Source of the DNA: Streptomyces sp. CG1
Lineage (GTDB): Bacteria > Actinomycetota > Actinomycetes > Streptomycetales > Streptomycetaceae
Direction: 5' to 3'
Assembly: GCF_041080625.1 (NCBI RefSeq)
Contig: NZ_CP163518.1
Location: forward strand, 2,976,001-3,040,000
Length of the DNA stretch: 64,000 bases
In this document: piece by piece, positions 1 to 64,000 of the stretch
Numbering within the stretch: the first letter of the stretch is position 1
Layout of the letters: each line of letters opens with the position of its first letter
Program-made: the position numbers and the translations under genes
The notes under the pieces: generated by a model
Told to the model about the DNA's origin: nothing
The model's input: the letters and a program-made list of their open reading frames with translations, nothing else
Database searches by the model: none

Positions 1-711
1 GAAGTCGAGCACGATCATGCCGCCGGACAGGCCGAGGGCGGTCTCCACGGAGTCGGTGAGGCGGCGCTTGGCGGAGTCCTTGACCGTGAGGCGGTCGACG
101 ACCACCTCGATGGTGTGCTTCTCCTGCTTCTTCAACGTCGGCGGGTCGGAGAGCTGGATCGTCTCGCCATCCACGCGCGCGCGGGAGTAACCCTTGGTCT
201 GGAGGTCGGCGAAGAGGTCGACGAACTCGCCCTTGCGCTCGCGCACCAGCGGCGACAGCACCTGGAAGCGGCTCCCCTCCGGCAGCTCCAGGACCTTGTC
301 CACGATGGCCTGCGGCGACTGGCGCGAGATCGGGCGGCCGCACTCGGGGCAGTGCGGCTTGCCGATGCGCGCGAAGAGCAGACGCAGATAGTCGTAGACC
401 TCGGTGATGGTGCCGACCGTCGAGCGCGGGTTGCGCGAGGTCGACTTCTGGTCGATGGAGACCGCCGGGGACAGGCCCTCGATGAAGTCGACGTCCGGCT
501 TGTCCATCTGGCCGAGGAACTGCCGGGCGTACGAGGAGAGCGATTCCACGTAGCGGCGCTGGCCCTCCGCGAAGATCGTGTCGAAGGCCAGGGAGGACTT
601 GCCCGACCCGGACAGGCCCGTGAAGACGATGAGCGAGTCACGAGGCAGGTCGAGCGACACATTCTTCAGGTTGTGCTCGCGCGCGCCACGGACGATGAGA
701 CGGTCGGCCAC
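1..711 (-). CDS. uvrA: UvrA, excinuclease ABC subunit A (5' part; gene runs off the left edge)
   Basis: This is the damage-recognition ATPase of nucleotide excision repair, which forms the UvrA2B complex in the cytoplasm. About 237 residues are visible, read from a GTG at 711. They open with [16 protein letters not shown] and contain the Walker A stretch [27 protein letters not shown], and the zinc-binding CPECGRP segment, all diagnostic of UvrA. The rest of the protein, including the second ATPase half, lies outside the window. A damage-type promoter (768-790) precedes it. The family call is very secure; the GTG start is chosen because it gives the standard UvrA N-terminus. Confidence 0.97.
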
Positions 712-767
712 GCCGGTCCGCACCTTTCTTGAGAGAAGTGACAGGGGCGGGGCCCCCGTGCTTCTTC

Positions 768-790
768 AGACTAGGGGGAGCCACTGACAA
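768..790 (-). promoter_or_regulatory. RecA-NDp/PafBC-type promoter of uvrA
   Basis: On the minus strand the sequence reads TTGTCAGTG (790-782), eight bases, then TAGTCT (773-768). This matches the mycobacterial LexA-independent DNA-damage promoter (TTGTCRGTG-N8-TAnnnT) recognised through PafBC. The leader to the uvrA GTG is about 50 nt. The assignment is by motif match only. Confidence 0.75.
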
Positions 791-935
791 CGCCGGTCGG
801 ATTGCCCGGTTGCATAACAACCTCCGGCCATCCAGCATGCCCGACGCCGCCTCCGACGATATAGCACGTGCTTTCGATTAGCGGACGAGGTTCACCACCT
901 TCACCCAAAGGTGTGGCGGGGCTAGTGTCAGGCTC

Positions 936-1622
936 ATGATTGATCACGCTCATGACCTGGCATGTGTACGTGAAGCGACCGAACGGCTCCTCACAGCGGT
1001 CGCCAAACTGGACAACGCGTCGCTCGCCGAGCCGTCACGGCTCCCCGGCTGGACCCGCGGACACGTCCTCGCCCACCTCGCCCGTAACGCGGACGCGCTC
1101 GTGAACGTTCTCGAGGGCCGCCCGATGTACACGAGCGCCGAGGCGCGGGACGCCGACATCGAGCGGGGCGCCCCGCGCCCCCTCGACGCCCAGCTCGCCG
1201 ACCTGCGCGAGAGCACGGCTCGCTTCCAGGCGGCGGGGGACGCGCCGGCGGACTGGACGCGCACGGTGGAGCTGCGCAACGGCGTCACCGACTCGGCGTC
1301 CCGGCTGCCGTTCCGGCGGTGGGCCGAGGTCGAGCTGCACCATGTGGATCTCGGCATCGGGTACGAGCTGGAGGATGTTCCCGCGGAGTTCGTCGAGCGC
1401 GAGATCGGCTTCCTGGCGGACCGCTTCGCCGGGCACAAGGAGGTGCCCTCGACCGGCCTCGCCGCCGGCGACGGCCGGTCCTGGACCACCGGCGGCGGCG
1501 CGGCGGGCGGACCGGTCGCGGTCGAGGGTACGGCCGCCGACCTGCTGGGCTGGCTCGCCGGGCGGCGCGACGGCTCCCGTCTGACCACGAACGGCACGCT
1601 GCCGCAGCTGCCTCCGCTGTAG
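936..1622 (+). CDS. Maleylpyruvate isomerase-family mycothiol-dependent enzyme
   Basis: A 228-residue protein of the DinB/MDMPI fold, which uses mycothiol, the actinobacterial thiol cofactor. The N-terminal half holds LPGWTRGHVLAHLARNADAL. His47, Glu131 and His135 (AEVELHHVDLG) are in the places expected for the metal-binding triad. The substrate cannot be told from sequence; true maleylpyruvate isomerase is only one member of a large family. A TAGTGT -10-like hexamer at about 921-926 lies 9 nt before the ATG, suggesting a leaderless transcript. It reads towards the metallo-hydrolase gene 45 nt downstream and may share its transcript. Confidence 0.88.
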   Translation: MIDHAHDLACVREATERLLTAVAKLDNASLAEPSRLPGWTRGHVLAHLARNADALVNVLEGRPMYTSAEARDADIERGAPRPLDAQLADLRESTARFQAAGDAPADWTRTVELRNGVTDSASRLPFRRWAEVELHHVDLGIGYELEDVPAEFVEREIGFLADRFAGHKEVPSTGLAAGDGRSWTTGGGAAGGPVAVEGTAADLLGWLAGRRDGSRLTTNGTLPQLPPL

Positions 1623-1667
1623 GCCGCCGACGGTCCACGGGCCCCTCCCCGCTATAGGCTGATCACC

Positions 1668-2324
1668 ATGACGTACACCGGAGAGGTCAGGGTCGGCGGA
1701 CCGGCGGATGTGCACGAGCTGAAAGACCTGATGATCACGAAGATCGCGGTCGGCCCGATGAACAACAACGCCTATCTGCTGCGTTGCCGGGCCACCGACG
1801 AGCAGCTTCTGATCGACGCGGCCAACGAGGCGGAGACGCTCCTCGGCATGATCGGTGACGACGGCATCGCGTCCGTCGTCACCACGCATCAGCACGGCGA
1901 CCACTGGCAGGCGCTCGCCGAGGTCGCCGCCGCCACGGGCGCGCGTACGTACGCCGGCCGGGAGGACGCCCCGGGTATCCCGGTGCCCACCGATGTCCTG
2001 GTGAACGACGGCGACGTCATCAGGGTGGGGCAAGTGGAACTCACCGCGCGGCATCTCGTCGGGCACACCCCGGGTTCGATCGCCCTGGTCTACGACGACC
2101 CGCACGGCCACCCGCACGTCTTCACCGGCGACTGCCTCTTCCCGGGCGGCGTCGGCAACACGCGCAAGGACCCGAAGGCCTTCGCCAGCCTGATCCACGA
2201 CGTGGAGACGAAGATCTTCGACGCGCTCCCGGACGAGACCTGGGTGTATCCCGGGCACGGCAATGACACGACGCTGGGAGCGGAACGGCCGCATCTGCCG
2301 GAGTGGCACGCGCGCGGGTGGTGA
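1668..2324 (+). CDS. Metallo-beta-lactamase-fold hydrolase (glyoxalase II-like)
   Basis: A 218-residue cytoplasmic MBL-fold protein. The zinc-binding signature HxHxDH appears as THQHGDHW near residues 65-72, followed by the later ligands in GHTPGS, FTGDCLFPGG and VYPGHGND. This is the glyoxalase II/hydroxyacylglutathione-hydrolase-like branch; in an organism using mycothiol the substrate is probably a mycothiol or other thioester, but that is inference. The last codons (RGW-stop) lie in the first copy of a 20-bp tandem repeat that continues beyond the stop, so the C-terminal tail may have been remodelled by repeat growth. Confidence 0.9.
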   Translation: MTYTGEVRVGGPADVHELKDLMITKIAVGPMNNNAYLLRCRATDEQLLIDAANEAETLLGMIGDDGIASVVTTHQHGDHWQALAEVAAATGARTYAGREDAPGIPVPTDVLVNDGDVIRVGQVELTARHLVGHTPGSIALVYDDPHGHPHVFTGDCLFPGGVGNTRKDPKAFASLIHDVETKIFDALPDETWVYPGHGNDTTLGAERPHLPEWHARGW

Positions 2325-2392
2325 ACGCCGGGCGCGGGTGGTGAATGCCAGGCGCGAGCGCTGAGTGCCGGGCACGGGTGGTGAACGCCACG
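2313..2392. repeat. Four tandem copies of a 20-bp unit
   Basis: Exact 20-bp periodicity: units at 2313-2332, 2333-2352, 2353-2372 and 2373-2392, consensus CGCGGGTGGTGAACGCCGGG. The first unit includes the stop codon of the MBL gene. The remaining stretch to 2690 shows no convincing gene; it is GC-rich and should hold the promoter of the ABC importer. Confidence 0.9.
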
Positions 2393-2690
2393 CGCGTTTT
2401 CACCGCGCGCGCCCCGTGTGAACTTTTCGCACACGTCGGGGGCGCGTGCGCGCTCCCGACGCGCCCCGTCACGCGGTCAACTGGGAGCAGCGCCGCAGAG
2501 GATGACGGCTCCTGTGCGGTAGGGCCGCCGGTCTCCACCCCGCCCTCGGCCGGCGGCCCTGGCCAAAGACCCGCGCCGTGCGCGTCGTTCACACGGCTGC
2601 CGTTCACACGGCTGCAACACCCGCTCCCACTATGCGAACAGTTGTGGTTGTGACCTGGACAAACGGGGGGTCGGCTGTCAATCTCCCGCC

Positions 2691-3590
2691 ATGTATCTCG
2701 CCCCCCGCACCCTGCGTGCCCGCGCCCTGCGCCGCGCGCTGGCCGCCGCCACCGTAGCCCTGCTCGCCACCGCTGTCGGCTGTGCTCCGCAGCCCGAGGA
2801 CAAGGCGTCGGCAGGCGCCTCCGGCTCGGCCGCGAAGAGCTGCGCCAAGGGCAAGTTGGCCACCGAGACGTCCGGGAAGCTCACGGTCGCGACGGACGAG
2901 CCTGCGTATGAGCCCTGGTTCAAGGACGGCAAGCCGGCGAACGGCAAGGGCTTCGAGTCGGCGGTCGCCTACGCCGTGGCCCGGCAGTTGGGTTACGACA
3001 AGAGCGCGGTCGTCTGGCAGAGCGTGCCGTTCAACAAGGCGTTCGCGCCTGGCGTGAAGACTTTCGACTTCGACATCAACCAGGTGTCGATCAGCGCCGA
3101 GCGCAAGAAGGCCGTCGACTTCTCCTCCGGTTACTACGACGTGCGCCAGGCCGTCATCGCGCTGAAGGGCGGCAAGGCCGCCAAGGCGACGAGCATCGCG
3201 GACCTGAAAGACCTCAAGCTCGGTGCCCAGGTGGGCACGACGAGCCTCGACTACATCACCGACGTGGTGAAGCCCAAGCAGGAGGCCGCCGCGTTCGCGA
3301 AGAACGACCAGGCCAAGTCGGCGCTGCAGAACGGCCAGGTCGACTCCATCGTCGTCGATCTGCCGACCGCTTTCTACATCACCTCGGCCGAGGTGACGAA
3401 CGCGAAGATCGTCGGCCAGTTCGAGAACCAGGGCGGCGCACCGGAGCAGTTCGGGCTGGTGCTGGACAAGGGCAGCGCGCTGACCTCGTGCGTGAGCGGC
3501 GCCGTGGACGCCCTGCGCAAGGACGGCACGCTGGCGAAGCTCGAGAAGCAGTGGCTCTCCGACGCCGTCGACGCCCCGGTGCTCAAGTGA
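2691..3590 (+). CDS. Amino-acid ABC transporter substrate-binding lipoprotein
   Basis: A 299-residue extracellular solute-binding protein of family 3 (polar amino acid uptake). It starts with an Arg-rich signal peptide and a lipobox, ATAVGC, with the lipidated Cys at residue 31. The periplasmic-binding-protein core follows (KLTVATDEPAYEPWF, FDFDINQVSISAERKKAVDFSSGYYDV, GAQVGTTSLDYI). It is the first gene of an importer operon: its TGA overlaps the GTG of the permease gene. The ligand is likely a polar amino acid; which one is not visible. Confidence 0.93.
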   Translation: MYLAPRTLRARALRRALAAATVALLATAVGCAPQPEDKASAGASGSAAKSCAKGKLATETSGKLTVATDEPAYEPWFKDGKPANGKGFESAVAYAVARQLGYDKSAVVWQSVPFNKAFAPGVKTFDFDINQVSISAERKKAVDFSSGYYDVRQAVIALKGGKAAKATSIADLKDLKLGAQVGTTSLDYITDVVKPKQEAAAFAKNDQAKSALQNGQVDSIVVDLPTAFYITSAEVTNAKIVGQFENQGGAPEQFGLVLDKGSALTSCVSGAVDALRKDGTLAKLEKQWLSDAVDAPVLK

Positions 3591-4522
3591 CGGTCGCCAA
3601 GGGCGAGTCGGCCCGGGAGGGGACCGACGGCGAGGACGGCATGAAGGGTGGCGCCACCGACGGCGCCACCGGTGATGGCTACGTACCCTCCGAACGGCGG
3701 CTGGAGCGCGAGCGCTACAAACGCGCGCGTGCCCACCGCGCCACGGCCGTCGCGGCGCTCTCCACTCTGGTCTCGGCCATCGTGCTGTATCTGGTCGTGG
3801 TCGACGCGCCGGGTTGGCCGCGCACCAAGGAGACGTTCTTCAGCGCACAGTACGCGCGCGAGGCGCTGCCGAAGGTCCTCGAAGGGCTGTGGCTGAACGT
3901 CCGCCTGCTCGCGGTCTGCGGCGTCGCCGTACTGGTCCTCGGGATGCTGATCGCGATCGCCCGCACCCTGCGCGGCCCGGTCTTCTTCCCGCTGCGAGTG
4001 CTGGCGGCCGCCTACACCGACTTCTTCCGCGGCCTCCCTCTGATCATCAACCTGATGATCGTGGTCCTGGGCGTTCCGGCGCTGCGGCTGCAGGGCGTGA
4101 CGGTCGATCCGGTGCTCCTGGGCGGTACGGCGCTGACGCTGACGTACTCGGCGTACGTGGCCGAGGTGTTCCGGGCCGGCATCGAGTCGATCCACCCCTC
4201 GCAGCGCGCAGCAGCCCGCTCGCTGGGCCTGACCAGCCGCCAGGCCCTGCGCTACGTCGTCCTCCCCCAGGCGGTACGGCGTCAGGTGCCGCCGCTGCTG
4301 AACGACCTGGTGTCGCTGCAGAAGGACACCGGTCTGGTGTCGATCGGCGGTGCGGTGGACGCCGTGCGGGCCGCCGACATCATCGTGGGCCGCAGTCTGA
4401 ACTACACGCCGTACATCGTCGCGGGGCTGGTGTTCGTGGCGCTGACCATTCCGATGACCCGCTTCACGGACTGGGTGACGGCCCGGATGGACCGGCAGCG
4501 GGACCAGGGAGGATCGCTATGA
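3587..4522 (+). CDS. Amino-acid ABC transporter permease
   Basis: A HisM/GlnP-type inner-membrane subunit of about 311 residues. I chose the GTG at 3587 because it overlaps the preceding TGA (GTGA) and keeps the operon coupled; an ATG at 3641 (MKGG) is possible. A hydrophilic N-terminal stretch of about 55 residues precedes the first membrane helix. The EAA loop that contacts the ATPase is clear: FRAGIESIHPSQRAAARSLG. Several hydrophobic helices are visible (LLAVCGVAVLVLGMLIAIA, YIVAGLVFVALTI). It overlaps the ATPase gene by ATGA. Confidence 0.92.
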   Translation: MTVAKGESAREGTDGEDGMKGGATDGATGDGYVPSERRLERERYKRARAHRATAVAALSTLVSAIVLYLVVVDAPGWPRTKETFFSAQYAREALPKVLEGLWLNVRLLAVCGVAVLVLGMLIAIARTLRGPVFFPLRVLAAAYTDFFRGLPLIINLMIVVLGVPALRLQGVTVDPVLLGGTALTLTYSAYVAEVFRAGIESIHPSQRAAARSLGLTSRQALRYVVLPQAVRRQVPPLLNDLVSLQKDTGLVSIGGAVDAVRAADIIVGRSLNYTPYIVAGLVFVALTIPMTRFTDWVTARMDRQRDQGGSL

Positions 4523-5277
4523 GCGACACAGACGCGCCAGTCCTGCGCATGGAGTCCGTCCGCAAGACCTTCGGCGGCTCCGTAGTGCTGCGGGACGTCG
4601 GTCTGGAGGTCGCACCGCACACGGTGACCGCACTGATCGGCGCCTCCGGCTCGGGCAAGTCCACGCTGCTGCGCTGTGCCAACCTCCTGGAGGAGATCGA
4701 TGACGGCGCGATCTGGCTGGACGGCGAGGAGATCACCGATCCGCGCGTCGACCAGGACGCGGTGCGGCGCCGGATCGGCGTGGTCTTCCAGGCGTACAAC
4801 CTCTTCCCGCACATGAGCGTGCTGGACAACATCACGCTGGCCCCGCGCCGGGTGCACGGCGTCTCCCGTGCGGAGGCCGAGGAACGGGCCAGGGAGCTGC
4901 TGGAGCGTCTCGGACTGGGTGCGAAGGCGGATGCCTACCCCGACCGGCTCAGCGGCGGTCAGCAGCAGCGTGTGGCGATCGTACGGGCGCTTGCCGTGCG
5001 GCCGCGGCTGTTGCTGCTGGACGAGATCACGGCGGCGCTCGACCCCGAACTCGTGGGCGAGGTGCTGGAGGTGGTCCGGGGTCTGAAGGGCGACGGCATG
5101 ACCATGGTGCTGGCGACGCACGAGATGGGCTTCGCGCGGGACGTCGCCGACCAGGTTTGTTTTCTGGACGGTGGAGTCGTGCTGGAGCGCGGCACGGCCG
5201 AGCAGGTCTTCGGTGACCCGCAGCAGGAGCGCACGCGGCGCTTCCTGCGGCGGATCATGGAGGCCGGCCGGCTGTAG
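4519..5277 (+). CDS. Amino-acid ABC transporter ATP-binding protein
   Basis: A 252-residue GlnQ-type ATPase. Motifs in order: Walker A GASGSGKST (about 40-48), Q-loop VFQAYNLFPH, signature LSGGQQQRVAIVRAL, Walker B LLLLDEITAALDPE, H-loop THEMGFA. A GGGAGG ribosome-binding site lies just upstream of the ATG, which overlaps the permease stop codon. It completes the three-gene importer with the lipoprotein and permease. All catalytic motifs are intact, so the transporter should be functional. Confidence 0.95.
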   Translation: MSDTDAPVLRMESVRKTFGGSVVLRDVGLEVAPHTVTALIGASGSGKSTLLRCANLLEEIDDGAIWLDGEEITDPRVDQDAVRRRIGVVFQAYNLFPHMSVLDNITLAPRRVHGVSRAEAEERARELLERLGLGAKADAYPDRLSGGQQQRVAIVRALAVRPRLLLLDEITAALDPELVGEVLEVVRGLKGDGMTMVLATHEMGFARDVADQVCFLDGGVVLERGTAEQVFGDPQQERTRRFLRRIMEAGRL

Positions 5278-5317
5278 CGACGCGGCGGCCCGGTCTGCCG
5301 GTTCCGGCTACGCGTCG
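5278..5317. terminator. Possible weak bidirectional hairpin between convergent genes
   Basis: CGACGCG (5278-5284) can pair with CGCGTCG (5311-5317) around a 26-nt GC-rich loop. It sits between the ABC ATPase and aroQ stop codons. The stem is short, so confidence is low. Confidence 0.3.
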
Positions 5318-5781
5318 GCCTGGGCTTCGCCCACCAGGGCGGCCACGCGCTCCACGCCGAACACATAGCCCTGCACTCCGCATCCGGCGATCACGCCGTC
5401 CGCGCGCAGCGAGACATAGGAGTGGTGCCGAAACGACTCGCGCTGGTGGATGTTGGAGATGTGCACCTCCAGGACGGGCATGCCGTCACAGGTGTTGAGT
5501 GCGTCCAGAATCGCGACCGACGTGTGGGAGTAGGCACCGGGGTTGATGACGATCCCGCTGTGGTTCAAGCGCGCCTCGTGGATCCAGTCGACCAACTCGC
5601 CCTCATGGTTGGACTGCCGGAAGTCCACCGTGCCGCCGTGCGCGGCCGCGGCCTTGGCGCACAGCGCCTCGACGTCGGCCAGAGTGTCCCTGCCGTAGAT
5701 CTCGGGCTGGCGCTGGCCGAGCAGGTTCAGGTTGGGCCCGTTGAGGATCATGATCGGGGCGTTGGCCAGGGTGCGGGGCAC
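5308..5781 (-). CDS. aroQ: 3-dehydroquinate dehydratase, type II
   Basis: A 157-residue cytoplasmic enzyme of the shikimate pathway that removes water from 3-dehydroquinate. The type II signatures are present: [19 protein letters not shown] near the start with the catalytic Tyr, the [13 protein letters not shown] segment, and the catalytic His region [17 protein letters not shown]. Length is normal for the dodecameric type II enzyme. It is convergent with the ABC importer and divergent from the MFS gene. Rest of the shikimate genes are not in the window. Confidence 0.95.
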
Positions 5782-5955
5782 GGTTCCTCCGGTCCGTTCG
5801 GGGCGGTACGTCCACGACCGCCGCTCGCACCCGGTCTATCACGGTGGCCACAGCGGACGACGAGCCGCGCGCCATCGCCTCGGCGCACACTCCGGTCGCT
5901 TCGTCACCTCCACGCGCCCCCGTAACCCGTGATCACCGTGGGTAGTTGACGCAGC

Positions 5956-7260
5956 ATGGCACCTGCACGCACCGTAAGCACACCGTCGATGCTGCGGCTC
6001 GCCGCGGCCTCCCTGGCGGGGACCGCGATCGAGTTCTACGACTTCTTCGTCTACGGCACGGCGGCCGCCCTGGTCCTGGGGCCGCTGTTCTTCCCGACGT
6101 TCTCGCCCCTCGCGGGGACGCTGGCGGCGTTCGCGACCTTCGGGGCGGGGTTCGTGGCCCGGCCGCTGGGCTCCGTGTTGTTCGGGCACCTCGGCGACCG
6201 GCGCGGACGGCGGCCGGTGCTGGTTCTCTCGCTGCTGCTCACGGGTGCCTCGACGGTCGCGGTGGGCTGCCTGCCGTCGTACGGATCGATCGGCGTCGCC
6301 GCGCCCGCGCTGCTGCTCGTGCTGCGTTTCCTGCAGGGTCTCGGCCTCGGCGGGGAGTGGGGCGGAGCGGTGCTGCTGACCGCCGAGCACGCACCGCCCG
6401 AGCGACGCGCCCTGTGGTCCAGCTTTCCGCAGGTGGGGCCCGCGCTCGGGTTCGTGCTCGCCAACGGGGTGGTGCTCGCGCTGTCGGCGACGCTGTCCGA
6501 CGCCGAGTTCGCGCGCTGGGGGTGGCGGGTGCCGTTCTGGGCGGCCGGGGCGCTGGCGCTGGGCGGGCTGTGGCTGCGCTCCTCGCTCGCCGAGAGTCCT
6601 CGGTTTCTGGAGATCGACGACCACGCGCGCGTGCCGTTCGTCGAGGTCGTACGGCATCACGGTCGGCTGGTACTGCTGACGGCCGGGGCGCTGGCCGCGG
6701 GGTACGCGGTCTTCTACGCGGTGACGACCTGGTCGCTGGCGTACGCGACGGAGCGGCTCGCGGTGAGCCGGACGGTGATGCTGACCTGTGTCATGGCCGC
6801 GGTGGTGGTGAAGGCGTCTCTCACGCCGTTCATGGCGGTGCTCGGCGACCGCTACGGGCGCCGGCCGATGTGCCTGACGGGGTGCGCGGCCTGCTGCCTG
6901 TGGATGCTGCCGATGGTGGCGCTGCTGGCCACCGGCCAGCCACTGCTGATGTTCCTCGGCATCCTGGGTGCGCTGGTCTCCTTCATCACCATGTTCGCGG
7001 TGATCGCCGCCTATCTTCCGGAGCTGTACGAGGCGCGCGTGCGCTGCACGGGCGCCGCGGTGGGCTACAACCTCGGCGGGGTTCTGGGCGGTGCTCTCAC
7101 CCCGATCGTGGCCACGGCGCTCGCGGAGCACAGCGGGCGGGTCCCCTGGAGCGTGGGCGTCTATCTCACGGGCGTCGCGCTGCTCAGCCTCGTGTGTTTC
7201 GCCCTGTTGCCCGAGACCCGCCCGATGCCCGTACCGGCGGTGGAGCCGGCGACGGGCTGA
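5956..7260 (+). CDS. MFS transporter, MHS (metabolite:H+ symporter) type
   Basis: A 434-residue membrane protein with about twelve hydrophobic segments. The MHS-family features are visible: the opening GTAIEFYDFFVYGTAAALV, the loop FGHLGDRRGRRPVL between helices 2 and 3, RFLQGLGLGGEWGGAVLL, and the repeat motif LGDRYGRRPM in the second half. MHS members carry organic acids, betaines or sugars with protons; the substrate cannot be predicted. It is monocistronic and convergent with the Ca2+/H+ exchanger gene. Confidence 0.9.
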   Translation: MAPARTVSTPSMLRLAAASLAGTAIEFYDFFVYGTAAALVLGPLFFPTFSPLAGTLAAFATFGAGFVARPLGSVLFGHLGDRRGRRPVLVLSLLLTGASTVAVGCLPSYGSIGVAAPALLLVLRFLQGLGLGGEWGGAVLLTAEHAPPERRALWSSFPQVGPALGFVLANGVVLALSATLSDAEFARWGWRVPFWAAGALALGGLWLRSSLAESPRFLEIDDHARVPFVEVVRHHGRLVLLTAGALAAGYAVFYAVTTWSLAYATERLAVSRTVMLTCVMAAVVVKASLTPFMAVLGDRYGRRPMCLTGCAACCLWMLPMVALLATGQPLLMFLGILGALVSFITMFAVIAAYLPELYEARVRCTGAAVGYNLGGVLGGALTPIVATALAEHSGRVPWSVGVYLTGVALLSLVCFALLPETRPMPVPAVEPATG

Positions 7261-7282
7261 CCGGCCGAGGCCGGGCGGACGG

Positions 7283-8383
7283 CTACGGGTTGATCGCCAG
7301 TTCCAGGTAGGCCGCGAAGATCACCAGATGGACTCCGCCCTGCAGCGGTGTGGCCCGCCCGGGCACCACAGTGAGGGAGCTGACCACGACGGTCAGCGCG
7401 AGCAGCAGCATGTGGGTCGAGCCGAGGCCGAGGACGAGTGGTCCGGACAGCCAGACGGAGGCGAGGGCGACGGCCGGGATGGTCAGACCGATGCTGGCCA
7501 TGGCCGAGCCGAGTGCGAGGTTGAGGCTGGTCTGCACCCGGTCGCGGCGTGCGGAGCGCAGTGCGGCGATCGTCTCCGGCAGCAGGACGAGCAGGGCGAT
7601 GATCACACCGACGACGGCGTGGTGGAGGCCGGCCGCCTCCACACCCGACTCGATGGTGGGCGACACGCCCTTGGCCAGGCCCACCACGCCGATCAGGGCC
7701 AGGCCGAGCAGGCCGAGGCTGATCCAGGCGGTGCGCGCGGACGGCGGTGTGGCGTGGCCGTCGGCGGTGATCACCTCGCCCTGCCTGGTGATCGGCAGGA
7801 AGTAGTCGCGGTGGCGCACGGTCTGGGTCGTCACGAACAAGCCGTACAGGATCAGTGACGACACCGCGGCGAAGGTCAGCTGCACCGAGGAGAACTCGGG
7901 TCCGGGCTTGCTGGTGGTGAAGGTGGGCAGCACCAGGCTGAGGGTGGCGAGCGTCGCCACGGTCGCCAGGGCGGCGCCGGTGCCCTCGGGATTGAAGACC
8001 GCGGTGCCGTGCCGCAGGGAGGCCACGAGCAGGCAGACGCCGACAATGCCGTTGCAGGTGATCATCACGGCGGCGAACACGGTGTCCCTGGCCAGAGTGG
8101 AACTCTTGTCGCCGCCGTCGGCCATGAGGGTGACGATCAGGGCCACTTCGATGATCGTGACGGCTACGGCGAGCACCAGGGAGCCGAAAGGCTCGCCCAC
8201 GCGGTGGGCGACGACTTCGGCGTGGTGCACGGCCGCCAGGACGGAGCCGGCGAGCACCAGGGTCACCAGCCCGACGACCGCGCCCGGCAGGTCACGGCCC
8301 CAGGTGAAGGCCAGCAGGACGACCGCGAAGACCGGCACGAGGATCGTCCATCGCCGGGTGAGCGACCGGAGCCGAGTGATCAT
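7283..8383 (-). CDS. Ca2+/H+ (cation:proton) exchanger, ChaA/CaCA type
   Basis: About 366 residues with roughly ten membrane helices. The two acidic alpha-repeat motifs of the CaCA superfamily are recognisable: GEPFGSLVLAVAVTIIEVALI near residues 65-85 and IALLVLLPETIAALRSARRDRVQTSLNLALGSAMA in the second half. I chose the ATG at 8383 (MITRLRSL) rather than the longer frame, because the upstream 23 codons do not look like protein. Likely role is extrusion of Ca2+ or another cation using the proton gradient. Confidence 0.87.
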   Translation of the reverse strand: MITRLRSLTRRWTILVPVFAVVLLAFTWGRDLPGAVVGLVTLVLAGSVLAAVHHAEVVAHRVGEPFGSLVLAVAVTIIEVALIVTLMADGGDKSSTLARDTVFAAVMITCNGIVGVCLLVASLRHGTAVFNPEGTGAALATVATLATLSLVLPTFTTSKPGPEFSSVQLTFAAVSSLILYGLFVTTQTVRHRDYFLPITRQGEVITADGHATPPSARTAWISLGLLGLALIGVVGLAKGVSPTIESGVEAAGLHHAVVGVIIALLVLLPETIAALRSARRDRVQTSLNLALGSAMASIGLTIPAVALASVWLSGPLVLGLGSTHMLLLALTVVVSSLTVVPGRATPLQGGVHLVIFAAYLELAINP

Positions 8384-8534
8384 GCCGCGATGGTCGCAGA
8401 GACGTACAGGGTTCGCATTCCGTTCTTTTCGGATACCTTGCATCCTTTCCACCCCGAGGCCCGACAGCGACGGGAGCGGGTACCTGCTTCACGCAGCCCC
8501 GCTCCCGTAACGGTCGTACCTGTCGCGGGCTTGG

Positions 8535-9536
8535 TCAGGCGTCGACGCTGTCCTTCGGGGTGCATTCGCCGCCGGTGTGCGCCGCCTCGACGGCGGCCTT
8601 CTTCCTGGTGGCCATCAGGCTGGTGATGGTCGTCACGACCAGGACCGCGCAGATCACGCCGAGCGAGACCGGGATGCTGATCTCGGGGACATGGACGCCG
8701 GACTCATGCAAGGCGTGCAGCACCAGCTTGACGCCGATGAAGCCGAGGATGATCGACAGGCCGTACGAGAGGTGGACCAGCTTCTTCAGCAGGCCGCCGA
8801 TGAGGAAGTACAGCTGTCGCAGGCCCATGAGAGCGAAGGCGTTGGCAGTGAAGACGATGTACGGATCCTGGGTCAGACCGAAGATCGCGGGGATGGAGTC
8901 CAGGGCGAACAGGACATCCGTGGTGCCGATGGCGAGCATCACGACCAGCATCGGGGTCATGACCCGCTTGCCGTTCTGCTGGATCCACAGCTTGGTGCCG
9001 TGGTACCGGTCAGCCACGCCGAACCTGCGCTCCGCGGCCTTCAGCAGCTTGTTCTCCTCGTACTCCTCGTCCTCCTCGTCGGCGCGGGCCTCCTGGATGA
9101 GCTTCCAGGCGGTCCAGATCAGGAAGGCGCCGAAGAGGTAGAACACCCAGGAGAAGCTGGCGATGATCGCGGCTCCCGCAGCGATGAAGACGGCCCGCAG
9201 GACCAGGGCTATGAGCACGCCGACGAGCAGGACGCGCTGCTGGTACTGCGTGGGAACCGCGAACTTCGCCATGATCAGGACGAAGACGAAGAGGTTGTCG
9301 ACGCTGAGCGACTTCTCGGTGATGAATCCGGCGAAGAACTCGCCGGCCGGCTGTCCGCCGCCGAAGAGAAGGAGGCCGAGGCCGAAGAGCCCGGCCAGGG
9401 TGATCCAGACGACGGTCCAGATACCGGCTTCCCTGATCGACACCTCATGGGGCTTGCGCCCGATGAAGAAATCGACCGCGATCAGGGTGGCGAGACCCAC
9501 GATGGTCAGGACCCACAGGGTCACGGAGACTTCCAC
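8535..9536 (-). CDS. TerC family integral membrane protein
   Basis: A 333-residue protein with about nine membrane segments. The TerC hallmark FITEKSLSVDNLFVFVLIM (metal-binding Asp/Glu) and its second copy IGTTDVLFALDSIPAIFGLT are clear. A very acidic loop (ADEEDEEYEENK) separates them. The GTG at 9536 is preceded by GGAGG and is preferred to the longer open frame. TerC proteins take part in metal (Mn2+) export and tellurite or stress resistance; two TerD-type genes follow upstream on the same strand, which supports a stress role. Confidence 0.92.
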   Translation of the reverse strand: MEVSVTLWVLTIVGLATLIAVDFFIGRKPHEVSIREAGIWTVVWITLAGLFGLGLLLFGGGQPAGEFFAGFITEKSLSVDNLFVFVLIMAKFAVPTQYQQRVLLVGVLIALVLRAVFIAAGAAIIASFSWVFYLFGAFLIWTAWKLIQEARADEEDEEYEENKLLKAAERRFGVADRYHGTKLWIQQNGKRVMTPMLVVMLAIGTTDVLFALDSIPAIFGLTQDPYIVFTANAFALMGLRQLYFLIGGLLKKLVHLSYGLSIILGFIGVKLVLHALHESGVHVPEISIPVSLGVICAVLVVTTITSLMATRKKAAVEAAHTGGECTPKDSVDA

Positions 9537-9620
9537 TGCACCTCCGGCATCAGTCACGGCAAACACGTCAGCGTCGTCGCTGCCGGAGGTCTCTTCCACC
9601 CGCCATGGGCCGACGCCCCG

Positions 9621-9672
9621 GGACCGGAACCGGTCCGTACTGACGGGTGCGCCGCAGTCAGGGAGTACTCCC
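9621..9672. promoter_or_regulatory. Two palindromes upstream of terC
   Basis: GGACCGGAACCGGTCC (9621-9636; 7-bp arms, 2-nt spacer) and GGGAGTACTCCC (9661-9672; perfect) lie 85-136 bases upstream of the TerC start. They are candidate operators. The rest of the gap up to 9757 is relatively A-rich and shows no gene. Confidence 0.5.
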
Positions 9673-9757
9673 CTCCGTACGGAAGACAGTACCTCAATCA
9701 CCAAGGAAAGGTAAAGAGAAAGGCAAAATAAGGACCGAATCCCCTGTTCGGAGGCAT

Positions 9758-11758
9758 TTACCTGTGCTTGGTCAGAGCTCTGGCCACCTCGGTGAGGACC
9801 TGGTGCACGATCTGGCTGCCGGCCGGCACCAGCGAGGGCTCATAGGTCCAGGCGTGCCCGACCCAGGGGTCGGCGAAGTGGTCGTCGGGGACGGGCGTGA
9901 GTCGCAGCAGCGAACGCCACAGCGGATCGAGCAGGGGGCCGTAGGCGGTGGCGTCCTCGCGGTCCGCCACCAGCAGGAGGTGCACACCGACGGCGGGCCC
10001 CTCGTCGGCCAGGTAGCGCAGCCGGGTCACCGCCCGGTCGTCGAAACCGTGCGGGAAGTCGTGGACGATCAGCAACTGACGCGCGGTGTCGACATCGGCC
10101 GGCAGGGACTCGGGCGCGCCGGCGCGCAACGCCATCTGCACCAGGTCGACCCGCCGGGTGAGCCGCTCCAGCAGTTCCGTCACCCCCGCCGCCCCGGTCG
10201 CGGGAGGCGCGGCGAGCACGCCGCTCCGCAGCAGCGGGCCGAACGCGGCGGCCCCGGCGTCGGCAGGGTCGATGACCTGCACGGCGAAGTCCCCCGCCGG
10301 ATGCACGGCGAGCAGCCGCACCGTGAGCGCCACGGCCGCCCCCAGGGCCAGGTGCCGTAGCTCGGCGGAGTCCGGGAAGTCGTCGGCCCCCGCGCCGCTG
10401 TCGAGCCACAGCCCGCGCTCGAGCGGCAGCCTGACCAGCAGGGGGATGCGCAGCGGCACGCTCTCGGGCAGATGGAGGTCGCCGAGGCGCAGAGCCATCG
10501 GGGGCTCGGCGGGGACGCGGTAGCCGTGCCAGACGGGGTTGTCCCAGCGGGCGTAGGCGGGAGGCAACGCGGGCTCGACCACATCGGACTCGGCGGTGAG
10601 CTGGGCGAGGTCACGGTCGAGGACCACGCGCGCCTGGTCCACCAGCTGCGTCCGGCGCGCGTGGGCCGCCTCGCGCGCGGCGTCACCCGCGCTGCCGAGC
10701 CGACCGCGGGGGTCGGCGAGGGCTTGGTCGAGTTCCTTCTCCAGACGGGAGTCGGCGAAGTCGACGGCGCTGCGGTACGCGGCCGTCGTGCGGGCCAGGT
10801 CCTCGTACATGCCCCAGACCTGGTTGTACAGCCGTTCCTCCAGCGACCAGCCCGCGGCGTCGCCCGCGACGGGCTGTGCGGGCCGGTCCTCGGCGGCCCC
10901 AGCCGCCGGTGGCGGCATGCCGTGCGGGCCGCGTCCGGGGTGCGTGTAGTCGAGCCGGCCGCCGGGTTCCCGCGGGGCGGTGCCGGACGCGCGGGCGTCG
11001 TACGGGTTCTGCCCGTCGTACGAGGGTGCCGGTTCCGGCCGCTGCGGGGCGGACGAGGGCGTCTGGCCCGCAGTCCCGGAAGCGGACGCGTCGTGCGGCA
11101 CGGTCGCGGAGGTGTCGCGGGGTGCGCGGGCCGCGGTCTCGCGCGGTGAGGGTGCGGAGTGCGGTGTCGGCAGCGTGCGGGACGGGCCCTGGGCCGAAGA
11201 CTCATGGGCGTGGGCCGACGCCTCGTGGACGGCGGCTGCGAGATCGGTGGCCTCGTCGTGCAGTCCCTGGTCGGCGAGGAGTGCGGTGAGCCCGGCCGCG
11301 TAGCCCTGGCCCATCGCGCGCACCTTCCAGGCGCCCTGTCTGCGGTACAGCTCCAGGGCGAGGACGGCCGTTTCGCGGTCCAAGCCGGTGAGGGTGTAGC
11401 AGACGAGTTCGGTGCCGTCGAGGCCCTCGACCGTGGTGTGCGGGGCGGCGACGGCACCGAACCGGAGCGGTCCTTCGGTCCCTGTGGGCAGGGCGAGGAA
11501 CACGTCGACGCGGTGCACGGCATCAGGCAGGGCGCCCAAGTCGACCGCCAGCCTGTGTTCGGTGGCGGCCTGCCGGGACACCTCGACGCCGGGCAGAGCG
11601 GGGGCGCCGGGATGGACCACCCACGAGGGGCCGTGCACCGTGCCGTTCTCGTCGCAGAGCGTGGCTCCGGCCAGGACCGGCACCCCGGCCGAGATCCCGA
11701 TCACCAGCCGGATCTCGGAGAGCGGGTGGTTCTGCCCTCGCACCAGCTCGGCCGTCAT
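9758..11758 (-). CDS. TerD-domain protein fused to a degenerate FtsK/HerA-like domain
   Basis: A 666-residue protein. Residues 1 to about 185 form a TerD domain (SEIRLVIGISAGVPVLAGATL, YTLTGLDRETAVLALELYRR, YAAGLTALLADQG). A low-complexity Ala/Pro/Ser region follows (about 190-290), then a helical part (LEERLYNQVWGMYEDLART). The last 250 residues resemble the FtsK/HerA ATPases of ter clusters (LPLERGLWLDSGAG; LLIVHDFPHGFDDRAVTRLRYLADEGPAVGVHLLLVAD), but no Walker A lysine is present, so ATP hydrolysis is unlikely. It lies directly downstream of terD and probably shares its damage promoter. Role is inferred from ter-system context. Confidence 0.82.
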   Translation of the reverse strand: MTAELVRGQNHPLSEIRLVIGISAGVPVLAGATLCDENGTVHGPSWVVHPGAPALPGVEVSRQAATEHRLAVDLGALPDAVHRVDVFLALPTGTEGPLRFGAVAAPHTTVEGLDGTELVCYTLTGLDRETAVLALELYRRQGAWKVRAMGQGYAAGLTALLADQGLHDEATDLAAAVHEASAHAHESSAQGPSRTLPTPHSAPSPRETAARAPRDTSATVPHDASASGTAGQTPSSAPQRPEPAPSYDGQNPYDARASGTAPREPGGRLDYTHPGRGPHGMPPPAAGAAEDRPAQPVAGDAAGWSLEERLYNQVWGMYEDLARTTAAYRSAVDFADSRLEKELDQALADPRGRLGSAGDAAREAAHARRTQLVDQARVVLDRDLAQLTAESDVVEPALPPAYARWDNPVWHGYRVPAEPPMALRLGDLHLPESVPLRIPLLVRLPLERGLWLDSGAGADDFPDSAELRHLALGAAVALTVRLLAVHPAGDFAVQVIDPADAGAAAFGPLLRSGVLAAPPATGAAGVTELLERLTRRVDLVQMALRAGAPESLPADVDTARQLLIVHDFPHGFDDRAVTRLRYLADEGPAVGVHLLLVADREDATAYGPLLDPLWRSLLRLTPVPDDHFADPWVGHAWTYEPSLVPAGSQIVHQVLTEVARALTKHR

Positions 11759-11816
11759 CGCCGTCGCCCCCCTGTGTCGTTCCGTCGTACGCGTCCCGCC
11801 CGTTGCGGCGGTGGTC

Positions 11817-12395
11817 CTACAGGTGCTGCTGGATGGCCGGCATCAGGTCCTGGAACGTACGGCCGTAAGCCGGGGTGCCCAGCGCGGTCATCGTCCAGCC
11901 CGAGCCCGCGCGATGCACCTTCGCCATGATCTGGGCGGTGTAGTCGCCGCCGCCGTCCAGGGTGTAGCGGGCGAGTTCCTGGCCGTTGGTCTCGTCCACG
12001 AGCCGGCAGAACGCGTTCTGCACCTCCTGGAAGGTCTGGCCCGTGAAGGAGTTGACGGTGAAGATGATCTGGTCGATGTGGACCGGGACGCGCTGCAGGT
12101 CCACGAGGATCGCCTCGTCGTCACCGCCCTGACCGACGCCGCCGACGAGGTTGTCGCCGGTGTGGCGGACCGAGCCGTCGTCGCTGACCAGGTGGCGGAA
12201 GAAGACGACGTCGACCGGCTCCTTCTCGGCGAAGAGGACGGCCGAGGCGTCCAGGTCGATCTCACGGGTGCGGGAGCCGAACAGGCCGCGCCGCTTCGCC
12301 GCCTGCCAGCCGAGCCCCATGCGGACCGCGGTCAGGGTGGCCCCGTCCTTCTTCTCCAGGCTGATGGCCTGACCCTTGCTCAAGTTGACGGACAC
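11817..12395 (-). CDS. TerD family protein
   Basis: A 192-residue soluble Ca2+-binding stress protein. It opens with VNLSKGQAISLEKKDG, has the acidic loop GDNLVGGVGQGGDDEAI that binds calcium in TerD, and ends with YTAQIMAKVHRAGSGWTMTALG. The GTG at 12395 was chosen because it gives the standard MSVNLSKG start with GAGGGG 8 nt upstream; a GTG one codon earlier is also open. The gene follows a PafBC-type promoter (12451-12473) and is followed by the TerD-fusion gene 58 nt downstream. Confidence 0.93.
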   Translation of the reverse strand: MSVNLSKGQAISLEKKDGATLTAVRMGLGWQAAKRRGLFGSRTREIDLDASAVLFAEKEPVDVVFFRHLVSDDGSVRHTGDNLVGGVGQGGDDEAILVDLQRVPVHIDQIIFTVNSFTGQTFQEVQNAFCRLVDETNGQELARYTLDGGGDYTAQIMAKVHRAGSGWTMTALGTPAYGRTFQDLMPAIQQHL

Positions 12396-12450
12396 CACTG
12401 AATCCCCTCTCGAAGGTCCCCTGTTGCCGCGCAGTGCGCGGTTGTCCAGA

Positions 12451-12473
12451 ACCCTACGCAGGGGCACTGACAG
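12451..12473 (-). promoter_or_regulatory. RecA-NDp/PafBC-type promoter of terD
   Basis: Minus strand: CTGTCAGTG (12473-12465), eight bases, TAGGGT (12456-12451). Spacing is identical to the uvrA and uvrB promoters. The terD start is 55 nt further on. This would place terD and the fused TerD gene in the DNA-damage regulon. Confidence 0.68.
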
Positions 12474-12552
12474 TGCCGAACCCCGGCCCGCGCTTTGTGT
12501 CGGTGTTGCAACACTTGGCGCATACGCCGAGGTCCGGCGGGGTGGCGGGGGT

Positions 12553-14673
12553 TCAGGCAAGGCCGGCTTCCCGCATCTGGCGCAGTTCCTTCTTCATCTC
12601 CGAGACCTCGTCGCGCAGCCGGGCCGCGATCTCGAACTGCAGCTCCGCGGCGGCGGCGCGCATGCGCTCGGTCATCTCCTCGATCTGCTCGGCGAGTTCG
12701 GCCGCCGGGCGGTCCGTGGGCACTGTCCTGCCCTTGTCGGCCTTGCCCGCCTTGTCGCCCAGCGACGGGACGGGTGCCTTGGCACCCTTGCCCTCCTTGG
12801 ACTTGCGGTAGCCGGAGCCGAGGAGTTGCTCGGTGTCGACCTCCTCGCGGGCGATCTGCGCGACGATGTCGTTGATCTTCTTGCGCAGTGGCTGGGGGTC
12901 GATGCCGTTGGCCTTGTTGTAGGCGACCTGCTTCTCCCGGCGGCGGTTGGTCTCCTCGATGGCCTTCTCCATCGCCGGGGTGATCTTGTCGGCGTACATA
13001 TGGACCTGGCCGGAGACGTTGCGCGCCGCACGGCCGATGGTCTGGATCAGCGAGGTGCCCGAGCGCAGGAAGCCTTCCTTGTCGGCGTCCAGGATCGCCA
13101 CCAGGGACACCTCGGGCAGGTCGAGGCCCTCACGCAGGAGGTTGATGCCGACCAGGACGTCGTACTCACCGGAACGCAGCTCGCGCAACAGCTCGACACG
13201 GCGCAGGGTGTCGACGTCGCTGTGCAGATACCGCACCTGGATGCCCAGCTCCAGGAAGTAGTCGGTGAGGTCCTCGGCCATCTTCTTGGTGAGCGTGGTG
13301 ACAAGGACGCGCTCGTCCTTCTCGGTGCGCTTGCGGATCTCGTGCACCAGGTCGTCGATCTGGCCCTCGGTGGGCTTGACCACGACCTCCGGGTCGACCA
13401 GGCCGGTCGGGCGGATGATCTGCTCGACGACGCCGTCGGAGCGCGACAGCTCGTACGTGCCCGGGGTGGCCGACAGATAGACGGTCTGGCCGATGCGCTC
13501 CTGGAACTCCTCCCACTTCAGGGGGCGGTTGTCCAGCGCGGAGGGCAGGCGGAAGCCGTGGTCGACTAGGGTCCGCTTGCGGGAGGCGTCGCCCTCGTAC
13601 ATGGCGCCGATCTGCGGGACGGTGACGTGCGACTCGTCGATGACGAGCAGGAAGTCGTCCGGGAAGTAGTCCAGCAGGGTGTTGGGCGGGGAGCCGGGCA
13701 GGCGGCCGTCGAAGTGCATCGAGTAGTTCTCCACGCCGGAGCAGGAGCCGATCTGGCGGAGCATCTCGATGTCGTACGTCGTACGCATGCGCAGGCGCTG
13801 GGCCTCCAGGAGCTTGCCCTGCTTCTCCAGCTCGGCCAGGCGCTCCCCCAGCTCCTTCTCGATGTCGTTGACGGCCCGCTCCATGCGCTCGGGGCCGGCG
13901 ACGTAGTGGGAGGCGGGGAAGACGTACAGCTGCTGGTCGTCGCTGATGATCTCGCCGGTGAGCGGGTGCAGTGTGGACAGCGCCTCGATCTCGTCGCCGA
14001 ACATCTCGATGCGGACGGCCAGCTCCTCGTAGACCGGGAAGATCTCGATGGTGTCGCCGCGGACCCGGAAGGTGCCGCGGGTGAAGGCCATGTCGTTGCG
14101 CGTGTACTGGATGTCGACGAAACGGCGCAGCAGCTCGTCCCGGTCGATCTCGTCGCCGATCCTCAGGGGGACCATCCGGTCCACGTATTCCTGCGGAGTA
14201 CCGAGGCCGTAGATGCAGGACACCGAGGCGACCACGATGACGTCGCGCCGGGTGAGCAGCGAGTTCGTCGCCGAATGGCGCAGCCGCTCGACCTCCTCGT
14301 TGATCGAGGAGTCCTTTTCGATGTATGTGTCCGACTGCGGGACGTAGGCCTCGGGCTGGTAGTAGTCGTAGTACGAGACGAAGTACTCGACCGCGTTGTT
14401 CGGCAGCAGCTCGCGGAACTCGTTGGCCAGCTGGGCGGCCAGCGTTTTGTTCGGCGCCATCACGAGCGTGGGGCGCTGGAGCTTCTCGATCATCCACGCC
14501 GTGGTGGCGGACTTGCCGGTGCCGGTCGCGCCCAGCAGGACGACGTCCTTCTCACCGGCCTCGATGCGCCGGGCCAGGTCGGCGATGGCCGCCGGCTGAT
14601 CGCCGTTGGGCTGGTAGGGGCTGACGACCTCGAAAGGCGCCACCGTGCGTTCGATGTGGGAAACGGGCCGCAT
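12553..14673 (-). CDS. uvrB: UvrB, excinuclease ABC subunit B
   Basis: A 706-residue DNA helicase-like subunit of nucleotide excision repair. Seen in order: Walker [14 protein letters not shown], the beta-hairpin [16 protein letters not shown] that grips DNA, Walker [16 protein letters not shown], the helicase motif QTIGRAARN, and the C-terminal UVR motif ([23 protein letters not shown]) that binds UvrC. The ATG at 14673 ([20 protein letters not shown]) gives the standard N-terminus and sits 7 nt after the -10 of the upstream damage promoter, so a leaderless mRNA is likely. Confidence 0.97.
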
Positions 14674-14680
14674 GACATCC

Positions 14681-14703
14681 ACCGTACGGCCCCTCACTGA
14701 CAA
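14681..14703 (-). promoter_or_regulatory. RecA-NDp/PafBC-type promoter of uvrB
   Basis: Minus strand: TTGTCAGTG (14703-14695), eight bases, TACGGT (14686-14681). It overlaps the intergenic space just downstream of the MHYT gene. The uvrB ATG follows after 7 nt. Confidence 0.78.
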
Positions 14704-14713
14704 CGGGCCCGGA

Positions 14714-15592
14714 TCAGCGGTTCTGCGGGGTCCGGGAGGCGTGGTGCTCGACCCTGCGGTCCGGCCGGCGTGCGCTTTGGAGAGCGGGACGGCGGTCCGG
14801 GTGGGAGGCGACGGCGGCGGCCGGGACACCCGGTTTCTGCTCGACGGGCATCGGTACGGGGCGGCCCATGACCATCAGCGGATCGAAGATCACGACGATA
14901 CCCGCGAGGAGCAGGAAGGCGAGCGGGCCGATCAGCATGGGCGCGAGCACCGACGGCTCCGGTGCGCCTCCGGCGGCGTGGGACATGCCGTCGAGGTGGA
15001 CGCCCAGGGCTGCCATGCCCATGTAGTGCATACCGCTGACCGCAAGCCCCATGACGAGGCTCGCCCCCACGCTCCACATGAAGCCCCGGACGCGCCCGGC
15101 GGCCCACAGAGCGGCGGTGGCGGCCACGACCGCTATGCCCACGGAGGCGGCGACGGTGAACGTGTTGTAGGTGAAGTGCCCGTGGAAGCGCACGCCCGCC
15201 ATGCCGAGGTAGTGCATCGAGGCGACGCCCAGACCGGTGATCGTCCCGCCGGTGAACAGGGCGGCTCCGCTCGCGCCCCGATAGCCGACGATGAAGATCC
15301 CGACTCCGACCATGACGACGGCGAGGCCGAGGCTCGCGTAGGTGATCGGCTTGTCGTAGTGGATCGGCGCCTCCTTGATGGCGAAGCCCATCATGGCGAC
15401 GAAGTGCATGGTCCATATGCCGGAGCCGATCGCGGCCGAGCCGAGAGCCAGCCAGGCGGGTCGCCAGGAGTGGGTGACCAGCAGGGACCGTGTGGTGCAG
15501 CGCAGGCCGAGGGCGCCGCCGAGGCAGGCCATCAGATAGGCCACCAACGGCGTGACGGCCCCGTAGCTGAATCCGTCGACCGTGCCTTGCAT
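14714..15592 (-). CDS. MHYT-domain integral membrane sensor
   Basis: A 292-residue membrane protein with about seven helices. Three MHYT-type motifs are visible: [21 protein letters not shown] and [10 protein letters not shown]. In this family Met and His residues near the outer face are thought to bind copper and sense O2, CO or NO. In many bacteria the domain is fused to GGDEF/EAL; here it stands alone with a Pro/Arg-rich tail of about 45 residues. The ATG at 15592 was chosen because the hydrophobic core starts a few residues later; the longer frame upstream is not protein-like. Confidence 0.9.
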
Positions 15593-15872
15593 CCGCGGCT
15601 GCCCTTCCGCCCTCTTGCGTCCCGGAATCCTCGAAATGTTCCCCCGGCCCAGGACCGCCCGCGCGGTCAGGGTTGTCGCAGAGAGTATGACCCCCACCGG
15701 AATGGTCGAACGATTTTCCGGCAAAGAAACACGGCCTTGCCGCAGTTGTGCGGCACCCGTGAGCGGGCTTGGACATCTCCATTGAGTGTGTGTCCATCGT
15801 GCACATGGGTGTCGTTGACCCTCTGCTGTCAGTCTGGTTGCTGTCCGTATTCGCTCGACGCGAGGAGTCTGC

Positions 15873-16745
15873 ATGCACGCGCGCGTAGTTGCCGCCACGG
15901 CCACCGCGGTCCTGGGGACGGCGGCCCTGCTGCTGAGCCCCGCCTCCGACGCCCGGGCCGGTGACGTGGGCGAGACCACGGTGATCGCCCACCGGGGTGC
16001 CTCCGGCTACGCTCCCGAGAACACGCTGGCCTCGATCGACAAGGCCGCGCAGCTGGGCTTCGCCTGGGTCGAGAACGACGTCCAGCGCACCAAGGACGGC
16101 AAGCTGGTCGTCATCCACGACGACAGCCTGCAGCGCACCACGAACGTAGAGCAGGTCTTCCCCGGCCGGGCACCGTGGAAGGTCAAGGACTTCACCGCGG
16201 CCGAGATCGCCCGCCTGGACGCCGGCAGCTGGTACTCCCCCGCGTACGCGGGCACACGCGTGCCGACGCTGAAGGACTATATGTGCCGCATCGAGCACAA
16301 TCACGAGAAGCTGCTCCTGGAGATCAAGAACCCGGAGCTGTATCCGGGCCTCGAGCAGCAGACCCTGAGGCTGCTCGGCAACCAGGGCTGGCTCGACCAG
16401 AAGCATCTGCAGCGGCTGATCGTGCAGAGCTTCAGCGCCGACAGCATCCGGACCGTGCACGAGCTCAGGCCCGCGATCACCACCGCCTACCTCGGGACGC
16501 CCACCGTGGCGCAGTTGCATCAGTACGCGCGCTTCACCGATCTGATCAACCCGTCGTACGGATCTCTCTCCAAGGGGTACGTCTCGGCTGTGCACTCCTT
16601 CGAGGGGCCGCACGACAAGCCGCTCAGGGTGTTCGCCTGGACCGTGAACGACGCGGCCACCGCCCGCCGGGTCGCGGGCTACGGCGTCGACGGGATGATC
16701 ACCAACAAGCCCGACGTGGTGAAGGCGGCGCTGGGTTCGAACTGA
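15873..16745 (+). CDS. Secreted glycerophosphodiester phosphodiesterase
   Basis: A 290-residue GDPD-family enzyme that cleaves glycerophosphodiesters to glycerol-3-phosphate and an alcohol. A signal peptide (MHARVVAATATAVLGTAALL, then AxA before GDVGE) predicts export. Catalytic features: HRGASGYAPENT with the general-acid His, WVENDVQRTKDGKLVVIHDD, and LLEIKNPE. A GAGGAG ribosome-binding site precedes the ATG. It is divergent from the MHYT gene; the 280 bases between them show no further gene. Such genes are often phosphate-regulated, but I saw no clear PHO box. Confidence 0.94.
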   Translation: MHARVVAATATAVLGTAALLLSPASDARAGDVGETTVIAHRGASGYAPENTLASIDKAAQLGFAWVENDVQRTKDGKLVVIHDDSLQRTTNVEQVFPGRAPWKVKDFTAAEIARLDAGSWYSPAYAGTRVPTLKDYMCRIEHNHEKLLLEIKNPELYPGLEQQTLRLLGNQGWLDQKHLQRLIVQSFSADSIRTVHELRPAITTAYLGTPTVAQLHQYARFTDLINPSYGSLSKGYVSAVHSFEGPHDKPLRVFAWTVNDAATARRVAGYGVDGMITNKPDVVKAALGSN

Positions 16746-16757
16746 TCGCGGCGGGCG

Positions 16758-16780
16758 TTGTCAGTGGCGGGTCGTACCGT
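16758..16780 (+). promoter_or_regulatory. RecA-NDp/PafBC-type promoter of ogt
   Basis: TTGTCAGTG (16758-16766), eight bases, TACCGT (16775-16780). The ogt ATG begins at 16787, six bases after the -10 element, so the transcript should be leaderless. The site lies just after the phosphodiesterase stop codon. Confidence 0.78.
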
Positions 16781-16786
16781 GGGCGC

Positions 16787-17341
16787 ATGGACAGCCATGG
16801 GCAGGATGAGCAGCGGGTCGTGTGGGCCGTGGTGGGCACGGACATCGGGCCGCTGATGCTGGCGGCGACCCGGGACGGCCTGGTCAACGTGGTCTTCCAC
16901 GCCACCGACGCGGTGCGCGACCGCGCTGTGGAGCGGCTGGCGGACCGGCTGGGCTGCACTCCCGCGGAGGATCCGGACTCGCCGCTGCTGGCGAAGGCGA
17001 TATGCCAGCTGCGGGCGTACTTCGCGGGCGAACGGCACGACTTCGACCTGCCGCTGGACTGGTCACTGATCTCCGGCTTCAACCGGCAGGTGCTGCGCGA
17101 GCTGGCGGCCGGTGTGCCGTACGGCACGGTGGTGGGTTACGGCGATCTCGCAGGTCGGGTGGGGCAGCCCGGCGGGGCGCAGGCGGTCGGCGCGGCGATG
17201 GGTGCCAATCCGCTGCCGGTGGTCGTGCCGTGTCACCGGGTGGTGGAGAGCGACGGCGGCATCGGCGGCTTCGGGGGCGGGCTGGAGACCAAGCGCAGGC
17301 TGCTCGCCCTGGAGGGTGTGCTGCCCGAGCCGCTGTTCTGA
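16787..17341 (+). CDS. ogt: Methylated-DNA--protein-cysteine S-methyltransferase
   Basis: A 184-residue suicide repair enzyme that removes alkyl groups from O6-guanine in DNA. The acceptor-cysteine motif VVPCHRVV, the helix-turn-helix segment PYGTVVGYGDLAGRVG, and the asparagine hinge MGANPLP are present. The start is the ATG at 16787, the only one compatible with the upstream promoter. No Ada regulatory domain is attached. With uvrA, uvrB and polA it forms a repair-rich neighbourhood under a shared promoter type. Confidence 0.95.
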   Translation: MDSHGQDEQRVVWAVVGTDIGPLMLAATRDGLVNVVFHATDAVRDRAVERLADRLGCTPAEDPDSPLLAKAICQLRAYFAGERHDFDLPLDWSLISGFNRQVLRELAAGVPYGTVVGYGDLAGRVGQPGGAQAVGAAMGANPLPVVVPCHRVVESDGGIGGFGGGLETKRRLLALEGVLPEPLF

Positions 17342-17375
17342 CCGGGACCGGCCACTCGTCTGCGACCGGGTGCGG

Positions 17376-17807
17376 CTACTCGTCGTAGTGCCGGGCCTCG
17401 AAGACGTTGCCGTCGGGGTCCCGGAAGTAGAAGCTGCGCGGGGCCTTGCCGCGGGCGCCGAACGAGTCGTGGCCGATGTCGCTCAGGGGTACGCCGTGCT
17501 CCGCCAGCCGGGTGCGCAGGGCGTCGAAGGCGTCGGCGGGCAGGGACAGGCAGATGTGGTTGACCGGCTTGCCGGCGCTGTCGGCCGCTCCGGGCAGCAT
17601 CTTCATGCGTTCCGCGAAGGCGAGCGGGGCGAGGTCCAGGATGGTCTCGTCGTTGACGCGCACGGACGGGAACGCGGCCTTTTCCTCGGCGAACTCGGCG
17701 ACCCGCACGGGCTCCAGGCCGACGGCCTCCTGGTAGAAGCGGGCTGCGGCGAGCGGATCTGCCACCCACAGGACGACGTGGTCGAGCCGCATGCTGTTCT
17801 TCGTCAT
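17376..17807 (-). CDS. VOC family (glyoxalase/bleomycin-resistance fold) protein
   Basis: About 143 residues with the paired beta-alpha-beta-beta-beta modules of the vicinal oxygen chelate fold: LDHVVLWVADPLAAARFYQEAVGL at the start and PRSFYFRDPDGNVFEARHYDE at the end, giving His and Glu metal ligands. The ATG at 17807 places the conserved LDHVVLWV segment near the N-terminus. Substrate unknown; members include dioxygenases, isomerases and antibiotic-binding proteins. It is convergent with ogt. Confidence 0.85.
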   Translation of the reverse strand: MTKNSMRLDHVVLWVADPLAAARFYQEAVGLEPVRVAEFAEEKAAFPSVRVNDETILDLAPLAFAERMKMLPGAADSAGKPVNHICLSLPADAFDALRTRLAEHGVPLSDIGHDSFGARGKAPRSFYFRDPDGNVFEARHYDE

Positions 17808-17905
17808 GCGGCCCAGACTGGTGGCGTCCCCCACAGGCCGCAAGCGTTTAGCGGCCACCCGGGCCCGCCAGAGATGAGAGAAAGCCGACGGACAGGAGGC
17901 GGTGC

Positions 17906-18814
17906 GTGGTGCTGGTGGTGTCGGAAGTGGTCCGGGAAGCGATCGACGCGCGGCAACCGGTCGTGGCCCTGGAGTCCACGATCATCGCGCATGGTCTGCC
18001 CCGCCCGCGCAATCTGCAGGTGGCGCTGGAGCTGGAGGACGCCGTGCGGCGGGAGGGCGCCGTACCGGCGACCATCGCCGTGCTCGACGGCCGCCCCCAT
18101 GTCGGCCTGGACAAGGAGCAGTTGGAGCGGATCGCGAACGAGGACGGCATCCGCAAGCTGGGCCACCGCGATCTGCCGCTCGCCGTGGCGTCCGGCGTGA
18201 GCGGAGCGACCACGGTGTCGGCGACGGCACAGCTGGCTGCGCTTGCCGGCATCAGGGTGTTCGCCACCGGCGGGCTGGGCGGTGTGCACCGGGAGTGGAC
18301 GGTGACCCAGGACGAGTCGGCCGACCTGGGTCTGCTGGCCCGCACCCGGGTCACCGTGGTGTGCGCGGGCGTGAAGTCGATCCTGGACGTGCCGGCGACC
18401 CTGCAGCGGCTGGAGACCCTGGGCGTAGCCGTCGCCGGGTACGGCACGGACCGGTTCCCCGGCTTCTATCTGTCGGATTCGGGGCATCCGGTCGACTGGC
18501 GGCTGGACACCCCGGATCAGGTCGCGGACGTCATGCGGGCCCAGGACGCGCTCGACGCGCCGGAGTCCGCCCTGATCGTCGCCCATCCCGTCCCCGAGGC
18601 GGAGCAACTCGATCCCGCGCTGCACGCGCGCGTGCTCGCCGACGCCCTGCGCGCCTGCGCGGAGCAGGGCATCACCGGGCAGGCGGTGACCCCGTTCCTG
18701 CTGGACTACCTGGTCCGGCACACCGACGGCGCCTCCCTGAGCGCGAATCTGGCGGCCGTGCGCGGCAACGTACGGCTCGCGGCGCGGATCGCCACGGCGT
18801 GGACCGGCAGGTGA
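17906..18814 (+). CDS. psuG: Pseudouridine-5'-phosphate glycosidase
   Basis: A 302-residue enzyme that reversibly splits pseudouridine 5'-phosphate into uracil and ribose 5-phosphate. Family features: VVALESTIIAHGLPRPRN, the VASGVSGATTVSAT segment, FATGGLGGVHR, and DSGHPVDWRLDTP. AGGAGG lies 6 nt before the GTG start. It overlaps the next gene, a PfkB kinase, by GTGA, so the two form the classical pseudouridine salvage operon: the kinase phosphorylates pseudouridine and PsuG cleaves the product. Confidence 0.95.
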   Translation: MVLVVSEVVREAIDARQPVVALESTIIAHGLPRPRNLQVALELEDAVRREGAVPATIAVLDGRPHVGLDKEQLERIANEDGIRKLGHRDLPLAVASGVSGATTVSATAQLAALAGIRVFATGGLGGVHREWTVTQDESADLGLLARTRVTVVCAGVKSILDVPATLQRLETLGVAVAGYGTDRFPGFYLSDSGHPVDWRLDTPDQVADVMRAQDALDAPESALIVAHPVPEAEQLDPALHARVLADALRACAEQGITGQAVTPFLLDYLVRHTDGASLSANLAAVRGNVRLAARIATAWTGR

Positions 18815-19734
18815 CCACGGGCCAGAGCGGGGCCCTGCTGGTCGTCGGTGACGTGGTCACAGATGTGGTGGCCCGGCATCAGGGGCCGCTCGCGGCCGGC
18901 ACCGACACGGCCGCCGCGATCCGGACGCTGCCGGGCGGCGCGGGCGCGAACGTGGCCTGCTGGGCCGCGCACACGGGCTGTGCGGATGTACGGCTGCTCG
19001 GGCGGGTGGGCTCGGACGCGGCGGCGTGGCACGAGCGTGAGCTGGTCGCGGCCGGGGTGCGGCCCCGGCTGGTGGTCGATCCGGCGGCGGCGACCGGGAC
19101 GGTGATCTGCCTCGTCGACACGGGTGCGGCGGCGGAGCGCACGTTCCTCACGGACAGCGGGGCGTCGTTGCGGCTCGAACCCGCCGACTGGGCGGACGCG
19201 TTGCTCGACGGCGTGGCCCGGCTGCATCTGTCGGGCTATCTGCTGTTCACGGAGCCGAGCCGGGAACTGGCCGAGACCGCGCTCGCGGCGGCACGCGCGC
19301 GTGGCGTGCCGGTCAGCCTGGATCCGGCATCGGTGGGCTTCCTGGTGCAACTGGGCGTGGACCGCTTCCTGGCGTTCGCGGAGGGGCTGGATGTGCTGCT
19401 GCCCAGCCGGGACGAGGCGTGTCTGCTGACCGGGCTGCCGGATCCGGCGGACGCGGCGGCCAAGCTGAGCCGTCTCGTTCCGCTGGTCGTGGCCAAGGCG
19501 GGCGCGGACGGCGCGCTGGTGGCCCGCTCCGGCAGCACACCGGTCAGGGTCCCGGCGACGCCGACGGTGCCTCGGGACACCACGGGCGCCGGGGACGCCT
19601 TCACCGGCGCGTTTCTCGCCGCCCTGCTCGCGGGCGCGGATCCGGAAGAGGCGGCGGCACAGGGCTGCCGGGCAGGCGCGGAGGCCGTACAACGGGTGGG
19701 CGGCAGACCGCCATGTCCGGGGAGCGCCGGCTAG
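18811..19734 (+). CDS. psuK: PfkB-family carbohydrate kinase (probable pseudouridine kinase)
   Basis: A 307-residue ribokinase-fold kinase. It has the N-terminal substrate-loop region LPGGAGANVACWAA and the C-terminal catalytic motif DTTGAGDAFTGAF containing the general-base Asp. The GTG at 18811 overlaps the psuG stop codon. The pseudouridine specificity is inferred from tight coupling with psuG, not from sequence alone. No dedicated permease or regulator lies alongside. The 230 bases that follow (19735-19967) show no gene I can support. Confidence 0.85.
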   Translation: MTTGQSGALLVVGDVVTDVVARHQGPLAAGTDTAAAIRTLPGGAGANVACWAAHTGCADVRLLGRVGSDAAAWHERELVAAGVRPRLVVDPAAATGTVICLVDTGAAAERTFLTDSGASLRLEPADWADALLDGVARLHLSGYLLFTEPSRELAETALAAARARGVPVSLDPASVGFLVQLGVDRFLAFAEGLDVLLPSRDEACLLTGLPDPADAAAKLSRLVPLVVAKAGADGALVARSGSTPVRVPATPTVPRDTTGAGDAFTGAFLAALLAGADPEEAAAQGCRAGAEAVQRVGGRPPCPGSAG

Positions 19735-19967
19735 CCGGCTGCCGTCACCGGCACGACGCGGGCGGGCAGCCGCGGCACGGCACGGCCCGCCTGGTGGCGC
19801 GAACGCCGAGGCAGAACAGCTGAATTCGTGCAGCACGGGCGCCCCTTGCCCGGTTCGGCAGGCGCCTGGGGCCTCTCTTTCGGATCCTGCCGGGGTCGCG
19901 GGCCCTGGCGCGCACGGCTCGGCTGGAAGGCACAGTCGCCGAGCCGGCCTGATCCGCAACAAGGGCC

Positions 19968-20762
19968 CTACGCCTTCCTCCCCCACGCCGAGATCATCGG
20001 CGCCGTGGCCAGGTCCATGGCGCCCGCCTCGACGTTGGCGAGGTGCCGGTCGATGTCCTCGTCGGTGGCGAGTCCGGCGGTGACGAGCCGGTCCCGGATC
20101 TGACGGACCGTCGCGGCCTCCAGGGCTGTACAGGCAGGCGATGTCAGCGGGAAGAACGCATCTGCCTCCACACCGCTCAGGCCGGCCTCGCGGAGCAGAC
20201 GCGGGAGTTTGCGGCCGTACGACAGATCGGCGCCACGTTCGGCGAGCAGCTTGCGGAAGCCCTGGCGCAGCCGGTTGGCCAGCTGCTGGTCGGGGCCGCA
20301 CTCGTCGGGGCAGGGCAGGGGCTGGAGGGCGGGGTCGGCGTCCTCGATCAACAGCCGGCCGCCGGGCCGCAGGGCCTGGATCATGGACCGCAACGCCTTT
20401 GCGCGGTCCGGGACATGGACGAGGACGAGCCGGGCGTGGACCAGGTCGAAGCCCTCACCCGGCGGTTCCTCGGCGCCCACGTCGTGGACACGGACCTCCA
20501 CCGGCGGACGGGCGACGGCAGCGATCCGCGAGGTGTCGATGTCGGTCGCGACGACCTTGCCGGTGGAACCCGCCTTCTCGGCCAGCCAGGACACCACGGA
20601 GGTGCCGCCGGCCCCGACCTCCCAGCAGCGCCAGCCAGGCCCGATACCGAGCGCTTCGATGTGCCGGAAGGTCGTGGGATCGAAGAGGGCGGCGAAGGCG
20701 TCGAAGCGCTGTCCCGCCTCGTTCTGCTGGTTGTCCAGGAGGTATCCGTCGGATCGCGTCAT
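19968..20762 (-). CDS. Class I SAM-dependent methyltransferase
   Basis: A 264-residue cytoplasmic methyltransferase. SAM-binding motif I is WEVGAGGTSVVSWLAE, followed by VVATDIDTSR (ribose-binding acidic residue) and FDLVHARLVLVHVPDR, then LRPGGRLLIEDAD. The ATG at 20762 is used because the conserved QRFDAFAALFDP start follows it; the longer frame upstream lacks protein character. The methyl acceptor is unknown. It is divergent from corA across 262 bases with no other gene and no recognisable Mg2+ riboswitch. Confidence 0.88.
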   Translation of the reverse strand: MTRSDGYLLDNQQNEAGQRFDAFAALFDPTTFRHIEALGIGPGWRCWEVGAGGTSVVSWLAEKAGSTGKVVATDIDTSRIAAVARPPVEVRVHDVGAEEPPGEGFDLVHARLVLVHVPDRAKALRSMIQALRPGGRLLIEDADPALQPLPCPDECGPDQQLANRLRQGFRKLLAERGADLSYGRKLPRLLREAGLSGVEADAFFPLTSPACTALEAATVRQIRDRLVTAGLATDEDIDRHLANVEAGAMDLATAPMISAWGRKA

Positions 20763-21024
20763 ACCACGATCATCCCAGTCGCCCGGCTTGTCCGGATCGG
20801 CGGACGCTCCATCCTGGGTGGGGACCGATCCGTCGAGGAGCGCGAACCGATCCGCCCACGCCCGGGAATCGATTCTCCAGGGGCGGGCACCCGTCCTTCC
20901 ACAGGCGGGAACAAAGCGGAACATCCTGCTCCCACAGCCTTGCCCGCGCCTTGCTCTCGGCTGGCAGACTTGCCTGGCAAGGCGCGAAGGCGTTGTGCGA
21001 GGAGATCCATGCAAGGAGATCCAG

Positions 21025-22152
21025 ATGTCCATGGCGGGGAATCTGCGGAAGGTCACGGGGCTGGGCAGGGTCGGCGGCCTGCGCAAGGTGGCGCGGCTGG
21101 CCCGGCGGCGGCCGCGCGTGGACCTGAGTCATCCCGTCAGGTCACCGCTGGGCTCGTCGGTGGTCAATTGTGTGACGTACCGGGACGGTGTGCGGGTACC
21201 GCAGTGCACGGACCTGGTGGACGCCGTGCGGATGGTGCGCAAGACCGGCGAGGGATTCGTCTGGCTGGGGTTGCATGAGCCGACGGACCGTGAGTTCGCG
21301 GGCATCGCCGAGCTGTTCGACCTGCATCCGCTGGCGGTGGAGGACGCGGTCGAGGCCCATCAGCGCCCGAAGCTGGAGCACTACGGGGACACGCTCTTCG
21401 CTGTGTTCAAGACCGTCTGTTATGTGGAGCACGAGAAGCTGACGGCGACCAGCGAGGTCGTGAACACCGGCGAGATCATGGTGTTCCTCGGCGAGGACTT
21501 CGTCATCACGGTCCGCCACGGCCGGCACGGCTCACTGGGTCCCCTGCGCGAGGAGCTGGAGGCACATCCGTCCCAGCTCTCGAAGGGCCCGGCGGCGGTG
21601 CTGCACGCGATCGCCGACCATGTCGTCGACGACTATCTGCACGTCACGGACGCGGTGCAGGCCGACATCGACCAGGTCGAGACGGAGGTGTTCTCGGAGC
21701 ACGGCGCACGGCTCGACCCCGGTCGCATCTACCAGATGAAGCGTGAACTGCTGGAGCTGAAGCGGGCGGTGGTGCCGCTGGGCCGCCCGGTGGAGGACCT
21801 GGCCACCCGGCCCATACGGGTCGTCGCGCCGGAGATACAGACCTACTTCCGGGACGTGCTCGACCATCTGATCCGGGCCAAGGAACAGATCGCCGCGTTC
21901 GACGAACTGCTCAACTCGATCCTGCAGGCCCATCTCGCGCAGGTGACCGTCGCGCAGAACGAGGACATGCGGAAGATCACGGCCTGGGCCGCGGTGATCG
22001 CGGTGCCGACGATGGTGTGCGGGGTGTACGGCATGAATTTCGACCACATGCCGGAGCTTCACTGGCGGTTCGGCTATCCGCTGGTCATGGTCGTGATGGC
22101 GGGGGCGTGTCTGGTGCTGTACCGGGGCTTCCGGCGCAACGGCTGGCTCTGA
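21025..22152 (+). CDS. corA: CorA family magnesium/cobalt transporter
   Basis: A 375-residue protein forming a pentameric Mg2+ channel in the membrane. A large N-terminal cytoplasmic domain is followed by a long helix (about 240-315) and two C-terminal membrane helices; the first ends in the signature VYGMNF, with the conserved GMN motif. The N-terminus is basic (RKVARLARRRPR). The ATG at 21025 follows AAGGAG. The gene ends in a strong bidirectional hairpin shared with the convergent gene. Confidence 0.95.
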   Translation: MSMAGNLRKVTGLGRVGGLRKVARLARRRPRVDLSHPVRSPLGSSVVNCVTYRDGVRVPQCTDLVDAVRMVRKTGEGFVWLGLHEPTDREFAGIAELFDLHPLAVEDAVEAHQRPKLEHYGDTLFAVFKTVCYVEHEKLTATSEVVNTGEIMVFLGEDFVITVRHGRHGSLGPLREELEAHPSQLSKGPAAVLHAIADHVVDDYLHVTDAVQADIDQVETEVFSEHGARLDPGRIYQMKRELLELKRAVVPLGRPVEDLATRPIRVVAPEIQTYFRDVLDHLIRAKEQIAAFDELLNSILQAHLAQVTVAQNEDMRKITAWAAVIAVPTMVCGVYGMNFDHMPELHWRFGYPLVMVVMAGACLVLYRGFRRNGWL

Positions 22153-22187
22153 GCCGCGGACGCCGGCGGCCGGGCCGGGCGGCTCAG
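22149..22187. terminator. Bidirectional terminator between corA and the uridine-kinase-like gene
   Basis: CTGAGCCGC (22149-22157) and GCGGCTCAG (22179-22187) form a perfect 9-bp stem around a GC-rich loop. The arms overlap the stop codons of both convergent genes. Confidence 0.65.
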
Positions 22188-22816
22188 CCGCTCCAGGCGG
22201 GATGGCGCGGGTCGTCGGCGCGTACCAGGACGTCGGCCATGGCGGCGGGGTCGGTTTCGTTCTCGTAGCGCTCGAAGGCGGGGAGCGTCCAGTGGTCGGT
22301 CTCCGGGGTCCGGCGGCGCAGCGCGCCCGGGGAGAGGAGGAGGTGCACGGTCAGGTCGAAGGGGAACCAGTGGCGCAGCAGGAGGGGGCCATGGAGCAAC
22401 AGGATGCCGCCGGGCGGGAGTTGGACATAGGGGCTGCGGGTGGCCCGGTCGGTGGCCGGGTCCCACAGGTCGGGCAGGACGCGGCCACTGCCGCCGGGGT
22501 CCAGCGGGCCGAAGACCTCGCGCCACAGGGCGCCGGTGTCGAACCATCCGCCGTAGTACGACTCCGCGTCCCGCCGCCCGTGTTCCAGGCGCAGTGAGGC
22601 GGGGCGCAGGAAGCCTTCGGCGCCGACCACGAGCGAGGGCCGCCCGCGCACCCGCAGCGCCTCTCCGACCCGCTCGGCGAGATCACCGGGCCGGGCGGCC
22701 GGGGCCCCGTCGAAGCCGACACGCAGCCAGGCGCCGCCGTCAGCCGACTCCAGTCCGGCCAGCCGGTCGGCGAGCAGCTCGGCGAGCCGGTCCCAGGTGA
22801 TCGCTTCGAGTCGCAC
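22184..22816 (-). CDS. Uridine kinase-like protein
   Basis: About 210 residues resembling Streptomyces proteins annotated as uridine kinase (SYYGGWFDTGALWREVFGPL, RSPYVQLPPGGILLLHGPLLL, WFPFDLTVHLLLSPGALRRR). The position of the P-loop reads VGFDGAPAARPGD, which lacks the GK[ST] of a true Walker A, so kinase activity is doubtful. A GTG at 22816 was chosen as start because it begins the conserved RLEAITWDRL; the frame is open further upstream into remnant DNA. Real function is not established. Confidence 0.7.
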   Translation of the reverse strand: MRLEAITWDRLAELLADRLAGLESADGGAWLRVGFDGAPAARPGDLAERVGEALRVRGRPSLVVGAEGFLRPASLRLEHGRRDAESYYGGWFDTGALWREVFGPLDPGGSGRVLPDLWDPATDRATRSPYVQLPPGGILLLHGPLLLRHWFPFDLTVHLLLSPGALRRRTPETDHWTLPAFERYENETDPAAMADVLVRADDPRHPAWSG

Positions 22817-22895
22817 AGGCCCATGATGCCGGGTGGCAGGGAGTGAAGGGAGTGAGGTGACAGAGCCTCCCGGAGGGGCGGGCGGGTGCGCCGGG

Positions 22896-23215
22896 TTCCT
22901 AGTGAAGGCGGCCGACGCGCTGCTCGACGGGCTCGCCAAGGCCGGGGGGCGGGCTGGTCGCGGTGGGCTGCTCAGGAACCCGCTGGCGCGGACGGGCCGC
23001 CGGCGAGGGAGGACCGAGCAGTCTTCCCGAAGGAGATCCGCCCCTTCGCGCGGGCGCACACCGCGGGGCTGGAGCAGCTGCGGGAACGGTCGGACGGGCC
23101 CGTGGGCTGGGTGATGCTCACACCCGCCGGGCACCTGGAGCACGGCGGGCCGCGAACGGAGCGGGCACGGTACGCGGGTGCCGGTGTTCAACTGCCAGAG
23201 CAGGAAGGAGAACGG
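22896..23215 (+). pseudogene. Remnant of an NAD(P)H-binding (NmrA/SDR-like) oxidoreductase
   Basis: Two frames together resemble the middle and C-terminal part of an atypical SDR. LVKAADALLDGLAKAG lies in one frame (22896-22946), and AVFPKEIRPFARAHTAGLEQLR then WVMLTPAGHLE and ARYAGAGVQLP in another (about 23006-23215). The nucleotide-binding N-terminus is missing and the frame changes in between. The open frame of the following DUF2293 gene runs through this remnant, which can mislead automatic start calling. Confidence 0.7.
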
Positions 23216-23236
23216 CGCGCGGGAGGAGGAGAAGGA

Positions 23237-23980
23237 ATGGGCAAGGCGTGGGAGGCACGGTCGGCGGCGGGGAAAGTACCGCGTATGGCGCTTCCCTCAA
23301 CTCCCCACTCCCCCGGTCGGCTTGTCGTGATCCAGGCGCTGAAGCCCAAGCGGTGTGCCGCTTGCCGACGCGGGCCGTTGTCGCTGCTCGTGCTGGAGGA
23401 CGGAGCGCCGCGCTGCCTGCACTGCGCGGACCTCGGACACCTGGTGTTCCTGCCGCGCGGGGACACCGCGCTGACCCGCAGGTCCAGGGAGGAGAGCGGG
23501 CTGTCGGTCGTGGTGGTGCGGTTCAACCGGCGCAAGAGCCGTTACGAGCGGCAGGGCGTGCTCGTGGAGGAGGCGGCGCTGGCCCGGGCCGAGGCCCGCT
23601 GGCTGGCGGACGCGGAGGCACGGCGTCGGCGTCGGGCGCGGGACGCGCGGCACCGGGCGGCGGAGGACGAGCGGTTCGCGGCGGCGTTCGCGGCCGAGAT
23701 CCTGCGGCTGTTTCCCGCCTGCCCGGCCGACCGGGCGCGGGCCATCGCGGGGCACGCGTCCGCGCGGGGCAGTGGGCGGGTCGGGCGCAGCGCGGCCGGG
23801 CGGGCGTTGTCGGAGGGGGCGGTGATCTCGGCGGTCGTGGCGGCCGTACGGCACGTGGACACGCCGTACGACCAGTTGCTGATGAGGGGGGTGTCACGGT
23901 ACGAGGCACGGCGCCGGATCGCCCCGGCCGTGGAGAGCGTGCTGCGGGCCTGGCAGGACGCCGGGGCGGACGTGGGCTGA
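23237..23980 (+). CDS. DUF2293 domain protein
   Basis: A 247-residue protein of unknown function. The first part has a CxxC pair set (RCAACRRGPLSL, PRCLHCADLGHLVF) suggesting a small zinc ribbon; a long Arg/Ala-rich helix follows (ARAEARWLADAEARRRRRARDARHRAAED), then the DUF2293 domain proper (LFPACPADRARAIAGHASARGSGRVGRSAAGRAL). The ATG at 23237 was chosen because GGAGGAGAAGG lies immediately upstream; a GTG at 23327 is an alternative giving a shorter N-terminus. The basic helix could bind nucleic acid, which is speculation. Confidence 0.8.
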   Translation: MGKAWEARSAAGKVPRMALPSTPHSPGRLVVIQALKPKRCAACRRGPLSLLVLEDGAPRCLHCADLGHLVFLPRGDTALTRRSREESGLSVVVVRFNRRKSRYERQGVLVEEAALARAEARWLADAEARRRRRARDARHRAAEDERFAAAFAAEILRLFPACPADRARAIAGHASARGSGRVGRSAAGRALSEGAVISAVVAAVRHVDTPYDQLLMRGVSRYEARRRIAPAVESVLRAWQDAGADVG

Positions 23981-24059
23981 GAGCAGTGAGAGGGGAGAGG
24001 GGAGGAAGAGAGACAACGTGACGGGAGTGGGGAGACGCTCACGCATGGGGCCGCGGTCC

Positions 24060-24073
24060 TCGACCATGGTCGA
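24060..24073. promoter_or_regulatory. Perfect 14-bp palindrome upstream of the DUF1772 gene
   Basis: TCGACCATGGTCGA is a perfect palindrome 80 bases before the DUF1772 start. Such a site could bind a TetR- or MarR-like dimer; no such regulator gene is adjacent. The surrounding 23981-24152 stretch is purine-rich without a gene. Confidence 0.4.
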
Positions 24074-24152
24074 CGCCGGGTTCCGGGCGTTCTCTGGAGT
24101 GAGGGAGATGCCGGGCCCGTGCGGGTGGAACGAGACGGGAGGGGGCGTGGAG

Positions 24153-24632
24153 ATGATCGGTGGGCCGTTCTTCGTGCTGGTCGTGGTGGGGATTCTCGGC
24201 ACCGGGCTGATGGCCGGCGTCTTCTGCGCGTTCTCGACCTTCGTGATGCGGGGGCTCGCCGTGCTGCCATCCGCGCAGGGCGTCGCGGCGATGAACGCGA
24301 TCAATGCCGCCGCGGTCCGGCCCGCCTTCATGACGGTGTTCACCGGCACGGCGGTGCTGAGCGCGATGATCGCGGTGGTGACGTTCGTGGTGTGGCCTGA
24401 CGAGGGGAAGCTCGAACTGCTGCTGGGCAGCACGCTGTACCTCTTGGGCTCGTTCGGGGTGACGGTGGTCGCGAACGTCCCGCGCAACGCCGGGCTGGCC
24501 CGGCTGACGCCGGGCGCCCCGGAGGCCGCCGTGTACTGGCCGGCGTACGTGCGCGAGTGGACGTTCTGGAACCACGTCCGGGCCGTCGCCGCCGCCGCGT
24601 CGGCCCTCCTCTACGCACTCGCCCTCACGTGA
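24153..24632 (+). CDS. DUF1772 (anthrone-oxygenase-like) membrane protein
   Basis: A 159-residue protein with four hydrophobic segments (FFVLVVVGILGTGLMAG, FMTVFTGTAVLSAMIAVVTFVVW, LLLGSTLYLLGSFGVTVVA, and a C-terminal helix). Conserved family features are the VPRNAGLA segment and W-x-x-Y-V-R-E-W-x-x-W-N-H near the end. Some relatives act as anthrone oxygenases in polyketide pathways; without such a cluster here the role is open. The ATG at 24153 is preferred; a GTG at 24147 with GGAGGG upstream is also possible. Confidence 0.83.
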   Translation: MIGGPFFVLVVVGILGTGLMAGVFCAFSTFVMRGLAVLPSAQGVAAMNAINAAAVRPAFMTVFTGTAVLSAMIAVVTFVVWPDEGKLELLLGSTLYLLGSFGVTVVANVPRNAGLARLTPGAPEAAVYWPAYVREWTFWNHVRAVAAAASALLYALALT

Positions 24633-24792
24633 CCTTCGCAGGAGCCCGTCGCCTGACCCACCCCTGACAACCCCGTCATCCGTGCCAGGCTGATTGTCCG
24701 CGTCAGAAAGCGCTGTCCGTCGCTCTGCGCGGTGGTCGGTGCGGACGTATCGTGGCCGAAAGAGTGCCGAAGGCAGCCTCAGGAAGACGATC

Positions 24793-26280
24793 ATGGCCGA
24801 TCCCAAGGGGTTCATGACCACGCCGCGCCAGGAGTGGGCCCGGCGACCCGTCGAGGAGCGGGTGCGGGACTGGGACGAGGTGTACGTCCCCGGAGCGCTG
24901 CTGCCCATCATCAGCAAGCAGGCCGACCGGTGCATGGACTGCGGGATCCCCTTCTGCCACGACGCCTGTCCGCTGGGCAATCTGATCCCGGAGTGGAACG
25001 ACCTGGTCTCGCGGGAGGACTGGCGGGCGGCGAGCGACCGGCTGCACGCGACGAACAACTTCCCCGAGTTCACCGGCCGGTTGTGTCCGGCGCCCTGTGA
25101 GGCGGGGTGTGTGCTCGCGATCAACCAGCCGGCCGTGACCATCAAGAACGTCGAGTGCGCGATCGCGGACCGGGCCTGGGCGGAAGGTTTCGTCCCGGCG
25201 CGGCCGCCGGAGCGGCTGTCGGGGATGACCGTCGCCGTCATCGGCTCCGGGCCCACCGGGCTCGCCGCGGCGCAGCAGCTCACGCGGGCCGGACACACGG
25301 TCGCCGTGTACGAGAAGGACGACCGGATCGGCGGGCTGATGCGGTACGGGATCCCCTCGTTCAAGATGGAGAAGCGGCATCTGGAGCGGCGGATCGAGCA
25401 GATGCGGGCCGAGGGCACGAAGTTCCGTACGTCGACGGCGGTCGGGCGGGACGTCGGCGCGGTGGAACTGCGGGGACGGTACGACGCGGTGGTGATCGCC
25501 ACGGGAGCGACGGCGTGGCGGGAACTTCCGGTATCGGGCCGGGAGTTGAAAGGGATACACCAGGCGATGGAGTATCTGCCACTGGCGAACCGGGTGTGTG
25601 AGGGGGATCTGGAGGTTTCACCGCTGTCGGCGGCCGGCAAGCACGTGGTGATCGTGGGTGGCGGGGACACCGGGGCGGACTGTCTGGGGACCGCGGTGCG
25701 CGAGGAGGCCGCGTCCGTGACCCAGCTGGACATCTACGCGCAGCCGGGCGCCGAGCGCGACGAGGACACCGAGCCGTGGCCGACGTACCCGAAGATCTAC
25801 CGGCTGTCGGCCGCGCACGAGGAGGCCCGGGACCTGCGTACGGCACCGGCGGCGGACGCGGACGCGCGGCTGTTCGCGGCGTCCACGCTCCGCTTCGCCG
25901 GGGACGGAAGCGGGCGGGTGCGGTCGCTGCACCTGACGGAGGTCGATGAGCTGCGCCGCCCGCTGCCGGGCACCGGGCGGACGCTGTCCGCCGATCTCGT
26001 GCTGCTCGCCCTCGGGTTCTCCGGGCCGGACCAGGAGGACGGGCTGATCGGACAGTTGGGGCTGGACCTCGCCCCGCGGGGCACGATCGCGCGGGACGAC
26101 GGCTTCGCGACCAACGTCCCCGGGGTGTTCGCCGCCGGGGACGCGGCGCGCGGGCAGTCGCTCATCGTCTGGGCGATCGCGGAGGGGCGGGCGGTGGCGG
26201 CGGCCGTCGACCGCTATCTGATGGGGAGTTCACGGCTTCCGGCACCGGTCTCTCCGAGGGATCGGCCGATGAGGGTGTAG
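24793..26280 (+). CDS. gltD: Glutamate synthase small-subunit-type oxidoreductase
   Basis: A 495-residue FAD/NADPH and Fe-S protein that feeds electrons to glutamate synthase. Two cysteine clusters for [4Fe-4S] binding are visible (RCMDCGIPFCHDACPLGN; RLCPAPCEAGC), then the FAD-binding GSGPTGLAAAQQL and the NADPH-binding VIVGGGDTGADCLGT, and a final FAD contact GVFAAGDAARGQSLIVWAIAEGR. No gltB lies nearby, so this may be a second stand-alone copy serving another partner. The ATG at 24793 begins the standard ADPKGF N-terminus. Confidence 0.92.
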   Translation: MADPKGFMTTPRQEWARRPVEERVRDWDEVYVPGALLPIISKQADRCMDCGIPFCHDACPLGNLIPEWNDLVSREDWRAASDRLHATNNFPEFTGRLCPAPCEAGCVLAINQPAVTIKNVECAIADRAWAEGFVPARPPERLSGMTVAVIGSGPTGLAAAQQLTRAGHTVAVYEKDDRIGGLMRYGIPSFKMEKRHLERRIEQMRAEGTKFRTSTAVGRDVGAVELRGRYDAVVIATGATAWRELPVSGRELKGIHQAMEYLPLANRVCEGDLEVSPLSAAGKHVVIVGGGDTGADCLGTAVREEAASVTQLDIYAQPGAERDEDTEPWPTYPKIYRLSAAHEEARDLRTAPAADADARLFAASTLRFAGDGSGRVRSLHLTEVDELRRPLPGTGRTLSADLVLLALGFSGPDQEDGLIGQLGLDLAPRGTIARDDGFATNVPGVFAAGDAARGQSLIVWAIAEGRAVAAAVDRYLMGSSRLPAPVSPRDRPMRV

Positions 26281-26364
26281 CTGCGGGACGGCCGCGCTGT
26301 GGCCACCGCGTGAGAGGAAGGCGGCGGGCTCGGGGCAGCCGTTCCTCTCGTCCGTGCCCGCCAC

Positions 26365-26489
26365 CTTGCCCGTCGACAGGGCCACCCGGTTCCAGGCGTT
26401 GATCGTGCAGATCAGGGCGATGACGTGGGCCAATTGCTCCTCGTCGAAGTGGGCGGCGGCTCGGCCTCGGCGTGGATGGCGTCTGGGAC
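26365..26489 (-). pseudogene. Remnant of an AhpD/carboxymuconolactone decarboxylase-family gene
   Basis: On the minus strand HFDEEQLAHVIALICTINAWNRVALST (26451 to about 26368) is the C-terminal hallmark of AhpD-like alkylhydroperoxidases. GVPDAIHAEAE just before it is in another frame. The upstream end of the recognisable sequence abuts the palindromic element at 26490-26525; the catalytic CxxC region is absent. Confidence 0.65.
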
Positions 26490-26525
26490 GCCCTCCCCCC
26501 ACTGCCCGAAAGGCGTGGGGAGGGC
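26490..26525. repeat. Palindromic intergenic repeat element
   Basis: GCCCTCCCC (26490-26498) pairs with GGGGAGGGC (26517-26525) around CCACTGCCCGAAAGGCGT. The CCCTCCCC...GTGGGGAGGG form is a common Streptomyces REP-like hairpin. It sits exactly at the broken end of the AhpD remnant. Confidence 0.7.
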
Positions 26526-26638
26526 GGAGCCGCTGCGCCACGCCGTACGGACGCCCGTGAAGGCACCTCCACGCGCGCGTGGCCCGCGACATGATCTGAG
26601 GCAGGGCACGGCGAACGCCTCGGCGTGCCCGCGGGCGG

Positions 26639-27035
26639 GCCTGGTCGGCCTGCTGTCGGCGGGTGCTCCAGGGGGCGCCGAGCGAGGCGTTCGGGCCGGG
26701 GGATCCGGCAGGACGGCGGGAGTTGCGGGAGGCACTGGCCGAATATCCGGCACGCGCGCGTGGCGTGCGGACTAGCCGGACCGGATCGTCGTCTGCTCGG
26801 GCTTCGCGCACGCGCTGCGGCTGCTGCTGCGGCTGCTGTTCGGCCAGGGCGCGGGCGGCGTGCTGCAAGGCCCGCTGGGCGTGGAGGCGTACGGGCTGGG
26901 CTTCCACCGGGAGCTGCTCGTCACGGCCGGGGTGCGCACGGTGCCGCTCCCGCTGGACGAGGAAGGCGCGCGTGTGGACGTACTCGGGCGGGAGCGTGCG
27001 GTGCTGCTCACGCCGGCGGACCAGTTCCCGAGCTG
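26639..27035 (+). pseudogene. Remnant of a MocR/PdxR (GntR-aminotransferase) regulator
   Basis: First frame: RRVLQGAPSEAFGPGDPAGR then RELREALAEYPARARGVRT (26660 to about 26772). Second frame, shifted at about 26775: PDRIVVCSGFAHALRLLLRL, VEAYGLGFHRELLVTAGVRT, VPLPLDEEGARVDV and AVLLTPADQFPS to about 27033. Together they are the fold-type I aminotransferase part of a MocR regulator. The DNA-binding domain and the PLP-lysine half are missing, so the gene is dead. Confidence 0.72.
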
Positions 27036-27084
27036 TGGACGACCCGGGTCATCACCGGCACCCGGGGCTCCAGGGCAGGTATCT

Positions 27085-27120
27085 GCCGCCCCTCCCCCGG
27101 CCTCGAGGGCGTGGGCGGCA
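27085..27120. repeat. Palindromic intergenic repeat element
   Basis: TGCCGCCC (27085-27092) pairs with GGGCGGCA (27113-27120). The inner part CTCCCCCGGCCTCGAGGGCGT is similar in style to the other REP-like hairpins in the window. It separates the MocR remnant from the methyltransferase remnant. Confidence 0.6.
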
Positions 27121-27124
27121 CCCC

Positions 27125-27234
27125 CACTCGTCCACGGGACAGTCGTCCTTGCCCCCGAGATACCAGTCGTACATCCGCGCGGGATGCGGCTTGCTGGTGT
27201 CGATCGCCACGGCCGTCGGGCTGTGCCGTGTCAT
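27125..27234 (-). pseudogene. N-terminal remnant of a DUF574 S-adenosylmethionine methyltransferase
   Basis: Minus strand from ATG 27234: TAVAIDTSKPHPARMYDWYL then GGKDDCPVDEW. This is the conserved start of SAM methyltransferases of the DUF574 family (IDTTxPHPARxYDYxLGGKDN). The match stops at the palindromic element at 27085-27120, and the rest of the roughly 270-residue protein is absent. These genes often neighbour DUF397/HTH loci, which fits the next genes. Confidence 0.7.
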
Positions 27235-27312
27235 GCGGCATCCCATAGGCGTCGTGAGCGCCTGATGCGATGAATCATCAAGTTGGCACCACAATTAGAA
27301 GGTCGGTCGGGA

Positions 27313-27567
27313 TCAGGACAGCAGGAAGTCGGCCTCCCCCGCCTTGGCGCCCTCGATGAAGGCGGTCATCTCGTCCGCGGTGTAGATCAGCGCCGGGCCG
27401 TCCGGGTCGGTGGACTGGCGTACGGCGACCCGGCCGTCGGCCAGCTTCATGGCCTCCAGGCAGTTTCCGCCGTTGCCGCCGCTCCAGGGCCTGTGCCAGC
27501 CCTCGCTGCCCAGCTCCCGCGCGGGCATGCCGTTGTAGACGTGTCCGCGCGGCTCGATGCGATCCAT
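27313..27567 (-). CDS. DUF397 domain protein
   Basis: An 84-residue protein of a family abundant in Streptomyces, recognisable by WSGGNGGNCLEAM and VAVRQSTDPDGPALIYTADEMTAFIEGAKAGEAD (short of the full conserved run). Its ATG directly abuts the TGA of the upstream HTH gene (TGAATG), so the two are translationally coupled. DUF397 proteins accompany whiJ-like regulators and are proposed to act with them, possibly as toxin-like partners or effectors; the mechanism is not settled. Confidence 0.93.
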   Translation of the reverse strand: MDRIEPRGHVYNGMPARELGSEGWHRPWSGGNGGNCLEAMKLADGRVAVRQSTDPDGPALIYTADEMTAFIEGAKAGEADFLLS

Positions 27568-28428
27568 TCACAGCTCCTTGCGGAGATCCCGGAGGATCTC
27601 CTTCGTGCGTTGTGCCGTAGCGGCCTGCGCCGCCATGCGGTCCATGACCTCGAGATGGGTGGCCACCTCGGCGCGCGCGTCGAGGTAGACGGCGCCGGTC
27701 AGGTACTCGCTGTAGACCATGTCCGGCAGCTCCGGCATGGCGAATCGGAACAGCACGAACGGCCCGTACGTCCCCGGATGCGGCCCGCTCGCGTACGGGG
27801 CGACCTGGAGCGTCACATGGGGCAGCTTCGTGGCCTCGAGCAACTTGTCGATCTGCGCACGCATCACCTCCGGACCGCCGACCGGGCGGCGCAGGGCCGT
27901 CTCGTCCATCACCGCCCAGAAGCGCGGGGCGTCGGAACGGGAGAGCAGTTGCTGGCGTTGCATACGCAACGCGACGTGCCGCTCGATGTCGTCCGGGCTG
28001 GTCTGGCCGATGGCACCGGACTTGAGCACACCGCGCGCGTAGTCCTCGGTCTGGAGCAGGCCGGGGACGAAGTGCGGGTCGTAGGAGCGGATGAGACTGG
28101 CCGCGCCCTCCAGGCTGACGTACATCGAGAACCAGCCGGGCAGGATGTCGTGGAAACGCTGCCACCAGCCAGGCCTGTTGGCCTCCTCGGCCAGCTGGAC
28201 GAAGAGTTCGGCCTCGTCGTCGGGCACGCCGTAGGCCTTGAGCAGCAGCTGCAGATACGGGATCTTGAGGGCGACCTCGGCCATCTCCATACGGCGGACG
28301 GTGGCGGGAGCGACGTGCAGCACGCGCGCGGCCTCCTCGCGCTTCAGTCCGGCGCGTTCCCGCAGGTCCAGCAGGCGCCGACCGAGGACCACCTGACCCA
28401 CTGTCGGCGCGGACCGCGGTTCGCTCAC
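27568..28428 (-). CDS. WhiJ-like helix-turn-helix regulator with DUF5753
   Basis: A 286-residue XRE-family DNA-binding protein. The HTH lies at about 10-65 (GRRLLDLRERAGLKREEAAR, VLHVAPATVRRMEMAEV); the remaining DUF5753 domain (FVPGLLQTEDYARGVLK, RMQRQQLLSRSDAPRFWAVMDE) is typical of Scr1/WhiJ-type regulators. The GTG at 28428 has GGAGG 7 nt upstream; a longer open frame continues upstream but reads through repeats. It is coupled to the DUF397 gene and divergent from an anti-sigma-like ATPase, the standard whiJ/abaA-type arrangement linked to control of development and antibiotic production. Confidence 0.92.
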   Translation of the reverse strand: MSEPRSAPTVGQVVLGRRLLDLRERAGLKREEAARVLHVAPATVRRMEMAEVALKIPYLQLLLKAYGVPDDEAELFVQLAEEANRPGWWQRFHDILPGWFSMYVSLEGAASLIRSYDPHFVPGLLQTEDYARGVLKSGAIGQTSPDDIERHVALRMQRQQLLSRSDAPRFWAVMDETALRRPVGGPEVMRAQIDKLLEATKLPHVTLQVAPYASGPHPGTYGPFVLFRFAMPELPDMVYSEYLTGAVYLDARAEVATHLEVMDRMAAQAATAQRTKEILRDLRKEL

Positions 28429-28502
28429 GCTCCCACCTCCACCGAAGACTCCACCGAACGCTCCAACAACAGCCCCGTCGGCACTCCCGCTCGAGAGTTC
28501 CA

Positions 28503-28714
28503 CCGACAGTTCCGTCGGCAACCCCGCCGACCGTTCCACCGAAATGTTTCCCGACAGCCCTACGGCGCCATTCGAAGATTCATTCGAAGACCGAGCCGGA
28601 TCTCCGATGACCCCAATTGGCGCCGCTCGACATGCTGTTGCGAAGCAGTGTGCCACGGCCTCTGACCGAGTCACCCAGCACTCTGCATTTTTCAGAGTGA
28701 CACTTGCCAAGTGT
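28503..28714. promoter_or_regulatory. Palindrome and direct-repeat cluster between divergent whiJ-like genes
   Basis: Four sites are visible: CCGACAGTTCCGTCGG (28503-28518), the direct repeat CATTCGAAGA twice (28569-28578, 28581-28590), the hairpin CACTCTG...CAGAGTG (28679-28685, 28693-28699), and ACACTTGCCAAGTGT (28700-28714; 7-bp arms). The last lies 17 bases before the ATPase GTG. They are candidate operators for the adjacent HTH protein. The 302-base gap is lower in GC than its surroundings and holds no other gene. Confidence 0.6.
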
Positions 28715-28730
28715 TCACGGCGGGGAGATA

Positions 28731-29606
28731 GTGGCAAGCGTGATTCCGTCCGCGCCCTTAGGAACAGACGCCGCCGCAGACCGTCCCGGTCTCGGCGCAG
28801 CCGCGGGAGCAGCCCCTCAGGGGGGCGCTGCCCGGCGCCGGTTCCGTTTCGAGTTGGCCGCACATCCGGGTTCCGTCGCCCAGGCGAGACGTCTGACGCA
28901 TGCCCGGCTGAGCGGCTGGTCGGTGTGCGCGGACACCTGTGACAGCGCGGCGCTCGTCATATCCGAGCTCGTCACGAACGCGATCGTGCACACCGCGAGC
29001 AGTCGTGTCGTGTGCGAGCTGCACGACCACGACGACACCGTGCGCATAGCGGTACGCGACTGGGGCTGCACCCCCGGCGAACCCCACCCGTCCCCGCGTC
29101 GGCCCGACGAGGAGCACGGGAGGGGGTTGCTTCTCGTCGACGCGCTGTGCCAGGCCTGGGGCGCCCAGGAACACGGACCCGGACTGCTGGTCTGGGCCGA
29201 GCTGGCCCGCCGGGCCGACGCGGGGCACAACACGACGGATCCGTACGACGACTTGGATTCGGCTCGCGGCAACGCGGGGCTGTACGACGACCTGGGCACG
29301 GCCCACGACACCGAGGGCCTGGGCACGGCTGCCGGCGCCATGGGTCCGCGCAACGACCTGGGCTGGGGTGCCCGTACCAAGCCGGGCCGCCCTGACGACT
29401 CCGACGAGGACGAGTCGCCGGAGGGCCGGCACCCGGGTTCCGGGCGCGTCCCGCACCAGCCCGCCGATCAGCCGCACCGCCACGGAGCCCCGGAGCCGCA
29501 TCGCCACGTGGCACCGGAGCCGCACCGGCACCGCGCCACGGACCGGCCCGCGCACCAGCCACTGCACCGGGCTCCCGAGCAGCGCCGCGCCGGGGAACGC
29601 CCGTGA
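28731..29606 (+). CDS. ATP-binding protein, anti-sigma-factor-like (HATPase_c)
   Basis: A 291-residue protein. The N-terminal half is a GHKL ATPase resembling RsbW/SpoIIAB: N box ISELVTNAIVHTASS, G1 box VRDWGCTPGEP, G2 box EEHGRGLLLVDALC. The C-terminal 120 residues are low-complexity, acidic then His/Pro-rich, with repeats PHRHGAPEPHRHVAPEPHRH. GTG at 28731 follows GGGGAGA. It is divergent from the whiJ-like HTH/DUF397 pair, as in abaA-type loci. The histidine tail could bind metal, but that is speculative. It overlaps the next gene by GTGA. Confidence 0.9.
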   Translation: MASVIPSAPLGTDAAADRPGLGAAAGAAPQGGAARRRFRFELAAHPGSVAQARRLTHARLSGWSVCADTCDSAALVISELVTNAIVHTASSRVVCELHDHDDTVRIAVRDWGCTPGEPHPSPRRPDEEHGRGLLLVDALCQAWGAQEHGPGLLVWAELARRADAGHNTTDPYDDLDSARGNAGLYDDLGTAHDTEGLGTAAGAMGPRNDLGWGARTKPGRPDDSDEDESPEGRHPGSGRVPHQPADQPHRHGAPEPHRHVAPEPHRHRATDRPAHQPLHRAPEQRRAGERP

Positions 29607-30088
29607 CCGGCGCCTACGACTCCGACCGGCGAGATGTCGTGGATTCCGGGCAGCGCGGCCACGCCCCCGAAGGTCCCGAGCGGTCCCTCGGTCTGGACAC
29701 TCTGGTGCGGCTGCAGCGACGCCGGACCGTCCCGGAGGCGCCCCGCCGGCTCACCGTGCCGGACGGTATGACCGCGCCACTCGGCTGGGACGCCGTGGCC
29801 GTGCCCGACCGTCTCGGTCCGCTGGTCGTGCCCCGGCTGCCACGGCTGGGCTGTGTGTACACCGACGGCGCCCGCTGGTGGTGGATCGTTCCGTCGGACT
29901 CCGACTACGCCCTCCCCTGGCCGTCCCCGGCCCACTACGCCCCCGGCGCCCTGGTCACCGACACGGCCCGGCTCATCCACCGTCCGGAGGGCACGGTGCC
30001 GTACACCCCGCCGATCCCGCTGTATCTGGCGCTGTGCCGGGTGATCGGGACGGCGCCGGACTTTCCGCGGCGCTTGGCTTGGCCGTGA
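29603..30088 (+). CDS. Conserved actinobacterial hypothetical protein
   Basis: A 161-residue protein I recognise only as a frequent partner of the preceding ATPase. It is soluble; notable segments are WDAVAVPDRLGPLVVPRLPR, GARWWWIVPSDSDYALPWP and PPIPLYLALCRVIG. The GTG start overlaps the ATPase stop codon, so the two are co-translated. No catalytic motif is visible. It likely belongs functionally to the whiJ/abaA-like locus. Confidence 0.75.
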   Translation: MTGAYDSDRRDVVDSGQRGHAPEGPERSLGLDTLVRLQRRRTVPEAPRRLTVPDGMTAPLGWDAVAVPDRLGPLVVPRLPRLGCVYTDGARWWWIVPSDSDYALPWPSPAHYAPGALVTDTARLIHRPEGTVPYTPPIPLYLALCRVIGTAPDFPRRLAWP

Positions 30089-30130
30089 CGTCCATGGGGG
30101 TCCCGGGATCTGTTTCGCGGGCGGCTACGG

Positions 30131-30190
30131 GTTGTTCGTGACTGCTCGTGCCCACGCGGCGGAGCCGCATGTCGATACAGCCCCGCCCCC
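30131..30190 (-). repeat. Streptomyces dispersed repeat (GGGGCTGTATCGA type), copy 1
   Basis: Read on the minus strand the core is GGGGCTGTATCGACATGCGG followed by CTCCGCCGCGTGGGC. It contains the short hairpin GCGGC-TCC-GCCGC. A second copy lies at about 50021-50063 on the plus strand. The two agree over the 40-base core with few changes. It ends about 10 bases before an ABC-transporter remnant. Confidence 0.8.
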
Positions 30191-30197
30191 TTGAGGT

Positions 30198-30545
30198 TGG
30201 CTGTCCGGCGGTCAGTGGCAGCAGCGCGGCATCGCCCGGGCCGCGTACCGGCGCGGGCAGGTGCTGATCGTGGACGAGCCGACGGCCGCGCTGGACGCGC
30301 GTGCCGAGCGGGAGGTGTTCGGGAAGATCCGGGCGCCGGCCGGAAACGGGCAGACGGTCGTGCTGATCACCCACCGACCGGTCTCGGTCCGCCACGCCGA
30401 CGTGGTGCATGTGCTGGAGCACGGGCGGCTGGTGGAGTCCGGCGCGCCCGAGGAGCCGCTGGCCAGGGGCGGTGTCCACGCCGAGCTGTACGCGCTCCGG
30501 GCCGAGCAGTTCACGGCGGAGGTACCGGCGCCGACGCCGGCCCGA
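30198..30545 (+). pseudogene. C-terminal remnant of an ABC exporter ATPase
   Basis: In one frame the sequence begins at the ABC signature LSGGQWQQRGIARAAYRRG (from 30201), followed by Walker B and D-loop VLIVDEPTAALDARAE, the H-loop VVLITHRPVSVRHAD, and the exporter-type tail GGVHAELYALRAEQF. The membrane domain, Walker A and Q-loop are missing, and the break coincides with the dispersed repeat at 30131-30190. The frame stays open but there is no start or promoter evidence. Confidence 0.78.
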
Positions 30546-30569
30546 GCCCGCCCGGCGGCGGCCGCCGGC

Positions 30570-30746
30570 TCACTCCGCGCCGTCGCCGCCCCGCACGATC
30601 ACCAGGAACGTGTCCGTCGCGAGGTCCATGACGACCTCGGCGGGCAGGCCTTCCATACGCCGCGCGTGCGCGAACTCCTCCGCGGGCCAGGATCCCCGTG
30701 GACCACCGGCGGGAAAGCGTTCGAGCACGGTTCGCCCGTTCACCAT
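30570..30746 (-). CDS. Small conserved hypothetical protein (58 aa)
   Basis: A short gene with an ATG at 30746 preceded by GGAGG at a 6-nt spacing. The product runs MVNGRTVLERFPAGGPRGSW, PAEEFAHARRMEGLPAEVV, MDLATDTFLVIVRGGDGAE, then stop. I recall similar small proteins in Streptomyces but no function. It lies downstream of the DUF899 gene on the same strand, separated by a terminator-like hairpin. Strong ribosome-binding site and codon pattern support it. Confidence 0.65.
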   Translation of the reverse strand: MVNGRTVLERFPAGGPRGSWPAEEFAHARRMEGLPAEVVMDLATDTFLVIVRGGDGAE

Positions 30747-30873
30747 CTCGCACCTCCAGAAAGCGTCATCCTTATGGGAGTTAACGCCCTGGAAAACGGA
30801 ATCGCCTCGCCCGGTGACGGGACTGAGACATTACCGACACCGGTTCGGCGCGGAGCGTGAGGATAAGTTCACT

Positions 30874-30905
30874 TTCTGACACGAACCGCACGCTCCGTGT
30901 CAGAA
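30874..30905 (-). terminator. Terminator-like hairpin after the DUF899 gene
   Basis: TTCTGACACG (30874-30883) pairs perfectly with CGTGTCAGAA (30896-30905) around a 12-nt loop. The distal arm includes the DUF899 stop codon. Confidence 0.6.
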
Positions 30906-31544
30906 GTCGTACTCGTCGTGAAGGCGGAGCTGCTCGCTGCCCGCGGGGCTGCGGCCGAGCGCGGTGAGGTCGAGCAGGCCGGCGAGGGTGCCGAGTCCGT
31001 CCAGCCCGTCGTCGTACACCGAGTAGGTGTGGAAGACGCGGCCGCCGTCGCACAGGAAGCAGCTGATGCCGGGGCGCTCGGCCAGGCCGCCGTCCGACGC
31101 CACGGTGGCCTCGAAGCTGAGGTTGAAGTCGCTGTCGGACGAGGAGTACCAGGGCACCGCCCAGCCCATCCGCGCCTTGAACGGCAGGATCCGGGTGAAC
31201 GGCGCCCGGGAGACGGCCGCGAAGGAGGTGTTCCGGGCACACAGATGGGTGAGGTGGCCGATCTGGTCCAGGAAGGCCGAGCAGCACAGGCAGCCGGTCT
31301 CCCACTCCGGCGCGAACATGAAGTGGTGGACGACGAGTTGGGCCCGCCCCTCGAAGAGGTCCAGGAGAGTGGCCTTGCCGTCGCCGCCCTCGAAGACGTA
31401 CTCCGTGTCGACCTCGACCATGGGCAGCCGGCGCCGCTCCGCGTCGAGGACCTCGCGCGCCCGCCTGAACGCCTCCTCCTTGCGCAGCAACTCCTCACGC
31501 GCGGCGCGCCACTGCTCGCGCGAGACGATCTCCGGGAACGACAT
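30900..31544 (-). CDS. DUF899 family (thioredoxin-fold) protein
   Basis: A 214-residue cytoplasmic protein of a thioredoxin-like family with unknown chemistry. Features: an N-terminal helix rich in Arg/Glu (REQWRAAREELLRKEEAF), LVVHHFMFAPEWETGCLCCSAFLDQIGHL with a Cys-rich turn, and DFNLSFEATV and VFHTYSVYDDGLDGL near the end. The GCLCC motif may be redox-active. Start is the ATG at 31544. It stands alone between a remnant-rich zone and a P450 gene. Confidence 0.88.
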   Translation of the reverse strand: MSFPEIVSREQWRAAREELLRKEEAFRRAREVLDAERRRLPMVEVDTEYVFEGGDGKATLLDLFEGRAQLVVHHFMFAPEWETGCLCCSAFLDQIGHLTHLCARNTSFAAVSRAPFTRILPFKARMGWAVPWYSSSDSDFNLSFEATVASDGGLAERPGISCFLCDGGRVFHTYSVYDDGLDGLGTLAGLLDLTALGRSPAGSEQLRLHDEYDF

Positions 31545-31670
31545 GGGCCCTCCTGCCGACGATCGGTGAGAAAGTGGTGACCGTCGGTGGGTACGGAACT
31601 CATCGCCGCGCGCGGAGATTCTTTCCGGACGGATTACGCCGACCGGAACTCAGCACTGCTCGGCCGGCGC

Positions 31671-32840
31671 TCAGTACCTCACCGGCAGGGCCAGCAGTCC
31701 GCGCGCCCGCAGGGACGGACGCCACTCCAACTCGCCTTCAGCCAGGGCCAGTTCAGGGAACCGCTCCAGCAGGGCCGTCAGGGCGATCTCCGTCTCCGCG
31801 CGGGCCAGGGGCGCGCCGAGGCAGTAGTGGATGCCGTGGCCGAGGGCGAGATGTCCGGCGGCGTCGCGGGAGAGGTCGAGACGGTCGGGGTCGGGGAAAC
31901 GGGCGGGATCGCGGTTGGCGGCGGACAGGGACACCAGGACCGTCTCCCCGGCAGGGACGGTGACACCGGCGATGGTCACGTCCTCGACCGGGAACCGGCG
32001 GATGGCGAGCAGCGCGGGCCCCTCGTAACGGACCAGCTCCTCCACGGCGGCGGGGATGTGGGCCGGATCCTTGCGCAGGGCGGCGAGCTGGTCGGGATGC
32101 TGGAGGAGGGCGAGGACGGCGTTGCCGATGAGCTGGACTGTGTTCTCGTAGCCGGCGAAGAGGATGAGGAAGGACAAGGACATCAGCTCGTCCTCGCTGA
32201 GCCGGTCGCCGTCCTCGTCGCGTACGGCGATCAGGTCGGAGAGCAGGTCTTCGGCGGGCTCGGCACGCTTGGCGGCGAGGAGATCGGTGAAGAAGCCGAG
32301 CATGGCGGCCACCGCGTCCCGGGCGGCCTCGGGACGTGCCGGGTCCGGGGCGACGAGGGTGTCCGTCCAGATCCGGAAGTCCAGGCGCCGGCTCTCCGGC
32401 ACGCCGAGCAGGTCACAGATGACGGTGATGGGCAGCGGAGCCGCGTAGGCAGCGATCAGGTCGGTGGTGCCGTGCGGGCCGAACGCGTCCAGGAGCCGGT
32501 CGGCGGTACGGCGGATGGGCTCGCGCAGTTGCTGCACGCGGCGCGGGGTGAACGCGCGGCCGGCCAGGCGCCGGATGCGGGTGTGGTCCGGCGGGTCCAT
32601 GTTGAGGAGGTTGGCGTCCAGCGCGGGCGGCAGCGAGAACCCCTTGTAGGTGCCGTCCGACGCATGCCGCTTGTCCAGCGAGAGCCGCGGGTCGGCGAGC
32701 GCGGCCCGGGCGTCCTCGTACCGGGTGACGAGCCAGGCGTGCGTGCCGTCGGGTCCGGTGATGCGGTGCACGGGCGCGGTGTCGCGCAGGCGCCGGTAGA
32801 CGTCGTAGGGGTGGTCGATGAGGCCGTCCGCGGGTTCCAT
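31671..32840 (-). CDS. Cytochrome P450
   Basis: A 389-residue soluble bacterial P450 (class I type). The I-helix oxygen-binding motif is LILFAGYENTVQLIG, the ExxR motif is EELVR, and the heme-thiolate loop is LALGHGIHYCLGAPLAR with the axial Cys. The usual Phe seven residues before the Cys is replaced by Leu, a tolerated variation. The ATG at 32840 is used; the longer frame runs into the neighbouring gene. No ferredoxin or reductase gene is adjacent, so it depends on redox partners elsewhere. Substrate unknown. Confidence 0.93.
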   Translation of the reverse strand: MEPADGLIDHPYDVYRRLRDTAPVHRITGPDGTHAWLVTRYEDARAALADPRLSLDKRHASDGTYKGFSLPPALDANLLNMDPPDHTRIRRLAGRAFTPRRVQQLREPIRRTADRLLDAFGPHGTTDLIAAYAAPLPITVICDLLGVPESRRLDFRIWTDTLVAPDPARPEAARDAVAAMLGFFTDLLAAKRAEPAEDLLSDLIAVRDEDGDRLSEDELMSLSFLILFAGYENTVQLIGNAVLALLQHPDQLAALRKDPAHIPAAVEELVRYEGPALLAIRRFPVEDVTIAGVTVPAGETVLVSLSAANRDPARFPDPDRLDLSRDAAGHLALGHGIHYCLGAPLARAETEIALTALLERFPELALAEGELEWRPSLRARGLLALPVRY

Positions 32841-32860
32841 GATCTTCAGCCTACGCGGAC

Positions 32861-34213
32861 TCAGGTGTCGTACTCCTGGATGCGCCGCCCATGGCCCCGG
32901 TCGGTCAGCGCAGGCAGACGGCGCCCCAACTCGCCCACGACGGCCGGGAGGTCGAGGGTGAGCAGGTGGCGGTCGCGCATCAGGATCCGGCCGTCGACGA
33001 CGGTCGTGCGGACGTCCGACGCGCGGGCGCTGTGCACGAGGGTGGCGGCGAGGTCGTGGACGGGCTGGGTGTGCGGGCCTGTCAGGTCGACCAAGATGAT
33101 GTCTGCGCGCCGGCCGGGCGCGATGCTGCCGACACTGCCGCCGAGGCCGACCGCGCGGGCGCTCTGCAGGGTGGCGTGGTGCAGGGCCTGACGAGAGGTC
33201 AGCCAGCGCGGGTCGCTTTCGGTTGCCTTCTGGATCAGGGCGGTCAGCGTCATCGACTCCCACACGTCCAGGCAGTTGTTGGAGGCGGCGCCGTCCGTGG
33301 CGAGGCCGACAGGGACACCGGCCGCGCGCAGGGCCCGTACCGGAGTGGTGGCCGGCCAGGCGAACCTGAGGTAGCCGCGGGGCGCGGTCGCCACGGCCGT
33401 ACGACCCCCGGTCCTGGCCAGCAACGGGAGGTCGCGCTCGATGATGCCGGTGCCGTGCGCGATGAGCAGGTCGGTGTCGAGCAGTCCGGTGCGGTCCAGG
33501 ACCTCGATGGGGGTGAGGCCGTGCCGGGCGAGGCTGGCGTCGGTCTGGTCGCGGTTCTCGGCGGCGTGCAGGTGGACGGGCAGGCCGTGTGTGCGGGCGA
33601 GTTCGGCGGTGGCGGCCAGGTCGGCGTCGGTGACGGTGTAAGGGGCGTGCGGGGCGAGGGCGGTGGTGATACGGCCGTCGGCGCTGCCGCGGTGCCGGAG
33701 CGCGAACTCGGCCGAACGCTCCCGCCCTTCGGGGCCCTGGCTGGAGAAGTAGGCCTCGCCGAGGTGGGCGCGCAGCCCGCACTCGGCGACGACGGCGGCG
33801 ACCTTGTCCATGTGGAAGTAGTGGTCGGCGAAGCAGGTCACGCCGCCCCGGATCATCTCGGCGCAGGCGAGCCGGGCGCCCGACTCCACGTCGTCGCCGG
33901 TGAGGTTGGACTCGACGGGCCAGACGACGCCGTTGAACCACTCCTCGATGGGCAGATCCTCGGCGAGGCCGCGCAGCAGCGTCATCGGTGCGTGCGTGTG
34001 GCAGTTGATCAGCCCCGGCATGGCGACCTGCCCGTGCGCCTCGATCCGCTCCACGGCCGGCAGCTCCCGCACCTCGGCAGCCGTCGTCACCGCCTCGATG
34101 ACCCGGTCGCGTACGACGATCGCCGCGTCCGGACGGAACCCGATGCGCTCCTCCTCGTCATGGACGAGCACGGTGCAGCCGGTGATGACGAGGTCGGCGG
34201 GAGAGGCACGCAT
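32861..34213 (-). CDS. Amidohydrolase of the MtaD/TRZ/ATZ (nucleobase deaminase) family
   Basis: A 450-residue zinc-dependent deaminase/hydrolase. Metal-binding HxH is in MPGLINCHTHAPMTLLRGL, further ligands in VHLHAAENRDQ (His) and LIAHGT, and the catalytic Asp in VGLATDGAASNN. This branch includes S-adenosylhomocysteine, guanine and 8-oxoguanine deaminases; the exact substrate cannot be assigned. It is 20 nt upstream of the P450 gene and 15 nt downstream of the FUSC gene on the same strand, so the three likely form an operon. Confidence 0.88.
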   Translation of the reverse strand: MRASPADLVITGCTVLVHDEEERIGFRPDAAIVVRDRVIEAVTTAAEVRELPAVERIEAHGQVAMPGLINCHTHAPMTLLRGLAEDLPIEEWFNGVVWPVESNLTGDDVESGARLACAEMIRGGVTCFADHYFHMDKVAAVVAECGLRAHLGEAYFSSQGPEGRERSAEFALRHRGSADGRITTALAPHAPYTVTDADLAATAELARTHGLPVHLHAAENRDQTDASLARHGLTPIEVLDRTGLLDTDLLIAHGTGIIERDLPLLARTGGRTAVATAPRGYLRFAWPATTPVRALRAAGVPVGLATDGAASNNCLDVWESMTLTALIQKATESDPRWLTSRQALHHATLQSARAVGLGGSVGSIAPGRRADIILVDLTGPHTQPVHDLAATLVHSARASDVRTTVVDGRILMRDRHLLTLDLPAVVGELGRRLPALTDRGHGRRIQEYDT

Positions 34214-34228
34214 GGGCCCACCGTACGG

Positions 34229-36247
34229 CTACGCGGCGACCGGCAGCGGAACCTTCACCCCCCGAGCCTCCAACTGTCCCAATGCCTCGCGTAGTTGCCC
34301 GAGGTGCCGGGGTGTGAGTCTGCCCGTGTCGTCGAGATGGACGGCGCAGGCCGTGGTTGTGTCGACAAGTCGCTCCAGGACATCCGCGACGGCGTCCGTG
34401 CCCGCGGTGTGCCGGGCGAGGGCGGGCAGTTCGGCCCCGGCCAGCGCGATCGCGGTACGGGCCTCGGCGAGGGTGCGGTAGGCCTCGCGGCGCAGCGCCC
34501 ACCGCGTGGCGCGGTCGCCGGGGCGGCCGAGGATGCCGGACGTGTCGTAGTGGCCGGAGGCGTCGTAGTCGCCGGACGCGCCGCGAACGCCGGACTCAGA
34601 GCGCTCTCCCGACTCAAAGCGCTCGCCGGACGCAAAGCGCTCGCCGGACTCACCGAGCGCGTCGGACTCGCCCAGGACGTGCGCGAGATAGGCCTGCGCG
34701 GCCCTGCCGGCCGTGGCGAGGCGTGCCCGTACCGCGCCGCCGCGTCTGCCCGGCATCGGCAGGTGCCCGACGATCAGCACGAGCGCGCAGGCCAGCAGGG
34801 TTTCGCCGATGCGGCTGACCGAGGCCTGCGGCTCGCCGCCGGCCATGACCAGGGCGAGGACGAGGACGGTCACGACGGCGGTCTGCGCGGCGAAGTGCCG
34901 GGTGGCGACGGGGACGAGCGCGCCGCAGACCGCGACGAGCGCGATCAGCCCGGCGGGCCGGGGCAGCAGCATGGCGAGCCCGGCGAACACCAGGGCACCC
35001 AGTACGGTCCCGGCGGCCCGGCACAGCACCCGGGAGACGAGCGGCCCGAGGTCGGGCTTGACGAGGAAGACGGCGGTGGCGGGCAGCCAGTACCAGTGCT
35101 GGTGCTGGCCGTACCAGCGGGTGTGGTGCAGCGCCTGGGCGATGGCGGCGCTGGCCCCGAAGCAGAGGGCGACGCGCAGCCCGTACTCGCGTCCGCCGGT
35201 GCCGAACGCGGCGCGCAGGGCGTCCCTGGCACCCCGCTGCCGGGTGAGCAACCGCTGCCGCGGGCCGTCCGCCCCGTCGAAGGCCTCGGCGGCGCGCAAC
35301 AGGGCGTCGTCGAGGGCCCGCAGGGCGGGAACGACGGAGGTCCCCCCGCGCGAGCGAAGCCGGGCGTGGGGGAGGCCGGGGGCGGGCAGCGGACCCGTGC
35401 CGGTGTTGCCACGGACGGCGGCGGCGAGCCTCCGGGGCCCTTCCGCGGCCCGGGCCGAGACCGGCTCCCCCGCCCAGAACAGGGCGGTGGCGGCCTCGGC
35501 GAGGGGCAGCGCGGCCGCGTACTGGGCGTGCAGCCGGCGCTCGGCGGCGGGGCTGGCGTACCGGCGCAGCCGGGGTCCGGCCAGGGCGTCCTGGGCGTGG
35601 TCGAGCGCGGCGGTGAGCGCGGCCCGCCGCGCGGTGGCGTGCGTTCCGCCCACGGCCTCGACCAGCGCGGCGACCGCGTCGTACACCTCGGCGACCGCCG
35701 CCCGCTCCCCGTCGAACCGGAAGTCCCCGGCGAGCGAACCGGGAGTGGGCAGGGCGAGCCGCAGCAGAAGCAGCCAGCCGGCCCCGGCGAGGAAGGCGAG
35801 CGCCCGCAGCAGGCCGCTCTCGGCCGCAGGCATTCCGGCGCCGAGCGCGGCGCCGACGAGCAGGTGGGTTCCCGCAGCGGAGGCGACGGGCCCGACCGCG
35901 CTGACCCCGCCGGCGACCAGCCCGAGCCCGGTGAGCGCCAGGGTGAGCGGTACGGCGGCCAGCGCCTGCCCGGCGTATGTGCCCACGAGCAGCCCGAGGG
36001 CACCGGCCAGCGCGGGGACCCCGAGCCGCTCGACGGCGGCCCGCCGGCTGCCGGGCCGGTCGTTGATGCCGGCGAGCATCGCGGCGATGGCGGCGAGCAC
36101 GCCGAGCGGCGTCCGCCCGGCGAGCACCCCGGCGAGCAGCAGCGGTCCGGCGGCGAGCGCGCCCCGGATCACCGCGCCCCAGGGCACGGGACCGCGCTGG
36201 GCGCGCAGGGCATGGGAGAGCCAGAGGGGTACGGCGGGCCGGGACAC
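34229..36247 (-). CDS. FUSC-family (aromatic acid exporter-like) membrane protein
   Basis: A 672-residue protein with two sets of hydrophobic helices (about 25-160 and 360-490) separated by soluble segments, the FUSC pattern. Conserved FUSC segment: HHTRWYGQHQHWYWLPATAV then FLVKPDLGPLVSRVLCRAAG. GTG at 36247 follows AGGAG. Two oddities: the segment GLPHARLRSRGGTS is the translation of an inserted palindromic repeat (35341-35374), and the cytoplasmic C-terminal part carries hexapeptide repeats of the SGERFE type encoded by an 18-bp tandem repeat. Likely an exporter; substrate unknown. Confidence 0.85.
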   Translation of the reverse strand: MSRPAVPLWLSHALRAQRGPVPWGAVIRGALAAGPLLLAGVLAGRTPLGVLAAIAAMLAGINDRPGSRRAAVERLGVPALAGALGLLVGTYAGQALAAVPLTLALTGLGLVAGGVSAVGPVASAAGTHLLVGAALGAGMPAAESGLLRALAFLAGAGWLLLLRLALPTPGSLAGDFRFDGERAAVAEVYDAVAALVEAVGGTHATARRAALTAALDHAQDALAGPRLRRYASPAAERRLHAQYAAALPLAEAATALFWAGEPVSARAAEGPRRLAAAVRGNTGTGPLPAPGLPHARLRSRGGTSVVPALRALDDALLRAAEAFDGADGPRQRLLTRQRGARDALRAAFGTGGREYGLRVALCFGASAAIAQALHHTRWYGQHQHWYWLPATAVFLVKPDLGPLVSRVLCRAAGTVLGALVFAGLAMLLPRPAGLIALVAVCGALVPVATRHFAAQTAVVTVLVLALVMAGGEPQASVSRIGETLLACALVLIVGHLPMPGRRGGAVRARLATAGRAAQAYLAHVLGESDALGESGERFASGERFESGERSESGVRGASGDYDASGHYDTSGILGRPGDRATRWALRREAYRTLAEARTAIALAGAELPALARHTAGTDAVADVLERLVDTTTACAVHLDDTGRLTPRHLGQLREALGQLEARGVKVPLPVAA
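34544..34669. repeat. Seven 18-bp tandem repeats inside the FUSC gene
   Basis: 18-bp units run from 34544 to 34669, for example AAAGCGCTCGCCGGACGC (34616-34633) and AAAGCGCTCGCCGGACTC (34634-34651). They encode hexapeptides of the form xSG(E/D)xx on the minus strand. The repeat keeps the reading frame. Confidence 0.85.
35341..35374. repeat. Palindromic repeat element inserted in the FUSC coding sequence
   Basis: TCCCCC (35341-35346) pairs with GGGGGA (35368-35373); the loop holds CGAGCGAAGCC, also present in the element near 50061-50100. It is read in frame as the peptide GLPHARLRSRGG. Confidence 0.7.
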
Positions 36248-36444
36248 GGGGCTCCTGTTCGTACGTGGGCGGCGTGGGCCTGCGGACGACAGTGACCGGT
36301 GGACCGTGCTTCCACGGTAGGACGGGTTCGCCGGGCGAACGGGGCGATCACGTTTCAGGGAGGTGAATGATGCCTGGAACGGCCGCGTTCTTTATGAACG
36401 CAATTCATCGACGCGAGCCATGCGCGCGATTCCCCGTCGAATTC

Positions 36445-36519
36445 ATGAACTTGATGAACTTGATGAACTTGATGAACGCCTTCTCGATGAACGCCTTCAT
36501 GAACGCCTTCATGAACGCG
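36445..36519. repeat. Compound microsatellite of ATGAAC units
   Basis: ATGAACTTG three times (36445-36471), a degenerate unit ATGAACGCC TTCTCG (36472-36486), then ATGAACGCCTTC twice (36487-36510) and ATGAACGCG (36511-36519). It overlaps the last codons of the nucleotidyltransferase gene. A 60-codon plus-strand frame (36367-36549) made largely of MNLMNLMNAF repeats is open here but I do not regard it as a proven gene. The rest of the 36248-36508 gap is promoter space for the FUSC gene. Confidence 0.85.
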
Positions 36520-37273
36520 TTGACCCGACGATCCGCTCGGCTTCGCTGACGGCGCGGAGCAGCGCGCCGGGTTCGGCCCGCAGCGCACCCACCACCGCGT
36601 CGATGCCGCGCAGCCCGGCCCGCTCCAGCAGCCGCTTCTCGTTCGTCACCCACTCGCCGCGTGCCGCGAGCACGGCGTGCGCGGCCTGGGCGGCGGCCGT
36701 GGCGATGGCCCCGGCGGTCTCCGTGAGGCGGCCGTGGGGCGCGTGGTTGGCGTTGGCATAGCCGAGGGTGGCACGGGCGGTGCCGTACCAGCGCTCGGCG
36801 GCGGTGACGCGCAGCCTGGCCGGGTAGCTCGCGGGGCGGGGCAGGGTGCCTCTGAGCACCTGGTTGACGGCGAGTTCGGCCACGATCAGATAAGTGGGAA
36901 TCCCGGCGAGGTGGAAGAGCAGCGGCTCCACCCGGAACCGGCCCTCCGCGGCCTCCGCCAGCTCGTGCTCGACCACGTCCAGGTCCCGGTAGTGCACGTC
37001 CACCCGGCGGGTGTCGATAGTCAGCCAGGCTCCGCCATTGAAGACGCCGCCACCCCACTCGCCGACACCGGACACCTCCCCCTGCCAGCCGACATCCCGC
37101 AGATCGTCCGGGTCGAAGGGGCCCCGGTAGTAGACGGCCAGGTCCCAGTCGCTGTCGTCCCGGTGGGTGCCCTGGGCCCGGGAACCGCCGAGGGCGACGG
37201 CCTGGACGGCAGGAAGGGCGGCGAGGCGGTCGGCGGTACGGCTGAGGAAGTCGGAATCGGAAGACTCGGGCAT
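36509..37273 (-). CDS. Nucleotidyltransferase-domain protein (aminoglycoside-type)
   Basis: A 254-residue soluble protein. The polymerase-beta-like nucleotidyltransferase motif is clear at about 29-46: GGSRAQGTHRDDSDWDLAVY, with the two metal-binding Asp residues, and a third acidic position in RRVDVHYRDLD. The C-terminal half is helical (RWYGTARATLGYANANHAP). Relatives modify aminoglycosides or act as nucleotidyltransferase parts of toxin-antitoxin pairs; no HEPN partner is adjacent. The final Ser and stop codon lie in the repeat tract at 36445-36519. Confidence 0.85.
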   Translation of the reverse strand: MPESSDSDFLSRTADRLAALPAVQAVALGGSRAQGTHRDDSDWDLAVYYRGPFDPDDLRDVGWQGEVSGVGEWGGGVFNGGAWLTIDTRRVDVHYRDLDVVEHELAEAAEGRFRVEPLLFHLAGIPTYLIVAELAVNQVLRGTLPRPASYPARLRVTAAERWYGTARATLGYANANHAPHGRLTETAGAIATAAAQAAHAVLAARGEWVTNEKRLLERAGLRGIDAVVGALRAEPGALLRAVSEAERIVGSTRS

Positions 37274-37277
37274 GGCC

Positions 37278-37463
37278 TCAGCCTGCCGCAGCGATCCCGA
37301 AGTCCGCTCCCGAAATTTCGGCGAGGCCCTCCGTGATGCGCCGCAACGGCTCGTGCAGGGCCGCGAGTCCGGCCCGCATCCGATCCGCCTCCGGCCGGGC
37401 CGGCTCCCTCACCGGCCCGGCCGGACTCCTCGATCGACCGGCAAGCCCGCACGTCCCTGACAC
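37278..37463 (-). CDS. Small hypothetical protein or 3' remnant
   Basis: An open frame of up to 61 residues, ending four bases before the nucleotidyltransferase ATG. The C-terminal half (MRAGLAALHEPLRRITEGLA then EISGADFGIAAAG) looks like a helical protein with normal Streptomyces codon bias, while the N-terminal half does not. It may be a short coupled gene starting at 37379 or the tail of a lost gene. I do not recognise it. Confidence 0.3.
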   Translation of the reverse strand: MSGTCGLAGRSRSPAGPVREPARPEADRMRAGLAALHEPLRRITEGLAEISGADFGIAAAG

Positions 37464-37557
37464 GGCCGCATGACCTCTCGCAAGGGACGGCCCGGCCGCC
37501 AGGCATGACCCGCTGCTGTCTCACCGGACAGCCCGCCGGCGGAACGCGCTGGTCACG

Positions 37558-38857
37558 TCACGGCAGCCAGCGACGCGCCTGTTCTCGGGTGACGCGGGTG
37601 GCATCGACCTACCAGAGGCCGTTCGGCTTGTCCCATCTGGCGCCGAGCAGTCGTTTCGCCTCGTCCTTCTCCTGGTAGGAGACGTCCAGGTAGAGGCGTC
37701 CGTGGGCCACGGATCCCGGGGCGATGGTGCCGTCCTTCGATACCGCGGCGTCAGCGGTACGGCGCGGGTTCCAGGCGGGCCTGTCCTTGCGGGCGCGTTC
37801 GATGACCCGGCTGACCCGCTCGCACGAGGTCGGATCCGTGAACCGCATCATCAGGTCGGTGGGGCCGGCGTTCGCGAGCAGACTGAGCGAGCCGTGCCAG
37901 AGAACCGAGCTGTCGAGGATGAGGACCTTTTCGTGCATGCCTTCCCGGAAGTCCACCTCGCGGCCGGCCGCCCGGAGTTGGTCGATCCGCTGCTGATGGC
38001 GCTCGGCCCCGGCGTCGTCGCCTTGCTCCGCGGCGGCCCGGGTGTACACCACCACCCGAGCGCCCTCGCTGACGCGTCGCCCGAGCAGGGCCGACCATCT
38101 GCGGACCGGATTCGGGTCGAGGAAGGGACAGTGGATCTCGATGCTGGTCGTCGCTCGCTCGATGTCCCATTCCACGGCTTTGTGGATCTCGTCCGCCGGG
38201 AAGAAGGCCGGCCGTTCCAGCTCCTCCTCGGTCAGGGCGGACAGTTGCGCGGCGTCTCGGACGGGCACGAGCTGGTCGGCCGAGATGACCCGAGCGTGGC
38301 TGTCCAGGTGGTCGAGCAGCCACCTTCGTCGGTGCGAGGAAAAGGACATTGAGTCCCTGGCGGAAGCTCCCCTCGACGATGTGCCCGACCACATCCGTCA
38401 TTCCCGTTCCCGGCGGGCCCCACAGGAAGAGGATCTGGCACGCCAGCGCCTGTTCGATGGCCAGCCTTTGGCGTGAATTCAGCCTCAGCGCTGCCCAGTT
38501 CGCGATCCAGCGGCCGGACTCGGGGTCGCGCGCGGTCCGAGGATCTCCCCGGCCGACGATCCACCCCGCGCTTTCCACACGTATCGGACTGTCGGCTTCG
38601 CCTGCTGATTCGAGTCGCTCCGCAAGGACGGCAAGTCCGGCCGAATCGTCCTTGCGGAGCTGAGCGTTGCGCACCGCTTGCCCGAGATTCTCGCCGGCCA
38701 CGAGCCGCACACGGCCATCGGGCATCCCCGACACTTCCGCCGACGACCAGGGCCCGCGGGAGTGCGAGGCCCGGACGAGTACCGGAGCACCGTTCAACGC
38801 GTCGTGCCACTGCTTGCAGGCGAAGAAGTACGCGAAGCGTTCGGCCGCGGACGACAC
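37558..38857 (-). pseudogene. Decayed SF1 helicase-PLD nuclease gene (Mokosh type II-like)
   Basis: Read from about 38857 (GTG): an N-terminal domain (AERFAYFFACKQWHDALNG), then helicase motif I as LFLWGPPGTGMTDVVGHIVE, in which the catalytic Lys is Met, then LNVLFLAPTKVA. At about 38320 the frame changes and most of the helicase core is missing. The second frame holds a PLD nuclease domain (SIEIHCPFLDPNPVRRW; HEKVLILDSSVLWHGSLSLL) and a DUF5710 tail (RLYLDVSYQEKDEAKRLLGA). A TAG at 37609 interrupts the tail, where sequence beyond reads VDATRVTREQARRWLP to 37558. Three lesions make it a pseudogene. Confidence 0.8.
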
Positions 38858-39044
38858 AAGACGACCACCCGAGTCTCTCCGCACGCGTCCGCGAACGTCT
38901 CACCAGCAGACCAGGTGACTCTATGTGCAGCCCACCGAGGAGCGAGCTCCTTTCGGTCACCCACCAGGGGAGAAATCGGGATGCGGCGCCGCTGCCGAAC
39001 CCGGATGATCGGAATGTTGTTGAGCCATTCCCCTGGGAGCCGCC

Positions 39045-39461
39045 ATGATCCGACGAGTCGACGCGCCCGGTCTCTTCCCGCCGCCCGCCTATGCGCATGC
39101 CTCGGTGGTGGAAGCGGGCAGCAGGCTCGCCTTTCTCGCCGGGGCCGTGCCGCTCGACGAGAAGGGGGAGATCGTCGGCCCGGGTGACCCCGTGCGGCAG
39201 GCCGAGCAGGTGATCGCCAATCTCCGGGAGCAACTCGCCGCCGTCGGGAGTGACTTGGCGCATGTCGTCGCCACGGATGTGTACGTGGTGAGCGGTGAGC
39301 CCTCCGTGCTGTCCGCGGTGTGGGAGGTGGTCGAGGCATCCGGGCTGAGCGCGGGACCGCACTCGTCCACGCTGCTCGGCGTCGCCTGCCTCGGGTACAC
39401 CGGGCAGCTGGTGGAGATCACGGCCACGGCCGTGGTGCCGGAGCGGGAGGAGAGCCGGTGA
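39045..39461 (+). CDS. RidA (YjgF/YER057c/UK114) family protein
   Basis: A 138-residue soluble enamine/imine deaminase-type protein. RidA features: AYAHASVVEAGSRLAFLAGA near the start, QAEQVIANLREQLAAVG, the VVATDVYVV strand, and a C-terminal EITATAVVP. The usual catalytic Arg (in S-x-x-R-V/F) is not evident in its standard place, so it may be a divergent subgroup with another role. It overlaps the GNAT gene by GTGA and is cotranscribed with it. Confidence 0.88.
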   Translation: MIRRVDAPGLFPPPAYAHASVVEAGSRLAFLAGAVPLDEKGEIVGPGDPVRQAEQVIANLREQLAAVGSDLAHVVATDVYVVSGEPSVLSAVWEVVEASGLSAGPHSSTLLGVACLGYTGQLVEITATAVVPEREESR

Positions 39462-39913
39462 CGGGCTCGGTCGCACTGCGGCGGGCCGAACCGGCGGACG
39501 CGCGTGCCGCTGCCGATGTGTGGCTCCGGTCCTTCCGCGCGGCGCTGCCCACCGTCGTCCGGACGCGCTCCGACGACGATGTGCGGGAGTACTTCCGGGA
39601 TGTCGTGGTGCCGGAGCGGGAGACCTGGGTGGCGGAGGCGGCCGGTGGCGCGATCGTCGGGGTGATGGTCCTGCGCGAGGAGCAGCTGTCCCAGCTGTAT
39701 CTGGACCCCGCGTGGCGGGGGCACGGCATCGGCGACCGCTTCGTCGCGCTGGCCAAGGAGCGCAGCCCGGGCGGGCTGACCCTGTGGACCTTCCAGGTCA
39801 ACAAGCCCGCCCACCGCTTCTACGAGCGCCACGGTTTCACCGCCGTCGAGTCCACCGACGGCAGCGGCAACGAGGAGCGGGAGCCGGACGTGCGTTACGT
39901 CTGGCGCCCCTGA
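39458..39913 (+). CDS. GNAT family N-acetyltransferase
   Basis: A 151-residue acetyltransferase. The acetyl-CoA pyrophosphate loop is seen in LSQLYLDPAWRGHGIGDRFVALAKE (motif Q/RxxGxG/A as RGHGIG), followed by the characteristic NKPAHRFYERHGFTAV. GTG at 39458 overlaps the RidA stop codon. Its 3' end overlaps the convergent racemase gene by 19 bases. Substrate unknown. Confidence 0.9.
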   Translation: MTGSVALRRAEPADARAAADVWLRSFRAALPTVVRTRSDDDVREYFRDVVVPERETWVAEAAGGAIVGVMVLREEQLSQLYLDPAWRGHGIGDRFVALAKERSPGGLTLWTFQVNKPAHRFYERHGFTAVESTDGSGNEEREPDVRYVWRP

Positions 39914-40650
39914 GCCCCGCGTTCCGGCTCGCCCGAGGACCGGCCCCACCGCCGGACCTTGGGCAGGGGCGTGCCGTAGCTGCCCGCTCGGCTCGTCGTC
40001 AGGCCCAGGGTGACCAGGGATTCCGCGAGCTTGACCGCCGCCGCCACACCGTCGACCACCGGCAGCCCGAGCTTCTCCCCCACCGCCCGCTGCAGTCCCG
40101 TCATCCCGGCGCAGCCCAGGACGAGGACCTCGGCACCCGCGTCCCGGGCCCGTTCGGCCGCCGTCAGGAACGCGGACTCCGTGCGGCCGGGGTCGTCGGC
40201 GAGGCCGAGAACACCGAGGCCGGTACCGACGACGGCGGCGCAGTTGCGGGCCACACCGGCGGTCTCCAGGCTGTCCTCGATCTGGCCGCGGGACCGCTCC
40301 AGGGTGGTGACGACGCCGTAGCGGCGGCCGAGGAGGCAGGCGAGGTGGGCGGCGGCCTCGGTGATGTCCACGACGGGGACGTCGACCAACTCCCGTACGC
40401 CTTCCCGGCCGTGCTCGCCGAAGCCGGCCAGGACGACGGCGTCGTAGGCGGGTCCGCCGTAGGTGCGCAGGGTGTCGAGGACGGCCGCGGCCGAGAGGTA
40501 GCTGTCGAGCCACCCCTCGGCCGATGCCGGGCCCCAGGCGGGGGTCAGGCCGGTCACGGTGGTGCCCGGTGCCGCGGCGGCCCGCGCGCCGCGGACGATC
40601 TCCTCGGTCATCTCCCGCGTGGTGTTGCAGTTGGTGACGATGATCCGCAA
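39895..40650 (-). CDS. Aspartate/glutamate/hydantoin racemase family protein
   Basis: A 251-residue enzyme of the Asp/Glu racemase superfamily, in the hydantoin racemase branch. The two catalytic-Cys regions are altered in part: VVLAGFGEHGREGVRELV lacks the first Cys (Gly-Phe in place), while VLVLGCAGMTGL keeps the second. A TTG start at 40650 lies five bases after the NCS1 permease stop with GAGG before it, so translation is coupled. With the permease it suggests uptake and use of hydantoin, allantoin or a related nitrogen compound. Confidence 0.82.
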   Translation of the reverse strand: MRIIVTNCNTTREMTEEIVRGARAAAAPGTTVTGLTPAWGPASAEGWLDSYLSAAAVLDTLRTYGGPAYDAVVLAGFGEHGREGVRELVDVPVVDITEAAAHLACLLGRRYGVVTTLERSRGQIEDSLETAGVARNCAAVVGTGLGVLGLADDPGRTESAFLTAAERARDAGAEVLVLGCAGMTGLQRAVGEKLGLPVVDGVAAAVKLAESLVTLGLTTSRAGSYGTPLPKVRRWGRSSGEPERGAQGRQT

Positions 40651-40654
40651 CGCC

Positions 40655-42112
40655 TCAGACCTCCTCCGTCGTCACCGTGCGCTCCCGGCGGGCCGGCACC
40701 GCGTAGAGGGCAGCGCCGAGTGCCGTGCCGATGAACCAGGAGTACGGCGCCACGTCGCTGAAGCTCTTCACCAGGGCCAGTACGGCGGCGACCGCGGCGG
40801 CGGGCAGGAACGCCCACAGCGCCCTCGGGTTGACGCCCCTGCGGTAGTGGTACGGCGAGCCCGGCCGGGCGTCGAACAGCGCGTCGACGTCGACCTTGCC
40901 GCGCTTGACCCAGTAGTAGTCGATCATGATCACGCCGAACAGGGGGCCCAGGAAGGCGCCGAGGCCGCCGAGGAAGTAGTTGACGACGGTCGGGTTGGAG
41001 AAGAGGTTCCAGGGCGTGACGACCAGCGCGGCGACCGTGCTGATCATGCCGCCGACCTTGAAGGTGATCTTCTGCGGCCAGACGTTGGCCAGGTCGTACG
41101 CCGGTGAGACGAAGTTGGCGACGATGTTGACGCCCATGGTGGCCACCGCGAAGGCCAGCGCGGCGAAGATGAGCACCCAGGTGTTGCCGACCTTGGCGAC
41201 CAGTTCCGCCGGGTCGGTGATGGCCTGCCCGAACGCCTTCAGCGAGCCGGCCGTGACGATCACCGACACGACGACGAAGGCGGTGGAGTTGATCGGCAGG
41301 CCCCAGAAGTTGCCGCGCCGGACGGTCCGGTAGTCGGGTGCGAAGCGCGAGAAGTCGCAGAAGTTGAGCATCAGCGTGCCGTAGGTGGCGAGGATCAGGC
41401 CGATCGCGCCGAACCACTGCCGCCACTGCTCGCCCGTGGACACCGGATGCGGGGTGGAGGTGAGCGAGATGCTCCAGTGAGCCTTGGCCAGGACCCAGAC
41501 CGCCAGCGCGATCATCACCAGCCAGATCACCGGGCCGCAGAAGTCCTGGAACTTGCGTACGGCTTCCATACCCTGACTGATGATCACCCACTGGAGCAGC
41601 CAGAGCGAGACGAAGGAGATCCAGCCGAGCGCATCCAGGCCGAGGAAGGAATGGTGGGTGAGGGACGCGAGGCCGGGCCAGGCCGCCAGCAGCATCACGT
41701 TGACGGCGACGGAGGCCAGATAGGTCTGGATGCCGTACCACATGATGGCGATCACGGCTCTGATCAGCGCGGGGATGTTGGCACCCCAGACGCCGAAACT
41801 GATGCGGCTGACCACCGGGAAGGGCACGCCGTGCCGCTGGCCGATCTTCCCCATCCTGTTCATGCCGATGTAGATCAGCACGAAGCCGACGAGCAGGGCG
41901 GTGAAGACCTGCCAGACGTTCATGCCGAGGACCAGCAGACCGGCGGCGAAGGTGTAGTTGCCGAGGTTGTGGACGTCGGACATCCACAGGGCAAAGAGGT
42001 CGAAGACCTTCCAGTTCCGCTGCTCGGCGGGGGCGAGGTCCTCGTTGACGAGGCGGGGGTCGGGGACGAAGGCGGGGGCGCCGGTGGCTTCGGCGCGGTC
42101 GGCGAGGGACAC
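40655..42112 (-). CDS. NCS1 family nucleobase/hydantoin/allantoin:cation symporter
   Basis: A 485-residue membrane protein with twelve predicted helices. NCS1 features: an N-terminal RLVNEDLAPAEQRNWKVFDL, WMSDVHNLGNYTFAAGLL, GVWGANIPALIRAVIAIMWYG and NFCDFSRFAPDYRTVRRGNF. GTG at 42112 follows AGGAGG. It is the first gene of a two-gene operon with the racemase and is divergent from a GntR regulator, with a GntR-type operator between. Substrate is probably a hydantoin, allantoin or nucleobase. Confidence 0.92.
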   Translation of the reverse strand: MSLADRAEATGAPAFVPDPRLVNEDLAPAEQRNWKVFDLFALWMSDVHNLGNYTFAAGLLVLGMNVWQVFTALLVGFVLIYIGMNRMGKIGQRHGVPFPVVSRISFGVWGANIPALIRAVIAIMWYGIQTYLASVAVNVMLLAAWPGLASLTHHSFLGLDALGWISFVSLWLLQWVIISQGMEAVRKFQDFCGPVIWLVMIALAVWVLAKAHWSISLTSTPHPVSTGEQWRQWFGAIGLILATYGTLMLNFCDFSRFAPDYRTVRRGNFWGLPINSTAFVVVSVIVTAGSLKAFGQAITDPAELVAKVGNTWVLIFAALAFAVATMGVNIVANFVSPAYDLANVWPQKITFKVGGMISTVAALVVTPWNLFSNPTVVNYFLGGLGAFLGPLFGVIMIDYYWVKRGKVDVDALFDARPGSPYHYRRGVNPRALWAFLPAAAVAAVLALVKSFSDVAPYSWFIGTALGAALYAVPARRERTVTTEEV

Positions 42113-42148
42113 GGGGCCTCCTGGACGGGGGACGAAGGGGCCTTACCG

Positions 42149-42184
42149 CAGGTGTCTCAGGTATCGCAGGTATCGCAGGTAAAG
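42149..42184. repeat. Four 9-bp tandem repeats in the NCS1 promoter region
   Basis: CAGGTGTCT, CAGGTATCG, CAGGTATCG, CAGGTAAAG run without gaps from 42149 to 42184, 37 bases upstream of the permease start. They may be activator or repressor half-sites or a simple slippage product. Confidence 0.75.
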
Positions 42185-42228
42185 GATCCGGGCACACCAC
42201 TGGCCGAAAGCCAGCGATGCGGCCCGCA

Positions 42229-42242
42229 TTTGGTATACCAAA
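42229..42242. promoter_or_regulatory. Probable GntR/FCD operator
   Basis: TTTGGTATACCAAA is a perfect 14-bp palindrome roughly midway between the divergent NCS1 and GntR genes. The core TGGTATACCA fits the TNGTNTACNA-type operator of FCD-subfamily GntR regulators, so it is likely bound by the adjacent regulator. Confidence 0.78.
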
Positions 42243-42334
42243 CTGCCGACATGGTGCCGTCGTCAAGCGTTCGGACCGATGTCGTAGCCGTTACGGCCCC
42301 GTAAAAGTCGCCTCGCGTCGGCGAAGATGGGCCC

Positions 42335-42997
42335 ATGACGACGATCGAGCCCCTGGGGGCGGTGCGCGAGCGGGTCCTGGCGAGCCTGCGGGAGGACATC
42401 ATCGCCGGGCGTCTGGGGCCCGGCGACCGGCTCGTCGAACGGGAGCTGGCCGAGCGGTTCGGCGTCTCGCGGGTGCCGGTGCGGGAGGCGATCCGCGCGC
42501 TCGTCGCCGAGGGCTTCGTCCTCTTCGAGTCCGCCCGCCGTACGGTCGTACGCCGGCTGACCCCGACCGACGTCCGGGAACTCTTCGAGCTGCGCGAGGC
42601 GTTGGAGGTGTACGCGGCGGGGCTGGCGGCGTCCCGGGTGACCCCGGAGGCCCTGGCGGAGCTGCGGGAACTGCTCGACCAGGCGGAGCGGGCCACGAAG
42701 GAGGGCGATGCCGAGGCGATCACCGACATCAACACCCGTTTTCACGACCGCATCCGCGCCCTGGCCGGCAACAGCCTGCTGATCTCGGTCATGGAGCCCG
42801 TCGACGGCCGCCTGCGCTGGCTCACCCGGCGCAATGAGGAATGGCCTCAACTCCTCACCGAGCACCGCGAGTTGTACGAGGCGATCGCCTCCGGCGACCC
42901 CGACCGCGCCCGCACCCACGCCCTCGACCACGTCCGCGCCAACTACCGCTCGACCGTACGGCATCTGTTCGGAACCGATGCTGCCAACGGGGACTGA
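42335..42997 (+). CDS. GntR family transcriptional regulator (FCD/FadR subfamily)
   Basis: A 220-residue DNA-binding protein. Winged HTH at about 8-70: LREDIIAGRLGPGDRLVERE then LAERFGVSRVPVREAIRALV. The C-terminal helical FCD domain has the metal/ligand-binding pattern (ELREALEVYAAGLAA, DINTRFHDRIRALAG with the Asp-Asn-x3-His type ligands, ELYEAIASGDPDRARTHALD with His). It likely represses the divergent permease-racemase operon until a ligand binds, and probably itself through the shared operator. Confidence 0.93.
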   Translation: MTTIEPLGAVRERVLASLREDIIAGRLGPGDRLVERELAERFGVSRVPVREAIRALVAEGFVLFESARRTVVRRLTPTDVRELFELREALEVYAAGLAASRVTPEALAELRELLDQAERATKEGDAEAITDINTRFHDRIRALAGNSLLISVMEPVDGRLRWLTRRNEEWPQLLTEHRELYEAIASGDPDRARTHALDHVRANYRSTVRHLFGTDAANGD

Positions 42998-43005
42998 GCG
43001 CTCGG

Positions 43006-43731
43006 CTACTGGGGCAGCCCGGCCGCTTCCGCCGCCGTGCTCAGCACCTCGCGGAGCATCTGCGGGGTGAGCCGGCCGGTGAAGGTGTTGCGCTGGCTCA
43101 CATGGAAGCAGCCGAAGAGGTCCAGCCCGTCGAGCGGGACCTGGATGCCGTGGGCGAAGACCGGGCGGGGCCGGGGCACCGTCCAGCCCGCCTCGGCGAA
43201 CGCGGGCAACGCGGCCTGCCAGCCGAAGGCACCGAGGACGACCGCTGCCTTCAACGTCGGGCGCAGCAGCTTCAGCTCCTGGACCAGCCAGGGCCGGCAG
43301 GTGTCACGCTCGCCGGGCGTCGGCCTGTTGGCAGGCGGGGCGCAGTGCACGGGCGCGGTGACGCGGACGCCGTACAGCTCCAGCCCGTCGTCGGCGCTGA
43401 CAGAGGTGGGCTGCGAGGCGAGCCCCACGTCGTACAGCGCCTGGTAGAGCACGTCTCCGGAGCGGTCCCCGGTGAACATCCGGCCGGTACGGTTGCCGCC
43501 GTGCGCGGCCGGGGCCAGCCCGATGATCGCCAGCCGGGCGTCGGCCGGACCGAAGCCGGGCACCGGCCGCCCCCAGTACGTCCAGTCGGCGAACGCGGCC
43601 CGTTTCGTACGGGCCACCTCCTCGCGCCACTCGACCAGCCGGGGGCAGGCCCGACACTGCGCGACCCGCCGGTCGAGCCGGGCAAGCCCGTCGATCCGGT
43701 CGAGCCGGTCGAGAGCGCCGCTGTCCTCCAT
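43006..43731 (-). CDS. Uracil-DNA glycosylase, family 5 (UdgB-like)
   Basis: About 241 residues; removes uracil or other deaminated bases from DNA. The Fe-S cluster Cys residues are in AQCRACPRLVEW and in APVHCAPPANRP/RDTCRPWL. Active-site motif A is IIGLAPAAHGGNRTGRMFTG, whose Ala-rich form lacks the usual Asp/Asn and is typical of family 5; the C-terminal motif is CFHVSQRNTFTGRL. The ATG at 43731 (MEDSG) is preferred; 43752 is also open. No PafBC promoter was seen for this repair gene. Confidence 0.88.
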   Translation of the reverse strand: MEDSGALDRLDRIDGLARLDRRVAQCRACPRLVEWREEVARTKRAAFADWTYWGRPVPGFGPADARLAIIGLAPAAHGGNRTGRMFTGDRSGDVLYQALYDVGLASQPTSVSADDGLELYGVRVTAPVHCAPPANRPTPGERDTCRPWLVQELKLLRPTLKAAVVLGAFGWQAALPAFAEAGWTVPRPRPVFAHGIQVPLDGLDLFGCFHVSQRNTFTGRLTPQMLREVLSTAAEAAGLPQ

Positions 43732-43890
43732 ACGGCCACCGTATGCCCCCACCAGCTCACACAGGTTCCTCCAGCCGCTCGCCGCCCGCCCGGCAGGGGG
43801 GTGCGGCCCCCCACCACACCGGGCGCCACCAGATCGGCCCCCGGGGAAAACACCTCCGGCTCACCCGGCCGAGGGAGCTAAGGTCGGGAC

Positions 43891-44658
43891 ATGGCTTCCG
43901 AGGATGCGGACGAGAACGTGAACCGTGGCACCGGCGGACCGGACGGGCCAAGCCTGACCCAGGAGGCCCAGGGCGCCCGGACCGCGCAGGACTCCGTCGC
44001 CTCCGCAGACCAGCCCGACGATCCGAAGATCGCCGCCGCGGTGGCCGCCGCCGAGGCCGCGGGGCCGGCCAACGGCGAGACGGTCCGGATCGACAGCTGG
44101 ATCTGGGCCGTGCGTCTGATCAAGACGCGTTCCCTGGGCGCCACCGCCTGCCGGGGCGGCCACGTCCATGTGAACGGTGAGCGGGTGAAGCCCGCCTACT
44201 CGGTACGCATCGGCGACGAGGTACGCCTGCGGCAGGAGGGCCGCGAGCGGATCGTGATCGTCAAGCGCCTGATCCGCAAACGGGTCGGCGCTCCCGTGGC
44301 CGCCCAGTGCTACGTCGACAATTCGCCTCCGCCCCCGCCCCGCGAGGCCGTCGCCCCCGTCGGCCTCCGCGACCGCGGCACCGGCCGCCCCACCAAGCGC
44401 GACCGCCGCGAACTGGAACGCCTCCGCGGCCTCGCGAGCCCCGGCACTCCCGGCGGCCTCGGTGCCTGGGGCGGCGCCGCAAGCCCTGGCGGCTTCGCCG
44501 GACTCGGCGAGCCTGGCCGCTCCGGTGGCCGGGGTGGCACTGGGTCAGGCGGGCCCGGCACTCCCGGCGGCCGGAGTAGCTCCGGAACAGGCGGACGCGA
44601 TGCATCCGGCAGGTCCGGCAAGCGCGGCGGATCCGGTGGGACCGGCAAGCACGGCTGA
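43891..44658 (+). CDS. S4-domain RNA-binding protein (Hsp15/HslR-like) with Gly-rich tail
   Basis: A 255-residue protein. An acidic, disordered N-terminus of about 60 residues is followed by an S4 domain (RIDSWIWAVRLIKTRSLGAT, CRGGHVHVNGERVKPAYSVR), which resembles Hsp15, a protein that rescues stalled 50S subunits. The last 75 residues are Gly/Ser-rich (GGLGAWGGAASPGGFAGLGE), and the final codons lie in the first unit of a 24-bp minisatellite. The tail therefore may vary between strains. Start ATG 43891 has AAGG upstream. Confidence 0.85.
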   Translation: MASEDADENVNRGTGGPDGPSLTQEAQGARTAQDSVASADQPDDPKIAAAVAAAEAAGPANGETVRIDSWIWAVRLIKTRSLGATACRGGHVHVNGERVKPAYSVRIGDEVRLRQEGRERIVIVKRLIRKRVGAPVAAQCYVDNSPPPPPREAVAPVGLRDRGTGRPTKRDRRELERLRGLASPGTPGGLGAWGGAASPGGFAGLGEPGRSGGRGGTGSGGPGTPGGRSSSGTGGRDASGRSGKRGGSGGTGKHG

Positions 44659-45010
44659 TCCGGTTCCGGCCAGCACAGCTGATCCGGGGCCGACAAGCGC
44701 GGCCGACCTCGCGGTTCCGGCAAGCACAGCTGATCCGGAGCCGACAAGCGCGGCTGCTCCGGGGGCCGACAAGCTCGGCTGATCCGGGACCGGCAAGCGC
44801 GGCTGGTCCGCGACCGGCAGGCTCGGCTGGTCCGCGACCGGCAAGCGCGGCCGATCTGAGTCCGGGGAGCCCGGCGCATCCACGTCCGGCGTGACCGGCA
44901 GGCATGGTGGCTCCGAGCCCGGCGTGACCGACAGGCACAGCTGATCCGGGGCCGGCAGGTACGGCGAATCCGCGAGCGGCAAGCATGGCAGATCCGCGTC
45001 CGGCAGGGCG
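44615..45010. repeat. 24-bp minisatellite, about 16 degenerate units
   Basis: Units of 24 bp with consensus CCGGCAAGCGCGGCTGATCC + GGGA run from the 3' end of the S4 gene to about 45010. Clear 24-bp units start at 44642, 44666, 44717, 44766, 44790, 44814, 44838, 44862, 44895, 44928, 44952 and 44976; 9-bp spacers CCGGCGTGA interrupt at 44886 and 44919. Several frames on both strands stay open through the repeat (octapeptide periodicity), but none has a supporting start or homology, so no gene is called up to 45133. Confidence 0.9.
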
Positions 45011-45133
45011 GCCGGCGTATCCCGGGACTGCGGCCCCGAGGGCTCACCCAGAGGCGTTCACCGCTTCGGTACACCCCGGTACCGCCGGCCAGGCCCCCGC
45101 GCCCGGTCGGCGGTACCGGTACTACGCGCCAGG

Positions 45134-45583
45134 TCACCCGCGCCGTACCAACCGCAGCAGCTCCCCGTTGTGCTCACGTCGGGTCCAGGCGATCAGGGCG
45201 AGCGGCACGATCAGGATCAGCGGGGTTGCCGCGTTCTGGCCGTGGAAGGCCGTGAGCTGGACGATGAACGCGCCCACCATGAGCGCGCTGAGCGCGATCG
45301 CCGCCAGGGACTGCAGCACGGGGATCAACAGCGCGACGGCTCCGGCGAGTTCGAGTGCGCCGATGGTGTACATGGCCCCGCTGCCCCAGCCGATCTTGTC
45401 GAAGGCCTCGACGGCCGAGGGGTGCGCGATGAGTTTGGGCAACGCGCTGGCGATGCCGTAGAACAGCGCAAGCAGCACCTGAACGGACCGCAGCGCGATC
45501 CGGGCCGCGCGCCTCCGGCTGCTGAGGGAGCCGGTGGAGGCGACGGGAGCGGTGGGGGCGGCAGAGGCGGTGGTCTCGGACAT
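45134..45583 (-). CDS. DoxX family membrane protein
   Basis: A 149-residue protein with four membrane helices (SVQVLLALFYGIASALPKLI, MYTIGALELAGAVALLIPVL, SLAAIALSALMVGAFIVQL, and LILIVPLALIAWTRR). DoxX-type proteins are linked to respiratory or thiol-stress membrane complexes; a precise role is not assignable. The N-terminal 25 residues are Ala/Thr/Ser-rich and cytoplasmic. The start is the ATG at 45583 with GGAGACC upstream. Confidence 0.87.
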   Translation of the reverse strand: MSETTASAAPTAPVASTGSLSSRRRAARIALRSVQVLLALFYGIASALPKLIAHPSAVEAFDKIGWGSGAMYTIGALELAGAVALLIPVLQSLAAIALSALMVGAFIVQLTAFHGQNAATPLILIVPLALIAWTRREHNGELLRLVRRG

Positions 45584-45687
45584 GAGGGTCTCCTGGGGGA
45601 AGCGGTGCCGGTTGCTTTCACCGAGGTAGACCCCACGCGGTCCGGGAACTCATCGCTCTCCGGCCAACCGATGCGACCCGGTGCCCG

Positions 45688-46383
45688 CTATGTCTTCGGC
45701 ACCGCTCGCACCCATGTCCCGTCCGGTGTCAGATACGCGTCCACCCCCAGTCCCGCTTCCTCCAGTGCCGACTCGAACTGCTTCTTCGTCAGGGGCCGGG
45801 CCAGGAACGTCTGGGTCCAGGCCGCGTCCGGGAAGACGTACTCCGCGTGGACCGAGTTCACTCCGTCTCCGGCAGGCTCGACCGAGGCGATCCGTATGGT
45901 GAAGCCGCTCGGGTCGACGCGCTCCCTCGGCACGTTCGTGTGGTAGTCCTCGCCCTCCCGCTGGATCAGCACACAGCCGCCCTCCCCCACATGCCGGGCG
46001 CAGGTGCGCAGCATGCCCCTGCGGACCTCCTCGTCGCCGGCGTGGACGAGGAACGACGCGAGCATCACCACGTCGAACCTCTCGCCGCCCAGGTCCAGTT
46101 CCTCGATGGGGCCGCATATCGTGCGCGCCCCGCGGACCCGGCTCAGCATGTCGGCGGACTCGTCCACCGCCGTGACCGTGAAGCCGCGGTCGAGCAGCGG
46201 GTGGGTCATCCGGCCCACTCCGCTGCCCAGCTCCAGGATGTGCGCCCCGGCCGGTACCGCCGCGGCGATGATGTCCGGCTCCTCGCCCACCGGCAGCCGC
46301 TCGTACAGCTCGACCGCACAGCCGTCCGGGGTGATCGCACCGGGTCCCGTGCCCTCGTATCCCTCACGCATTTCGACTGTCAT
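45688..46383 (-). CDS. Class I SAM-dependent methyltransferase
   Basis: About 231 residues. Motif I is ILELGSGVGRMTHPLLDRGF, then VTAVDESADMLSRVRGA, and FDVVMLASFLVHA. The acceptor is unknown. I took the ATG at 46383 (MTVEMREGYEG); an ATG at 46428 gives 15 more residues, and neither has a strong ribosome-binding site. It is followed by DoxX on the same strand and preceded by the acyltransferase gene. Confidence 0.85.
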   Translation of the reverse strand: MTVEMREGYEGTGPGAITPDGCAVELYERLPVGEEPDIIAAAVPAGAHILELGSGVGRMTHPLLDRGFTVTAVDESADMLSRVRGARTICGPIEELDLGGERFDVVMLASFLVHAGDEEVRRGMLRTCARHVGEGGCVLIQREGEDYHTNVPRERVDPSGFTIRIASVEPAGDGVNSVHAEYVFPDAAWTQTFLARPLTKKQFESALEEAGLGVDAYLTPDGTWVRAVPKT

Positions 46384-46473
46384 GCCCGAACAACGGCCCG
46401 CCTCCGCACGCCCGTTCCCGTTCGACATCGGTTCACCCGTTCGAGCTATGTCGCAGCTCCGGGGCAACCCCGG

Positions 46474-47400
46474 CTAGTCAGCAAGGGTTGGCGCGGTCCG
46501 GAACGGGAACCATCCGTGCCCGATGTACCAGTGGCCGCCCGCCCGCAGATGGTCTCCCACGGCCCGCTCCACGGACGTGCGGCGCGGCAGCTCCGCGACC
46601 GGCAGGCCGGGGTCGCCGAAGACGAACTGGACGGGTTCGGTGTCGGACGGCTCGGTGTCCTCACGGGCGATGCGGAAGCGTTCCTGGAAGCGGACGATGT
46701 TGGAGGCGGCCGGCAGGTACTGCTTCAACTGCGGGTCGAGCAGCCAGGAATGGCACAGCGCGGCCACCGGCCGCTCCTCGGGAAAGTGCCGGGCGAAGAA
46801 CTCACGGGCCAAGGCCAGCGAACGGTCGCAGGCAGACGGGGTCAGCGGGCCGTGGAAGTCGGGGATGTGCAGGTTGAGGCAGGGCGTGCCGGGAACGGCG
46901 TCCAGTCCGGCCGCCGCGAGCACCGGTGCCGTGCGCTGCCCGAGCCGTGCCCGCTCGAACTGCAACCGGCCCAGCTGGAACAGTTCGCCGCGGAAGTGGC
47001 GCACAAGCCAGCACCGCGCGTTCACCCCGGTCGTGCCGTGCCGTCTGCGGTGCACCGCGATCTGACGGCCCAGGTCCGCCAGGGTGCGCCGGGAGATCTC
47101 GGGCGGGACGCCACGTTCCCGGTGCCGGGCGAGGGTGCGCGGGACCGCGGCGAGGAAGACGTACACGGCGAAGGTGCCGCTCAGCCCGGCCGGTGCCGCG
47201 TCGAACAGCTCGGCCAGGTGGGGTGGGTGGCCGGTCCCCTCCGGTCCGCGGAACAGCTCCTCGACGCACTCCTGCAGGAGTCTCAGCGCGCCCGGGTCAC
47301 CGGCGACCCGGGACCGCAGGGCCACCAGTGCGTTGATGTCCTCGTGCGGCACGGCCAGGTCGAGGAGCAGTTCGGGCAGGTCGTCGGCGTCCGGCAGCAT
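46474..47400 (-). CDS. Acyltransferase-domain protein (NAT_N plus GNAT_C type)
   Basis: A 308-residue protein. The N-terminal half is helical (HEDINALVALRSRVAGDPGA); the C-terminal half has the GNAT-like C-terminal pattern: RCWLVRHFRGELFQLGRLQF, LNLHIPDFHGPLTPSACDRS, ALCHSWLLDPQLKQYLPAAS and NIVRFQERF. These acyltransferase-like proteins are common in actinobacteria and Firmicutes with unknown substrates. Start ATG 47400 has AGGGGGG just upstream. Confidence 0.78.
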   Translation of the reverse strand: MLPDADDLPELLLDLAVPHEDINALVALRSRVAGDPGALRLLQECVEELFRGPEGTGHPPHLAELFDAAPAGLSGTFAVYVFLAAVPRTLARHRERGVPPEISRRTLADLGRQIAVHRRRHGTTGVNARCWLVRHFRGELFQLGRLQFERARLGQRTAPVLAAAGLDAVPGTPCLNLHIPDFHGPLTPSACDRSLALAREFFARHFPEERPVAALCHSWLLDPQLKQYLPAASNIVRFQERFRIAREDTEPSDTEPVQFVFGDPGLPVAELPRRTSVERAVGDHLRAGGHWYIGHGWFPFRTAPTLAD

Positions 47401-47507
47401 CGGATCCCCCCTTCGACGAGCGGCGGACGACTTCGATGAACGGCGGTCGAGCGCCGTTGATGAACGTCGTCACCGAAGAGTACGTTGCAAGGAGGAGTGG
47501 TGATCCG

Positions 47508-47804
47508 ATGCGTACGGGCAGTGAACCGGCGACCGCGCGCAGTGCTCTGCGGGCGCGGTTCTGGCTGAGCGTGTGGGGACTGGTCTGGTCGGTCTTCGGC
47601 ACGGCGGCGTTCGCTCTCGTCGGGCGTCCCGGCTGGGCGGCAGCCTGCGGGGTGCTGTGGCTGGTGGTCACCGTCGACATGGCCATGATCCTCCGGCACA
47701 TGCGGCAGGGCCCGCACTATCAGCCCGGCCGTGACGTGCCGCCGTACCAGCCACCGGAGAGCGGACCGCCGTTCCCGCGGCCGCCTCGGCACCGCCATCC
47801 GTGA
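47508..47804 (+). CDS. DUF6343 family small membrane protein
   Basis: A 98-residue protein with two membrane helices (FWLSVWGLVWSVFGTAAFAL; AACGVLWLVVTVDMAMIL) and a Pro-rich cytoplasmic tail (QPGRDVPPYQPPESGPPFPR). I recognise it as a small family confined to Streptomyces and relatives (DUF6343). The ATG at 47508 has AAGGAGGAG upstream; the 24 codons of open frame before it are not used. Function unknown. Confidence 0.8.
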   Translation: MRTGSEPATARSALRARFWLSVWGLVWSVFGTAAFALVGRPGWAAACGVLWLVVTVDMAMILRHMRQGPHYQPGRDVPPYQPPESGPPFPRPPRHRHP

Positions 47805-47848
47805 TCGACCGAGCCAGCGGCATCGTGATCGGCCAAGCCACGGGCATC
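47801..47848. repeat. Two tandem 24-bp direct repeats
   Basis: GTGATCGACCGAGCCAGCGG+CATC (47801-47824) is followed at once by GTGATCGGCCAAGCCACGGG+CATC (47825-47848). They lie between convergent genes and overlap the DUF6343 stop codon. Confidence 0.8.
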
Positions 47849-47873
47849 TGCATCACACGCGTGGGGCCGGCGC

Positions 47874-48254
47874 TCAGTCGTCGAAGCGAGCGGCCTTCAG
47901 GTACTGCGGGTTGGGATCCAGCGCGGCCGCGAGGCGGAAATGTCGTTTGGCCTGGCCGGAGCGGCCCTGGCGTTCATAGGTGCGGGCCAGTGCGAAGTGC
48001 GCGAACGCGTTGTCCGGCTCGCGCTCCAGCACGATGGTGAACTCCAGCTCGGCGGGCCGCAGTTGCGCGGCAGCGAAGAACGCACGCGCGCGGAGCAGAC
48101 GGGCCGCCGTGTTCTCGGGATGCGCGGCGATGACTCCGTCGAGCAGCTTCACCGCGCCCCGTGGGTCCCGTGAGTTGAGCAGATGCTCGGCTGCACGGAA
48201 GTCGATGACATGCGTCTCCGGAGTACGTCCGGTGGAACCGCTGGTCTCGGGCAC
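47874..48254 (-). CDS. Tetratricopeptide-repeat protein
   Basis: A 126-residue soluble protein made of about three TPR units (AEHLLNSRDPRGAVKLLDGV; PENTAARLLRARAFFAAAQL; DNAFAHFALARTYERQGRSG). TPR proteins mediate protein contacts. It lies 50 bases downstream of coaE on the same strand and is probably cotranscribed with it, so it could share the damage-type promoter. Partner unknown. Confidence 0.9.
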   Translation of the reverse strand: MPETSGSTGRTPETHVIDFRAAEHLLNSRDPRGAVKLLDGVIAAHPENTAARLLRARAFFAAAQLRPAELEFTIVLEREPDNAFAHFALARTYERQGRSGQAKRHFRLAAALDPNPQYLKAARFDD

Positions 48255-48304
48255 GGCAGAGTCCTTCCCTCACTCGAAGGTTTCAACGCCCGCGAAGGGG
48301 GCCG

Positions 48305-48928
48305 CTATTCCGAGTCCCGCTCCACGGAACCCTCGCGGGCCCGCCGTACCAGCTCCTCCCACACCTCGGCGACGCGCTTGCGCAGCGCATCCAGAGGTCC
48401 GTCGTTGTCGATCACGATGTCCGCGATCTCCCGGCGCTGCTCGCGGCTCGCCTGCGCCGCCATACGCGCGCGTGCGTCCTCCTCGGTCATCCCGCGCCGC
48501 CGGACCAGCCGGTCGAGCTGGGTCTCGGGGCTCGCGTCCACGACGATCACGAGGTCGTAGAGCGGTGCCAGGCCGTTCTCGGTGAGGAGGGGTACGTCGT
48601 GGATCACGACGGAGTCGGCGGCCGCGGTCTCCTCCAGCTCGCGGGAGCGGGCGCCCACCAGGGGGTGCACGATCGAGTTGAGGACGGCGAGCTTCTTGGG
48701 GTCGGCGAAGACGATCGAGCCGAGCTTGGGCCGGTCCAGGCTGCCGTCGGCGGTGAGGACGTCCGTGCCGAAGGCCTCGACCACGGCGGTGAGGCCAGGG
48801 CTGCCCGGTGCCACGACCTCGCGCGCGATGCGGTCCGCGTCGATCAGCACGGCCCCGTGCTCCACGAGCAGCCGTGACACCTCGCTCTTGCCGGCGCCGA
48901 TCCCACCGGTCAGGCCCACTTTCAGCAT
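48305..48928 (-). CDS. coaE: Dephospho-CoA kinase
   Basis: A 207-residue enzyme that phosphorylates the 3'-OH of dephospho-CoA in the last step of coenzyme A synthesis. Walker A is [17 protein letters not shown], followed by [21 protein letters not shown] and [14 protein letters not shown], all standard for CoaE. The ATG at 48928 begins the usual MLKVGLTGG; it lies 7 nt after a PafBC-like -10 element, so a leaderless transcript is predicted. An essential single-copy gene under a damage-type promoter is unexpected. Confidence 0.96.
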
Positions 48929-48935
48929 GAGCGGA

Positions 48936-48958
48936 AGCTTAGGCCCTGCCACTGACAG
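48936..48958 (-). promoter_or_regulatory. RecA-NDp/PafBC-like promoter of coaE
   Basis: Minus strand: CTGTCAGTG (48958-48950), eight bases, TAAGCT (48941-48936). Same spacing as the uvrA, uvrB and ogt sites. The coaE ATG follows after 7 nt. Confidence 0.6.
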
Positions 48959-48973
48959 CGGGACCGGCGGAGG

Positions 48974-49912
48974 TCAGTTCTCGCCCTCCCGCTCCGCCAG
49001 GAACCGCTCGAACTCGCGCCCGATCTCGTCGGCCGACGGGATCTCCACCGGCTCGGCGAGCATGTTGCCCCGGGTCTCGGCGCCCGCGGCCGCGTCGTAC
49101 TGGTGCTCCAGTCCCTGGACGAGCGCGGTGAGTTCCTCGTCGCCCTCCTGGATCTGCCGGTCGATCTCCGTCTGCGTGCGGTGCGCGTCGGTGCGCAGCG
49201 AGTGCGCGACGCCCGGCAGCACCAGCCCGGTGGCGGCCGTGATGGCCTCCAGGACGGTCAGGGCGGCGTCGGGGTACGCCGAGCGGGCGATGTAGTGCGG
49301 GACGTGCGCGGCGACGCCCAGAACCTCGTGCCCGGACTCCATCAGGCGGAACTCGACCAGCGACTCGGCGCTGCCGGGCACCTGGGCCTCCTCGAAGGGG
49401 CTGCGGTGGCCCGGGACGAGGTCGTTGCGGTTGCCGTGCGGGGTCAGGCCCACCGGGCGGGTGTGCGGAACGCCCATGGGGATGCCGTGGAAGTTCACCG
49501 ACAGACGGACGCCGAGCCGCTCGACGATCTGCTGTACGGCCGCCGCGAACCGCTCCCACTCCACGTCCGGCTCGGGGCCGGACAGCAGCAGGAACGGGGC
49601 GCCCGTGGCGTCCTGGACCAGGCGGACCTCGATGGCGGGCACCTCATACTCGGTCCAGCGGTCCCGCTTGAAGGTCAGCAGGGGCCGACGGGCCCGGTAG
49701 TCCACGAGCCGGTCGTGGTCGAAACGGGCGACGAGCTGGTGGGGCAGTGAGTCGACCAGCCGGTCGACGATCTGGTCTCCGGTCTCACCCGCGTCGATGT
49801 ATCCGTCGAAGTGGTAGAGCATGACAAGGCCGGCCGACTCCTGGGCGAGCGCCATGTCGACAACGGCGAGGCCCTTCGGCTCCCATGCGTACAAACCCTG
49901 CGGATCAAGCAC
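48974..49912 (-). CDS. PAC2 (proteasome-assembly-chaperone-2) family protein
   Basis: A 312-residue soluble protein. PAC2 features: [60 protein letters not shown] and [20 protein letters not shown]. Actinobacterial PAC2 proteins are conserved but of unsettled function; a link to the proteasome, present in actinobacteria, is only by name. It starts with GTG at 49912. coaE lies immediately downstream but has its own promoter. Confidence 0.9.
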
Positions 49913-50011
49913 TGTGACCGCTCCTCCTCGTGTTCGTCATCGTCAACACGCCCTGGAACACGGTCATTCCCGTGACACGCTGTTGATCAGCATTCTCGGG
50001 AGACGGCACGA

Positions 50012-50100
50012 CAGCCCCCTGGGGGCGCGGGGCTGTATCGATATGCGGCTTCGCCGCGATGGGGGCCCCCGGGTTCGAGCGAAGCCGAGAACTTGGGGGA
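50012..50100 (+). repeat. Composite dispersed repeats, including copy 2 of the GGGGCTGTATCGA element
   Basis: CAGCCCC (50012-50018) can pair with GGGGCTG (50029-50035). The core GGGGCTGTATCGATATGCGG then CTTCGCCGCGATGGG (about 50029-50063) matches the inverted copy at 30131-30190. It is followed by a GGGGGCCCCCG...CTTGGGGGAG hairpin (50061-50100) sharing CGAGCGAAGCC with the element in the FUSC gene. No gene lies in 49913-50120. Confidence 0.75.
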
Positions 50101-50120
50101 GCGACCGGCCCCGAAAACGT

Positions 50121-50156
50121 CTGAGGGGCCGCACCTCGAAAGGTGCGGCCCCTCAG
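50121..50156 (-). terminator. Strong terminator of rpsA
   Basis: CTGAGGGGCCGCACCT (50121-50136) pairs perfectly with AGGTGCGGCCCCTCAG (50141-50156) around a CGAA tetraloop: a 16-bp GC-rich stem, 33 bases past the rpsA stop codon. Confidence 0.92.
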
Positions 50157-50189
50157 GACCAGCTATCGGCTAAGCCTCAGCGGCAGCGG

Positions 50190-51686
50190 TCAGCTCTGGC
50201 CACCGGCCAGCTTCTCGCGCAGCGCGGCCAGCGCCTCGTCCGAAGCCAGCGCACCGGAGGTGTCCGCGCCCTCGGAGGAGTACGAACCGCCGGACGCGGC
50301 CGGAGCCGCACCCGCCGCGTCGCCGCCCTCGGCCGCAGCAGCGGCGTCGGCCTCGCGGGACTTGATGACCTGCTGCTGGTGCTGCTCGAAGCGCTGCTGC
50401 GCCTCGGCGTACTGGCGCTCCCACTCCTCGCGCTGCTTCTCGTAGCCCTCGAGCCAGTCGTTGGTCTCGGGGTCGAAGCCCTCGGGGTAGATGTAGTTGC
50501 CCTGGTCGTCGTAGGACGCGGCCATGCCGTACAGGGTCGGGTCGAACTCGACCGAGGCCGGGTCGGCACCGAAGGACTCGTTGGCCTGCTTCAGCGAGAG
50601 GCTGATGCGGCGACGCTCGAGGTCGATGTCGATGACCTTGACGAAGATCTCGTCGTTGACCTGGACGACCTGCTCCGGGATCTCCACGTGGCGCTCGGCC
50701 AGCTCGGAGATGTGGACCAGACCCTCGATGCCCTCGTCCACGCGGACGAACGCACCGAACGGAACCAGCTTCGTGACCTTACCGGGCACGACCTGGCCGA
50801 TCTGGTGGGTGCGGGCGAACTGCTGCCACGGGTCTTCCTGGGTCGCCTTCAGCGACAGGGAGACACGCTCGCGGTCCATGTCGACGTCGAGAACCTCGAC
50901 GGTGACCTCCTGGCCGACCTCGACAACCTCGGACGGGTGGTCGATGTGCTTCCAGGACAGCTCGGAGACGTGGACCAGACCGTCGACGCCACCCAGGTCC
51001 ACGAAGGCACCGAAGTTGACGATCGAGGAGACCACACCGGAGCGGACCTGACCCTTCTGCAGGGTTGTGAGGAACGTCTGGCGGACCTCGGACTGGGTCT
51101 GCTCCAGCCAGGCACGGCGGGACAGGACCACGTTGTTGCGGTTCTTGTCCAGCTCGATGATCTTGGCCTCGAGCTCCTTGCCGACGTACGGCTGGAGGTC
51201 GCGGACGCGGCGCATCTCGACCAGGGAGGCCGGGAGGAAGCCACGGAGGCCGATGTCGAGGATGAGACCACCCTTGACGACCTCGATGACGGTACCGGTG
51301 ACGATGCCGTCCTCTTCCTTGATCTTCTCGATGGTGCCCCAGGCACGCTCGTACTGGGCGCGCTTCTTCGAGAGGATCAGGCGGCCTTCCTTGTCCTCCT
51401 TCTGGAGGACCAGGGCCTCGATCTCGTCGCCGACGGCCACGACCTCGTTCGGGTCGACGTCGTGCTTGATCGAGAGCTCGCGGCTCGGGATGACACCTTC
51501 GGTCTTGTAACCGATGTCGAGCAGGACCTCGTCCCGGTCGACCTTCACGATGACGCCGTCGACGATGTCGCCGTCGTTGAAGTACTTGATCGTCTCGTCG
51601 ATCGCGGCGAGGAAGGCTTCCTCGTTACCGATGTCGTTGACCGCTACCTGCGGGGTGGTGGCGGTGGTCTCGGTGCTGCTCGTCAT
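50190..51686 (-). CDS. rpsA: 30S ribosomal protein S1
   Basis: A 498-residue ribosomal protein that helps load mRNA. Four S1 repeats are clear: GDIVDGVIVKVDRDEVLLDI, DGIVTGTVIEVVKGGLILDI, GQVRSGVVSSIVNFGAFVDL and GQVVPGKVTKLVPFGAFVRV. The C-terminal 110 residues are acidic, Ala/Gln-rich and disordered, as in other actinobacteria. ATG 51686 is used; the frame before it is leader. The gene has its own vegetative promoter (51895-51923), a leader of about 200 nt with competing hairpins, and a strong terminator. Confidence 0.97.
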   Translation of the reverse strand: MTSSTETTATTPQVAVNDIGNEEAFLAAIDETIKYFNDGDIVDGVIVKVDRDEVLLDIGYKTEGVIPSRELSIKHDVDPNEVVAVGDEIEALVLQKEDKEGRLILSKKRAQYERAWGTIEKIKEEDGIVTGTVIEVVKGGLILDIGLRGFLPASLVEMRRVRDLQPYVGKELEAKIIELDKNRNNVVLSRRAWLEQTQSEVRQTFLTTLQKGQVRSGVVSSIVNFGAFVDLGGVDGLVHVSELSWKHIDHPSEVVEVGQEVTVEVLDVDMDRERVSLSLKATQEDPWQQFARTHQIGQVVPGKVTKLVPFGAFVRVDEGIEGLVHISELAERHVEIPEQVVQVNDEIFVKVIDIDLERRRISLSLKQANESFGADPASVEFDPTLYGMAASYDDQGNYIYPEGFDPETNDWLEGYEKQREEWERQYAEAQQRFEQHQQQVIKSREADAAAAAEGGDAAGAAPAASGGSYSSEGADTSGALASDEALAALREKLAGGQS

Positions 51687-51778
51687 GTGGGAAAGGGCTC
51701 CGGTACGGACATTGAAGTCGTAGGTACTGCTTACGCCGGGAGCCCGTTTCGCTCTGCAGAAGCCGGACAGCCAAGGAA

Positions 51779-51813
51779 GCGCCACCAAATGGACACCGGG
51801 TGCCCGGTGGCGC
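51779..51813 (-). promoter_or_regulatory. Competing stem-loops in the rpsA leader
   Basis: GCGCCACC (51779-51786) pairs with GGTGGCGC (51806-51813). Alternatively CACCGGG (51794-51800) pairs with CCCGGTG (51803-51809). Both use bases 51806-51809, so the two folds exclude each other. S1 represses its own translation in other bacteria; a similar role here is inference. Confidence 0.5.
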
Positions 51814-51894
51814 CTCGACAACCGAGGGGACATACATACAGATGCGAGCGCAGCCTGCTACGTCTGAGGTGCGCAGGCCCGCAGCGCAACTTGT

Positions 51895-51923
51895 AGCATA
51901 CGGGGGCAGCCGGACAGGGTCAA
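51895..51923 (-). promoter_or_regulatory. Vegetative (HrdB-type) promoter of rpsA
   Basis: Minus strand: TTGACC (51923-51918), a 17-base spacer, TATGCT (51900-51895). This is a near-consensus sigma-70-type promoter. It predicts an rpsA leader of about 200 nt. Confidence 0.75.
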
Positions 51924-52063
51924 TGCGCGAAGGCGCACACCCGGGGCAGATCGCCGCATATCCGGCAGAAGAAACGTCCCTTGAGGCTACGCAGGCCGGT
52001 GGGACCACTTCCGTGGCGGACCCCTGAAGGGTTGGACGGAAGAGTACGACGAGGGAGCCGATC

Positions 52064-52897
52064 ATCCAAGAGCCGGAAGCGTACGAGCACGAAGGACCCG
52101 AGACCTTCGAGCCGGAAGCCACGCGACGTGACGCCGGGATCACGGAGAGCACACGGGCCAATCGTGGCTGGTGGGACCGCAACGCGGACGACTACCAGGT
52201 CGAGCACGGCACGTTCCTCGGCGACGACCGCTTCGTATGGGGTCCGGAGGGCCTGGACGAGGTGGAGGCCGAGCTGCTCGGCCCGCCGGAGGAGCTGAAG
52301 GGCAAGGACGTCCTGGAGATCGGCGCGGGCGCGGCGCAGTGCGCGCGCTGGCTGGCCGTCCAGGGCGCCCACCCCGTGGCGCTGGACCTCTCGCACCGCC
52401 AGCTGCAGCACGCGCTGCGGATCGGCGGATCGTTTCCGCTGGTCTGCGCCGACGCCGGCGCGCTGCCCTTCGCGGACGGCTCCTTCGACCTGGCCTGCTC
52501 GGCGTACGGGGCGCTGCCGTTCGTCGCGGACCCGCGGCTCGTGCTGCGCGAGGTGCGCCGGGTGCTGCGGCCGGGTGGCCGGTTCGTGTTCTCGGTGACG
52601 CATCCGATCCGCTGGGCGTTCCCGGACGAGCCGGGCCCCGAGGGCCTGTCGGTGTCCTCCTCCTACTTCGACCGCACGCCGTACGTGGAGCAGGACGAGG
52701 ACGGCCGCGCGGTCTACGTCGAGCACCACAGGACGCTCGGCGACCGCGTCCGGGACATCGTCGCGTCCGGTTTCCGGCTGGTGGACCTGGTCGAGCCGGA
52801 GTGGCCGTCCTGGAACACCTCGGAGTGGGGCGGCTGGTCGCCCCTGCGCGGGAACCTGATCCCGGGCACGGCCGTCTTCGTGTGCGAGCGCGACTGA
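52064..52897 (+). CDS. Class I SAM-dependent methyltransferase with an apparent AUC start
   Basis: About 277 residues if begun at 52064. The family N-terminus RANRGWWDRNADDYQVEHGT then FLGDDRFVWGPEGLDE precedes SAM motif I (VLEIGAGAAQCARWLAVQG) and VALDLSHRQLQHALR. No ATG, GTG or TTG occurs in frame between a TGA at 52025 and a GTG at 52259 or later that would delete the conserved N-terminus. The coding signal begins near ATC at 52064, with GAGGGAG 7-13 nt upstream. The likely explanations are a rare AUC start or a damaged start. Methyl acceptor unknown. Confidence 0.85.
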   Translation: MQEPEAYEHEGPETFEPEATRRDAGITESTRANRGWWDRNADDYQVEHGTFLGDDRFVWGPEGLDEVEAELLGPPEELKGKDVLEIGAGAAQCARWLAVQGAHPVALDLSHRQLQHALRIGGSFPLVCADAGALPFADGSFDLACSAYGALPFVADPRLVLREVRRVLRPGGRFVFSVTHPIRWAFPDEPGPEGLSVSSSYFDRTPYVEQDEDGRAVYVEHHRTLGDRVRDIVASGFRLVDLVEPEWPSWNTSEWGGWSPLRGNLIPGTAVFVCERD

Positions 52898-52955
52898 GTC
52901 GTTGCCGGCGTCCACGCGCGTGGGGCCCTTTTCGCCGTCGTACGACACTGGGGAC

Positions 52956-55481
52956 GTGATCCGTTACGACGCCCTGGACGCGCTGCCCGTGCGCTCCGCC
53001 CTGCCCGCCCTCGCCGATGCCCTGGAGAGCACCGGCACCGCCGTGCTCGTGGCGCCGCCCGGCACCGGCAAGACGACGCTGGTGCCGCTCGTGCTGGCGG
53101 GGCTGGTCGGCGGCGGGCCCGCGCGACGGGTCGTGGTGGCCGAGCCGCGCCGGATCGCGGCACGGGCGGCGGCCCGCCGGATGGCCTGGCTGCTCGGTGA
53201 GAAGCCCGGCGAGAACGTGGGCTTCACGGTGCGCGGGGAGCGTGCGGTGGGGCGGCACGCGCGCGTGGAGGTCGTGACGACCGGCGTGCTGCTGCAGCGG
53301 CTGCAACGGGACCAGGAGCTGCCCGGCGTCGACGTCGTCGTCCTCGACGAGTGCCATGAGCGGCATTTGGACGCCGACACGGCGGCCGCGTTCCTGTGGG
53401 ACGTACGGCAGGCGCTGCGGCCGGAGCTGCGACTGGTGGCCGCGTCGGCGACGACGGACGCGGCGGGCTGGGCCCGGCTGCTGGGCGGGGCGCCGGTGGT
53501 CGCGGCGGACGGCGTCACGCATCCGGTGGAGGTGGTGTGGGCGCCTCCAGTGCGGCCGGTACGGCCGCCGCACGGGATGCGCGTGGATCCGGCGCTGCTG
53601 GCGCACGCGGCCTCGGTGGTACGGCGGGCGCTGGCCGAGCGGGACGGGGACGTGCTGTGCTTCCTGCCCGGTGTGGGCGAGATCGCGCGCGTGGCGGGGC
53701 AGCTCGGCGGGCTCGGTGACATCGACGTGCTGCAGGTGCACGGGCGGGCGCCGGCCGCCGTGCAGGACGCGGTGCTGGCGCCCGGGGCGCGCCGCCGGGT
53801 GGTGCTGACGACCTCGGTGGCGGAGTCATCGCTGACCGTGCCCGGGGTGCGGGTGGTGGTGGACTCGGGGCTCGCGCGGGAGCCGCGGGTGGACCACGCG
53901 CGCGGGCTGAGCGGGCTGACGACGGTACGGGCGTCGCGGGCGGCCGGGCGGCAGCGGGCGGGGCGGGCCGGACGAGAGGCGCCGGGGGCGGTGTACCGGT
54001 GCTGGGCGGAGGCAGAGGACGGGCGTCTGCCGGCGTTTCCGGCGCCGGAGATCAGGGTGGCCGACCTGACCGCGTTTGCCTTGCAGGCGGCTTGCTGGGG
54101 CGATCCGGACGCCTCCGGGCTGGCGTTGCTCGACGCTCCGCCGGGTGGGGCGATGGCGGCGGCGCGCTCCGCGCTGACAGCGGTGGGGGCGGTGGACTCC
54201 GTCGGCAGGGCCACGCCGGTCGGTGTGCGGCTGGCCCGACTTGGAGTGCACCCCCGGCTGGGGCGGGCCTTGATGGATACGGCCGGCGAGGGTGCGGAGG
54301 TTGTCGCTCTGCTCTCTGAAGAGGTGCCCCGGGATTACGGGGATGATCTTGCCGGTGCGTTGCGCCGTGCGCGGCGTGGGGGTGACGCCTACGCCGCGCG
54401 GTGGTCTGCGGAAGTGCGGCGGCTGCGGGCCGTCTCCAAGGAGTTTTCCAACCCGCCCGCCCGTGAGTGTCGGATAGGAAGTGTCCCTGAGATCGGGCCG
54501 GGCACCAGTGAGGAGCGGCTCGCCGGGTTCGTCGCCGCGCTCGCCTTTCCCGAGCGTGTCGCCAGGCTCGACGGCGGGTCGTACCTGATGGCGTCCGGAA
54601 CCCGGGCCGAGCTGTCCGACGGGTCCGCCCTGCGGGGCGCTCCCTGGATCGTCGTCGCCGTCGCCGATCGGCCCGCCGGGAAGGGGCACGCGCGCGTGCT
54701 GCTCGGAGCCGCCGTGGAGGAGGGCGTGGCGCTCACTGCCGCCGGGGCCCTGCTCGGCGAGCGGGACGAAGTGCACTGGGCCGACGGTGACGTCGTGGCC
54801 CGGCATGTCGAACGGCTGGGGACGATCGAGCTGGCCGTGCGGCAGCTCAGGGACGCCGATCCGGCGCTCGTACGCGCCGCTCTCCTCGACGGACTGCGCC
54901 AGGAGGGGCTGGGGCTGCTGCGGTGGACGGTGGATGCGGAGACGCTGCGGCAGCGGCTGGCGTTTCTGCGGGCGCATCTCGGGGAGCCATGGCCGGACGT
55001 GTCCGACGATGCGCTCCACGCGCGCGTGGAGGAGTGGCTGGAGCCGGAGCTGGGCCGGGCACGGCAGCGGGCGGATCTCGGCCGGATCGACGCCGGGCAG
55101 GCACTTGCCCGGCTGCTGCCCTGGGCCGGCGGGGAGGCCGGCCGGCTGGACGAGCTGGCGCCCGAGCGGATCACCGTACCGAGTGGGTCCAGAATCCGGA
55201 TCGACTATCGGGACCCGGAGCGGCCGGTGCTCGCGGTGAAGCTTCAGGAGATGTTCGGACTGGCGCAGACGCCGGAGGTGGCGGGGGTGCCGTTGCTCGT
55301 CCATCTGCTCTCGCCGGCCGGGCGGCCCGCCGCCGTCACCGGCGACCTCGCCTCCTTCTGGAAGGACGGCTACAAGGGCGTACGGGCTGAGCTGCGCGGG
55401 CGGTATCCGAAGCATCCGTGGCCCGAGGACCCGGCGACCGCCGAGCCCACCCGGCACACCAACGCGCGGCTCAGGCGCTGA
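52956..55481 (+). CDS. hrpB: ATP-dependent helicase HrpB
   Basis: An 841-residue DEAH-box (SF2) helicase. Motifs: Walker A VAPPGTGKTTLVPL, Ia RRVVVAEPRRIAARAAARRM, II VVLDECHERHLDADT, III AASATTD, and VI RQRAGRAGREAPGAVYR. The HrpB C-terminal domain ends with VPLLVHLLSPAGRPAAVTGD, LASFWKDGYKGVRAELRGRY, PKHPWPEDP, which is diagnostic. GTG at 52956 was chosen to begin VIRYDALDALPV. Substrate RNA is not established. Its 3' end overlaps the convergent DUF3068 gene by 11 bases. Confidence 0.94.
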   Translation: MIRYDALDALPVRSALPALADALESTGTAVLVAPPGTGKTTLVPLVLAGLVGGGPARRVVVAEPRRIAARAAARRMAWLLGEKPGENVGFTVRGERAVGRHARVEVVTTGVLLQRLQRDQELPGVDVVVLDECHERHLDADTAAAFLWDVRQALRPELRLVAASATTDAAGWARLLGGAPVVAADGVTHPVEVVWAPPVRPVRPPHGMRVDPALLAHAASVVRRALAERDGDVLCFLPGVGEIARVAGQLGGLGDIDVLQVHGRAPAAVQDAVLAPGARRRVVLTTSVAESSLTVPGVRVVVDSGLAREPRVDHARGLSGLTTVRASRAAGRQRAGRAGREAPGAVYRCWAEAEDGRLPAFPAPEIRVADLTAFALQAACWGDPDASGLALLDAPPGGAMAAARSALTAVGAVDSVGRATPVGVRLARLGVHPRLGRALMDTAGEGAEVVALLSEEVPRDYGDDLAGALRRARRGGDAYAARWSAEVRRLRAVSKEFSNPPARECRIGSVPEIGPGTSEERLAGFVAALAFPERVARLDGGSYLMASGTRAELSDGSALRGAPWIVVAVADRPAGKGHARVLLGAAVEEGVALTAAGALLGERDEVHWADGDVVARHVERLGTIELAVRQLRDADPALVRAALLDGLRQEGLGLLRWTVDAETLRQRLAFLRAHLGEPWPDVSDDALHARVEEWLEPELGRARQRADLGRIDAGQALARLLPWAGGEAGRLDELAPERITVPSGSRIRIDYRDPERPVLAVKLQEMFGLAQTPEVAGVPLLVHLLSPAGRPAAVTGDLASFWKDGYKGVRAELRGRYPKHPWPEDPATAEPTRHTNARLRR

Positions 55482-56463
55482 CCGGTTCGGGTTGCGTCGC
55501 CTCCTCGGGGGCCGGGTCCTCGGGGCGCCGGGCGCGGGCCTCCAGATAGAGGGAGAGGGCGAGCAGGAGCAGGCCGAGGGTCAGGGAGCCCCAGGGGACG
55601 TACGAGGTGAGCATCAGGACCAGGGTGCGGTTGTGCTTGACCAGGGCGACGGTGTGCTCGATGTAGTCCTCGCGCATCTTCACGTCCCCGGCGAACGCCG
55701 TGACGCCGGCCCGGCTGCCGAGGAGGGTGCCGCCGCGCAGTTCCTCCTTGTGGAGTTCCTCGCCGTACACGGGCGCGCCGGTGACCGGTTCGACCCAGAA
55801 CCTGCGGACGGTGCTGTACCAGCGGGTGGTGCCCGTCTTGGCCACCGATTCCGGTGTGATGCCCTGGACGGGCATCGTCTTCGGCATGGGGACCTTGGTC
55901 CAGGGGATGGTCTGTTCGAAGTAGTAGACCTTCAGGCCGCGGAAGGTCTGCGTGCCCTTGTAGTGGATGGGGCTGGTGGTGCGGGTCTGCGCGTCGAAGT
56001 ACTCGTAGTCGCGTTTCTGCGTCAGGAAGGGCCACTTGAACTCGATGCCCTCGCGGGTGACGGGGTCGCCGTCGACCATCTCGCCGGTGGCGTGCACGGG
56101 GTCCTGGCTGTGGGCGTCGAAGATGTAGCGCTCGGGGACGCGGGAGACCATCTTGCCGTCGGGGCCCTGGACGTAGGAGAGGCTGTCCCAGACCACGACC
56201 GGCCGCCCCGCCGTCTCCTCGATCTTCTTCGCGGCCTCGACGTTGCCTTTGAGGGTCTGCACGATGGTGACCTTGGAGACCTTCCGCGCGCGCATCGTGC
56301 CGTAGTCGAGGAGGGTGGCGCCCTTGGCCTCGAGGACCATGTCCTGGTACTGGTTCGCGGGGATCCTGGCCAGGCGCGGGAAGGCGTACCAGCGCATGAG
56401 CGGGGACAGCGCCGCGCAGAAGACGGCGCAGGCGAGCAGGACCAGGCTTGCCTTGCGGCGCAT
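55471..56463 (-). CDS. DUF3068 membrane-anchored exported protein
   Basis: A 330-residue protein with an N-terminal membrane helix (LVLLACAVFCAALSPLM), a large extracytoplasmic beta-rich domain (ARKVSKVTIVQTLKGNVEAA, RPVVVWDSLSYVQGPDG, RYIFDAHSQDPVHATGE), and a C-terminal helix (LTSYVPWGSLTLGLLLLALS). This is the porin-PorA-like DUF3068 family of actinobacteria; function unknown. Start ATG 56463 has GGAGG upstream. Confidence 0.9.
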   Translation of the reverse strand: MRRKASLVLLACAVFCAALSPLMRWYAFPRLARIPANQYQDMVLEAKGATLLDYGTMRARKVSKVTIVQTLKGNVEAAKKIEETAGRPVVVWDSLSYVQGPDGKMVSRVPERYIFDAHSQDPVHATGEMVDGDPVTREGIEFKWPFLTQKRDYEYFDAQTRTTSPIHYKGTQTFRGLKVYYFEQTIPWTKVPMPKTMPVQGITPESVAKTGTTRWYSTVRRFWVEPVTGAPVYGEELHKEELRGGTLLGSRAGVTAFAGDVKMREDYIEHTVALVKHNRTLVLMLTSYVPWGSLTLGLLLLALSLYLEARARRPEDPAPEEATQPEPVSA

Positions 56464-56500
56464 TGCAGGCCTCCTTCCCGGGCGGGCGCGGCTACGGCGG

Positions 56501-56635
56501 CTACGGGTGCGTGGGCACCGTCGACAGCAGCGGCTTGGGAGACGTACCGCCCGACGGCGTACCCATGGCGGTCATCGCCAGGACCAGGGCGAGGGCGAGG
56601 ACGAGACCGGTCGCGGCGGCGATCAGAGCGCGCAT
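56501..56635 (-). CDS. SPW_0924 family small membrane protein (44 aa)
   Basis: A tiny gene: MRALIAAATGLVLALALVLA, then MTAMGTPSGGTSPKPLLSTV, then PTHP and TAG. I recognise it as the SPW_0924 family of Streptomyces: one membrane helix or signal anchor and a short outside tail ending in PTHP. GGGAGG precedes the ATG at 56635. It lies 37 bases upstream of DUF3068 on the same strand, so the two are likely cotranscribed. Function unknown. Confidence 0.88.
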   Translation of the reverse strand: MRALIAAATGLVLALALVLAMTAMGTPSGGTSPKPLLSTVPTHP

Positions 56636-56744
56636 ACGGGCCTCCCGTCGAACGGTCTGTATCCCAAGGGTTCCTGATGGAGCGTCAGGTGGGGCACCGT
56701 AGCAACGGGCGGGTGAGATGAGAACAGCGGTGCACGCACGAACG

Positions 56745-56780
56745 AGGGCGCCCTCCCCGCCGGTGCGGAGAGGGCGCCCT
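56745..56780 (-). terminator. Terminator of the lytic transglycosylase gene
   Basis: AGGGCGCCCTCCCCGC (56745-56760) pairs with GCGGAGAGGGCGCCCT (56765-56780), one mismatch in 16, around a CGGT loop, 17 bases past the stop codon. Confidence 0.88.
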
Positions 56781-56796
56781 GCCGGTGCGTGTGGTG

Positions 56797-58524
56797 TCAG
56801 GAGGAGCTGGACGGGCTCGGGGACGGGGTCGGGCTCGCCGAGGTGTCGTCGGCGGCGACCTTCAGCTCGACGGTGAGCGTCGTGCCACCGGCCGTGGTGA
56901 TGCGGAGCAGGAAGGTGCCGGTGTTGTCGTCCGCGTACAGCTTCGGCAGCGTCAGCAGGCCCTTGGCGTCCGTCAGCAGACCGTCGAGGGTGCGTACGGG
57001 CTTGCCGTTCTTGTCCTTGAAGTAGGGGCCCTTGTCGTTCTCACTGGTGTCGAGCGGGGACTTGATCAGGGTGGCGGTGGCCGCCACCTTGTCCGCGACG
57101 GCGCCCTTGTACGTCGCCTTCACCTGGACCTGGTCGGCGAACTCGCCGCCCGGGGTGCAGGTCAGCGGGGTGTCGCTGGTGCGGGTCAGGGTGTCGGCGA
57201 CGCGCTCGGTGACGGTGGCCGTGTAGTCGGCACCCTTGACCGAGCGGCCCACGACGGTGGCGGTGACCTTGAAGCCGCCGGTCTTCTCGCCCGCCTGGAG
57301 CGCCGGTGCGAGGGCGACGCCCCGGGCGTCGGTGGTGACCGTGGCCACGGTCTCGCCGCCGGTGAAGGTGGCGTCGGTGTCCCCGCTGATCGTGAACCTG
57401 ATCCTGACCTTGGCCACGGACTTGTCGGCCTTGGTCTCGGCACGCGTGCCGATCCGCTCGGCGAAGGCGTGGCCGGCCATCGCGGTGAGCTGCGCGGTGT
57501 CCGCGTCCTGAAGGTGGTCCACCGTGTCGGTGGGGGTCTGCGGAGTCGTCGGCGGGACCGGCGGCTTCGGGCTGGGGTTGCCGCTGCCGCCGCCGGGCTT
57601 GCCGGGCTTCGGGTCCGGCCTGGGGTCCGGCTTGGTCGTCGGCGGGTTCGACGGCTTCGGGGACTGGGAGTGCCGGCTGCTGTCGTCGCTGCGATGGCCG
57701 GGCACGCTGCCGGTGCCGTTGGGTACGGAGTGGGTGCCCTTGCGGTAGTACTCCAGCCACGACAGGACGGTGCTCAGATAGTCCTGCGAGTCGTTGTAGC
57801 TGAGGATGGCGCTGTGCAGGTCGTCCTCGCGCGAGAGGTCCCAGCCGTTGCGGCACAGGTAGTCGCCTGCGGCGAGGGCGGCGTCGTAGACGTTGTTGGG
57901 GTCCTTCTTGCCGTCGCCGTTGCCGTCGCGGCCCGCCCAGGCCCAGGTCGACGGGATGAACTGCATGGGGCCGACGGCCTGGTCGTACTCGGTGTTGCCG
58001 TCGTACTCGCCGTGGTCGGTGTCCTTGACGAGCGCGAAGCCGTTGCCGTCGAGCGCCGGGCCCAGGATCCGGCCGATCGTGGTGCCGTCGGCGTCGACCC
58101 GACCGCCGTCGGCCTGGCCCGACTCGACCTTGCCGATGGCGGCGAGCAGTTGCCAGGGCAGGTTGCAGCCCGGCTTGGTGGAGCGCAGTTCGGCCTCGGC
58201 CTTCTTGTAGGCGTCGAGGACCGTCGCCGGTATGCCGGCCTCGGCGTCGCCCGTGGCGACGGGAGTGCCGGCGGTCGTCGGCGAGGGGCTGGGACGGGGG
58301 CTGTTGAGCGGCGGCAGGTCCGTGTAGTACGGCGAGTTGCCGGTGGCGTTGCCGTCGGAGGTCGCGCCGGGCACAGGGGCGGAGGCGCCTGCCGCGGTCT
58401 GTCTGCCGTGGTCCTCGCCGGTCGCTCCCGGAGCCTGGGACGCGGACAGGGCCGCGACCGCTGCCGCGGCCACGGCGGTGGTCGCCGCCCCCTTGCGTAG
58501 CCGCCTTCCGAAATGCGCCGCCAT
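56797..58524 (-). CDS. Secreted lytic transglycosylase (SLT/MltB-like) with Ig-like C-terminal part
   Basis: A 575-residue exported protein. Signal peptide (RRLRKGAATTAVAAAAVAAL), a Pro/Ser linker, then the catalytic domain at about 100-260 (PWQLLAAIGKVESGQADGGR with the catalytic Glu; AVGPMQFIPSTWAWAGRDGN; DGKKDPNNVYDAALAAGDYL). A Pro-rich wall-spanning linker (PPTTKPDPRPDPKPGKPGGG) leads to beta-rich repeats (about 400-560) and a Ser/Pro tail. It cleaves peptidoglycan glycan strands. The 316 bases upstream (58525-58840) hold its promoter and a small AGACG...CGTCT hairpin but no riboswitch I recognise. Confidence 0.91.
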   Translation of the reverse strand: MAAHFGRRLRKGAATTAVAAAAVAALSASQAPGATGEDHGRQTAAGASAPVPGATSDGNATGNSPYYTDLPPLNSPRPSPSPTTAGTPVATGDAEAGIPATVLDAYKKAEAELRSTKPGCNLPWQLLAAIGKVESGQADGGRVDADGTTIGRILGPALDGNGFALVKDTDHGEYDGNTEYDQAVGPMQFIPSTWAWAGRDGNGDGKKDPNNVYDAALAAGDYLCRNGWDLSREDDLHSAILSYNDSQDYLSTVLSWLEYYRKGTHSVPNGTGSVPGHRSDDSSRHSQSPKPSNPPTTKPDPRPDPKPGKPGGGSGNPSPKPPVPPTTPQTPTDTVDHLQDADTAQLTAMAGHAFAERIGTRAETKADKSVAKVRIRFTISGDTDATFTGGETVATVTTDARGVALAPALQAGEKTGGFKVTATVVGRSVKGADYTATVTERVADTLTRTSDTPLTCTPGGEFADQVQVKATYKGAVADKVAATATLIKSPLDTSENDKGPYFKDKNGKPVRTLDGLLTDAKGLLTLPKLYADDNTGTFLLRITTAGGTTLTVELKVAADDTSASPTPSPSPSSSS

Positions 58525-58840
58525 CGAGTGAACCCCTCCCGTGGACGCCCCGCGTCCGTCTCCGTCGGTCTGCCCTCGCTCTGGTGTGACGGTCGACCCG
58601 GTGTTCAGGTTGCGCCTGAGACGTCCTTACGTCTGTGCGTTGTGCGTACGACCGTGCGTTCGGCACGGCGACTCAGGCGACCCTACGGCAACTTGCTGTG
58701 CGTCGGGACCCGTTCTCGCCCGATTTCACCGGTTGGCCGACTCTCGTTGTCGCGTACGGTCCGCACGGGGGCCGCGCATACTGGACGGGACTCGATCACC
58801 GGCTCGATGCCGTGGCCGACGACCGTCCCGGGGAGCCCTG

Positions 58841-59742
58841 TTGCCGTTCACGCTCAGCCATACGGCCGCCGTCCTGCCCGCGGTCCGCCGGAACGGGTCC
58901 GGCCGCGGCCAGCTGGTGCCGGCGGTGCTCGTGGCGGGTTCCTTCGCGCCCGACATGACCTTCTATGCGGCGAGTGTCCTGCCGGGCGGGATGCAATTCG
59001 GCACGGTCACCCACTCGTTCACCGGGGTCTTCACTGTCGACGTGCTCATCTCCTGGGCGCTGGTCGGGCTGTGGCTGCTCGTCCGCGAACCGCTGCTCGC
59101 ACTGCCGCCCCGGGGCCTGCAGGGCCGGCTGTGCTGCTGCGCTGCGGTGCGCCACGCGCGCGGGTACGGGCCGGCTCGGCGGTGAGGTGGTACGTCTCCG
59201 CGGTGCTCGGTGCGCTGACCCATGTGGTGTGGGACGCGTTCACGCACGACGGGCGGTGGGGGACGCGGCTGATTCCGGCCATCGAGCGGGACCGGCCGAC
59301 GGGCCTGTCGCTGTTCTCGTGGCTGCAGTACGGCTCGTCCGTGGTGGGCGCGCTTGTGATCGCGGTGTTCACCGCGCGTGCGGCACGGCGGGCGCCGGGC
59401 GGTGAGGCGGTGGGGGTGCCCGTGCTGTCCGTGCGGGACCGGTGGGTGGCCGGGGCAGTGAACGGCGGTTGTGCGGCGGCCGGGGCGGTGCAGCGGGCGG
59501 CGCGCTGGTGGGCCGTCGTCGGCGCGCCCCGGCGGCTGTGGGATCTGGTGCCGATGCTGTGCTTCGGGGTGGGCGCCGGGGTGGTCCTGGGTCTGGTGCT
59601 GTACGCCGCCGGGGTCAGGGTGTGGCGTCGGGACCGGGTTCTGGACGGTCCGGGGAGTCCCGCCGATCACCGTGATCTCGGTAATCAGGATGATTCCGGT
59701 GGGGTGGTCGGTGCGGGCCCGGAGCGGCCGGTCGCTCGGTGA
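58841..59742 (+). pseudogene. DUF4184 membrane protein, frameshifted
   Basis: The first frame starts at TTG 58841 (GGGGAG upstream): LPFTLSHTAAVLPAVRRNGS, VAGSFAPDMTFYAASVLPGG and MQFGTVTHSFTGVFTVDVLI, ending at a stop at 59185. The family continues in another frame as RWYVSAVLGALTHVVWDAFT then HDGRWGTRLIPAIERDRPTG and LSLFSWLQYGSSVVGALVIA to 59742. A single-base indel near 59110-59150 (within the run around CTGTGCTGCTGCGCTGCGG) would restore one protein. It is either a recent pseudogene or a sequencing error. Confidence 0.82.
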
Positions 59743-60070
59743 GGGAGGCGACGAAGACCGTGAGGGTCGGCCGGGGGCGCGATCTCGGAATCGCGGTGAG
59801 CGCGAGGGCCAGGTAGCCCCGGGCCAGGTCGGTCCACTGGCGCCAGTCCGGGGCGTGACCCGCGTGGGCGGTACTGCCGGCGCGTCCGTGCCAGAGGTCC
59901 GTGGCGGCTCTTCGGACGGCTGCGGCCAGGCCGGAGGGGATGCGGGCGGTGCTTGCGTCGGCCGCGAGGGCCGGGACCGGCGAGGCGGGCATGGCCTGCG
60001 CCGAGGCGGTGTCCGCCCAGGCCCGGGTGTCTGTCTCGGGCGTCCGGCGGTGAAGCATGCGTATACCCAT
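59615..60070 (-). CDS. Hypothetical Streptomyces protein
   Basis: About 151 residues from ATG 60070. The core (SPVPALAADASTARIPSGLA then AAVRRAATDLWHGR, DWRQWTDLARGYLALALTAI) looks conserved in style, and the C-terminus is His/Pro/Arg-rich. The 3' end overlaps the convergent DUF4184 gene by 128 bases, which is unusual; the true stop may lie earlier in ancestral form. No function is recognised. Confidence 0.5.
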   Translation of the reverse strand: MGIRMLHRRTPETDTRAWADTASAQAMPASPVPALAADASTARIPSGLAAAVRRAATDLWHGRAGSTAHAGHAPDWRQWTDLARGYLALALTAIPRSRPRPTLTVFVASLTERPAAPGPHRPPHRNHPDYRDHGDRRDSPDRPEPGPDATP

Positions 60071-60180
60071 GCTCGCAGTTTTGCGGCTGTGGGGGGCGGG
60101 GGGCGTTTTGGCGGGGGCCACGTGAGTGACGGTCCCTCCGGGGGTTCGGCCGACGGGTTCTTCTGGGCGCCGCTGCGGTG

Positions 60181-60226
60181 GCGGAGGGGGCGGCGCAGCC
60201 TGCCCCGGCTGCACCGCCCCCTCCGC
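60181..60226 (-). terminator. Terminator of polA
   Basis: GCGGAGGGGGCGGCGCAGCC (60181-60200) pairs with GGCTGCACCGCCCCCTCCGC (60207-60226) with one G-T/C change in 20, around TGCCCC. It lies 15 bases beyond the polA stop codon. Confidence 0.88.
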
Positions 60227-60240
60227 TCAAGCGCCGCAGG

Positions 60241-62967
60241 CTAGTGCGCCGCCGATTCCCAGTCCGGGCCCACGCCGACCGAGACGTCCAAGGGGGCGTG
60301 GAGATGGACGGCGTTCGCCATTTCGCGGCGGACGATCTCTTCCGTGGCCGCCCGCTCGCCGGGGGCGATCTCCAGGACGATTTCGTCGTGGACCTGGAGG
60401 AGCATGCGGGACTTCAGGTCCGCTGCCCGCAGCGCGCTGTCCACCTTGAGCATGGCGATCTTGACGATGTCGGCCGCCGTGCCCTGGATGGGCGCGTTGA
60501 GGGCCATGCGCTCGGCCGCCTCACGGCGCTGGCGGTTGTCGCTGTTGAGGTCCGGGAGGTAGCGGCGGCGGCCGAAGAGCGTCGCCGTGTAGCCCGTCGC
60601 CCGCGCCTCGTCGACCGCCCGGCGCAGATAGTCCCGGACGCCGCCGAAGCGCTCGAAGTACGCGTCCATGAGGGCGCGTGCCTCGGCCGCCTCGATGTTC
60701 AGCTGCTGGGAGAGGCCGAACGCGGAGAGGCCGTAGGCCAGGCCGTACGACATCGCCTTGATCTTGCGGCGCATCTCCGCGTCCACCGCGGCGGGCTCGA
60801 CGCCGAACACCTGGGACGCGGCCGTGGTGTGCAGGTCCTCGCCGGAGGTGAACGCCCGGATCAGGCCCTCGTCCTCGGAGAGGTGGGCCATCACGCGCAG
60901 CTCGATCTGGCTGTAGTCGGCGGTCATCAGGGACTCGAAGCCCTCGCCGACCACGAAGCCGCGGCGGATCGCCCGGCCCTCGTCCGTGCGGACCGGGATG
61001 TTCTGCAGGTTCGGGTCCGTGGAGGAGAGGCGGCCCGTCGCTGCCACCGTCTGGTTGAAGGTGGTGTGGATGCGGCCGTCGCCCGCGATCGTCTTGATCA
61101 GGCCCTCGACCGTGACGCGCAGCTTCGCCTGCTCGCGGTGGCGGAGCATGATCACCGGCAGTTCGTTGTCGGTCTGGGTGGCGAGCCAGGCCAGGGCATC
61201 CGCGTCGGTGGTGTAGCCGGTCTTGGTCTTCTTCGTCTTCGGCAGGGCCAGCTCGCCGAAGAGGACCTCCTGGAGCTGTTTGGGCGAGCCCAGGTTGAAC
61301 TCGTGACCGGCAGCCGCGTGGGCCTCCTTCACGGCCTGCTGGACCGCTCCCGCGAACGTCTGCTCCATCGCCTCCAGGTGCGCGCGGTCGGCCGCGATGC
61401 CGTGCCGCTCCATGCGGGCGAGCAGCGCGGACGTGGGCAGCTCCATGTCGCGCAGCAGGTCCGCCGCGCCGACCTCCTCCAGGCGGGTCCCGAAGGCCTC
61501 GCCGAGGTCGAGGACCGCGCGGCCCTGGATCATCAGCGCCTCGGCCTCGGCGCCGTCGTCGGCACCGAAGGCCAGCTGGCCGTCGGCCGCGGCGGCGGGC
61601 GCCAGCTCGCGGTGCAGGTACTCCAGGGACAGCGCGTCCAGGTCGAAGGAGCGGCGGCCCGGCTTGACCAGGTAGGCGGCGAGCGCGGTGTCCATGGTCA
61701 CGCCCTCGACGGACCAGCCGTGCTCGGCGAAGACGCGCATGGCGCCCTTGGCGTCGTGGAACACCTTGGGGCGGCCGGCGTCGGCCAGCCAGGCCGCGAA
61801 CGCCTTCTCGTCGGCCTCGTCCAGCTCGGCCGGGTCGAACCAGACGGCCGCTCCCCCTGCCGCGGCCAGGGCCACCTCGGCGACCGAGCCGGTGCCCAGT
61901 GCCCAGGTGTCGACGGTGGCGACGCCCAGGGTCCCGGCGCCGTGCTCGGCGAGCCAGGGAGCCAGCTCGCCGGTGCGCAGGATCTTGCCGTCGATCTCCA
62001 CGCCGCCCGTCGCCACGGGGGTGGTCTCGGCCTCCTCGGCACCGGGGTCGACGGCGAAGAGGCGCTCGCGCAGGGACGGGTTGCGGATCTCCAGGGTGTC
62101 CAGGACCATCGCGACGGCCTTGCGGTCGTACGGGGCCCGCTCCAGGTCGGAGACCGCCTTGGACAGCTCGACCTGGCGCTCCAGCTCGGTGAGGACGCGG
62201 TTGAGCTTGACCGACTCCAGGTGGTCGCGGAGGTTCTGCCCGGCCTTGCCCTTGACCTCCTCGACGCGCTCGACCAGCTCCGCGAAGGAGCCGAACTGGT
62301 TGATCCATTTCGCGGCGGTCTTCTCGCCGACGCCGGGGATGCCGGGGAGGTTGTCGGACGGGTCGCCGCGCAGGGCCGCGAAGTCGGGGTACTGCGCCGG
62401 CGTCAAGCCGTACTTCTCGAGAACCTTCTCCGGGGTGAACCGGGTCAGCTCCGAGACGCCCTTCGTCGGGTACAGCACGGTGATGTTCTCGGTGACCAGC
62501 TGGAAGGAGTCGCGGTCGCCGGTGACGATCAGCACCTCGAAGCCGACGGCCTCCGCCTGCGTGGCGAGGGTGGCGATGATGTCGTCCGCCTCGAAGCCCT
62601 CGACGGCGAAGCGCGGGGCGTGCATCGCGTCGAGCAGCTCGCCGATCAGCTCGACCTGGCCCTTGAACTCGTCCGGCGTCTTGGAGCGGTTCGCCTTGTA
62701 CTCGGTGAAGCGCTCGGAGCGCCATGTCTTGCGCGAGACGTCGAAGGCCACGGCGAAGTGCGTGGGCTCCTCGTCACGCAGGGTGTTGGCCAGCATCGAC
62801 GCGAAGCCGTAGATCGCGTTCGTCGGCTGGCCGGTCGCGGTCGTGAAGTTCTCCGCGGGCAGCGCGAAGAACGCGCGGTAGGCCAGCGAGTGCCCGTCCA
62901 TGAGCATCAGCCGGGGACGGCTACCGCCGGAGGTCTTGTCGGTCTTCTTCGATGCTGTCTCTGCCAC
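60241..62967 (-). CDS. polA: DNA polymerase I
   Basis: A 908-residue repair polymerase. The N-terminal 5'-nuclease domain (LMLMDGHSLAYRAFFALPAE, VEGFEADDIIATLA, IVTGDRDSFQLV, GIPGVGEKTAAKW) is intact. The middle 3'-5' exonuclease domain has lost its acidic residues (VDTWALG in place of DTET; FHDAKGAM), as in other actinobacterial Pol I, so proofreading is not expected. The polymerase domain has MTADYSQIELRVMAHLS, RRKIKAMSYGLAYGLSAFGL and LQVHDEIVLE. GTG at 62967 was chosen; it lies 7 nt after a PafBC-like -10. Confidence 0.97.
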   Translation of the reverse strand: MAETASKKTDKTSGGSRPRLMLMDGHSLAYRAFFALPAENFTTATGQPTNAIYGFASMLANTLRDEEPTHFAVAFDVSRKTWRSERFTEYKANRSKTPDEFKGQVELIGELLDAMHAPRFAVEGFEADDIIATLATQAEAVGFEVLIVTGDRDSFQLVTENITVLYPTKGVSELTRFTPEKVLEKYGLTPAQYPDFAALRGDPSDNLPGIPGVGEKTAAKWINQFGSFAELVERVEEVKGKAGQNLRDHLESVKLNRVLTELERQVELSKAVSDLERAPYDRKAVAMVLDTLEIRNPSLRERLFAVDPGAEEAETTPVATGGVEIDGKILRTGELAPWLAEHGAGTLGVATVDTWALGTGSVAEVALAAAGGAAVWFDPAELDEADEKAFAAWLADAGRPKVFHDAKGAMRVFAEHGWSVEGVTMDTALAAYLVKPGRRSFDLDALSLEYLHRELAPAAAADGQLAFGADDGAEAEALMIQGRAVLDLGEAFGTRLEEVGAADLLRDMELPTSALLARMERHGIAADRAHLEAMEQTFAGAVQQAVKEAHAAAGHEFNLGSPKQLQEVLFGELALPKTKKTKTGYTTDADALAWLATQTDNELPVIMLRHREQAKLRVTVEGLIKTIAGDGRIHTTFNQTVAATGRLSSTDPNLQNIPVRTDEGRAIRRGFVVGEGFESLMTADYSQIELRVMAHLSEDEGLIRAFTSGEDLHTTAASQVFGVEPAAVDAEMRRKIKAMSYGLAYGLSAFGLSQQLNIEAAEARALMDAYFERFGGVRDYLRRAVDEARATGYTATLFGRRRYLPDLNSDNRQRREAAERMALNAPIQGTAADIVKIAMLKVDSALRAADLKSRMLLQVHDEIVLEIAPGERAATEEIVRREMANAVHLHAPLDVSVGVGPDWESAAH

Positions 62968-62974
62968 GCCCCCG

Positions 62975-62997
62975 ATCCTGCCACGCCGCACTGACAG
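62975..62997 (-). promoter_or_regulatory. RecA-NDp/PafBC-like promoter of polA (weaker match)
   Basis: Minus strand: CTGTCAGTG (62997-62989), eight bases, CAGGAT (62980-62975). The first base of the -10 differs from TAnnnT. The polA GTG follows after 7 nt, again suggesting a leaderless mRNA. The remaining 62998-63225 gap has a polypurine tract (about 63100-63150) and no gene. Confidence 0.5.
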
Positions 62998-63225
62998 TCC
63001 GGGTCGCGTCCCGCTCGTGGGTGTGAGCGCGGACACAGCGACGGGGGGTCGAGAGATGGCTGAGGACGGTTCGAGGCCTTGCCCAACGCCCCGGCGGGAG
63101 AACGGAGGGAGCGAGGGGGAGAGAGGGGGAGAGAGGCGAGAGGGGGCGGGCGACGGCGTCGTTGTCGGTGGCCCATGGGAGGATCGTTCGCGTACTTCTC
63201 ACACGCAGTCGAAGGAGAGCGTGCG

Positions 63226-64000
<775 letters not shown>

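Follow-up and report, generated by a model that had tools for sequence, protein, structure and literature searches.

Do Streptomyces species respond to DNA damage independently of LexA? This published open question is raised again by a 64-kb window of Streptomyces sp. CG1 DNA, the whole stretch analysed here, in which one motif precedes six genes. In mycobacteria, repair is switched on without the classical SOS response through PafBC promoters, as described in the available parts of three accounts (PMC11804915, PMC6789036, PMC8223512). Under a mechanism transferred from M. smegmatis, single-stranded DNA arising from damage would activate the PafB-PafC pair, the helix-turn-helix of PafB would read TGTCRGTG (the '-26' element), and PafC would hold the housekeeping sigma factor by its domain 4. 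Polymerase would then need no proper -35 box and would start from a -10 box of the form TAnnnT or TGn-CAnnnT, placed eight bases further downstream.

Six sites and their rival readings

The sequence-only reading had proposed RecA-NDp/PafBC-type promoters ahead of uvrA, terD, uvrB, ogt, coaE and polA. All six YTGTCAGTG-N8-YAnnnT sites are present as it described them (Table 1), with 0 expected from 100 shuffles, and the six genes agree with Pfam in every case. The motif core TGTCAGTG is absent from the rest of the window on both strands (6 copies against 1.38 expected). Each of these copies is trailed by N8-YAnnnT, which base composition alone would supply with a probability near 0.01 per site and 1e-12 for 6/6. 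The sites thereby follow the fixed spacing of the RecA-NDp pattern TTGTCRGTG-N8-TAnnnT; their first letter is T at three and C at three, and the -10 box is TAnnnT at all except polA (CAGGAT). At uvrB, ogt, coaE and polA the start codon lies 6-7 nt past the motif, where the transcript is expected to begin, in contrast to uvrA (44 or 56 nt, with two candidate GTG starts) and terD (52 or 55 nt).

Table 1. Predicted promoters and associated features in the window
Feature	Position	Strand	Details
uvrA PafBC/RecA-NDp-type promoter	768..790	-	TTGTCAGTG-N8-TAGTCT; GTG start near 711 (or 723); leader ~40-50 nt
LexA/SOS-like box 5' of uvrA	862..877	-	3 mismatches to palindrome TCGAAC-N4-GTTCGA
terD PafBC-type promoter	12451..12473	-	Shine-Dalgarno-like GAGAGGGG ahead of GTG at 12395 or 12398
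uvrB PafBC-type promoter	14681..14703	-	ATG 14673, 7 nt past -10; predicted leaderless
uvrB CDS	12553..14673	-	Pfam UvrB domains
ogt PafBC-type promoter	16758..16780	+	ATG 16787, 6 nt past -10; predicted leaderless
ogt CDS	16787..17341	+	Pfam DNA_binding_1 + Methyltransf_1N
coaE PafBC-type promoter	48936..48958	-	ATG 48928; predicted leaderless; TGTCRGTG element lineage-specific
coaE CDS	48305..48928	-	Pfam CoaE
polA PafBC-type promoter	62975..62997	-	TGG-CAGGAT (CA-type -10 with extended-10 TG); GTG 62967; predicted leaderless
polA CDS	60241..62967	-	Pfam DNA_pol_A + 5_3_exonuc domains

The -35 consensus is TTGACA, and the TTGTCA of the motif resembles it closely enough to suggest ordinary constitutive housekeeping promoters. 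Its distance to the -10 box is only 11 nt, however, whereas S. lividans promoters average 16.5-17.4 nt (15-19 nt searched), and a -35 role was rejected on that spacing. The conserved block also extends past TTGTCA through GTG, and a purine precedes it in 94 of the 103 sites of the genome, all of which leaves a housekeeping reading highly improbable.

Control by LexA, with the motif incidental, is a reading that suits uvrA, where an SOS-like box is conserved in 29/30 loci whether the PafBC-type motif is present or not, and recA, where SOS box and motif occur together. A two-mismatch SOS-like match also lies inside the gene preceding coaE, at 49008, with 50 nt between it and the coaE motif downstream; matches of this quality number six in the window. 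In the 150 nt upstream of the uvrB, ogt and polA motifs, in contrast, even a tolerance of 3 mismatches reveals no SOS-like match, and it is precisely at these three genes that the motif is best retained. LexA was therefore rejected as a general explanation, and as such it is scarcely credible.

The motif across the genome and the genus

A scan of the whole genome, called for by the sequence-only reading, returned 103 matches (63 and 40 by scan) against 3 (1 and 2) for a reversed-pattern control. An ATG or GTG stands 6-7 nt past the -10 box at 54/103 sites, compared with 3.35 per offset elsewhere (log10 P about -36 for the peak in this genome). Chance matches in a long genome might explain sites far from any gene start, such as those of the 12/93 called genes that begin more than 100 nt away, and single sites may indeed be fortuitous; for the sites as a set, chance is contradicted by the reversed control and the start-codon peak, and is next to impossible. 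Enrichment extends to all 22 Streptomyces genomes of the class sample (548 matches against 4 for the control) and to 10/10 named genomes scanned. These include S. narbonensis (40 against 2), a close relative of S. venezuelae that was scanned in place of that species, which is absent among the 80 records listed. The counts in related genomes do not fit a 2022 report on S. venezuelae, whose initial motif search suggested, in the text available, a lack of conservation of the PafBC motif known from M. smegmatis (PMC9380542).

Genes 3' of the genomic sites include recA, ruvC, ung, dinB, radA, pcrA, dnaE, dnaN, dnaX and holB, while 15/103 sites have no gene by GC3 and length criteria. The enrichment near repair genes that was to accompany the genome scan did not reach significance: repair or replication functions were assigned to 23/81 downstream genes (7 of 88 lacking a family scan) and to 3/20 upstream neighbours (Fisher P = 0.27), a control drawn at random from 89 candidates that contains UvrB itself and a RecB/UvrD-type operon partner, and in which an AidB-type gene was not scored as repair. 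The neighbours were scanned with Pfam and most downstream genes with NCBIfam.

Conservation of the motif among Streptomyces loci falls into distinct levels. It is kept at uvrB in 28/30, at ogt in 24/26 and at polA in 25/29, with the start codon at +6/7 in every retaining locus (28/28, 24/24 and 25/25, respectively); at uvrA it is half kept (15/30), and at terD (11/29) and coaE (6/30) it is sparse. These counts take in the window's own genome, ogt excepted, and loci without a located gene start were dropped (1/30 each for polA and terD, 1/27 for ogt). TGGCAGGAT is invariant across 25 aligned polA rows, which were picked for the motif, so that its columns are high by construction. At coaE, 22/24 loci without the motif still carry TAnnnT 6-7 nt before the start; there the motif overlies a -10 box and start codon that motif-less loci also have, and coaE was rejected as a conserved damage target. 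The excess over chance and the conservation of a RecA-NDp promoter are both found, weakly at the coaE and terD sites.

The density of sites had been taken to suggest that the damage regulon is clustered. Of all 64-kb stretches the window is indeed the densest, but the support is weak (P = 0.024 chromosome-wide and 0.063 in the 2-8 Mb core), as calculated by scattering the 101 chromosomal sites at random and asking for at least 6 anywhere in 64 kb, the two sites on contig 2 being left out. Moreover, polA and uvrB lie no more than 75 kb apart in 23 of the 24 Streptomyces genomes with both on one contig (28 compared, 4 with the genes on different contigs), and the density of sites thus follows inherited gene order. 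Given the weak P and the conserved neighbourhood, clustering was rejected as a special feature.

The -10 boxes, start codons and recA

The -10 box follows a two-class logic, being either TAnnnT or TGn-CAnnnT with extended-10 compensation: the extended-10 TG is present at 16/48 CA-type sites of the genome and at 0/55 TA-type sites. No account of an extended-10 TG at CA-type boxes of such promoters was found in the portions of the literature available. CTGTCAGTG and the CA-type -10 with extended-10 TG are present here and may distinguish these promoters from the mycobacterial ones.

At roughly half of the sites the start codon coincides with the expected beginning of the transcript, which would make the mRNA leaderless, and the position of the start codon suggests leaderless translation at these PafBC-type sites. 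Across the genus, RTG occupies +6/7 at 253/548 sites, for which the chance rate of 6.5%, taken from this genome's own sites, is a rough guide in other genomes; sums by family cover six other families with at least 18 genomes each, a part of the families in the class sample. In the accessible text of studies of Streptomyces transcripts, 17-21% of primary transcription start sites are leaderless and the -10 box lies on average 6.3 nt from the start site (PMC4895711, PMC8079986, PMC4681348). The predicted leaderless share at PafBC-type sites (54/103) stands against that 17-21%; no link to a damage regulon was found in this text, nor, in the sources as available, any account of leaderless placement at PafBC-type promoters.

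The loci of recA were located by SOS box and TTGTCAGTG. Among the matches listed, TAnnnT follows at N8 in 120/120, although it formed no part of the query. A conserved in-frame RTG lies at the predicted transcript start, and 2 of at least 120 loci were dropped from this analysis for want of ATGGCAGG. Within the putative extension, 7/27 possible synonymous and 7/72 possible nonsynonymous changes are seen, a difference that is only suggestive, and the summed counts of 69 against 15 are of sequences rather than events. The literature, so far as its text was available, yielded no account of a conserved in-frame recA start at that spot. A largely leaderless PafBC-type regulon of actinomycetes, in Streptomyces and several other families, in which some half of the targets have the promoter tied to the start codon, an extended form of recA among them, is put forward tentatively, the odds being somewhat against it.

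The regulator and its known relatives

The genome encodes pafB and pafC near pafA and proteasome genes, at a locus whose proteins are HTH_PafC+WYL+WCX, WYL+WCX, a Pup ligase and two proteasome subunits (locus L105). Its PafB, with FNRMFER, retains the two arginines found in PafB chains of solved structure (FSRMFER in 7p5x, FGRMFER in 6sj9); replacement of both reading-helix arginines with alanine in mycobacterial PafB gives the pafBC deletion phenotype, according to the available part of the source. The PafC-type HTH family occurs in 237/246 genomes of the class, among which motif counts vary widely, and several families that carry it have few or no matches of this pattern; with the HTH nearly everywhere and the motif sparse in several families, co-occurrence is no proof of pairing.

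Eight HTH_PafC-like matches are found in the genome, four of them above the family cut-off, and with seven further to that of the locus the motif could have a different WYL regulator as its reader. A dedicated sigma factor might take this role as well, and the motif is also found at a gene of the sigma-70 family (site L075). Such a reader is nonetheless unlikely: the PafB reading helix is unchanged, the -10 boxes are housekeeping-like with extended-10 compensation, and the motif fits both the PafBC-bound RecA-NDp type and, in the excerpts available, the S. rimosus recA promoter. With the genome-wide excess and the pafBC locus behind it, the promoter assignment of the sequence-only reading survives where its clustered regulon does not, and the six sites are very probably PafBC (RecA-NDp)-type promoters. 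By analogy with mycobacteria, PafBC would bind them and damage would induce their genes in this organism.

The motif itself is not new to Streptomyces. In S. rimosus, the UV-inducible promoter of recA (Ahel 2002, as cited), TTGTCAGTGGC-N6-TAGggT, bears a motif identical to the present one, and SIGffRid predicted it in 2008 for 67 S. coelicolor genes, including uvrB and a polymerase I gene (PMC2375139); in what is available of these studies no tie to PafBC, start-codon placement, -10 classes or conservation tiers was found. The macrodomain gene SCO6735 has a promoter of RecA-NDp type with 5-fold UV induction, a single gene for which the available text names no regulator (PMC5087735). Likeness to the Mycobacterium regulon extends to motif type, recA and repair targets, the intact PafB reading helix and the locus near pafA and the proteasome (Gamulin 2004, as cited; PMC11804915, PMC6789036, PMC8223512, in the parts available); in Streptomyces, PafBC dependence and activation by single-stranded DNA are predicted by transfer from M. 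smegmatis. The LexA regulon of S. venezuelae, as presented in the text available, shares recA, ruvC and, just under its cut-off, uvrA, but differs in box and logic (PMC9380542).

These observations bear on the question of LexA-independent damage control in Streptomyces, offer uvrB, ogt, polA and recA as a core target list, and suggest why part of it would escape a LexA study. They also predict that repair mRNAs lack leaders and that RecA has an extended form. If this holds, the recA damage transcript would start at the conserved RTG and yield RecA with 12 extra residues ([MV]KRSTQANRVEP) beside the usual form, and the repair proteins of damaged cells would be made by a route independent of the Shine-Dalgarno sequence.

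Motif sites and their promoter features

The six PafBC-type (RecA-NDp-type) sites that the sequence-only reading had placed in this window are all exact in position, with genes encoding UvrA, TerD, UvrB, Ogt, CoaE and PolA (Pfam) downstream, and TGTCAGTG is absent from the rest of the window. As to how common the motif is, a scan of the whole genome (11.1 Mb) returned 63 matches to TTGTCRGTG-N8-YAnnnT versus 1 with the reversed pattern, and 40 matches to VTGTCAGTG-N8-YAnnnT versus 2, together 103 sites versus 3 for the reversed control. The base 5' of the motif is a purine in 94/103 sites.

Positions of the motif sites and associated features (window: 2,976,001-3,040,000 of the main contig), with strict-motif counts for each gene among at most 30 genomes of the genus; the own genome is counted except for ogt
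Feature	Position	Strand	Loci with strict motif
uvrA site	window 768-790	-	15/30
SOS-like box upstream of uvrA	window 862-877	-	
terD site	window 12451-12473	-	11/29
uvrB site	window 14681-14703	-	28/30
ogt site	window 16758-16780	+	24/26
coaE site	window 48936-48958	-	6/30
polA site	window 62975-62997	-	25/29
RecB/AddB-type nuclease gene (locus L042)	C1:2586730		

Two features that are independent of the site search, the position of the start codon and an extended-10 TG in one class of -10 box, mark the 103 sites as promoters. The TG occurs in 16 of the 48 sites with a CA-type -10 versus 0/55 of the TA type, and in 24/48 versus 1/55 when the adjacent register is included. The polA site is of the CA type, and its TGG-CAGGAT is invariant across 25 aligned promoters, rows selected for presence of the motif. 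The motif itself is already known in Streptomyces from passages of PMC2375139 and PMC5087735; what this analysis adds is the position of the start codons, the two classes of -10 box, the tiers of conservation and the lack of fit to a 2022 statement (PMC9380542).

Start-codon placement and the recA promoter

An ATG or GTG (RTG) lies 6 nt after the -10 box in 21/103 sites and 7 nt after it in 33/103, compared with a mean of 3.35 per offset over offsets 20-99, such that about half of the sites in this genome (54/103) have RTG at the expected transcription start and are predicted to yield leaderless mRNAs. In 22 genomes of the genus, the TA-type pattern places RTG at the predicted start in 253/548 matches, and the shares in six further families with at least 18 genomes in the class sample are 77/151, 41/55, 36/66, 8/27, 150/461 (135/279 after removal of two genomes with 63 and 119 matches) and 10/27, versus a chance rate at these offsets of 6.5%, estimated from this genome. 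Published passages put leaderless transcripts at 21% of primary transcription start sites in S. coelicolor and 17% in S. lividans, the latter with a mean -10 to start distance of 6.3 nt. The relevant passages of Romero 2014 report no functionally linked group among S. coelicolor leaderless mRNAs, those of Jeong 2016 name membrane and regulator genes, and those of Shell 2015 describe no functional enrichment of leaderless genes in mycobacteria under standard growth. No link between the PafBC regulon and leaderless transcripts was found in the open-licence PMC literature, where the two papers mentioning both terms use them in unrelated contexts.

The organism's own recA site (L081) is included among the 54 leaderless-type sites, and its promoter combines an SOS box with the motif, as in named Streptomyces recA loci; the usual recA start lies 43-44 nt after the -10 box. 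The comparison by SOS box and motif covered at least 120 loci, 80 of them named. Among the matches listed, all 118 checkable loci carry an RTG at +7 (+8 in a single locus) that reads in frame, without a stop, into MAG; the extra N-terminus would comprise 12 residues, [MV]KRSTQANRVEP or a close variant. This upstream codon begins with G in 102 loci and with A in the other 16, and among the loci listed the predicted extension shows 7 different synonymous changes and 7 nonsynonymous ones. Because the remaining stretch is too conserved, its translation is not provable from sequence; an extended RecA made from the damage promoter is nonetheless a real possibility.

Conservation and spread across genomes

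The start codon lies at +6/7 in 100% of the motif-bearing uvrB, ogt and polA loci; four further polA or uvrB loci deviate from the motif by one letter, and in one uvrB locus (L283) the spacer of the motif is shortened by one base. At uvrA, an SOS-like box is kept in 29/30 genus loci whether the motif is present or absent, and this gene therefore looks firmly LexA-type and PafBC-type only in part. At coaE, TAnnnT precedes the start by 6-7 nt in 22 of the 24 loci lacking the motif, and a PafB element may have been added onto an existing leaderless promoter, a possible regulon gain.

In a phylum sample of 296 genomes, all nine of the genus are enriched (10-40 matches versus 0-1 in the control), and no genome outside the class exceeds 3 matches, near the control counts of 0-2. 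In a class sample of 246, 22 genomes of the genus hold 548 matches versus 4. HTH_PafC is present in 237/246 class genomes, thus its presence has no discriminating power, and some families have the regulator type yet few motif matches. Two genomes of one family in this sample (G444 and G424) have 119 and 63 matches, with a leaderless start in just 9 and 6, perhaps through a repeated element carrying the motif. Enrichment is seen in each of ten named genomes, nine from Streptomyces and one from Actinacidiphila, including S. narbonensis, a close relative of S. venezuelae, with 40 matches versus 2. According to PMC9380542, a first motif search pointed to a lack of conservation of the M. smegmatis motif in S. 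venezuelae, a statement that the S. narbonensis count does not fit, the comparison being made through this close species.

Downstream genes, proposed clustering and the probable regulator

A gene is called at 88/103 sites, and 81 of these 88 were scanned for families; long proteins were taken only up to 500 residues, and some of the families named consequently fall below curated cut-offs. By our reading of the matches, 23/81 function in replication, recombination or repair (uvrA, uvrB, ogt, polA, ung, dinB, RarA-type ATPase, ruvC, Fpg/Nei-type glycosylase, PolI-type 5'-3' exonuclease, RecB/AddB-type nuclease, dnaE, dnaN, UvrD/AddA-type helicase, dnaX, holB, radA, pcrA, Lhr-type helicase, recA, DinG/YoaA-type helicase, GyrA/ParC-type topoisomerase and AlkZ-like glycosylase). 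The difference from a control set of upstream neighbours (3/20) is not significant (P = 0.27). Site-bearing genes without an obvious repair link include moaA, gcvT, pepN, dtxR, folB and immunity-protein-like genes, among the last a SUKH-4 and an Imm49 gene (L025, L035) with start codons at +8 and +6. At another locus (L074), a divergent pair of motifs with starts 59 nt apart lies between a SWIM-domain gene and a gene that weakly matches an AAA-type ATPase; two named genomes (G546 and G553) have comparable pairs, 59-60 nt apart.

As to the proposed clustered damage regulon, six sites are the genome's maximum per 64 kb. When the 101 chromosomal sites are placed at random, at least six in 64 kb arise with P = 0.024, or 0.063 in the 2-8 Mb core only, and polA and uvrB lie within 75 kb of each other in 23 of the 24 genomes having both on one contig. 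The case for clustering is thus weak, and the density is attributed to conserved gene order and a core-rich regulon. Mycobacteria have the similar order polA-rpsA-coaE-uvrB-uvrA.

Homologues of pafC and pafB are grouped in one locus (L105), close to pafA and two proteasome subunit genes. The RecB/AddB-type nuclease gene (L042), with a motif and ATG at +8, is separated by about 9 kb from the proteasome subunit genes and by about 18 kb from pafC. Among solved structures, they best match the PafB and PafC chains of 9fnd and 7p5x, the latter being the PafBC entry given in PMC10936776, and the PafB reading helix retains both arginines needed in mycobacteria. With the genome-wide excess, these features make a PafBC-type identity of the six sites very likely, as the sequence-only reading had proposed. 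In M. smegmatis, as described in part of PMC11804915, PafBC is activated by single-stranded DNA, PafB reads the -26 motif and PafC contacts sigma. By homology, damage promoters of this Streptomyces would be switched on by the same route, from single-stranded DNA through PafBC to the -26 motif and sigma.
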